IMG/VR virus record: IMGVR_UViG_3300046009_002077
Coordinates: 1-31,570 of that record
Strand: one strand, 5' to 3'
Length of the DNA stretch: 31,570 nt
DNA from: a virus
Part shown: positions 1-31,570 of the stretch, piece by piece
How the letters are laid out: each line of letters starts with the position of its first letter
Position numbering within the stretch: position 1 is the stretch's first letter
Notes under the pieces: model-generated
The model's input: only the letters and a program-made list of their open reading frames with translations
What the model was told of the DNA's origin: nothing
Database searches by the model: none
Position numbers and translations under genes: made by a program

Positions 1-2
1 TT

Positions 3-386
3 TCAGAAACTTCAAGGAACTTGTCGCTCCCCACGGATGAGATTACGGAAGTTCTAAATCGTAGAGAAATTAAGGCGTATATTGACAATGTCTTTTTAGA
101 TGTTGGGTTTAATAACCGTTTTAGAATGCGCGCTGTAATGGATGCAGTTATCAATAAGAAGCTAGAAGAAATGGATTCTGCAGATATCGGTAGTGGTAAG
201 GACATTATAGAAATCATGGCTTTGTCGCATAAAATGGCTATGGATCAACTAGATCGCCAAATTAAGCTAGAGGAAGCTAAGGCTAAGAATCAGCATATTA
301 GAAATCAAGTTAATGTACAAGTTAATGGTGATACAGGTTCTAAGTATGAGAATCTTATTCAGCGTTTGATGAAGGGTTCAGATTAA
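3..386 (+). CDS. Probable terminase small subunit (5' end may lie outside the window)
   Basis: This small, charged, helical protein ends with a TAATG overlap into the large terminase gene, the usual place for the small terminase subunit that recognises phage DNA and regulates the packaging motor. The frame is open to the window edge, so the gene may start upstream. A TTG at 21 with an AAGGA-like sequence just before it would give 121 residues. The first part (EVLNRREIKAYIDNVFLD and following) could form a DNA-binding helical domain. The middle is a lysine/glutamate-rich helix (KLEEAKAKNQ), and the C-terminus ends in QRLMKGSD. I see no diagnostic motif, so the function rests on position and general character. 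A different small packaging protein is possible. Confidence 0.55.
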   Translation, partial: SETSRNLSLPTDEITEVLNRREIKAYIDNVFLDVGFNNRFRMRAVMDAVINKKLEEMDSADIGSGKDIIEIMALSHKMAMDQLDRQIKLEEAKAKNQHIRNQVNVQVNGDTGSKYENLIQRLMKGSD

Positions 387-1699
387 TGCTAAATATTTCT
401 AGGGATGATGTCGAGCGTTCTGTTATTACAGAGTTTCCTGTTTCTGAACGCTTGATAAAAATTCCAATCCAGAACTACCTATCCTTAGCGGCTGGTGATA
501 AAGAAGAGCAGACCAATGATGCACAACGTGCTCTAATTAATGCTATTAATAATCCTAAGTATAGATTTGTTTGCGCTGCACTAGCTCGTCGTTTAGGCAA
601 AACCTATATAGCCAATATTATTGGGCATTTGGTAACTTTAGTTCCAAACTGCAACGTACTGATTATGTCCCCTAACTATGCACTTTCGACTATTTCGTTC
701 GAATTGCAGCGTGGTATGATTAACAAGTTCGGGCTTGAGATTGTACGTGATAACTTGAAAGATAAGGTTATTGAGTTGACTAACGGGTCTACTATCCGTA
801 TGGGTTCCGTAGGTCAGGTTGACTCATCTGTAGGTCGCTCTTATGACCTGATTATCTTCGATGAAGCGGCTCTATCATCGAAGGGTAAAGATGCGTTTAA
901 CGTTGCTTTGCGCCCGACGCTAGATCGTCCTGGGTCTAAAGCTATCTTTATTTCTACGCCTCGTGGTAAGAAAAACTGGTTTAGTGAATTCTATAACCGT
1001 GGTTACTCTGATGACTACCCTAACTGGGTTGCTATCCACGCAGATTATAAAGAAAATAAACGTATGACAGAGGCTGACGTTTTAGAAGCTAAACGCTCTA
1101 TGTCTAAAGCTGAATTCGAACAGGAATACATGGCTTCGTTTAACGTTTACGAAGGGGCTATTTATAACCTTGACGATACAGACGTATTAGATTACTTACC
1201 TGATTTACGTCGCGACGATGTTGAGATTTTTGCTGGTCTTGATCCTGGTTACCGTGACGAGACTGCTTTTGTTGTAATTGCCTACGTCGGAGAAGAGGAC
1301 TGCTTCTACGTTATAGACGAATACTTAGCTAAAGAAGCTACGACTAAAGCTCATGCTGAAGCTATTCAGGCTTTGATTGACGAGTATAACATTGAGCTTA
1401 TATTCATTGATGCTGCTGCCGCTCAGACTGCTGCTGACCTAGCTTATACTTATGACATACCTACTAGTAAAGCTAAGAAAGCTGTTTTACCTGGTATTGC
1501 CCACGTACAAACTATTGTAGAGACTGGACGCCTTAAAGTTCATGCAGATTGCCTGCATATGTTAGACTCTCTATCTCAATACCAATGGGATAAGGACGAG
1601 ACTGCTAGCGGTGCTTTGACTAAGGATAAGCCCTTACACAACCACGCGTCTCACATGGCAGATGCGCTGCGTTACGCATTATATACATTTAACTTGTAA
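386..1699 (+). CDS. terL: Terminase large subunit (ATPase and nuclease)
   Basis: This is the packaging motor, which pumps DNA into the prohead and cuts it. The 437-residue protein has the expected two domains. The ATPase domain shows a Walker A variant ARRLGKT at residues 67-73, a Walker B LIIFDE at 155-160 and the coupling motif STPRG at 190-194. The RNase H-like nuclease domain shows the first acidic residue in AGLDPGYRDETAF (D286), the second in LIFIDAAAA (D342) and the third in SHMADALRYAL (D426), so all three metal-binding aspartates are present. The start ATG overlaps the preceding stop as TAATG, so the two terminase genes are probably translationally coupled. A strong hairpin terminator follows. 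The call is secure; the packaging type (cos or headful) cannot be read from this sequence. Confidence 0.96.
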   Translation: MLNISRDDVERSVITEFPVSERLIKIPIQNYLSLAAGDKEEQTNDAQRALINAINNPKYRFVCAALARRLGKTYIANIIGHLVTLVPNCNVLIMSPNYALSTISFELQRGMINKFGLEIVRDNLKDKVIELTNGSTIRMGSVGQVDSSVGRSYDLIIFDEAALSSKGKDAFNVALRPTLDRPGSKAIFISTPRGKKNWFSEFYNRGYSDDYPNWVAIHADYKENKRMTEADVLEAKRSMSKAEFEQEYMASFNVYEGAIYNLDDTDVLDYLPDLRRDDVEIFAGLDPGYRDETAFVVIAYVGEEDCFYVIDEYLAKEATTKAHAEAIQALIDEYNIELIFIDAAAAQTAADLAYTYDIPTSKAKKAVLPGIAHVQTIVETGRLKVHADCLHMLDSLSQYQWDKDETASGALTKDKPLHNHASHMADALRYALYTFNL

Positions 1700-1704
1700 T
1701 ACAG

Positions 1705-1729
1705 AAGCCAGCCTTAGAGCTGGCTTTTT
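1705..1729 (+). terminator. Intrinsic terminator after the large terminase gene
   Basis: A 7-bp stem AGCCAGC/GCTGGCT (1706-1712 with 1719-1725) with a 6-nt loop, extended by one A-T pair, runs directly into TTTTT. It separates terminase transcription from the next promoter at 1744. Confidence 0.85.
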
Positions 1730-1743
1730 GCGTATGCTAACTC

Positions 1744-1783
1744 AAAATTTATCATTGCTATATCGTTGTTGCTATAGTATAAT
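1744..1783 (+). promoter_or_regulatory. Sigma70-type promoter for HNH and portal (P1)
   Basis: An AAAATTT box at 1744 is followed by ATCATTGCTA, giving a -35 TTGCTA at 1755-1760. After exactly 17 nt comes a perfect TATAAT at 1778-1783. The spacer carries a second copy of TTGCTATA at 1769. It shares its layout with six other promoters in the window and is the weakest of them at the -35. Confidence 0.8.
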
Positions 1784-1811
1784 ATAACCAGTATTAAAGA
1801 TAGGAGTAGTT

Positions 1812-2318
1812 ATGGCTGCTAATACTAATAAGCGCATCCCAATCAAATGGATTAGAGACGGAGCTAAGTCGGCTTATGACAAAAAAGACCGCTGTTACAT
1901 ATGTGATAGCAAAGAAGAGTTGGAGCTGCATCATACACATGGTCTAACCAACTTACTAGAGAAGTGGGCTAAGGAGAATCAGATTCCGTTGAGCACTGAT
2001 GAAGAAGTTTTAGATATTCGCGACAGGTTTATTGAAGAGCATCATAGAGAGATTTATGATGAGGTTTTTACTCTCTGTGCGAATCATCACAAAAAGCTGC
2101 ATCTTTTGTTTGGCAAATCACCAGCTCTTAGTTCAGCACAAAAGCAAACCCTATGGGTTTTAAAACAAAAGGATAAACATAATGGAATTGAAACAATTAA
2201 ACCCAATGAATTGGTTCACCAAGGAGAACAGAGCCCAAGAGAGTATCGCACGCTCGGAGGGGTCTTCAGTGGGCTCATATGCAATAACAACAGTTTTTCA
2301 AGCCTTCGAACGTCTTGA
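1812..2318 (+). CDS. HNH endonuclease, packaging-associated
   Basis: This 168-residue protein has a zinc-binding HNH (beta-beta-alpha metal) nuclease core. A CYIC pair (C28, C31) is followed by LELHHTHGL (H40, H41), a helical insertion, and LCANHHKKLH (C89, N91, H92/H93, H97). HNH proteins encoded beside the terminase and portal act in some phages with the terminase in DNA cutting during packaging, and that role fits this position. The start ATG follows GATAGGAGTAGTT, a good ribosome site, and lies 29 nt after the P1 -10 box. The last 46 residues are read from DNA that also encodes the portal N-terminus in another frame; they look low in complexity and may be dispensable. A free-standing homing endonuclease is the main alternative. 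Confidence 0.85.
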   Translation: MAANTNKRIPIKWIRDGAKSAYDKKDRCYICDSKEELELHHTHGLTNLLEKWAKENQIPLSTDEEVLDIRDRFIEEHHREIYDEVFTLCANHHKKLHLLFGKSPALSSAQKQTLWVLKQKDKHNGIETIKPNELVHQGEQSPREYRTLGGVFSGLICNNNSFSSLRTS

Positions 2319-3378
2319 ATCCGTAAATAGAGGAACTAGTATGATCGTCTCTGGCGCGGCTAGTTTCGATTATGACGTAAAAGATAAAGTTACCGATGGT
2401 GTTGTTAATGGTATAAGACTCAAGACCCTTGAGAAACTTATTAACTTCGAACCTAATCCGTATCAATCTATACAAGAGTTCAGAACTAATATCTTCATGG
2501 ACTTTATTTTAGAAGGCAATGCGTTCATCTACTTTGATGGTAGATACATGTATCACTTGCCTTCATCTAAAGTAACTATTGAGCCTGATGAAAAGACACA
2601 CATCAAATGCTTTAGATACATGAACGAAATCGTGTTTAGACCAGACGAAGTGTTCTATTTTAGTGACGTATCTCGCAAAAGTATTTACCGCGCTGATAGT
2701 AGATTGGCATCTAGCCTTAGAACTATTAATACCCTGTATAAGATGCAACAGTTCCAAGAATCTTTCTTCGAGAACGGTGCTATACCAGGGTTAATTTTAG
2801 AGACTGAGAATACTCTATCACAGCAAGCTAAAGTACGTACTATCAATACATGGAAACAGAACTACAACCCTAAAGGCGGAGCACGCAGTCCGATGATCGT
2901 AGACAACGGGCTCAAGCTTAAGGAAATGTTCCACGTATCCTTCCAAGACTTAGACTTCGATAACTCTATCACTAGACACGATTACAAAATTCTTACAGCT
3001 TTAGGAGTTCCACAGGTTCTTATTGATGGCGGAAACAACGCTAACATTAGCCCGAACCTAAGATTGTTCTATCTAGAAACAATCCTACCTATAGTTAATA
3101 AGTACACATCTGCAATGGAAAGGTTCTTCGGGTTCGATATTAGCCCAATCCAAGCCAATGTATCGGCACTGCAACCAGATATGAAGGACGTAGCAGCTTA
3201 CCATTCATCACTAGTAAACGGTGGTATTGAGAAGCCTAACGAAGCTAGAGCTGAGTTGAGATTGCCTGCAGTAGAAGGTCAGGATATGGATAAGATTAGA
3301 ATCCCAGCCAACATAGCAGGCTCGGCAACCAATCCAGACACAGGGGGAGCCCCTAAGAAGGATAAACCAGCCGAGTAA
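2182..3378 (+). CDS. Portal protein, HK97 type
   Basis: This is the dodecameric ring at the capsid vertex through which DNA enters and to which the tail is joined. The 398-residue protein has a typical HK97-family layout. It has an N-terminal segment ending in GSYAITTVFQAFERLESVNR and a central stem/wing region with an LGVPQVLIDGG-type stretch at about 275-285. The C-terminal crown carries NGGIEKPNEARAELRLPAVEG, the usual family signature. The ATG at 2182 has an AAAGGA ribosome site 8-9 nt upstream and sits inside the HNH gene. This start was chosen because the residues before the next methionine (44) include conserved portal sequence. The C-terminus is a disordered GGAPKKDKPAE tail. A strong bidirectional terminator follows at once. 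Confidence 0.93.
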   Translation: MELKQLNPMNWFTKENRAQESIARSEGSSVGSYAITTVFQAFERLESVNRGTSMIVSGAASFDYDVKDKVTDGVVNGIRLKTLEKLINFEPNPYQSIQEFRTNIFMDFILEGNAFIYFDGRYMYHLPSSKVTIEPDEKTHIKCFRYMNEIVFRPDEVFYFSDVSRKSIYRADSRLASSLRTINTLYKMQQFQESFFENGAIPGLILETENTLSQQAKVRTINTWKQNYNPKGGARSPMIVDNGLKLKEMFHVSFQDLDFDNSITRHDYKILTALGVPQVLIDGGNNANISPNLRLFYLETILPIVNKYTSAMERFFGFDISPIQANVSALQPDMKDVAAYHSSLVNGGIEKPNEARAELRLPAVEGQDMDKIRIPANIAGSATNPDTGGAPKKDKPAE

Positions 3379-3379
3379 C

Positions 3380-3416
3380 AAAAAGCCCGTTAAACATTTA
3401 GTTTAACGGGCTTTTT
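3380..3416. terminator. Bidirectional intrinsic terminator between convergent genes
   Basis: A perfect 16-bp inverted repeat (3380-3395 with 3401-3416) with a 5-nt loop, flanked by AAAAA on the left and TTTTT on the right, lies between the portal stop and the convergent ClpP-like stop. It can terminate transcription in both directions. Confidence 0.95.
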
Positions 3417-3417
3417 C

Positions 3418-4002
3418 TTATTCTGATTCCTCCTCTTCTAAAGGAGCAGCAGAAGCTTCTCTAATTTCATTACGTTTCTTACATCTAGCCATAAACTCTA
3501 TGTCGTCCATGTAGAAATCAGTACCAGATAGCATTCTATCAATTTCTTCTTCTGTAAAGAAGTCCTTATAGATGTCTCTAGTTAGTCTATTGCTTAAAGA
3601 CATGGTGTGGTTCACGTGATTAGCTACATTATTACCAGGCCCTCCGCTACCAAATTGTACTTGATGGCACATTACAGTTGCGAATTCGTTGATGCTAATG
3701 CTGTCAGCACGCAGCAAAGGAAGGGTTCCGGCACTAGCAACATCAGACATTGCATGTACGTGTACATGACATCTAGCGTTATTCATAGCCCCAAGTAGAG
3801 GAAGTATAGCATGTAATGCTCCCCCCACAGTTGATATATTCATGGTAAATACATCGTTTTCCTCAGCCTCCTCAAGTATAGCTACAATATCATCAAACTG
3901 CTTAGTATCAACGAATTCCTCATCAATATTTACAGTATATCTGATACCATTTGGTACGCCTCTTACTAAGAATGGTTTTATCTCTGTTTGTTTACTATCC
4001 AT
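3418..4002 (-). CDS. ClpP-like serine peptidase (S14/crotonase fold)
   Basis: This 194-residue protein resembles the proteolytic subunit of Clp. It has an oxyanion-type glycine segment STVGG at 57-61, a nucleophile region SDVASAGTLPLLRAD with S90, and a histidine region ATVMCHQVQFGSGG with H113. The third catalytic residue is probably an aspartate in SGTDFYMDD (D162, D166 or D167). The C-terminus is an acidic tail ending LEEEESE. It is the second gene of a minus-strand pair, starting just after the PhoH-like stop with an AGGA inside the end of that gene. Phage ClpP homologues often act as head maturation proteases. Here a separate HK97-type protease is fused to the capsid gene, so its substrate is unclear. 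No Clp ATPase is present in the window. Confidence 0.82.
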   Translation of the reverse strand: MDSKQTEIKPFLVRGVPNGIRYTVNIDEEFVDTKQFDDIVAILEEAEENDVFTMNISTVGGALHAILPLLGAMNNARCHVHVHAMSDVASAGTLPLLRADSISINEFATVMCHQVQFGSGGPGNNVANHVNHTMSLSNRLTRDIYKDFFTEEEIDRMLSGTDFYMDDIEFMARCKKRNEIREASAAPLEEEESE

Positions 4003-4003
4003 A

Positions 4004-4741
4004 TTAATGTCCTATAGAGTCATACGCCATAATAAGACCTTTACACAATGGACCCCTAACGATATGATCGTATTCATCAAAATCGATGTGAGTTGCATAT
4101 TGTTGCAAGTTCTCGTTATTGTCTACTAGTTGCATCAAAGTGGACAAACCATTTGCCTTCGGCAAACAACTTTGTGTAACGTCACCACATAAAACCATCT
4201 TGGCACCACCAGCTCTAGTGACAATTGATTTAATTTCTTCGATTGAGCAATCCTCACACTCATCCGCGATAACCCAAGTATGTTTCCCGTAACTCATACC
4301 CTTAATAGATTCCAACGGCTGTAATGTGATGTTCCCATCCATGATAGCCAGATCGACAACTGGTTTACCCAATCTCATATAAAGAACAGATAGCATAGGC
4401 ATAATCCATTGCATCATTTTCTCATTAGTATCCCCTTTAGTAAAACCAAGACCTTTGCTTGACGACATAGCTGGTCTAGCTAATACTATTCTAGAAATAC
4501 GTCCTGATTTAAATGCGTCTGCAGCCATGCAACACGCAATAAATGTTTTGGAGGTTCCGGCATAGCCGGTAGCTACAATCAAATCATAGTTCTTGATAGC
4601 TTGGATATACTCTTCCTGTCTATCGTTCATGGCTTGGATTGGGGCTAATGCTATCTCTCTTTTGGCAGCCGCTACAAACTTTTCAGCTTTAGGTGGCTTA
4701 ACTTCTTCACGCTTTCTATTACTACGGGAATTACGACTCAT
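4004..4741 (-). CDS. phoH: PhoH-like ATPase
   Basis: This 245-residue protein is a P-loop ATPase of the PhoH family, related to RNA helicase-like domains. A basic, arginine-rich N-terminus (about 1-30) precedes a Q-motif-like MNDRQEEYIQAI. Walker A is GYAGTSKT at 59-66, Walker B is WVIADECED at 155-163, and GDVTQ at 186-190 fits the sensor motif after it. PhoH proteins are common in phages, but their role in infection is not settled; nucleic-acid processing or phosphate-stress functions are proposed. The gene has its own promoter on the minus strand and an AAAGGA ribosome site 6 nt before the ATG. It is followed within a few bases by the ClpP-like gene, so the two are probably co-expressed and may act together. 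Confidence 0.9.
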   Translation of the reverse strand: MSRNSRSNRKREEVKPPKAEKFVAAAKREIALAPIQAMNDRQEEYIQAIKNYDLIVATGYAGTSKTFIACCMAADAFKSGRISRIVLARPAMSSSKGLGFTKGDTNEKMMQWIMPMLSVLYMRLGKPVVDLAIMDGNITLQPLESIKGMSYGKHTWVIADECEDCSIEEIKSIVTRAGGAKMVLCGDVTQSCLPKANGLSTLMQLVDNNENLQQYATHIDFDEYDHIVRGPLCKGLIMAYDSIGH

Positions 4742-4786
4742 TTAAAGTCCTTTAGGTTGGTTGAAAAAAGTACTGCACTGATTAAG

Positions 4787-4828
4787 AGTATATTCCAAAT
4801 GCTGCCCAAAGTCAAATATGAAATTTTT
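4787..4828 (-). promoter_or_regulatory. Sigma70-type promoter for the PhoH/ClpP genes (P2)
   Basis: Read on the minus strand, AAAATTTCATATTTGACT gives an upstream AT box and a -35 TTGACT (4810-4815). A 17-nt spacer leads to TATACT (4787-4792). It lies 46 nt upstream of the PhoH start. Confidence 0.82.
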
Positions 4829-4849
4829 ATAATGCTGGAAAAATTTCAT
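4818..4849. repeat. 11-bp inverted repeat between divergent promoters
   Basis: ATGAAATTTTT (4818-4828) and its exact reverse complement AAAAATTTCAT (4839-4849) are separated by 10 nt. Each arm is the upstream box of one of the two outward-facing promoters, so a dimeric regulator or the RNA polymerase alpha subunits could contact both symmetrically. Confidence 0.85.
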
Positions 4850-4880
4850 CATTGACCCTCGCCAACTCAACTAGTATAAT
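4839..4880 (+). promoter_or_regulatory. Sigma70-type promoter for the capsid operon (P3)
   Basis: AAAAATTTCATCATTGACC holds the upstream box and a -35 TTGACC (4852-4857). After 17 nt there is a perfect TATAAT (4875-4880). It is followed by an untranslated leader of about 60 nt before the leader ORF and capsid gene. Confidence 0.88.
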
Positions 4881-4948
4881 TAGTAATATTAAAACATACG
4901 AAAAATTATCTCCTAATTTAGGAAATAGTAAACTTTAGAAGGGTGAGA

Positions 4949-4966
4949 ATGGCAATGTATGGATAA
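4949..4966 (+). CDS. Possible five-codon leader ORF (MAMYG)
   Basis: ATGGCAATGTATGGATAA begins 6 nt after the only good ribosome site here (GAAGG, about 4938-4942). Its stop overlaps the start region of the protease-capsid gene in another frame. The main ATG at 4959 lies about 15 nt from that site, which is too far for normal initiation, so translation may reach it by reinitiation. The ORF is real in sequence, but its expression is inferred. Confidence 0.35.
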   Translation: MAMYG

Positions 4967-6869
4967 CAAAAAGGTACTGTATCTTGATAGTACTTTTACC
5001 AAATCCGATACTATGGACACGGATCAGTCAATTTTTATTGAAGGATACGCAAACACAGTAGATACTGACAGAGCTGGCGATATTATATTAGCTAGTGCAT
5101 GGTCAGCCGGAATGGTAAACTATCTAAAAAACCCTGTAATACTAGCCTATCATGACCACGATGATCCAATCGGTAGAATGGTAGAGCATAGAATAGACGC
5201 GAAAGGTCTATGGGTAAGAGTAAGAATTAGTCCAGCAGCTAAGGAAGTGTACGATCTTATTAAAGATGGTATTTTAACTGCCTTTAGTGTAGGATTTAGA
5301 GTTAGTGATGCTACGTATGACTCTGTAGCTGATATATTCGTTATTAAAGCAATTGAATTAATGGAAATATCTGTTGTAAGCGTACCATGCAATCAGGAGA
5401 GCTTGTTCTCCTTAGCAAAGTCTTTTGAGTCTAGTGTAGACCTCGAAAGTTTTAAAAACCAGTTTGCCACAAAGGCTACCCTTGATAATAGTCAAGAACC
5501 TAATACGCAAATTACAAATAAACAAACCAAAGGAATTACAAAAATGGACGAATTAGAAATTCAAGCTATGGTAGCTAAAGCAACAGCTGAAGCAGTAGCA
5601 AAAGCAAATGCAGAGCGCGATGCTATCGAAGCTCAAAAAGCTGCTACTGTCGCAGCAGAAAAAGCACTCAACGACAAAATTACAGCAACTGTAGCAGCTA
5701 CTGTTAAGACAGCTGAATCAGGCGCAGAAAAGCTATTGGCAGAAATCGAAAAGCGTTTCGCTGACCAAGAAGCTACATCTAAATCCGTTCTTGAGGGATT
5801 GCAAGCATCTATCAAAGAAAAAGCAGCTGAATTAGAAGTTATCACTAAGTCAAAAATGAAGTTCGATATGACTGGTGACGTAGAAAAAGCACTTAACGAC
5901 AAAGAAATCGAAACTGCTGTTCTATTGAAAACTTTCATGAACAAATCAGCTATTGGCGATACTAAGTTCGGTAAGCAATTGCTAGAAAAAGCCGGTGCTC
6001 ACGTTCCAGGCGCAGTACCATGGGAACAACAAGTTTCCTTGAATATGGAAAATGAAATCCGTAGACGTTTGGTAGTTCAATCTTTAGTACGTCAAGTTGC
6101 GATGCAAACTAACGTTATGAAGATGCCATTGAACCCAATTGCTGGTTTAGGTACATGGGTAACTAACGCACAATTTGGTACATCGAACTCTTCAGGTGCG
6201 GCTCAAACTCACCAATTAGCGGAAATCACACTTAGTGCGTACAAAGTTTCTACAAAAGAATACTTAGCATACGAAGAAGAAGAAGACTCATTGTTAGTTC
6301 TTCTACCAATCATTCGTGATGCAATGGTACGTCGTGTGGCTCGCTCAGTTGATTTAGCATTCTTACGTGGTGCTGGTGCTGGTGCAGATCCAGTAAAAGG
6401 TTTAGCAGCATACGCTACAGCTAATACTACTAGCGCAGTAGGCACAGCAATCACAGTAGCTAAACTACGTGAAATGCGTAAAAACCTTGGTATCTTCGGT
6501 CTAGATCCTTCAGAAGTAACTTATGTTGTTTCTCAAGACGTTTACTACGACTTGCTAGATGATCCAGTGTTCCAAACAATGAACCAAGTAGGTACACAAG
6601 CTACTCTATTAACTGGTCAAATTGGTCAAATAGGTAACTCTCCAGTTATCGTATCTGGTGAATTCGAAGACAAAGCAGCTACTAAGATCGGTGCTATCGC
6701 CGTTAATACTAGCAACTTTATCGCTGGTAACCAACGCGGTCTACGTTTCGATACACAATCTGACGCAGAAAATCAACGTAACATCCTAGTAGCTTCTCTA
6801 CGTACTGGTATGACTCAGTTGACTTCTACACAAGGTCAAGGCGTATCTAAGTTGACTTGGACAGCTTAA
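4959..6869 (+). CDS. Prohead protease-scaffold-major capsid protein fusion (HK97 type)
   Basis: One 636-residue frame joins functions that are usually separate. Residues 1 to about 155 are an HK97-type prohead protease: AYHDHDDPIGR with H65, GILTAFSVGF with S110, and LMEISVVSVPCN with E136 form the expected His/Ser/Glu set. Residues about 196-300 are an alanine/lysine/glutamate-rich coiled coil like the scaffolding delta domain. Residues about 301-636 are the HK97-fold capsid subunit, with LSAYKVSTKEYLAYEEEEDS and the later SVDLAFLRGAG segment. The first usable ATG in frame is 4959, because a stop lies in frame at 4944. An internal start at 5544 with its own ribosome site would make the capsid part alone (441 residues). 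Self-cleavage should release mature capsid protein. Confidence 0.93.
   Translation: MDNKKVLYLDSTFTKSDTMDTDQSIFIEGYANTVDTDRAGDIILASAWSAGMVNYLKNPVILAYHDHDDPIGRMVEHRIDAKGLWVRVRISPAAKEVYDLIKDGILTAFSVGFRVSDATYDSVADIFVIKAIELMEISVVSVPCNQESLFSLAKSFESSVDLESFKNQFATKATLDNSQEPNTQITNKQTKGITKMDELEIQAMVAKATAEAVAKANAERDAIEAQKAATVAAEKALNDKITATVAATVKTAESGAEKLLAEIEKRFADQEATSKSVLEGLQASIKEKAAELEVITKSKMKFDMTGDVEKALNDKEIETAVLLKTFMNKSAIGDTKFGKQLLEKAGAHVPGAVPWEQQVSLNMENEIRRRLVVQSLVRQVAMQTNVMKMPLNPIAGLGTWVTNAQFGTSNSSGAAQTHQLAEITLSAYKVSTKEYLAYEEEEDSLLVLLPIIRDAMVRRVARSVDLAFLRGAGAGADPVKGLAAYATANTTSAVGTAITVAKLREMRKNLGIFGLDPSEVTYVVSQDVYYDLLDDPVFQTMNQVGTQATLLTGQIGQIGNSPVIVSGEFEDKAATKIGAIAVNTSNFIAGNQRGLRFDTQSDAENQRNILVASLRTGMTQLTSTQGQGVSKLTWTA
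5530..5546 (+). promoter_or_regulatory. Internal ribosome binding site and start for free major capsid protein
   Basis: AAAGGAATTACAAAAATG places an AAAGGA 9 nt before an in-frame ATG (5544, residue 196 of the fusion), exactly where the protease linker ends and the delta-like coiled coil begins. Initiation here would give a 441-residue scaffold-capsid protein in excess over the protease fusion. Confidence 0.75.
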
Positions 6870-6881
6870 TATTAAGTAATT

Positions 6882-6910
6882 AAATAGTGGGGCGAAAGCC
6901 CTACTATTTT
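6882..6910 (+). terminator. Hairpin A after the capsid gene, GAAA tetraloop
   Basis: A 12-bp stem with one G-U pair (6882-6893 with 6898-6909) is closed by a GNRA-type GAAA loop and followed by a short TTTT. It is probably a partial terminator or an mRNA-stabilising structure that lets the capsid gene outproduce the joining genes. Confidence 0.6.
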
Positions 6911-6942
6911 ATAAGCGCATACTGTGTGCTTATAAAATAGTA
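6902..6942 (+). promoter_or_regulatory. Hairpin B, alternative to hairpin A, just before the next ribosome site
   Basis: An 18-bp stem with one G-U pair (6902-6919 with 6925-6942) and loop TACTG shares bases 6902-6909 with hairpin A, so both cannot form fully. Its 3' arm ends just before the AAAGGA ribosome site at 6942-6947 of the next gene. This looks like a read-through or translation switch. Confidence 0.6.
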
Positions 6943-6953
6943 AAGGATATAAA

Positions 6954-7523
6954 ATGGCAACTAATTTAGTAAGCTTATCAGAAGTAAAAGCATATAAAGG
7001 TATTACCAATAGTACCGAAGACTCAGAACTAAACCTACTAATAACAAAAGCCAGCACTTTAGTAAAAACCTACATAGGTAGAACCCTAGTAGACTACTAC
7101 ACTACAGAAAAAACAGAAGTGTTTGGTGATAGTACAAAACCTCTATCTTTAGTAGAAATGCCTATAGCAGAAGTTAGCTCAGTGGAGTTCTCTTTAGACT
7201 ATGGTAGAAACTATACCAGTTTAGTAGAGTTCGACGATTATGTTATAGACCAAGAATTTGGGACGTTAGATATCATAAACCCGTCCTACACTGGTAAGAA
7301 AGTAAACGTACTAAAGGTTACTTATACTGGTGGATACCCTAAAGCTCCAGAGGATTTAAAACTGGCTGTTATGGATTTAGTTATGTATTATCAAAAAGCA
7401 GAGATGGCTGTGAAGTCCTCTAGAGCTCCAGGCGCTAATAACGCTCAGATAGAATATGTAATGAATACTACGCTACCAGCACACATTCGTAGAATACTAG
7501 ACTTATACAGGCTGGATCTATGA
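6954..7523 (+). CDS. Head-tail connector, HK97 gp6-like adaptor
   Basis: This 189-residue protein has the character of the adaptor ring that binds under the portal. The N-terminal helices LVSLSEVKAYKGITNSTEDSELNLLITKAS are typical of gp6-like connectors (short helix, acidic turn, long helix). A beta-rich middle (EVSSVEFSLDYGRNYTSL) and the phrase VTYTGGYPKAPEDLKLAVMDL also recur in this family. It is the first gene after the capsid, the normal place for the adaptor. The start has AAAGG 8 nt upstream, directly after hairpin B. The stop overlaps the next start as ATGA, suggesting coupled translation. Confidence 0.83.
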   Translation: MATNLVSLSEVKAYKGITNSTEDSELNLLITKASTLVKTYIGRTLVDYYTTEKTEVFGDSTKPLSLVEMPIAEVSSVEFSLDYGRNYTSLVEFDDYVIDQEFGTLDIINPSYTGKKVNVLKVTYTGGYPKAPEDLKLAVMDLVMYYQKAEMAVKSSRAPGANNAQIEYVMNTTLPAHIRRILDLYRLDL

Positions 7524-8203
7524 GCAAGCTTTCAGATAGCATATTTGGTAAGTTATCTGAGCTGCTAAAATCATCTACAGATGATCTAAAAGAATTTGGT
7601 AGTATAGATAAAGTATCGGAGTACTCATCCATCAGCGAAAAACAGGATGTAATCAGAAGAATAACTGTTACAGTAAACCCTGAGGACGCTAAGCTAGTGC
7701 GATCTGCTGTAAGATCAGGAAGTAAAGAAATAGTACAGCCTGATATGTTGGCTGACATAAACAAATTATTCACAGATTTAATTGTTGGAAATACTCCTAA
7801 ACAGAAGCCAAAAAAGGTAACCAAGGAGTCAGCAAACAAGACCTCTACTAGGTTGCGCGGCCCTTCAGGTAGGTTTATAAGCCTATTTACCTTGAAAGAT
7901 CTACTGAACAATAAGCTAGCGGAGCAGATAAAAATAAATATGGGTAAAGGTAACGCCAAAGCTATACTTAATTATAGAACTGGCAGGTTTGCCCAAAGCG
8001 CAATTATTAACCAACTTAGTAGAACGAAAGAAGGTACACTAGTTGCTTTTTACACATACATGCATTATCCTTACCAAACCTTTGAACCAGGCTTTAAGCA
8101 GGGACTACCCTTAAGTAGAGATCCTAGGTTATTAATAGGCAAGAGTATAAGGCAGCTAGCACAAGAGATAGCTAGTTCAAGACTTAAGGCAATCCCAACA
8201 TGA
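7520..8203 (+). CDS. Putative neck or tail-completion protein
   Basis: This 227-residue basic protein lies between the adaptor and a probable tail terminator, where head-closure and neck proteins are encoded. Its N-terminal half is helical and charged. A low-complexity basic linker (PKQKPKKVTKESANKTSTRLRG) falls near residue 95-118. The C-terminal half, with ILNYRTGRFAQSA and YMHYPYQTFEPG, is the more conserved-looking part and resembles gp10-like neck/tail-completion proteins. It overlaps both neighbours by ATGA junctions and so belongs to a tightly coupled joining-protein set. No catalytic motif is seen. The role is inferred from order and general similarity. Confidence 0.6.
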   Translation: MSKLSDSIFGKLSELLKSSTDDLKEFGSIDKVSEYSSISEKQDVIRRITVTVNPEDAKLVRSAVRSGSKEIVQPDMLADINKLFTDLIVGNTPKQKPKKVTKESANKTSTRLRGPSGRFISLFTLKDLLNNKLAEQIKINMGKGNAKAILNYRTGRFAQSAIINQLSRTKEGTLVAFYTYMHYPYQTFEPGFKQGLPLSRDPRLLIGKSIRQLAQEIASSRLKAIPT

Positions 8204-8634
8204 GTGCTAGAACAAGAATAGTAGAAGCCTTGGTTACTAAACTAAAGTCAGTTAGTACCGATAATGGGTATAATAGCGACTTAGGTGAGTCTGTAACATC
8301 AAGGCATAAATTTTGGGACGAAGTAAATCAGTTTCCTACAGTATGCGTAGTTGGCGGGCAAGAGGAACGTGAGTACTTACCAGCAGGTTTCGTATGGGGG
8401 CATTACAGTGTTTCTTTAAAGCTTTATGTTAAGAATGGTGACGACCCACAACCAAGTTTAGAGAACCTTATAACTGATGTAGAGAAAGTTATTAATGACA
8501 GCCTAAGATTAGAGTACGATACTGGACGTCAAACAGCTGACATGAAGATTAAACATATTGTAACCGATGAGGGTCTGCTAGCCCCTTACGGAGTAGGTGA
8601 AGTAAATATTAGCGTTCAATATCAAGTATTATAG
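8200..8634 (+). CDS. Putative tail terminator protein
   Basis: At 144 residues, this protein matches the size and position of tail terminators, which cap the tail tube at the head-proximal end and fix its length together with the tape measure. It opens with an amphipathic helix (RTRIVEALVTKLKSV). A beta core follows (FPTVCVVGGQEEREYL, WGHYSVSLKLYVKNGDD), then a second helix (SLENLITDVEKVINDSL) and a final strand GEVNISVQYQVL. This alpha-beta order is typical of gpU-like tail terminators. It directly precedes the tail tube gene, as expected. No motif proves the function. Confidence 0.65.
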   Translation: MSARTRIVEALVTKLKSVSTDNGYNSDLGESVTSRHKFWDEVNQFPTVCVVGGQEEREYLPAGFVWGHYSVSLKLYVKNGDDPQPSLENLITDVEKVINDSLRLEYDTGRQTADMKIKHIVTDEGLLAPYGVGEVNISVQYQVL

Positions 8635-8643
8635 GTACGATAC

Positions 8644-8655
8644 TGATAATTATCA
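8644..8655. repeat. 12-bp perfect palindrome upstream of the tail tube gene
   Basis: TGATAATTATCA sits in the 61-nt gap before the tail tube gene. It could be an operator-like site or form a small RNA hairpin, but the AT-rich context makes chance occurrence possible. Confidence 0.4.
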
Positions 8656-8695
8656 TGTTGGTTATCTAATTAATACACCAAAATAAGGAAATAAA

Positions 8696-10198
8696 ATGGC
8701 ACAAGAATTTAATCTAGTAAGGAACGCGCGAGTTTTCTTTACTACTAACGTGGATGCCGTAAGTGGGAACATCCCTACTTCAGGAGCAACATTCACACCG
8801 TCTAATACTGTAGAGTTACAGGTATTGGATGGTTTCAGTTTCAAACAAACAACTCAAACTCAAAGTATCCAGGTAAAAGAAGCTGGTGATACGCCTTCTC
8901 GTGGTCAAAGAACATTCAACGTTTCAAAAGACCCAGTTGACTACTCATTTTCTACATATATCAGACCGTTCTTCAACGCAGGTGCGGTAACGGCAGAAGA
9001 AAAAGTTCTTTGGAACGCTCTAATGTCTGCTAAGAACATTGATACGGCAGGTATTACTCTTGGCGGTACAGCAAGTGCAACAGTGGTTGGCGGTACGCTA
9101 ACAGGTATTAGCAGAGGTAGTACAACTACTAATGTAGTTACAATTGCTATTACCTCTTCGGTACACTCAAGCACACCTCTAGCGGTTGGCGATATCGTAA
9201 CATTAGTTGGCTGCACAGGCGCTACTGCCATGGAGTGGAATCAACCCGCTAAGGTAACAGCTCTAGCTGGTACTGGTATTACTCTAGAGTATTTGACGGC
9301 TCCTTCAGCAGCTGCTGGAACTGCGCCAACAGGTTTCTCTGGGACTAAGTTACATTATGGCGCATGGACTTCTAATGCTGCTACTGGAGGTACTGCTGCA
9401 TACGCGTTGGCTCACTTCGGTGGATCAAACAAAAACCAATTGCAAAAGTTCGGTATTATCTTCTCAATTGATGGTGCATTATACGCTATTGATAATGGTG
9501 CTTTGGATCAAGCGGTCATTGACTTCGGTCTAGACGCTATCGCTATGGTTGCTTGGACTGGTAAGGGTACACAACTACGTCAGCTACCTGCTACAGCTAC
9601 GATTACAGGAGCTCCAGGAACTTCAGCTACGTTTAGCGGTGTAGGCAATGCTACAGGTACAGCAACAGCTACTAACACAACAGCGCCATATATTACTAAT
9701 AAGCTTTCTACAATGAAACTTATTGCAGGTATTCAAGGTACTGGAACATCATACAATGTACCATTAACTGGTGGTAGTTTGACAATTGCCAACGGTATTC
9801 AGTACATTACTCCAGCTAACTTGGGTGTTGTTAACTCTCCAATCGGTTACTTCACTGGTTCACGTAGTATTACTGGTACAGTTAGTGCTTACCTAAAAAC
9901 AGGTACACCATCTAACCCAAATACAACAGCCACACTTCTAAATGATATTCTTAGCAATGTTAGCTCAGCTGCAGAAACTAAGTTCAGACTTCAGATTGAA
10001 ATTGGTGGTGGAACAAATGCCGTACGTGTAGAACTAGACATGGATGGTTGTATGTTACAGGTTCCAACTGTAGAAACCGCTGATATTATTTCAACCAATA
10101 TCGGATTTACAGCTCAAGGTACCAGCGCGTTGTTAGCAGATCAAGCTTATGATCTAGGTAATACTAACGATCTAACAGTAAGATACTTCTCAGCATAA
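8696..10198 (+). CDS. Major tail tube protein, T5 pb6-like
   Basis: This 500-residue protein forms the tail tube through which DNA is ejected. From memory of T5 pb6, similar landmarks appear in order: LVRNARVFFTTN at the N-terminus, EAGDTPSRGQRTFNVS and DYSFSTYIRPF at about 60-95, NKLSTMKLI and YNVPLTGGSLTIANGIQY at about 336-370, and PIGYFTGSRSITGTVSAYL near 385. An insertion rich in glycine, threonine and alanine at about 122-220 (TVVGGTLTGISRG onward) looks like an extra surface domain. The C-terminus lacks the immunoglobulin-like end domain of T5 pb6. AAGGAA lies 6 nt before the ATG. A terminator follows, fitting a protein needed in many copies. Confidence 0.87.
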   Translation: MAQEFNLVRNARVFFTTNVDAVSGNIPTSGATFTPSNTVELQVLDGFSFKQTTQTQSIQVKEAGDTPSRGQRTFNVSKDPVDYSFSTYIRPFFNAGAVTAEEKVLWNALMSAKNIDTAGITLGGTASATVVGGTLTGISRGSTTTNVVTIAITSSVHSSTPLAVGDIVTLVGCTGATAMEWNQPAKVTALAGTGITLEYLTAPSAAAGTAPTGFSGTKLHYGAWTSNAATGGTAAYALAHFGGSNKNQLQKFGIIFSIDGALYAIDNGALDQAVIDFGLDAIAMVAWTGKGTQLRQLPATATITGAPGTSATFSGVGNATGTATATNTTAPYITNKLSTMKLIAGIQGTGTSYNVPLTGGSLTIANGIQYITPANLGVVNSPIGYFTGSRSITGTVSAYLKTGTPSNPNTTATLLNDILSNVSSAAETKFRLQIEIGGGTNAVRVELDMDGCMLQVPTVETADIISTNIGFTAQGTSALLADQAYDLGNTNDLTVRYFSA

Positions 10199-10213
10199 TT
10201 TTGTAGTACTTCA

Positions 10214-10243
10214 AGAGTGGGTGGATACGCCCACTCTCTTTTT
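10214..10243 (+). terminator. Intrinsic terminator after the tail tube gene
   Basis: An 8-bp stem AGAGTGGG/CCCACTCT (10214-10221 with 10230-10237) with an 8-nt loop is followed by CTTTTT. No clear promoter lies between it and the chaperone gene, so some read-through must feed the downstream genes. Confidence 0.88.
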
Positions 10244-10284
10244 CAACTTTTTATAACCATTATTATTAGAATAGGATACATTCC

Positions 10285-10710
10285 ATGACCGAAGCAGTAT
10301 TAAGCCTGAAATCATTGCTAAGCCCAAGCAAAAAAGTAAGCATTGACTACCCTGGATTTGAGGGATTCAAATTAAACCTAAACTTCATGACACGTGAAGA
10401 ATTAGTGAAGATTCGCAAAAAAGCAACGACAACACATATCAAAAAAGGTATGCCAGTTGATTCTACAGACGACGACCTGTTCTTGTCTTTATACACTCAA
10501 TCAGCTGTAAAAGGCTGGTCTGGCTTGAAGTTAGGCTATGTCGACAAACTAGCACCAATTGAGATCTCAGAAGATAAGTTCGAAGAACTTCTACCATACA
10601 CTGCTGAAAATGCACTGTTACTAATGAAGAGCTCGCCAGACTTCGATACTTTTGTTACTAACACTGTAACTGAGCTTCAAAATTTTTCGAGCAACAGTGG
10701 GACGAAGTAA
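10285..10710 (+). CDS. Tail assembly chaperone, short form (gpG-like)
   Basis: This 141-residue protein lies between the tail tube and tape measure genes, the universal place for tail assembly chaperones. These bind the tape measure protein and recruit tube subunits but are absent from the finished virion. It begins with a beta-like segment (LLSPSKKVSIDYPGFEGFKLNLNFM) and continues helical with RKKATTTHIKKG and GWSGLKLGYVDKLAPIEI. An AGGATACATTCC ribosome region precedes the ATG. Near its end, codons CAA AAT TTT contain the slippery heptamer A AAT TTT. A -1 shift there would extend the product into the next frame. Without a shift the protein ends in SSNSGTK. Confidence 0.85.
   Translation: MTEAVLSLKSLLSPSKKVSIDYPGFEGFKLNLNFMTREELVKIRKKATTTHIKKGMPVDSTDDDLFLSLYTQSAVKGWSGLKLGYVDKLAPIEISEDKFEELLPYTAENALLLMKSSPDFDTFVTNTVTELQNFSSNSGTK
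10680..10686 (+). other. Programmed -1 ribosomal frameshift site (A AAT TTT)
   Basis: The heptamer fits the X XXY YYZ rule in the reading frame of the chaperone gene. After a -1 slip, reading continues as FEQQWDEVIRRLNSYLKND with no stop until 11069. Seven codons remain in the unshifted frame before its stop. Confidence 0.88.
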
Positions 10711-11069
10711 TCAGACGTCTTAACTCATATTTAAAGAACGACTCCTTGTCTATGAGCAAGGAGACGTACTACGAGATATGTGAGATGTTCGGTAACGACC
10801 CAGACCCCCTAGAAGTACCTGTGGAGTTTTCGGATCTTCATTCAGAAGTTCAGGAAGCGTTTCAGCTTTATAATAAGTTGACAGACATGTGGGACTCTAT
10901 GAGCGGCAGCTACATGGGCAAAAATATAGTAGGGTTACTTGATATAATGGAACTCTATGAAGTTGATGATAAAAAACTTTCATTTGATATAATTAAAACT
11001 ATTGATAATATAAGGTCTGAGACTATAAAAAGTCGCAAAGCAGCAAACACACAGAAACCAACTCAGTAA
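10686..11069 (+). CDS. Tail assembly chaperone extension, made by -1 frameshift (gpT-like part)
   Basis: This frame is read by ribosomes that slip at A AAT TTT, giving a fusion of about 261 residues (134 from the first frame plus 127 here). The sequence just after the slip (FEQQWDEVIRRLNSYL, then SKETYYEICEMFGNDPDP) is well-formed protein with no start codon of its own until a TTG at 10746. That TTG has no convincing ribosome site, which favours the fusion over a separate gene. In lambda the longer form binds the tape measure protein and is made at a low ratio. A terminator hairpin overlaps the stop codon. Confidence 0.85.
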   Translation, partial: FEQQWDEVIRRLNSYLKNDSLSMSKETYYEICEMFGNDPDPLEVPVEFSDLHSEVQEAFQLYNKLTDMWDSMSGSYMGKNIVGLLDIMELYEVDDKKLSFDIIKTIDNIRSETIKSRKAANTQKPTQ

Positions 11070-11085
11070 AATGGGTTGGTTTTTT
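11055..11085 (+). terminator. Intrinsic terminator overlapping the end of the chaperone gene
   Basis: AAACCAACTC (11055-11064) pairs with GGGTTGGTTT (11073-11082), giving 10 bp with one G-U pair and an 8-nt loop. A T-run to 11085 follows. Confidence 0.85.
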
Positions 11086-11110
11086 ATTATCTAAATTTAC
11101 GTATTGCTAT

Positions 11111-11150
11111 AAAATTAATCATTGACATTAAGCTAGTGCGATAGTATAAT
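11111..11150 (+). promoter_or_regulatory. Sigma70 consensus promoter for the tape measure gene (P4)
   Basis: AAAATTAATCATTGACA carries the upstream box and a perfect -35 TTGACA (11122-11127). A 17-nt spacer leads to a perfect TATAAT (11145-11150). The start site should lie near 11157, giving a leader of about 38 nt. Confidence 0.92.
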
Positions 11151-11194
11151 TGGATACAGGAATACATAGAAATTATTCTATAAAAGGAGATGTA

Positions 11195-14100
11195 ATGACG
11201 GAAAAGATTGAGATTTTAGTTACAAGCAACGGTAGTATAGATGCTGAGACTAAAAAGGCTAAGGAGCTAGCCAATCAGCTTAATGCTGCTGCCAAAGGGG
11301 CTGATCTGGCTGCTAGGACTGCTGCTAAGATGAACCAAGCTTCTGGGGGCGGGAAAACAGCCGCAGGGCTTAGCGCTGAAACCGATACCTATAGAAAACA
11401 AAGGGGCACATTCGGAGCAGGATCAAGCACAAGAGATTTTAGTAACCAAGTAGCTGGTCTTGGTGGGTTAGTTAGAATATATGCTACATTTGCAGCTAAT
11501 ATATACGCTCTAACAACAGCTTTTAGTATGCTTAATAAAGCTGCCGACGTTACTAATATGGCTAAAGGGTTAGATCAATTAGGAGCAGCAAGCGGAAGAA
11601 ACTTGTCTGGGCTAGCTAAGCAACTATCAGCCGTAAGTGACGGAGCTATTTCGATGAAGGATGCTATGGCGGCTACTGCCGCAGCATCAGCTGGTGGTTT
11701 GAATGGCGACCAACTTCTTAGATTAACAGCTGTAGCAAAGAATGCGTCGCAAGCTTTAGGTAGGGATATGCCGGACGCGTTAACTAGATTAACACGTGGT
11801 ATAACAAAGATAGAGCCAGAATTACTAGATGAATTAGGTATTCTTGTAAAAGTCGATATGGCTAACCAGAATTACGCTAGAAGTCTTGGTAAAACTGCTA
11901 GCTCTCTGACTGACCTAGAGAAAAGACAAGCTTTCGCAACAGAAGCTATTACTCAAGGTGAGAAGAAGTTTAAAGACATACAGATGGCGTCTAATCCGTA
12001 TGCTAAGCTTTCTGCCTCGGTTCAAAACCTATCACAAGCTGGGCTAGAGCTTTTAAACAAAGTATTAACACCTATAGCAGAAGTTCTAGCGTCTAGCCCA
12101 GTTGCTTTAACGGCAGCAATAGTTGGATTAAGCTCAGTACTATTCAAGCAAGCTATTCCAGATGTTAAAGCTTGGAGAGATAGCTTAAAGGAAGCAGAAG
12201 TAACGGCAGCAAAAACAGCCACTGATACAGCTAATAGAGCGCAATCTCTTAGAGACCTTAATACGGGAAAAGCTAAAGAAGCTTTGAACATTATGGTAGC
12301 TGATAAAAAGAAGGAAGCAGAAGAGTTCGTTTTAGCAGAGAAAAAGAAGGCTGAAATACTACTTAAGCAAGGCGCGGCAGGTACCAAAATAGCTAAGCCT
12401 GGTTACGATATAACACAGGATAGTGCCGCAGATAAAATTAATTACCTAATAGGTAATAGAAAAGCTGCACTACAAAAAGCCGAAGCCGAACTAGCTACTA
12501 TAGAAGACGCAGCACAAGCCAAATCCAAGCAAAAAGCTATAGAAGTAAACAAACAGAAAATAGTAGCATTAGAGAACGCGTTAAGTACTAGGGAAGAGCT
12601 TATTCAAGGGTCTAGAGATAGGGAAGCTAGAATTAGTAACTTAGAGGTAGAGCGTGACAATGCTATAGAAAGAAGAAAAGTATCTAACATATCTCAAGCC
12701 TCAGCGGATAGAGCAGCTATACGAGCTAAAGATAGACTTGAATCAATAAAAGCTTTAGAATCAATCTCAGAAGTTAGTAAGTCTGAAGGCTTTATGGCAG
12801 CTATGTCCCAAACCAAATCTAGTTTAACAGCCTCTAGCATGAGTACAGTAGCAAAAGCTACCACAGCTATGAAGGCTGGGTTTATAGCCACTGCTGACGC
12901 AGCCGCAGGTATGTGGGCTACTATAGCACCTTGGTTACCACTAATTATATTAGGTTTTGAAGCACTATCATATGCTGTAGATAAGTTGAGTGGTAACTCA
13001 AAAGAGTTGGACACACTTTCTAAATCATTAGATTCCTTACAGTCAAGCATAAAAGGGGCAGCAGCTACAGCCGAATTAGCTTCCAAAAAGGAACTTACCT
13101 TAGGATTAAATACCGACGACCTAAAAGCTAAATCTAATGCTTTAGTAGAATTAAGTAATGCTACTAAGTCTATGGTTACCGACCTTGAGAAAGCTGATAA
13201 GGCTGCCACAGGATTCGGTAAGTTTATGGACGGATTTAAAACAGTATGGGGTGGTGATTTAAGATCTAAAGCTACTAAAGGCTTGGCAGATTCTCTAGCA
13301 ACATCTGTTTTAGTTGCTGATTCAAAAGTAAAAGACCAGCTATCTGGAAGCTTAAAAGAAATATTGTCAACTACTGATCTTACATCAGCTGGTATACAAA
13401 AGGCTTTGGATTCAATCGACTCCGACAAGATAGATGAGTTTAAGCTAAAAATCCAAGAGCTTACATTTGCACAAGAGGAAGCTAAAACTTCTAGTGAAAA
13501 GCAAACTGGTTTCTTAATGAACGTAAAAGATGCTTTAGCTAATACATCTAAAGCAGCAGATACACTATCTACTAGTCTAGCACCTTCTGATAACTTCTCA
13601 AAATATGCCATTTCTGTAGTACAGTCAGCATACTCTATGGCTAAAGCCATTAATGGAGCGACTGATGCCTATCAAGTGATGCAAGAGATAGTAAGCAGCC
13701 CTAGTAATATGGCGGGTATGTCTGAGGAAACAGCAACTAAGCTACTACAACAAAGTCGTGCAGTTAAGGTTCTAAGTAACACGATAAAGGATCTTAAAAA
13801 CATAGAAGCCGATAGAGAAAAAGCTATACGCTCTAACCAAGATCTAGCTAACAAGAGTGTACGAGATAGAGATACTAGTGATAACTTAAAGCTAAAAGAT
13901 AAAAACGACCAAATTATAAAAGAGTCTAATGCTAATGCTGAGATACTTGCTAATAAGCAGGCTCAGTTACAAAAAATTAGTGCTAACTACGTAGGCGAAG
14001 TAATAAAAGATTCCATGTCAAAAGGAGCTGAACTGTTTGAGATAGCAGTAAAGCAGTCTATGAAGGAATCAGCGTTAATAGTTTCCAAAGCAGCTTTAGC

Positions 14101-17100
14101 AGGTCTTGAAGGTAGAGGAACGGCGGAGCTTATGGCTAACTTGAAAGAACAAGAGATTTCTATTCAAAGAGCACAACTGCTACAAGAATTAGAACTACTT
14201 ACTTCTCAAGCGGCAGTAAAAGATAAAATGGAAATGTTAGCCTTAGCAGTACAGGATAACACTATTGCCATCAAGAAGTCTTCACTACAAAGCAAAGCAG
14301 CTGGAAGTGGTGTAGAAGCTGACAAAGCTAAAAAAGAGCTTGATCAATTAGCAAAAACAGAAGAAGCTAGCCAAGCAAAAGCGTCAGCTAGAGCTACTAG
14401 ACTATTCGAAATAATGCAAAAGCTTAGATCTCAATCTGTGGATAATAGAGTAGAGAGCCTAAGGAAAGAGGCAGAAGCTGAAAGATCAAAAGGAGATAGC
14501 GCTGACTTAGAATTAGCTGCAGCACTTCAGGCTAAGTACATGGAAGCCGCGGCAGTCGCATCCAAAGTCAGGATGAAAAATGCCGAATCTACTGCCAATA
14601 AAGTAACAGAAGAGCTTGGTATAGTTAAAGAATCTTACGAGTATAGTATGAAAACTATAGCTAATAAGAAAGCTGAACTAGACGCCGCTTCTAATCTTAA
14701 TAAGTCTGCTAAAGATAGCTCATCTATATTTTTACAGTCAATTAGAGATGAAGAAAATAGATTAGCATTATCTAAAGAAAAGCTTCAATACGAGGAAGAA
14801 TCCATTAAACAAGTTAAAATAATGGATGAACTTAGAACAAGACAATCTAAGGGTGAAAATGTTAGCCAACAAATAGCTGATGCTAAAGCTCAAGGAATAG
14901 TCAATCTTGCTAAAGTAGAATCAGATATAGCACAGGATAAGCTAGCTAGATCTAAAACTCAAGGTGAGGAGGACTTAAAATACCTAAATATTAGATTAGC
15001 ACAACTTGCGGAGCTTGAAGATTTAGAAGCTGAATCTTCAAGACTTAAGCTGGAAGCGTCTAATTCTGAGCTAGCTTCTAAAGTGCAGTTAGGTAAGGTA
15101 AGTGCTGATTATGCTGCTGAATTAACTTATCAGTACACGTTACAAAACATTGAACTTGAAAAGCAAAAGTCACTTTCTGCAGCATCTAAAGACTTCGTAA
15201 AGAACTACTCTGATACCGCTATGGGCTTCATAAACACTAACGAAGCTAATGACAAAAAAGGTGCTCCAACTTCAGAAGAAGATTTAAAAGCTCAGACGAC
15301 AGAGCTTAATAGAATATTCGAACTTTACAATAAAATTACTGACGGAATTAAGGATAAGGCAGCAAGCGAATCCACAACCGCAAAAACTATTAAGGCTACT
15401 ACACAAGAGGTAGAGAGACAAAATAGAGTCCTTAAACTTATGGAAGGTATAGGAAATTCATTAGTTAAGGTATTCGGTAAAGTAGGAACAGCCTTTAGTA
15501 CTATAGGTAAAACCGTCCTTAGCTCTTCTAAAGAGCTTGATAAACTAAGGGATGAGCAAATATCTAAAACCAAACTTACTACTGAAGAAGAGCAGAAGTA
15601 CGCATTGCAAACAGCTCAAGTTAAAGTTGGTGCGGCAGCAGAAGTTACTGGAGCAGTGGCAGATTCTTTGGATCAGCAAAGTAAGGGTGCTAAGGTATTA
15701 CACGCTATAGAAAAAGGCTTGCACATTGCTAAGTTAGCTATGGCAGGTGTTGAGATGGCGATGGACTTAACTCAGACTGCGCAAGAGATAGGATCATCCG
15801 AAGCCAGAGCGGTAGTGAAAGGCAAAGAGTCTATTATTAACGCTATGAAGAGCCTACCTCCACCATTTAGCTTCATTGCCGGAGCTGCGATGGCAGTGGC
15901 TGTAGCTTCTATTATTGGTAAGAGCTTAGGCGGAGGTGGTGGAGGTGGCTTCAGCGCAAGCTCAGACCAACTTAAAGAAACTCAAGGCACTGGACAAACA
16001 TGGGACTCAAAAGGTAATAAAATATCAACTGGGTACGGTGTGCTGGGAGATGATTCAGCTAAATCTGAAACTATAGCTAACTCACTAGAGTTTATCCAAA
16101 AATACACATTCTCTGAACTTGAGTATTCTAACAAGATGCTTACCGCACTACAAAACATAGAAATGGGTATAAATGGGTTTTCTACTGGTATAGCCAACAC
16201 TAAAGGAGCTCTAAGCGGTACTGGGTTCGGAACATTTGAAGGCACTACTAGCAGTAAATGGGGTAATATCCTTGGTGGGATCTTCGGCGGTAAGTCTACC
16301 ACAAGTATCACTGGATCAGGTATTAGAGTTTCAGGAGCTTTAGGCGACCTTGCTAACGGCCAAGCTGTTGCTAAGCAGTACGAAACTGGTTCTACTACTA
16401 CTAAAGGAGGATGGTTCTCAAGTGATAAGACAGTATCATTCACTAAAGAGCAAGAAATTAGTAGTGAGGCTTTCAATAAGGCTATTAAAGATTCCTTCAC
16501 AGGAATGTCTAATACCATAAAAGAAGCTGGTGTGGCAATAGGACTGGACTCTAAAGAGCTAGCAAGCGCTATAGCGCAAATACCTATCGAACTGGGGGTA
16601 GAAACTAGAGGTCTAAAAGGATCGGAAATTAGCGATGCTGTTTCAGCGGTGTTATCAAGCACAGCTGATATGATAGCAACTAAGGTTCTTTATATAGTTA
16701 AGCCTTTCCAAGCTTTGAACGAAGGATTAGCCGAGACTGCAATAAGAGTTGCTAGAACTTCTCAAGTTATTGATTTGCAGTTAAAATCTGTTGGCATGGT
16801 ATTCAAAACAATAGGGTTGGAAAGCCTTAATGCCAGAATGAACCTTGTTGACTTAGCTGGTGGGTTAGAGGAATTTATATCTAGCTCTGACTTCTTTAAG
16901 GATAACTTCCTATCGGAAGCAGAAAGATTAGCTCCTATCCAGAAGGCAGTTGTCGAAGAAATGACTAGATTAGGGTACGCGGGTATAACTACTAGAGAAG
17001 CTTTCAAAGAGTTAGTACTATCCTTAGATCTAAGCGACGCTAACGGAGCAAAACTATACACTAGTTTGATGAAAGTACAAGAAGGTTTCGCAGCTGTCTA

Positions 17101-18412
17101 CAAAGAGACAGAAGATGTTACTAACAAACTTTCCGAAATAAAATTAGACCAGGAAGCTAGAGCAATGGCGCTAGTTGCTAGCAGATCACAACTTCTAGCA
17201 TACAACAGAGCCAAAGAGTTAGCAGCTATGGACTCTCAGTTACGTCCTATAGAGCAATGGATTTATGCTCTCGAAGATGAAGCCGATGCTAGGGAGGAGT
17301 TAGCTACAGCCTACGAAAGAGAATCCTCCGCAAGGTTGCAGAATATAGATAACTTAAAATCATCTATAAAAACTCTTAGCGATTTTAGCAAGTCTTTAAT
17401 GTTTGGTGAGAACTCTCCATTAACACCAGGAGACAAGTATGCTCAAGCCAAGTCTGACTACACAGCGCTTAAAGACGTACTACTGAATAGTTCTAGTACA
17501 GCAGATGAGAAATCAAAAGCATTAGAAGAACTACCTAATAGTATTACAACACTTCTAAACGCTTCCAAAACGTTTTATGCTAGTTCAGATAAATACCAAA
17601 AGGATTTCGCAGATGCACAAAGCCTTCTAGCTATGAAAATAGCTGATAGCAAAGCTCAATTGACTATAGAAGAAAAATCATATAACGAGTTAACTCTACA
17701 GGTTAACAAGTTGGGCGTTATCAATGATTCTGTAATCAATGTTAGCACTGCTATAGATAAATTAACAGCCGCTATGCTTAATTCGTTAAGTGCTGGTAAA
17801 GAGGCTGGACAATTATCAGGAATGGGCCCAAGCGAAGTAGGTACAGGACCTGCTAATACTCAACTAGGTGCCTTATATGTTAATAAGTCAAACTACCTAG
17901 AAAGTATAGTAAAAGGTTGGTACTCCAATCATCCTTACGCAAACAAAGCACCTGATGCTCAAGGACTTAAGTACTGGACCGACGAAATATTATCAGGTAA
18001 AGGGGTAGAGACAGTTAAGAAAGCATTCTCCGATTCAGTATCATATGTGTCAGGGAAAGTGCCCGTTCTACCTATAGACGCTTTTGCTAAAGGTGGTTAC
18101 ATGAGTGGTATAGCATTAGTTGGTGAAAAAGGTCCAGAATTAGTTAACTTCGATAATCCTGGTCAAGTATACACTAATGCTCAGTCTGGTAATATTATGG
18201 ATAGTATAGCTGGAGCCGTTACGTCAGAACTAGCACTACTTCGAAAACAAGTAGCTATGTTAGAGGAAAACGCTAGAAAGAATGCTGAAGCTATTATTAG
18301 AGGCAACTACGATGCTAATAATCAAGCTGCTGGTAAGGTAGCCGAAGCAGTAGTTAATGTAGCGGAAACCAGTAGTTGGAATAGCACCAGAAACGTAGTA
18401 AAAATGCAGTAA
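11195..18412 (+). CDS. Tape measure protein
   Basis: At 2405 residues this is by far the largest gene; its product sets tail length and is ejected ahead of the DNA. Long alanine/lysine/glutamate-rich coiled coils run through most of it. Hydrophobic segments lie at about 90-115, 300-320, 572-595 and 1558-1580, the last followed by a poly-glycine stretch. Near the C-terminus, APDAQGLKYWTDEI (about 2255-2268) resembles a DUF4214 core. GYMSGIALVGEKGPELVNF (about 2301-2319) is a motif common at the ends of tape measure proteins. The ATG at 11195 with AAAAGGAGA 6 nt upstream is the start. An earlier in-frame TTG at 11150 overlaps the -10 box and cannot be translated from this promoter. Confidence 0.95.
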   Translation: MTEKIEILVTSNGSIDAETKKAKELANQLNAAAKGADLAARTAAKMNQASGGGKTAAGLSAETDTYRKQRGTFGAGSSTRDFSNQVAGLGGLVRIYATFAANIYALTTAFSMLNKAADVTNMAKGLDQLGAASGRNLSGLAKQLSAVSDGAISMKDAMAATAAASAGGLNGDQLLRLTAVAKNASQALGRDMPDALTRLTRGITKIEPELLDELGILVKVDMANQNYARSLGKTASSLTDLEKRQAFATEAITQGEKKFKDIQMASNPYAKLSASVQNLSQAGLELLNKVLTPIAEVLASSPVALTAAIVGLSSVLFKQAIPDVKAWRDSLKEAEVTAAKTATDTANRAQSLRDLNTGKAKEALNIMVADKKKEAEEFVLAEKKKAEILLKQGAAGTKIAKPGYDITQDSAADKINYLIGNRKAALQKAEAELATIEDAAQAKSKQKAIEVNKQKIVALENALSTREELIQGSRDREARISNLEVERDNAIERRKVSNISQASADRAAIRAKDRLESIKALESISEVSKSEGFMAAMSQTKSSLTASSMSTVAKATTAMKAGFIATADAAAGMWATIAPWLPLIILGFEALSYAVDKLSGNSKELDTLSKSLDSLQSSIKGAAATAELASKKELTLGLNTDDLKAKSNALVELSNATKSMVTDLEKADKAATGFGKFMDGFKTVWGGDLRSKATKGLADSLATSVLVADSKVKDQLSGSLKEILSTTDLTSAGIQKALDSIDSDKIDEFKLKIQELTFAQEEAKTSSEKQTGFLMNVKDALANTSKAADTLSTSLAPSDNFSKYAISVVQSAYSMAKAINGATDAYQVMQEIVSSPSNMAGMSEETATKLLQQSRAVKVLSNTIKDLKNIEADREKAIRSNQDLANKSVRDRDTSDNLKLKDKNDQIIKESNANAEILANKQAQLQKISANYVGEVIKDSMSKGAELFEIAVKQSMKESALIVSKAALAGLEGRGTAELMANLKEQEISIQRAQLLQELELLTSQAAVKDKMEMLALAVQDNTIAIKKSSLQSKAAGSGVEADKAKKELDQLAKTEEASQAKASARATRLFEIMQKLRSQSVDNRVESLRKEAEAERSKGDSADLELAAALQAKYMEAAAVASKVRMKNAESTANKVTEELGIVKESYEYSMKTIANKKAELDAASNLNKSAKDSSSIFLQSIRDEENRLALSKEKLQYEEESIKQVKIMDELRTRQSKGENVSQQIADAKAQGIVNLAKVESDIAQDKLARSKTQGEEDLKYLNIRLAQLAELEDLEAESSRLKLEASNSELASKVQLGKVSADYAAELTYQYTLQNIELEKQKSLSAASKDFVKNYSDTAMGFINTNEANDKKGAPTSEEDLKAQTTELNRIFELYNKITDGIKDKAASESTTAKTIKATTQEVERQNRVLKLMEGIGNSLVKVFGKVGTAFSTIGKTVLSSSKELDKLRDEQISKTKLTTEEEQKYALQTAQVKVGAAAEVTGAVADSLDQQSKGAKVLHAIEKGLHIAKLAMAGVEMAMDLTQTAQEIGSSEARAVVKGKESIINAMKSLPPPFSFIAGAAMAVAVASIIGKSLGGGGGGGFSASSDQLKETQGTGQTWDSKGNKISTGYGVLGDDSAKSETIANSLEFIQKYTFSELEYSNKMLTALQNIEMGINGFSTGIANTKGALSGTGFGTFEGTTSSKWGNILGGIFGGKSTTSITGSGIRVSGALGDLANGQAVAKQYETGSTTTKGGWFSSDKTVSFTKEQEISSEAFNKAIKDSFTGMSNTIKEAGVAIGLDSKELASAIAQIPIELGVETRGLKGSEISDAVSAVLSSTADMIATKVLYIVKPFQALNEGLAETAIRVARTSQVIDLQLKSVGMVFKTIGLESLNARMNLVDLAGGLEEFISSSDFFKDNFLSEAERLAPIQKAVVEEMTRLGYAGITTREAFKELVLSLDLSDANGAKLYTSLMKVQEGFAAVYKETEDVTNKLSEIKLDQEARAMALVASRSQLLAYNRAKELAAMDSQLRPIEQWIYALEDEADAREELATAYERESSARLQNIDNLKSSIKTLSDFSKSLMFGENSPLTPGDKYAQAKSDYTALKDVLLNSSSTADEKSKALEELPNSITTLLNASKTFYASSDKYQKDFADAQSLLAMKIADSKAQLTIEEKSYNELTLQVNKLGVINDSVINVSTAIDKLTAAMLNSLSAGKEAGQLSGMGPSEVGTGPANTQLGALYVNKSNYLESIVKGWYSNHPYANKAPDAQGLKYWTDEILSGKGVETVKKAFSDSVSYVSGKVPVLPIDAFAKGGYMSGIALVGEKGPELVNFDNPGQVYTNAQSGNIMDSIAGAVTSELALLRKQVAMLEENARKNAEAIIRGNYDANNQAAGKVAEAVVNVAETSSWNSTRNVVKMQ

Positions 18413-18415
18413 ACT

Positions 18416-18446
18416 AAATACCCGCCTAATACGCGGGTATTTTTTT
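18416..18446 (+). terminator. Intrinsic terminator after the tape measure gene
   Basis: AAATACCCGC (18416-18425) pairs exactly with GCGGGTATTT (18433-18442), with a 7-nt loop and a run of seven T. It separates the tape measure unit from promoter P5. Confidence 0.94.
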
Positions 18447-18455
18447 ATCTACGGT

Positions 18456-18497
18456 AAAATTTTTAACCTTGACACTGACCAAGTCTAGTGTTATAAT
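18456..18497 (+). promoter_or_regulatory. Sigma70 consensus promoter for hub and fibre genes (P5)
   Basis: AAAATTTTTAACC precedes a perfect -35 TTGACA (18469-18474). After 17 nt comes a perfect TATAAT (18492-18497). The ATG of the next gene lies 25 nt further on. Confidence 0.92.
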
Positions 18498-18522
18498 TGT
18501 TTATATTTTAATAGGAGTACTT

Positions 18523-20163
18523 ATGACAACCTTATCCTCAGTAGAAATAACAGCTTGGTTAAACAACGAGTCAGCTATAAGGGGCACCCTTATAGAGGTA
18601 GATGTACTAGTTTCCGGAGTAGAAACAACTAGGTATTTATCAACCTTCCCCTACACCACAGCCCCAACGGATACGCCAGCTAATACGTATTACGACCCTA
18701 TAGTGTCAAGAGGCGTATCCTACACAGAGTCTATGGACTATACTGGTAGCGGTAGCGGTAGTATGCTAGCAGGGGATATAGAATTAAATAACTTTTCAGG
18801 TGAATACGATTCATGGCTAAACGACGTATGGACTAATAGAAACATTAGAGCATATATTGGTGATGTTAGCTGGACTAGAGATAAGTTTATACAAATACTT
18901 GACGGTGTGTTAGTTGGCATCGATAGCAAAAATCCAAATGTGCTTAACTTAAAGATTAGAGAAAAGCTGCAAAGGCTAAATACGCCTATAAGTGAGATAA
19001 ACTATAGCGATATTTACCCATATCCAGATCATGTAAACACTACACCACATTACGACCCATCAGACCCTAATAGTACTGTTCCCGATGTATTTATGCCTCA
19101 CGCCTTTGGCGAAGTGCATAATATTACCCCTGTACTAATAGATCCAGCGAGAGTTAAATACTCGCTTAGTTATATGGGTAATATAGGAGTTATAGAAGTC
19201 AGAGATAATGGCATCCCACTTAGAGAGGAGGATTATGAAGTAGATACTGCTAGAGGAATACTTACTTTAAAATACCTTAATGCTGGCACCATAACGGTTA
19301 GTCTTAGAGGTTCGTTAGCGTACTCAGCACCAAGCTTAATAAAGAACCTAGTACAATACACTGGCAAAGTTGTACCTAATCCAGTCACCGGAGGACCTAC
19401 TACTAGGAGCACTACTAATTTAATACCAAATACTGGTATAGGTTTTCCTATCATAACACCCTCTCCAGATAGGTTTGTAGACGGTGTGGATATAGATTCC
19501 GCTAATTTTGATAACATGATCTCCAGTAACTCTCAGGTAGTGGGATTGTTCGTATCCCAGAAAGAAAACCTATTGAGTACCTGTCAGGCCTTGGCTGCTA
19601 GTATAGGTGCGTCAATGGTTACTACCAGGTCTGGTAAGTTAAGGCTGGTTAAGCTAGCTAGCCCTCCTACCGGCACACCATTCGTTATAGACACTTCTAT
19701 GTATAAGTACAACTCCCTACAAATAATAGACCGTACAGAAATACTTGGGGCTATAAAGTTGGGATTTAATAAAAACTGGACAGTACAAAAAGAGCTAAAA
19801 ACTAATATTCCACCAAAACATAAGGAGATGTTTGCAGAAGAGTGGAGTACTGTCAGTGTATTTAATCCAACGGCTTTGTCTCAACATAAGCTAACTGGAT
19901 TACCTGTGGTGCAAAATACGCATTTACAGGTTTTATCTGATGCCAATGTGGAAGCCAATAGGAGGCTGCAACTATGGAGCCAACAGCATACAGTTTATAA
20001 AATAAGTGGGTTCTCCCCGCTTTTAGATTTACAGATAGGCGACACCGTTCAATTAGTTGGTCCAAGGTACGGACTAACCGGTGCGTTGGGGATAGGGTTA
20101 GGGACCGTAGTTATGCTACAACCTAATTGGACAACTGCAACAGTAGAAGTAGGAATATTTATA
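18523..20163 (+). CDS. Putative tail-tip hub / baseplate protein
   Basis: The 547-residue product follows the tape measure, where distal tail and hub proteins are encoded. It is beta-rich. The early part (GVSYTESMDYTGSGSGSMLAGDIELNN, then RAYIGDVSWTRDKFIQILDGVLVGI) resembles hub domains of contractile and non-contractile tails that define a curve or frame. The later part (LLSTCQALAASIGASMVTTRSGKLRLVKL, then FSPLLDLQIGDTVQLVGPRYGL) resembles the gp27/gp44-like hub cores of siphophages. The ATG at 18523 has ATAGGAGTACTT before it. An in-frame TTG at 18469 lies inside the promoter and is rejected. No catalytic motif is seen. The hub role is likely, the exact family uncertain. Confidence 0.62.
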
Positions 20164-20165
20164 TA

Positions 20166-23100
20166 ATGGCAACAGTAATACCAACAAATACTAGGGACGC
20201 CCTACTTAGAGCCGACTCTCTAAGGGTGTACCCATACGAAACATTTGAAATAGGTGAAAAACCTTTCTGGATAAAAAAATACCAAGATGCTTTAGCTACC
20301 CAGGTATTTTTAAATAATCTGTGTGAGCTATATGGCATAGTATCAGGAGATGCTACAAGGAATATCTATAACGTAGCAATATCCAACTTAACAGGGGTTT
20401 TGAACGGCTTTACCAAACCAGTAGATTGGGACGATATGTCTGATATTACTAGGTTTATAGAACTGGAACCTCTAAGTAATGCTTACGACTTCCTATATGA
20501 GAAAGAGGCAGCATTACGCGACCTTATAGAGTCGAAACAATCCATACAAGGAGTGTTATCAGTACCGAGTGTATCTATGACGGCAGACAGTCTCAACATA
20601 GTCAGCCCCAGTACTTTGGCAGCTTCTGGCGGTGTGTTTAATGTATACTCCGGAACAAATGATATAACGAGCACAGTAGGTATCACTTACCAAATATCAG
20701 GTACACCTATAGGATGCTCAGTAACTATAAATCCTAGTACCGGTGTGTACGTGCCGACGGCTATAACCTCTGACAATGCGTCCGCCATTATGCAGGCTAC
20801 ATTACCTGCAGCATACGGTAGCATGGTAATAACTAAAACTTTTACGCTAAATAAGGTAAAGGTTGGGGCCAACGGTAAGGCTCTAACCTTATCAACTAAT
20901 TCTAGAATGTTTAAGGTTGCTAAGGATGGTTCTAAAACCCCTACAGCAATCACATTTACTGCCAATGGTAGTAATTTGACTCCTGGTAGTGTGGCTACTT
21001 TCTCCAAGGTCCCAGCATCTAATGCTTCAGTACTTACTGGTACTGGTGATACTAGAAGCGTAACATTTGATAATATGATCGGAGACTCACTTACTGTATC
21101 TCTACTAATGGACGGCATAACGGATACTGTAACAGTAGTTAAGGTATATGATGGGTCAGATTCCTTCAATGGTTTACTAACTAATGAGTCAGTAACATTT
21201 CCGACAGATTCGCTAGGAACAACCCCCCCAAATATTTCCACTTTAACATCCGGTAATTTTAAAGTTTACCGTGGATCTGCAGATGTAACCGCAGGGTGTA
21301 CGTTTGTAAAGGCAGATGTGAACTGTAGCACTACTATAGCTAACGGTACTGGAGCATATTCGGCTTCTGCTATAACAGCAGACTTTGCGTACTCTACCTA
21401 TACCGCTACCCATACTAGTACTGGTACCGTAATTACTAAAGTACTATCCTTATCAAAAAGTAGGGCTGGTACTGCGGGAGGTACTGGATTAACAGGTGCA
21501 GAAGTTGATATGGTATTCGTACGAGCAGTCTCCCCCGCGACACCAACTTCGTCAGCAAACCCACCACTAACGCCAATACAATGGTACCCTAATGTTAGTA
21601 GTGTGCCAGTTACAGCCGACCCTCTATGGAGTTCAGTAGGTAAAAAAGCCGCAGGTGCATCTGTTTGGGTGTGGGAGACTCCAATAAAGGTAGAGGGCTC
21701 TCAAGGTATCCCAGGTACCCCCGGTATCCCAGGTACTCCAGGTACTCCAGGTACTAGCCCTAATGTTGTAACAGAAGTATCAGTCTACGCGGAATCATTC
21801 AATGCACCGCTTACTCCAACCGGTGGTACATATAGTCTATCAGATAATACTTTCACTGTTTTACCTACAGGTTCCACAACCCCCTTAGTAACTTGGAGCC
21901 CTAATAAGCCCGACGCCGGCATTCTGCCAATCTATGAGTCTAAAACCATTGTTAGCGCACCAGCCGGAGGTAGTGACAATACTCTGACATGGAGTGTACC
22001 TATTAAAATTTATGAGAATGCGGATGATGGTATTGATGCTAAGTTGATGAGTGCTTCTGTCAGTAGTCAAGTGTTCCAAGTGAATAAAGCCGGTGTAGCA
22101 ACCCCTGCAACCATCACTTTGAAGGCTATTAGAAATAATATTACAGGTGCTACATGGTCTGTTGATTCTGGTATTGCTACACTAAGTAATTCTACTGATA
22201 CAGGCCCTTACTCCACAGGCGATATTGCACTTCTGAAGTATTCTGCGATGGATAGCGATAGTGTAACACTGAAAGTTGCTACAATTGACGTGCCGACATC
22301 TACAACCTACGAAGATACAATCACAATTGTAAAAGTGAGAGAAGGCTCCGACGCTCTCGTAGGATATCTGACAAATGAAAATGTAACACTTCCAGCTCAG
22401 ACAGATGGTACAGTAGTTTCATATACAGGAGCTAGTGGTAAGTTTATTGTGATGCGTGGGGATGCTGATGTTACAGATGAGTGTAACTTCTATGTTGACA
22501 GTAACCCTCAATCCTTGACAGGTAATCCGCCGACATACCCGCTGATTGTGAGTTCAGGCACAGATGCGGGTAATTACAATGTCACTGGAGGATTCACAAC
22601 TGACAATGCTAGCATCACGTATAAAGCTACATACCTATTTAATGATCTTCTTTATACTGTGTACAAGACCTTTACACTGTCTAAGAGTAAGACAGGGACA
22701 ACAGGGGCTGTTGGTAGTGCAGGTAGTAGTGCTAGGATTGCTTATGTTAAGCTTAGAGCAAATCCACCAAGCAGCGACCCCTCTTCTTTGAGTGAAAATC
22801 CTTCTGTATCTACTGTTACTGGAGATGTATTTCCAACTACAGGGACTTGGGGAGAAGGACTAGCTTGGATAGCGTATCCTCCAACTATCGGTGTTGGTGA
22901 ACAAGTATGGCAAACTACAGGTGTGTATAACTACCTAACAAATCAAACTACATGGGTTGCTCCATACCTGAGTAACTTGAAAGTTGGTAACTTATCAGCT
23001 ATCACTGTAAACACAGGTACACTGACAGTAGATGCAAGTGGCTATGTCAGAGGTGGTCAAACAGGTTACAACACAGGCACAGGTTTCTGGCTTGGGTATG

Positions 23101-23762
23101 ACAGTGGAGCTTATAAGTTTTCTATTGGGGACGGTACAAATAGTATGCGGTGGGATGGTACTTCATTATCCCTGCAAGGCTCAATAGACGCATCTGCTGG
23201 GGCTAAATTTACGTTAGGGTCGTCTACTAATTACGTGAATTTGGTGAGTAACCTAGGCAGTGCCTTACTAGGTGTTTTGAAAACCTCAAACAATGCTAAT
23301 CCTGCTGTCTCTATAGTGGATTCTGCCGCTACCACTCAACCTTCTTTGTTTGTTTCGACAAACTCCACAGGTAATGGGGCGGCTATTTCTGCCACTAATT
23401 CTAGTACAGGGTACTCTGGTATGTTCTCAGGGAAATTTAGATTGTTTGGCGCATCTACTCCTTTGGAACTGAACACTTCTGCAGGTAGAACAGGACAGAC
23501 ATTAATCTCCCAAGGGTCTTCAGCAACACCTGCATGGGGTAAGCAGATATTCAGTGGAGCACAAGCTGCAGATGGTTCTGGTAACCTGACAGTGACAGTA
23601 GATTTCCCTGATTCAAGTTATGCACCTGTGGCAACATCTACGAGTGGTGTATACGTAGTTATTACAGCTAAGTCCGCTACATCTATTACATTCCAAGCAC
23701 AAGATAGAGCCACAGGTGCAGGGGTTTCAGGTGCGGGTATTAGCTGGATTGCTATAGGTTAG
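20166..23762 (+). CDS. Modular central tail fibre / receptor-binding protein
   Basis: This 1198-residue protein starts at an ATG overlapping the previous stop (TAATG). An N-terminal domain of about 130 residues probably joins it to the hub. It is followed by repeated beta-sandwich modules of two kinds. Three share a pattern like FKVYRGSADVT then TKVLSLSKSRAGTAG (about 135-235, 335-435, 731-845). Two share one like SRMFKVAKDGSKTPTAITF (about 238-330, 624-728). Collagen-like GXY triplets lie at about 511-531, and WETP-type linker domains occur near 440-510 and 850-925. The C-terminal region (GYVRGGQTGYNTGTGFWLG, MRWDGTSLSLQG) resembles the distal parts of gpJ-like fibres. From about 21,900 the codon use changes, suggesting a swapped distal half. 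Confidence 0.82.
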   Translation: MATVIPTNTRDALLRADSLRVYPYETFEIGEKPFWIKKYQDALATQVFLNNLCELYGIVSGDATRNIYNVAISNLTGVLNGFTKPVDWDDMSDITRFIELEPLSNAYDFLYEKEAALRDLIESKQSIQGVLSVPSVSMTADSLNIVSPSTLAASGGVFNVYSGTNDITSTVGITYQISGTPIGCSVTINPSTGVYVPTAITSDNASAIMQATLPAAYGSMVITKTFTLNKVKVGANGKALTLSTNSRMFKVAKDGSKTPTAITFTANGSNLTPGSVATFSKVPASNASVLTGTGDTRSVTFDNMIGDSLTVSLLMDGITDTVTVVKVYDGSDSFNGLLTNESVTFPTDSLGTTPPNISTLTSGNFKVYRGSADVTAGCTFVKADVNCSTTIANGTGAYSASAITADFAYSTYTATHTSTGTVITKVLSLSKSRAGTAGGTGLTGAEVDMVFVRAVSPATPTSSANPPLTPIQWYPNVSSVPVTADPLWSSVGKKAAGASVWVWETPIKVEGSQGIPGTPGIPGTPGTPGTSPNVVTEVSVYAESFNAPLTPTGGTYSLSDNTFTVLPTGSTTPLVTWSPNKPDAGILPIYESKTIVSAPAGGSDNTLTWSVPIKIYENADDGIDAKLMSASVSSQVFQVNKAGVATPATITLKAIRNNITGATWSVDSGIATLSNSTDTGPYSTGDIALLKYSAMDSDSVTLKVATIDVPTSTTYEDTITIVKVREGSDALVGYLTNENVTLPAQTDGTVVSYTGASGKFIVMRGDADVTDECNFYVDSNPQSLTGNPPTYPLIVSSGTDAGNYNVTGGFTTDNASITYKATYLFNDLLYTVYKTFTLSKSKTGTTGAVGSAGSSARIAYVKLRANPPSSDPSSLSENPSVSTVTGDVFPTTGTWGEGLAWIAYPPTIGVGEQVWQTTGVYNYLTNQTTWVAPYLSNLKVGNLSAITVNTGTLTVDASGYVRGGQTGYNTGTGFWLGYDSGAYKFSIGDGTNSMRWDGTSLSLQGSIDASAGAKFTLGSSTNYVNLVSNLGSALLGVLKTSNNANPAVSIVDSAATTQPSLFVSTNSTGNGAAISATNSSTGYSGMFSGKFRLFGASTPLELNTSAGRTGQTLISQGSSATPAWGKQIFSGAQAADGSGNLTVTVDFPDSSYAPVATSTSGVYVVITAKSATSITFQAQDRATGAGVSGAGISWIAIG
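21696..21758 (+). repeat. Collagen-like GXY triplet repeat inside the tail fibre gene
   Basis: Seven consecutive glycine-led triplets (GSQ, GIP, GTP, GIP, GTP, GTP, GTS) are encoded by near-identical 9-nt units of the form GGTACTCCA. The segment probably forms a short trimeric triple helix in the fibre and may serve as a recombination hinge. Confidence 0.9.
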
Positions 23763-23781
23763 GTTAAATACTCTACAAGTT

Positions 23782-23825
23782 AAAATTTTTTTATCCTTGA
23801 CTAAGTATACCATATAAGGTATACT
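23782..23825 (+). promoter_or_regulatory. Sigma70-type promoter for tail-tip, fibre and lysis genes (P6)
   Basis: An AAAATTT-led AT run precedes ATCC and a -35 TTGACT (23797-23802), then 17 nt and TATACT (23820-23825). No terminator separates it from the fibre gene, so it adds to read-through from P5. Confidence 0.85.
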
Positions 23826-23828
23826 TAG
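23801..23828. repeat. 11-bp inverted repeat over promoter P6 (candidate operator)
   Basis: CTAAGTATACC (23801-23811) and GGTATACTTAG (23818-23828) are exact inverted copies with a 6-nt spacer. The arms overlap the end of the -35 and the whole -10, so a protein bound here would block this promoter. In RNA it would mostly lie upstream of the start site. Confidence 0.75.
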
Positions 23829-23859
23829 CTTTATAAATTCAATATGCAACGGGATTAAG

Positions 23860-24696
23860 ATGCCATCATTACGTATAATATACGACAACTTAGCTGATTC
23901 TGGAACTGTGACGGCTACCAGTACAGCTGGTAGCCTAGCGGCTACAAATATGCAAATAGATAAGAAGTCAAAGGTTTGGAGAAGTGTTGGCACTACAGCA
24001 ACTCTTAAATGCTCTTGGAGTAGTTCCAAGAGCATAAATAGTATAGTTTTTGCTTTCTGCAATTTTTCTTCTACAGCTACTGTAGTTGCCAGACTATATG
24101 ACACTACAGTGGGAGGAACTCCATTATACACTTCCCCAAGTACCTTAATTACTCCTAGCGTGTCTGCAGAATACTGGGGTAATGGATCACAACCACTAGG
24201 AGTAAATTCGTACTCCTATGGGTTCACACAGCATGCTAGACTTTGGTTAGCTAATACATACACTACAGTCAAAAGAATAGAATTAGATGTGACCGATACT
24301 TCAAATACCTCAGGGTACCTAGAAGTGTCTAGACTTATACTTGGCAACTATTGGGCTCCAACATACAATACAGGTTTCGGAATCCCCATGACCAGTGTGG
24401 ACGCAGGCACACAAACTAGAGCTCAATCTGGTGATTTAGTGTCATCTGTAAGCTATAAATATAAGAAACTATCTATAGATTTAGCATGGATGCTGGCACC
24501 TGATAGGGTTAGGTTGCAATCTATGTTGCAAAATAATGGTATATCCAAGGGTGTGTTTCTAAGTGTATTCCCAGAAGATACAGACCCATTTAAGGAACAG
24601 ACGTACCAGATTTATGGTAAGCTACCCAATTCCGTAACTATAAGCCATCCAATGCATACAATCTACTCAACACAAATAGAATTAGAAGAGGTATAA
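23860..24696 (+). CDS. Putative tail-tip protein
   Basis: This 278-residue protein is beta-rich and lies between the long fibre and two shorter fibre genes. The first half, with threonine- and serine-rich strands and KVWRSVGTTATLKCSWSS, then SINSIVFAFCNFSSTATV, looks like a galactose-binding or discoidin-like jelly roll. The second half, with YKYKKLSIDLAWMLAPDRVRLQ and GVFLSVFPEDTDPFKEQTYQ, looks like the ring-type fold of distal tail proteins. It has no signal peptide or catalytic motif. The ATG has GGGA 5 nt upstream and lies 34 nt after the P6 -10 box. The gene ends one base before the next ATG. A tail-tip attachment role is inferred. Confidence 0.6.
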   Translation: MPSLRIIYDNLADSGTVTATSTAGSLAATNMQIDKKSKVWRSVGTTATLKCSWSSSKSINSIVFAFCNFSSTATVVARLYDTTVGGTPLYTSPSTLITPSVSAEYWGNGSQPLGVNSYSYGFTQHARLWLANTYTTVKRIELDVTDTSNTSGYLEVSRLILGNYWAPTYNTGFGIPMTSVDAGTQTRAQSGDLVSSVSYKYKKLSIDLAWMLAPDRVRLQSMLQNNGISKGVFLSVFPEDTDPFKEQTYQIYGKLPNSVTISHPMHTIYSTQIELEEV

Positions 24697-24697
24697 A

Positions 24698-25747
24698 ATG
24701 GCTACTAGGAGACCCTTAGTAAATATAGGCGGGGTGCTGCAGGAGATGCCAGCAACCGACGCGGTATATAGATCAGACGAGATAAATGTAACTAATGATG
24801 CTACTAATCCTTCAGCAGTATACCCAGTTCTAGTTCCTAGCACTGGGGGATACACAGCGCCTACAATTGCAAGTGCAAAAATTTCATTTGTACCAAGTAC
24901 AGGCACCCTTACTAGTTTAAGATTTTCCGGTAGTTTAATTAGACCTACCAGTGGGGTATTAACTGCAGCCGGAACTACTCAAGCTACTGGTTTAGCTCTT
25001 ACTTCTGATGTAAACTATATTGGCACTACAGCTGCAAATACTGGTGTAGTACTTCCTGCACCAATAGTAGGCAAGAAGATTAAAGTTATAAATCGCGGAG
25101 CAAGTGATCTTAGAGTATACCCACCTACTGGGAGTAATATTGATAACTTAGCAGCAAATGCCGCAATTATTTTACCAACACTTGGCGTGCTTGAGGTAAC
25201 AGCTAATACTACTACACAGTACAACTCAACATCAAACTCAGCTACTGGATTAAGGGGTGTTGTACCAGGTACTAATGGTGGTACTGGTGTAAATAACAGT
25301 ACCAGAACTATATCATATGCTGGTAACGTTGCCTTTACAGGAGCGTTTACGTTCTCTGGTGCGCTGACTGCGAACACTTCGATTACGTTCCCAACTACGG
25401 GCACGCTTGTAAGTACAACAGTTGCTCAGACTCTAACCAATAAAACATTTACCGGGTACACTGAGACAACGTATGCGCTTGCAGGTACAGATATTGCGGT
25501 AGCTAACGGCACTATCCAGAGAAAAACTCTGACAGCAAATACGACTTTTACAGAAACATTGGCAGATGGTCAATCTGTAGTGTTACACATAAACCCCGCT
25601 ACATTCACAGTCACGTGGCCTACAATAAGTTGGATTAACGCTGCTGGGACTAATACTGCTCCAACACTTAAAGCATCTGTATTGAATGTTATAGTAATCT
25701 GGCAAGACAACGGAGTTCTATATGGAAACTGGATAGGGAGCTTATAA
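24698..25747 (+). CDS. Putative short tail fibre protein
   Basis: This 349-residue protein is rich in threonine, serine, glycine and asparagine, as trimeric beta-structured fibres are. The N-terminus RRPLVNIGGVLQEMPATD is a common start for phage tail-fibre proteins that plug into the tail tip. The middle has repeated NTGVVLP and VYPPTGSNIDNL-type strands. GLRGVVPGTNGGTGVNNSTRTISYAGNVAF leads into a shaft and then FPTTGTLVSTTVAQTLTNKTF, a phrase widely shared among phage fibres. The last 120 residues use different codons from the first part (more ACG, GCG and CTG/CTT), suggesting exchange of the distal tip. Its stop overlaps the next start (TAATG). Confidence 0.72.
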   Translation: MATRRPLVNIGGVLQEMPATDAVYRSDEINVTNDATNPSAVYPVLVPSTGGYTAPTIASAKISFVPSTGTLTSLRFSGSLIRPTSGVLTAAGTTQATGLALTSDVNYIGTTAANTGVVLPAPIVGKKIKVINRGASDLRVYPPTGSNIDNLAANAAIILPTLGVLEVTANTTTQYNSTSNSATGLRGVVPGTNGGTGVNNSTRTISYAGNVAFTGAFTFSGALTANTSITFPTTGTLVSTTVAQTLTNKTFTGYTETTYALAGTDIAVANGTIQRKTLTANTTFTETLADGQSVVLHINPATFTVTWPTISWINAAGTNTAPTLKASVLNVIVIWQDNGVLYGNWIGSL

Positions 25748-27642
25748 TGTTTTTAGCTAATAAATTAGTGGGGGCTGGGGTCGCAGAAAAAACCTATGCT
25801 GACGACGTATTCTCCACTTATTTGTATACAGGTAGCGGCTCTAGCTTAGTCATCAATAACGGTATCGATCTTGTAGGTAAAGGGGGCATGATTTGGGCTA
25901 AAAAACGAAGTATTGCAGCTAATGCCAGCATAGTAGATACTGCAAGAGGTAAGGAATACCAGTTGTATCCTGACGGAACAAATGCTCAGGGGTACAATGC
26001 TTCCCTATATTCCTCATTTAATAATAACGGCTTTACGGTGGAAGTCGGCAATAGTGAAAGTGGTACCTCGTATTGCTCGTGGACTTTTCGCAGAGCAGCT
26101 AAGTTTTTTGATATTGTTACATACACTGGCACGGGGTCCGGACAAACAGTAGCTCACGGGCTAACCTCTACCCCTGGAGTAGTTCTGATAAAAAGCACCG
26201 GTTCTAGTGGTACTAACTGGGCTATTGCCTGCTACCTAGGTAGTGCTAGCAATTATGCTTACTGGTCTGGTAGTGGTCCAGGACTAAACGGAACAGCAGC
26301 GGCAACCTCCGCCTCCTTTAATTCATCTTCGTATATAGGTAGTACATCTATAAATACAGGGCTATTTTCAGCTTTAGCTGTAAGTGCGCCGCAAACACAT
26401 GTAGCTTACCTCTTTGGGCACAATACTTCTACGGATGGGATTATTAGGTGCGGCTCTTATATTGGCAACGGTAATACAATAGGACCAGCAATTGATCTTG
26501 GGTGGGAACCACAGTGGCTGATGGTAAAAAATGTATCCGGATTAGGGTCTTGGAATATTATAGATAACTTGAGAGGTTTTACATATGATGGATTAGACCA
26601 AGTTATCCAAGCAAATAGTACAGCAGTAGAAACTGAACAGACTTACATCGGTATCCGTTCAGATGGCTTCCAAGTTGTATCGACTTCAAGCGAAGTTAAT
26701 ACGAGTGGGGCTACCTACGTATACATGGCAATCCGTAGATCTAATAAGCCGCCTACGAGTGGCGCCAGTGTTTTTACTGTAGACAATGCTACTGGCTTTA
26801 CAGATGCCCCAACAATAGCTAAGCAAGACCTGTTTATTAGTGCCATTCGCTCATCAGCGAATGGGTACACTCCTGCGGGTTTTTCTTGGGGTGACCGTGT
26901 AAGGGGGTATGGCTCCAGTAGTACAAAAACCATAAATTCTTCAAGTACTGCTAGTGAAGTCGAGGACACCATGTTTCCGTTTGGTGTTAGTGGGTATGTT
27001 TGGAATGCTGGTGGAGGTTTTCCAAGGATTACTTATCGAATTAAACGCGCAGTAGGCTTCTTCGACATAGTCGGATATAAGGGGACTGGTGCTGCTCAAG
27101 ACGTTAAACATAACTTATCTGTGCTCCCTGAGTTGATACTGCTTAAAAACAGAACTACTAACGGGATGAGTTGGAAGTTTAGGTACAGTGCAGGGGAGGG
27201 CAACTTAACGAGTGATGTGGCTGGCGGTATCTTCGCCTTGCCATCAGTTAGCGCTACTACGTTTTCTATAGGACAATTTGCTGGATCAGACCTTAACGCG
27301 TCTGGGGGGGATTTTGTAGCGTACCTATTCTCTACCGTACTCGGCATCTCAAAAATAGGTACGTATCTAGGCAACTCTTCTAATCGCACGATCGATTGCG
27401 GGTTTTCTGCTGGTGCTAGGTTTGTCATGATAAAACGTACTGACGCTGCAGGGGATTGGTATGTATTTGATACAGTGCGCGGTATCACAGCTTCAGAAGG
27501 GACTACGCCATATATATTACTGAACTCGGCTGCAGCCGAGTCGTATGGTGGGATTACATCTGCTGCAGCTGGGTTTGCTTTGTCTAATACCACATCACTA
27601 AATGTAAACGGCGCAACCTACATCTTTTTAGCAATTGCTTAA
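25747..27642 (+). CDS. Tail protein with DUF7483-like repeated domains
   Basis: This 631-residue protein is built from repeats. One pattern, FFDIVTYTGTGSGQTVAHGL, returns as FFDIVGYKGTGAAQDVKHNL. A second, RCGSYIGNGNTIGPAIDLGW followed by PQWLMVKNVSGLGSWNIID, returns as SKIGTYLGNSSNRTIDCGF followed by ARFVMIKRTDAAGDWYVFD. This is the layout of DUF7483-type phage tail proteins, thought to be distal virion components facing the host. The N-terminus (FLANKLVGAGVAEKTYADD) is probably the attachment part. The start overlaps the previous stop, with AGGGAG upstream. No sugar-cleaving active site is evident, so binding rather than depolymerase activity is the safer reading. Confidence 0.72.
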   Translation: MFLANKLVGAGVAEKTYADDVFSTYLYTGSGSSLVINNGIDLVGKGGMIWAKKRSIAANASIVDTARGKEYQLYPDGTNAQGYNASLYSSFNNNGFTVEVGNSESGTSYCSWTFRRAAKFFDIVTYTGTGSGQTVAHGLTSTPGVVLIKSTGSSGTNWAIACYLGSASNYAYWSGSGPGLNGTAAATSASFNSSSYIGSTSINTGLFSALAVSAPQTHVAYLFGHNTSTDGIIRCGSYIGNGNTIGPAIDLGWEPQWLMVKNVSGLGSWNIIDNLRGFTYDGLDQVIQANSTAVETEQTYIGIRSDGFQVVSTSSEVNTSGATYVYMAIRRSNKPPTSGASVFTVDNATGFTDAPTIAKQDLFISAIRSSANGYTPAGFSWGDRVRGYGSSSTKTINSSSTASEVEDTMFPFGVSGYVWNAGGGFPRITYRIKRAVGFFDIVGYKGTGAAQDVKHNLSVLPELILLKNRTTNGMSWKFRYSAGEGNLTSDVAGGIFALPSVSATTFSIGQFAGSDLNASGGDFVAYLFSTVLGISKIGTYLGNSSNRTIDCGFSAGARFVMIKRTDAAGDWYVFDTVRGITASEGTTPYILLNSAAAESYGGITSAAAGFALSNTTSLNVNGATYIFLAIA

Positions 27643-27650
27643 GGAATAAT

Positions 27651-28241
27651 ATGGAACTTTATAACATCGCAAACCAAACAACCTGTACTGAACAGGAGTT
27701 TAGAAATACTTTCCCTAATACTAGTTTTCCTGAGATTCTTCTTGTAGACACCCTTGAAGAATTTGGGTACAAACCAGTATTAGAATCACCTCAGTTACCT
27801 TGCCAATCTTACGAGATAGTAGTACGTGATGGTGTAACCATTGACGCTAATGATAACGTAGTCAAGAAATGGAAAGTCATTCCAATGTACACAGAATATG
27901 TGGATGGGAATGGTGTCGTTCACACGGTACAAGAACAGATTGATGCACACATTGCTAGGGATGCTGAAGCACGGGCATCCGAAGCTAGAAATCAAGCTAA
28001 AGTAACTAGGCAATCTGCGGTGGATGCGATTAAAGTCACCACCTCAACTGGAAAAACTTTTGATGGGGACGAAACTTCCCAAACTCGTATGGCAAGAGCA
28101 ATCATTGCATTGCAAGCTATGGGAGTACCCACAGTAACTTGGGTGTTAGCAGATAATACTTCGACCCAGGCAACCATAGCCGAACTTGTAGAAGCCTTAG
28201 CCTTAGCTGGTGCAGCTCAAGCTAATATTTGGGTGATATAA
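27651..28241 (+). CDS. DUF4376 protein, fibre-associated
   Basis: This 196-residue protein has a C-terminal DUF4376-like domain. KVTTSTGKTFDGDETSQTRMA starts it at about 127, and ALQAMGVPTVTWVLADN follows, ending in an alanine-rich helix AELVEALALAGAAQANIWV. The N-terminal half (FPEILLVDTLEEFGYKPVLE and YEIVVRDGVTIDANDNVVKKWKV) resembles proteins encoded just after tail fibres, some of which help fibre assembly or sit at the fibre tip. A helical, alanine/arginine-rich linker (DAEARASEARNQAK) joins the two. AAGGA lies 5 nt before the ATG. The domain call is fairly sure; the role is inferred from position. Confidence 0.75.
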   Translation: MELYNIANQTTCTEQEFRNTFPNTSFPEILLVDTLEEFGYKPVLESPQLPCQSYEIVVRDGVTIDANDNVVKKWKVIPMYTEYVDGNGVVHTVQEQIDAHIARDAEARASEARNQAKVTRQSAVDAIKVTTSTGKTFDGDETSQTRMARAIIALQAMGVPTVTWVLADNTSTQATIAELVEALALAGAAQANIWVI

Positions 28242-28501
28242 TGAACGAGCTAGGACGCAGAGTAAAAAACTTCGCCATATGTCTAGATCAGTTACTATAC
28301 TCCATTATCACTTTAGGTAATGGAGACCCTGATGAAACATGCTCTAGCGCAGCATGGAGAATGGAAGTAGACGGTAGATTTTTTGGATTTTTTAGACCAG
28401 TAATAGATGCTATCTTTTTCTGGGATAAAAACCACTGCTACGAAAGCTATAAAAGCGAAACAATAAGAGCACTGTTTGTGAAAGACCACTACAATAAATA
28501 G
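28241..28501 (+). CDS. Conserved small phage protein near lysis genes, function unknown
   Basis: This 86-residue protein has the pattern LGRRVKNFAICLDQLLYSIITLGNGDPDETCSSAAWRMEVDGR then FFRPVIDAIFFWDKNHC and KSETIRALFV. I recognise this type as a small protein often found beside phage lysis genes and often annotated without function. Two moderately hydrophobic stretches (residues about 10-25 and 48-63) suggest peripheral membrane contact. The ATG at 28241 overlaps the stop of the preceding gene as TAATG. An upstream TTG at 28229 in the same frame lacks a better ribosome site and is not used here. The function is unknown. Confidence 0.7.
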   Translation: MNELGRRVKNFAICLDQLLYSIITLGNGDPDETCSSAAWRMEVDGRFFGFFRPVIDAIFFWDKNHCYESYKSETIRALFVKDHYNK

Positions 28502-28509
28502 GATGATAT

Positions 28510-28839
28510 ATGGACATAGGAAGCTCCTTAGGGGAAACAGTAGGGATCGTGGGAGTAGCTATAGTTACTTTGGCACTGGGTGCACAGCAATTGTTAAAAC
28601 GATGGAAAACAGGTAGCGCTGAAAACAGCATCCTAACATTGCTACACTCAGAACTAGAAAGGATGGCTACTCAGAATAAGTTGCTTTCTAGTTATGTTAA
28701 TGCCTTGCAGATAGAAGCAGTTAAGATAAATTCGGAACTTGCTAAGCTACAGGTAGAGAATAAGAAGCTGCACACGGAAGTATTAATTCTTACAAACGAG
28801 TTAATAAGCATGAGAAGAGTGCTAGATAAGAAAGGCTAA
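28510..28839 (+). CDS. Small membrane protein with coiled coil, lysis region
   Basis: This 109-residue protein has one N-terminal membrane segment (about 10-28, ETVGIVGVAIVTLALGAQQ) followed by KRWK, which suggests an inside-facing positive stop. The rest is a long coiled coil (SELERMATQNKLLSSYVNAL and onward, leucine- and glutamate-rich). Single-TM coiled-coil proteins in lysis cassettes can be holins, antiholins or spanin-like proteins. Here a two-TM holin and a spanin pair are encoded downstream, so an accessory or antiholin role is possible. AGGATGATAT precedes the ATG. No family is recognised with confidence. Confidence 0.65.
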   Translation: MDIGSSLGETVGIVGVAIVTLALGAQQLLKRWKTGSAENSILTLLHSELERMATQNKLLSSYVNALQIEAVKINSELAKLQVENKKLHTEVLILTNELISMRRVLDKKG

Positions 28840-28840
28840 T

Positions 28841-29239
28841 ATGAAAATCACATTAGTACGAAGCAAAGAGATTGGGAATGCTACACCAGGTATGCTATAT
28901 TTAGATAATAAGTTATTTTGCTATACACTTGAGGATGTAAGTCGTCCTGTCAAAGTATATGGTAAAACAGCTATACCTAAAGGCAAGTATGTTGTTAAAC
29001 TTACAATGTCTAATAGGTTTAAAAAAGTAATGCCACTGTTGCTAAATGTACCTAATTTCGAAGGTATAAGGATCCACGCTGGAAATACCTCTGAAGATAC
29101 AGAAGGCTGTATTCTTGTAGGTACGCAAAGTTCAGTAGTAGCAGGCAATTATAATGTATTAGGTAGCAGAGATGCTTTCTCTAAGTTGATGGCTATTCTA
29201 ACCCCTTATAAAGGAGAAATAGTTATGGAGATAAAATGA
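28841..29239 (+). CDS. DUF5675 protein, candidate peptidoglycan-acting lysis protein
   Basis: This 132-residue protein matches the DUF5675 pattern: GMLYLDNKLFCYTLEDVSRP near the start, AIPKGKYVVKLTMSNRFKK in the middle, and FEGIRIHAGNTSEDTEGCIL at about 73-92, with H79, E88 and C90. The HAGN...DTEGCILVG motif recalls the His...Gly-Cys active site of YkuD L,D-transpeptidases. It stands between a membrane protein and the holin, where an endolysin is expected, and no other endolysin is seen in the window. It has no signal peptide, so export would rely on the holin. The family call is good; the lytic role is inferred. Its stop overlaps the holin start as ATGA. Confidence 0.8.
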   Translation: MKITLVRSKEIGNATPGMLYLDNKLFCYTLEDVSRPVKVYGKTAIPKGKYVVKLTMSNRFKKVMPLLLNVPNFEGIRIHAGNTSEDTEGCILVGTQSSVVAGNYNVLGSRDAFSKLMAILTPYKGEIVMEIK

Positions 29240-29469
29240 GAAACATTAAGAAGAAACTAGTTGGGGCTAGAAGATCAAAAACTGTACTATTTAATAGTAT
29301 TATGGCTGTTCTTCTACCATCTATAATTTATGCGCAGGAAATGCTGCCTATATTAAAGGAATTACTAACACCAGAAGCCTATCAAGCAACTGGACTGGCA
29401 GTAGTTATTATAAATATAGTCCTTAGATTCAAAACTGACAATAGTTTGGATAACAAGCATGATCAATAG
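29236..29469 (+). CDS. Putative holin (two membrane segments)
   Basis: This 77-residue protein has a basic N-terminus (MRNIKKKLVGARRSK) and two hydrophobic segments at about 17-33 (VLFNSIMAVLLPSIIYA) and 52-64 (TGLAVVIINIVLR). A charged C-terminal tail ends NSLDNKHDQ. A loop LPILKELLTPEAYQ separates the segments. This is the pattern of a small phage holin family found beside spanin genes; holins open the inner membrane at a set time. The ATG overlaps the previous stop and is preceded by GGAGATAAA. The size, topology and cassette position agree. An antiholin reading is possible given the other membrane protein at 28510. Confidence 0.75.
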   Translation: MRNIKKKLVGARRSKTVLFNSIMAVLLPSIIYAQEMLPILKELLTPEAYQATGLAVVIINIVLRFKTDNSLDNKHDQ

Positions 29470-29785
29470 TACTATATTAAAGTACCTTCTATCAGCAACT
29501 CTGGCTGTATCAGTGCTATACTCAATGTATGATTATGTTTATGATAGGGGGTACGCAGCTAAAACTTTGGAAGTGGAAACTTACCAAAGAAAGCAATCAG
29601 AAAATATCGCGGCACTGTCTAAAACCTTGGCTAATTTACCAGCCGAAGTAGTGCTAGAATACGACAAAGTTTACGGTAGCGTGTTAGATGATATTAAAAA
29701 CAAGCCATTATACATAGTAAGTAAGGATGGTAAATGTCAACCAAGTAAGGACTTCGAGAAAGCTTATAGGAGCTTACTGAAATGA
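29459..29785 (+). CDS. Inner-membrane spanin (Rz-like)
   Basis: This 108-residue protein has an N-terminal membrane anchor (about 8-24, KYLLSATLAVSVLYSMY) and then a periplasmic helical part (GYAAKTLEVETYQRKQSENIA, AALSKTLANLPAEVV). It ends in a short segment with one cysteine (DGKCQPSKD). This is the type II layout of Rz-like i-spanins, which join with an outer-membrane partner to fuse the two membranes in the last step of lysis of Gram-negative cells. It overlaps the holin gene by 11 nt and the outer spanin gene by ATGA. The identity rests on topology and on the lipoprotein encoded next to it. Confidence 0.78.
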   Translation: MINSTILKYLLSATLAVSVLYSMYDYVYDRGYAAKTLEVETYQRKQSENIAALSKTLANLPAEVVLEYDKVYGSVLDDIKNKPLYIVSKDGKCQPSKDFEKAYRSLLK

Positions 29786-30036
29786 AATATATACTAGCAG
29801 TTCTACTGCTAACTGGGTGCTGTTCAGCACCGATTGTTCATCCTACAGAACCAATAATCATAGACAGTAGAATATTGGAGAAGTGCAAACCACAAGTGTT
29901 ACCAGAGTCCACATTAACTTACGAGTCAATTTTAGAGAATGTTAAAGATAATTCAATTCTCTATAAAGAGTGTTCTGCAAAGAATGATGCTGCTATCACT
30001 TTAATTAAGAAGTTAACTAACCAGAAGGATAAGTAA
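29782..30036 (+). CDS. Outer-membrane spanin lipoprotein (Rz1-like)
   Basis: This 84-residue protein starts with a lipoprotein signal (MKYILAVLLLTGCC) with the lipobox LLTGC, so cleavage should leave C13 as the lipidated first residue. A proline-containing stretch follows (APIVHPTEPIII), then a helical, charged C-terminus. Together with the gene just upstream it fits an i-spanin/o-spanin pair that bridges inner and outer membranes. Unlike lambda Rz1 it is not nested inside the Rz gene; it merely overlaps it by ATGA. An outer-membrane lipoprotein implies a Gram-negative host. Confidence 0.85.
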   Translation: MKYILAVLLLTGCCSAPIVHPTEPIIIDSRILEKCKPQVLPESTLTYESILENVKDNSILYKECSAKNDAAITLIKKLTNQKDK

Positions 30037-30037
30037 T

Positions 30038-30286
30038 ATGACAACAGTTATTAGATACATCAACAACACTAATCAAGATGTTGTTGCGGGAAGTTTCACA
30101 GTACCTAAGCATGACCAGTTAATAGTAAATGATTTTATTCAGCCACTGGATGCTCTGGCAGGGAAAAGCCTATTAGTATTAGTAGATGGAGTTGAGTTGC
30201 ATCCAGACCTAGTTCCGGCTAATATACCAACAGCTATTCTTGCTACTCCAAGAATGAAAGAGAAATTAGTTGACGTTACAGAGTAG
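30038..30286 (+). CDS. Small conserved phage protein, function unknown
   Basis: This 82-residue protein starts one base after the outer spanin stop, with AAGGATAAG at the end of that gene as ribosome site. It begins with a short beta pattern (TVIRYINNTNQDVVAGSFTV, then KHDQLIVNDFI) and contains SLLVLVDGVELHPDL. It has no signal, membrane segment or catalytic motif. It could be a small virion or cement protein, since the next genes look structural, but this is only a guess from position. Confidence 0.55.
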   Translation: MTTVIRYINNTNQDVVAGSFTVPKHDQLIVNDFIQPLDALAGKSLLVLVDGVELHPDLVPANIPTAILATPRMKEKLVDVTE

Positions 30287-30291
30287 TAGTG

Positions 30292-30322
30292 ATTATAGCC
30301 CCTTCTATGGGGCTATAATTTT
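30292..30322 (+). terminator. Intrinsic terminator after the lysis block
   Basis: ATTATAGCCCC (30292-30302) pairs exactly with GGGGCTATAAT (30309-30319), with a 6-nt loop and TTTT to 30322. Promoter P7 follows. Confidence 0.93.
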
Positions 30323-30333
30323 ATGTGGGTATT

Positions 30334-30375
30334 AAAATTATTATCATTGAAATATATTACCTAAAGTGGTATACT
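30334..30375 (+). promoter_or_regulatory. Sigma70-type promoter for the last operon (P7)
   Basis: AAAATTATTATCATTGAAA carries the upstream box and a -35 TTGAAA (30347-30352). A 17-nt spacer ends GG before TATACT (30370-30375), as in P6. The next ATG lies 35 nt downstream. Confidence 0.85.
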
Positions 30376-30410
30376 AAGTGTAAAATAATGTACAACTAAA
30401 GGACTAAATC

Positions 30411-31013
30411 ATGGCTAAGCAAGCTCTGAAAATAATAAAGGGATCCACACTATCTAATACCTTTAGGTACGAGTCCCCAAAGAAACTATATAGACCAATT
30501 ACTAACATTTCTAATACAGCTCCGATGGTTATAACTGCTGTAGCTCACGACCTACCAGATGCCTGGAGAGTTAAAGTTACTAATGTAGTGGGTATGGGGG
30601 AAATCAATAACCAAGAAGAGTACTTGGAGGCAACCAAATTAACTGCCGACACTATAGAAATTAACTCTATTAATGCTGTCGGGTTTAAGACGTATGTTTC
30701 AGGTGGTATATTAGAATACAACCAACCTATAAACTTAACTGGTGTATCTGCTGAAATGCAGGTCAGATTAAAAGTTGACGATACTGGGGTACTAACTACG
30801 TTGTCCACGCAAAATGGTGGCATACTAATAGATGGAGATAATGGCACATTAACTATATATATGTCAGCGGCAAATACCTCTATGTTGGACTGGGCGAAAG
30901 GTGTCTATAGTCTTGAGCTAACCTTCCCAGACGGTACAGTAGAGCTATTCCTAGAGGGTTCGGTTTCTACGATCAAGGAGGTGGTACGTGCAGACGATAG
31001 TAACGCTCCCTAA
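30411..31013 (+). CDS. Probable phage structural protein, function unknown
   Basis: This 200-residue beta-rich protein starts after CTAAAGGACTAAATC. It begins with MAKQALKIIKGSTLSNTFRYES and has a domain around LPDAWRVKVTNVVGMGEINN, followed by NLTGVSAEMQVRLKVDDTGV and YSLELTFPDGTVELFLEGSV. The last pattern, a set of short strands with LTG...AEMQVR and a final ...LEG.V, is common in small virion-associated proteins whose genes lie near tail or decoration genes. No enzyme motif or signal peptide is seen. The next gene overlaps it by 26 nt, implying co-translation. Confidence 0.6.
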   Translation: MAKQALKIIKGSTLSNTFRYESPKKLYRPITNISNTAPMVITAVAHDLPDAWRVKVTNVVGMGEINNQEEYLEATKLTADTIEINSINAVGFKTYVSGGILEYNQPINLTGVSAEMQVRLKVDDTGVLTTLSTQNGGILIDGDNGTLTIYMSAANTSMLDWAKGVYSLELTFPDGTVELFLEGSVSTIKEVVRADDSNAP

Positions 31014-31506
31014 TTCCAGTACCTTAGTATCTGAGGTAGTAACTACTAGTATAATTCAAAGAGTTGAGGCAGCAACTATTGTACAGTCTGGTTCTCAGCA
31101 GGGGTTGCGTGGAGCACCTGGTAGAGATGGAGTAGACGGTCAAGATGGAGCCTCAGCTAGTCTATATGTTAGCTGTATAGCTTCAGGTGCTATAGGTGGT
31201 GGCAGGGTAGTACGAATAATTTGGGATAGGTATGTTGGTTACGTATCATCTGATGATATAACACAAGCTACAACAGTTCTTGGTATAACAACAGGAGCTG
31301 CTGCTCATGAGGATCAGGTATACGCCCAATACATGGGCGAGATAGTGGATAGTGGATGGAACTGGGTACCTGGACCAGTATACTGCGGTATTAATGGTGT
31401 AATAACTCAGACAGTACCTACCACAGGATTCATACTTATGCTAGGAACAGCAATCAATAGTACAACTATTGTAATTAATATTAAACAACCCCTAATTCTA
31501 TCATAG
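30988..31506 (+). CDS. Probable virion protein with short collagen-like segment
   Basis: This 172-residue protein starts at a GTG with a perfect AAGGAGG 6 nt upstream, inside the end of the preceding gene. Its first 35 residues are beta- and threonine-rich. Residues about 39-55 are collagen-like (GLRGAPGRDGVDGQDGA). The rest is a compact beta domain (GGRVVRIIWDRYVGYVSSDD, TTVLGITTGAAAHEDQVYAQ, GEIVDSGWNWVPGPVYCGIN) resembling C-terminal domains of small phage structural proteins. A trimer joined by the collagen-like part is likely. It may be a decoration or tail-tip protein; nothing in the sequence decides this. Confidence 0.6.
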   Translation: MQTIVTLPNSSTLVSEVVTTSIIQRVEAATIVQSGSQQGLRGAPGRDGVDGQDGASASLYVSCIASGAIGGGRVVRIIWDRYVGYVSSDDITQATTVLGITTGAAAHEDQVYAQYMGEIVDSGWNWVPGPVYCGINGVITQTVPTTGFILMLGTAINSTTIVINIKQPLILS

Positions 31507-31515
31507 GAGAAATAA

Positions 31516-31570
31516 ATGGGTACAGCTTCAACAACTAAGGTTATTATACAAAGTGGTGGTAACCTTCAAG
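31516..31570 (+). CDS. Start of a gene cut by the window edge
   Basis: ATG at 31516 follows AGGAGAAATAA, a good ribosome site, and the frame (MGTASTTKVIIQSGGNLQ) stays open to the last base. It belongs to the operon from P7. Eighteen residues are too few to identify it. Confidence 0.6.
   Translation, partial: MGTASTTKVIIQSGGNLQ

Follow-up and report, generated by a model that had tools for sequence, protein, structure and literature searches.

The UP element of rrnB P1, a ribosomal RNA promoter of Escherichia coli, is the textbook case of its kind. Either the distal or the proximal subsite of a UP element can act alone (PMC4390567), and a canonical UP element centred at -49 is also found at N25, a promoter of bacteriophage T5 (PMC12464699). 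In T5, the host sigma70 polymerase serves all temporal classes of genes. Strong sigma70 promoters precede early and late genes alike in this phage, and the cause of the switch between them is unknown (PMC7472727).

We analysed an uncultured virus contig of 31,570 bases, hereafter the window, which is probably a fragment of a phage genome. It encodes the small and large terminase, an HNH-like protein, and the portal. The head and tail genes include a fused protease/major head protein, connector proteins, the major tail protein, tail chaperones, a tape measure protein (about 2,400 amino acids), and tail and fibre proteins, while ClpP-like and PhoH-like genes occupy the minus strand. PHROG and tblastn matches assigned the TerL, portal, head, major tail, and tape measure genes to the T5-like type. 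The TerL of the window is 46-48% identical to those of T5-like phages of Pectobacterium, Vibrio, and Erwinia, and 59-74% identical to those of 80 uncultured relatives. Judged by this gene content, the window is the late module (packaging, head, and tail) of a distant T5-like phage.

Some features of the gene content deserve mention in their own right. The ClpP-like and PhoH-like genes (3418-4741) sit between the portal and the head genes. This insert is missing from two relatives (G002 and G003), and the PhoH and Clp genes of T5 lie in the early region, unlike those of the window. The head maturation protease and the major head protein are apparently fused in one reading frame of 636 amino acids (4959-6869). 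A protein of 349 amino acids (24698-25747) had no PHROG match, and similarity to fibre-like proteins, from a few environmental phages, is confined to its end.

The original prediction described seven matching promoters, P1 to P7, and all of them were found at the positions given in Table 1, with exactly 17 nt separating the -35 from TATAAT or TATACT in every case. Their -35 and -10 hexamers match the sigma70 consensus at 10-12 of 12 positions, and the assignment of P1-P7 to promoters of the host sigma70 (housekeeping) type is well supported by these sequence features. The proposed division of the -10 into TATAAT and TATACT does exist, at a ratio of 4:3, but nothing was found that links it to function, and two functional types of promoter thus found no support. 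The string said to join the upstream box to the -35 held in part. The pattern ATC[AC]TTGA (ATCATTGA or ATCCTTGA) is exact in four of the seven sites (P3, P4, P6, and P7), and differs in P1 (ATCATTGC), P5 (AACCTTGA), and P2 (ATATTTGA). Taken base by base, the four positions before the -35 are A in 7/7 sites, T in 6/7, C in 6/7, and A or C in 6/7. A T at -26/-25 is present in six sites, partly as the tail of a terminator.

Table 1 Promoters, terminator-like hairpins, and inverted repeats of the window
Feature	Position	Strand	Box	-35	-10	Unit or description
P1	1744..1783	+	AAAATTT 1744-1750	TTGCTA 1755-1760	TATAAT 1778-1783	HNH-like gene (1812) and portal
P2	4787..4828	-	AAAAATTT from 4828 down	TTGACT 4815-4810	TATACT 4792-4787	PhoH-like and ClpP-like genes, minus strand
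P3	4839..4880	+	AAAAATTT 4839-4846	TTGACC 4852-4857	TATAAT 4875-4880	Fused protease/major head protein and onward, to tail chaperones
P4	11111..11150	+	AAAATT 11111-11116	TTGACA 11122-11127	TATAAT 11145-11150	Tape measure gene (ATG 11195)
P5	18456..18497	+	AAAATTT 18456-18462	TTGACA 18469-18474	TATAAT 18492-18497	Tail genes (ATG 18523)
P6	23782..23825	+	AAAATTT 23782-23788	TTGACT 23797-23802	TATACT 23820-23825	23860-30286
P7	30334..30375	+	AAAATT 30334-30339	TTGAAA 30347-30352	TATACT 30370-30375	30411 onward
Terminator-like hairpin before P1	1703..1728	+
Terminator-like hairpin before P4	11053..11084	+
Terminator-like hairpin before P5	18416..18442	+
Terminator-like hairpin before P7	30292..30319	+
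Inverted repeat, P2/P3	4818..4849					11-bp perfect; facing boxes ATGAAATTTTT / AAAAATTTCAT
Inverted repeat, P6	23801..23828					Perfect, 11-bp arms, 6-nt loop; CTAAGTATACC-ATATAA-GGTATACTTAG

Four promoters (P1, P4, P5, and P7), rather than the five that had been claimed, follow a terminator-like element made of a hairpin and a run of T's. P2 and P3 form a divergent pair, and no hairpin resembling a terminator is predicted from the DNA preceding P6. Inverted repeats with arms of at least 11 bp are in excess in the window, which has six of them (that of P6 included) against 0-1 in each of ten shuffles. The repeat at P6 covers the spacer and the -10 in an operator-like manner, and it is possibly a repressor site. 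The repeat shared by P2 and P3 keeps its A-tract in the relative L105, where the outer CAT of the P2 side is not kept. A further inverted repeat, with 15-bp arms, lies at 6902-6942, in the intergenic stretch that precedes the gene for the head-tail adaptor.

The upstream box AAAATT starts 11, 12, 12, 11, 13, 15, and 13 nt before the -35 in P1 to P7, respectively, as predicted, so that its offset is not fixed. The window holds 18 sigma70-like matches (at least 10 of 12 positions, spacer of 16-18), and AAAATT at 11-15 nt before the -35 occurs in 7/7 of the named sites and 0/11 of the others (Fisher p 3e-5). In promoter coordinates the box of all seven, AAAA(A)TTT, falls at about -41 to -50, inside the region where A/T-tracts define a UP element (about -60 to -38). 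With intergenic regions of 63-75% A+T, such boxes might be thought a by-product of base composition, an explanation that we regard as barely credible. Dinucleotide-preserving shuffles of the 40 nt upstream seldom gave the box (probability of 0.007-0.068 per site), and the product of the seven probabilities is 8e-13 if independence is assumed, though P2 and P3 have upstream DNA in common. The box is therefore in excess over equally AT-rich DNA. Moreover, seven of the 11 intergenic AAAATT on both strands of the window occupy the box place, and the position of the box is kept in relatives despite sequence divergence. These sequence comparisons confirm the seven sites as real, conserved, and non-random.

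To obtain a model independent of the window, a matrix was built from 47 late-region promoters of relatives only, and both strands of the window (about 63,000 positions) were scanned with it. P5, P7, P3, P2, P4, P1, and P6 took ranks 1 to 7, in this order, with scores from 33.0 to 13.2 and the next position at -0.3. The upstream part of P6 alone scored poorly under this matrix. By this measure, the intergenic DNA of the window has no strong promoter-like site other than P1-P7.

The same arrangement recurs in the relatives, where 66 of 69 rightward sigma70-like matches downstream of terL (at least 11 of 12 positions required) have a 17-nt spacer. Box-promoters directly after terL are counterparts of P1, and those that precede the tape measure gene, at a distance of about 8.4-9.7 kb from terL, are counterparts of P4. 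P2 and P3 are both kept in L105 (PhoH 81% identical), with the same A-tracts, hexamers, and spacing among otherwise varying bases, and P3 is identical in L104. The gene at 18523, downstream of P5, has one distant relative, which lacks a matching promoter, and no relative was found of the gene at 23860, hence P6 had no ortholog for comparison. Across 51 non-redundant late promoters of relatives, A peaks at -13 to -9 and T at -8 to -6 before the -35, as in the window, and no strong distal UP signal appeared in this set. ATCA beside the -35 is stricter in the window than in the relatives, where it is not conserved.

Since the window's 31.6 kb are late region, the occurrence of the box at promoters of other classes was judged from relatives and from T5. 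We collected 23 leftward intergenic promoters from three long contigs of relatives, picked by TTG, 17 nt, and TATAAT alone, with no box required. The leftward strand of the relatives carries replication genes, and two of the three contigs encode proteins homologous to T5 D5 and to the D6 helicase. An A-to-T stretch precedes the -35 in 20 of these 23 promoters, against a shuffle mean of 2.2. In T5, such a stretch lies 8-13 nt before the -35 in 20 of 26 annotated early promoters of the TTGC type, and A-tracts precede the -35 of the late promoters PG25 and P42 as well. Likewise, AAATTT lies 10 nt before the -35 of rrnB P1, the sequence of which was matched at >=99% in 5,374 E. coli records. Where early and late phage promoters and a host rRNA promoter have a box in common, the simplest reading is that it contacts the alpha subunit of host RNA polymerase, and such a box cannot alone mark late genes.

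This result goes against the part of the original prediction in which a phage factor reads the box. In one such reading, a late factor would bind the AAAATT..ATCA element and bring host RNA polymerase to late genes only. In its favour, the box is uniform in the window and conserved at the late promoters of relatives, the ATCA extension varies little among the seven sites, and two relatives encode a homologue of D5, a T5 protein whose annotation is that of a DNA-binding protein needed for transcription of late genes. Yet the same A-to-T box stands before replication-side and T5 early promoters, the spacing between box and -35 shifts by 4 nt, and ATCA is without conservation in relatives. The hexamers are also near consensus, so that no activator would be needed. 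With -35 elements of this quality, the sites did not resemble late promoters that depend on an activator or a phage sigma factor (Mu Mor/C, T4). We consider a late factor of this kind quite unlikely. We also give little credence to a broader version, in which the late promoters of this clade are a class for a phage-modified host polymerase and the box, ATCA, and a D5-like protein together set late timing. Nevertheless, the strictness of ATCA in the window is not explained by a UP element alone.

A-tracts can bend DNA, and the box could act through bending or flexibility of the DNA instead of direct contact with alpha. The loose sequence of the A-tract would suit such a role, but most sites have a single A-tract per promoter, located where rrnB P1 has its proximal UP subsite, and we find this mechanism improbable.

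Use of host RNA polymerase for the late genes, as originally predicted, is well supported by the near-consensus sigma70 hexamers, their conservation, the T5 precedent, and the lack of matches to Pfam sigma70 regions 2 and 4 in eight relatives' contigs, which are possibly fragments. A search for homologues of T5.026, an RNA polymerase binding protein, found none in the relatives (tblastn at E 0.1). The UP-like character of the box is also borne out, as it matches T5 promoters and, in rrnB P1, the proximal part of the UP element in both place and A-to-T pattern.

Based on these findings, we think it very probable that P1-P7 act as strong sigma70 promoters of the host type, each aided by a proximal UP element, and that timing is set elsewhere. 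Each promoter would head one transcription unit of the late module, from a start predicted by its position. Sigma70 would read the -35 and -10, while the C-terminal domain of the host alpha subunit may bind the AAAA(A)TTT stretch (about -41 to -50), a contact expected to raise the strength of each promoter. The terminators before four of the promoters would keep the units separate. The switch from early to late genes would then come from something other than the box. Template amplification is one candidate cause, and another is a phage protein that acts on early promoters or on RNA polymerase.

The relatives also display a different promoter array. In their genomes, a leftward gene block lies directly upstream of the terminase genes, and most of its gaps hold a rightward, and thus antisense, sigma70-like promoter whose spacer is 18 nt and whose -10 lies inside the long palindrome CCAAAATTATATGnTATAATTTTGG, followed by GGCGCC (e.g., at 4412, 5192, 7411, and 8188 of L063). 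About 160 such sites lie upstream of terL in L005-L082, and many have a hairpin of varying sequence within a few bases downstream. TTGAC is found 17-18 nt upstream in 152 of 166 sites picked by the -10 and GGCGC alone. The AAAATT box is rare among them (2/99, compared with 32/51 late promoters; Fisher p 4e-17). The antisense promoter occurs in at least 120 stretches of IMG/VR, gave no good match in cultured phage records, and is absent from the window. We rejected these sites as early promoters, since gene mapping shows that they point against the leftward genes; they are not a sense early class, and sense leftward promoters were used instead. This array is stranger than P1-P7 and is a finding separate from them.

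These observations indicate that, for its late genes, a distant, uncultured T5-like branch has retained the arrangement of T5, in which strong promoters of the host type carry a UP-like element. Because the box is common to both classes of promoters in the relatives as well, we no longer regard it as a timing signal, and attention shifts to other features such as the -35, the discriminator, or phage proteins.

The closest described counterparts are the strong promoters of T5 (N25, H207, G25, J5, and others; Gentz and Bujard 1985, as relayed in PMC7472727), which share with P1-P7 the sigma70 hexamers, a spacer of 17 nt, and, 8-13 nt before the -35, an A-to-T stretch. The two phages would also be alike in having late genes read by host polymerase (PMC7472727). 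T5 early promoters differ by a weaker -35 (TTGCTT/TTGCTA), whereas the sites of the window have a TTGAC-type -35 in 5/7 cases, the ATCA extension, and a box 1-3 nt further out. The AAATTT of rrnB P1 lies at nearly the same offset, but this promoter has a distal subsite too, a 16-nt spacer, and a weaker -35, and the late promoters of the relatives have no conserved distal subsite. The middle promoter Pm of phage Mu is likewise a phage promoter whose only UP subsite is of the proximal type; it differs in needing the activator Mor and in having its subsite displaced to about -53 to -55 (PMC4390567), whereas the window has good -35 hexamers. It is well supported that P1-P7 are of a kind already known, used by T5 and its host, and represent the expected case and not a new control system.
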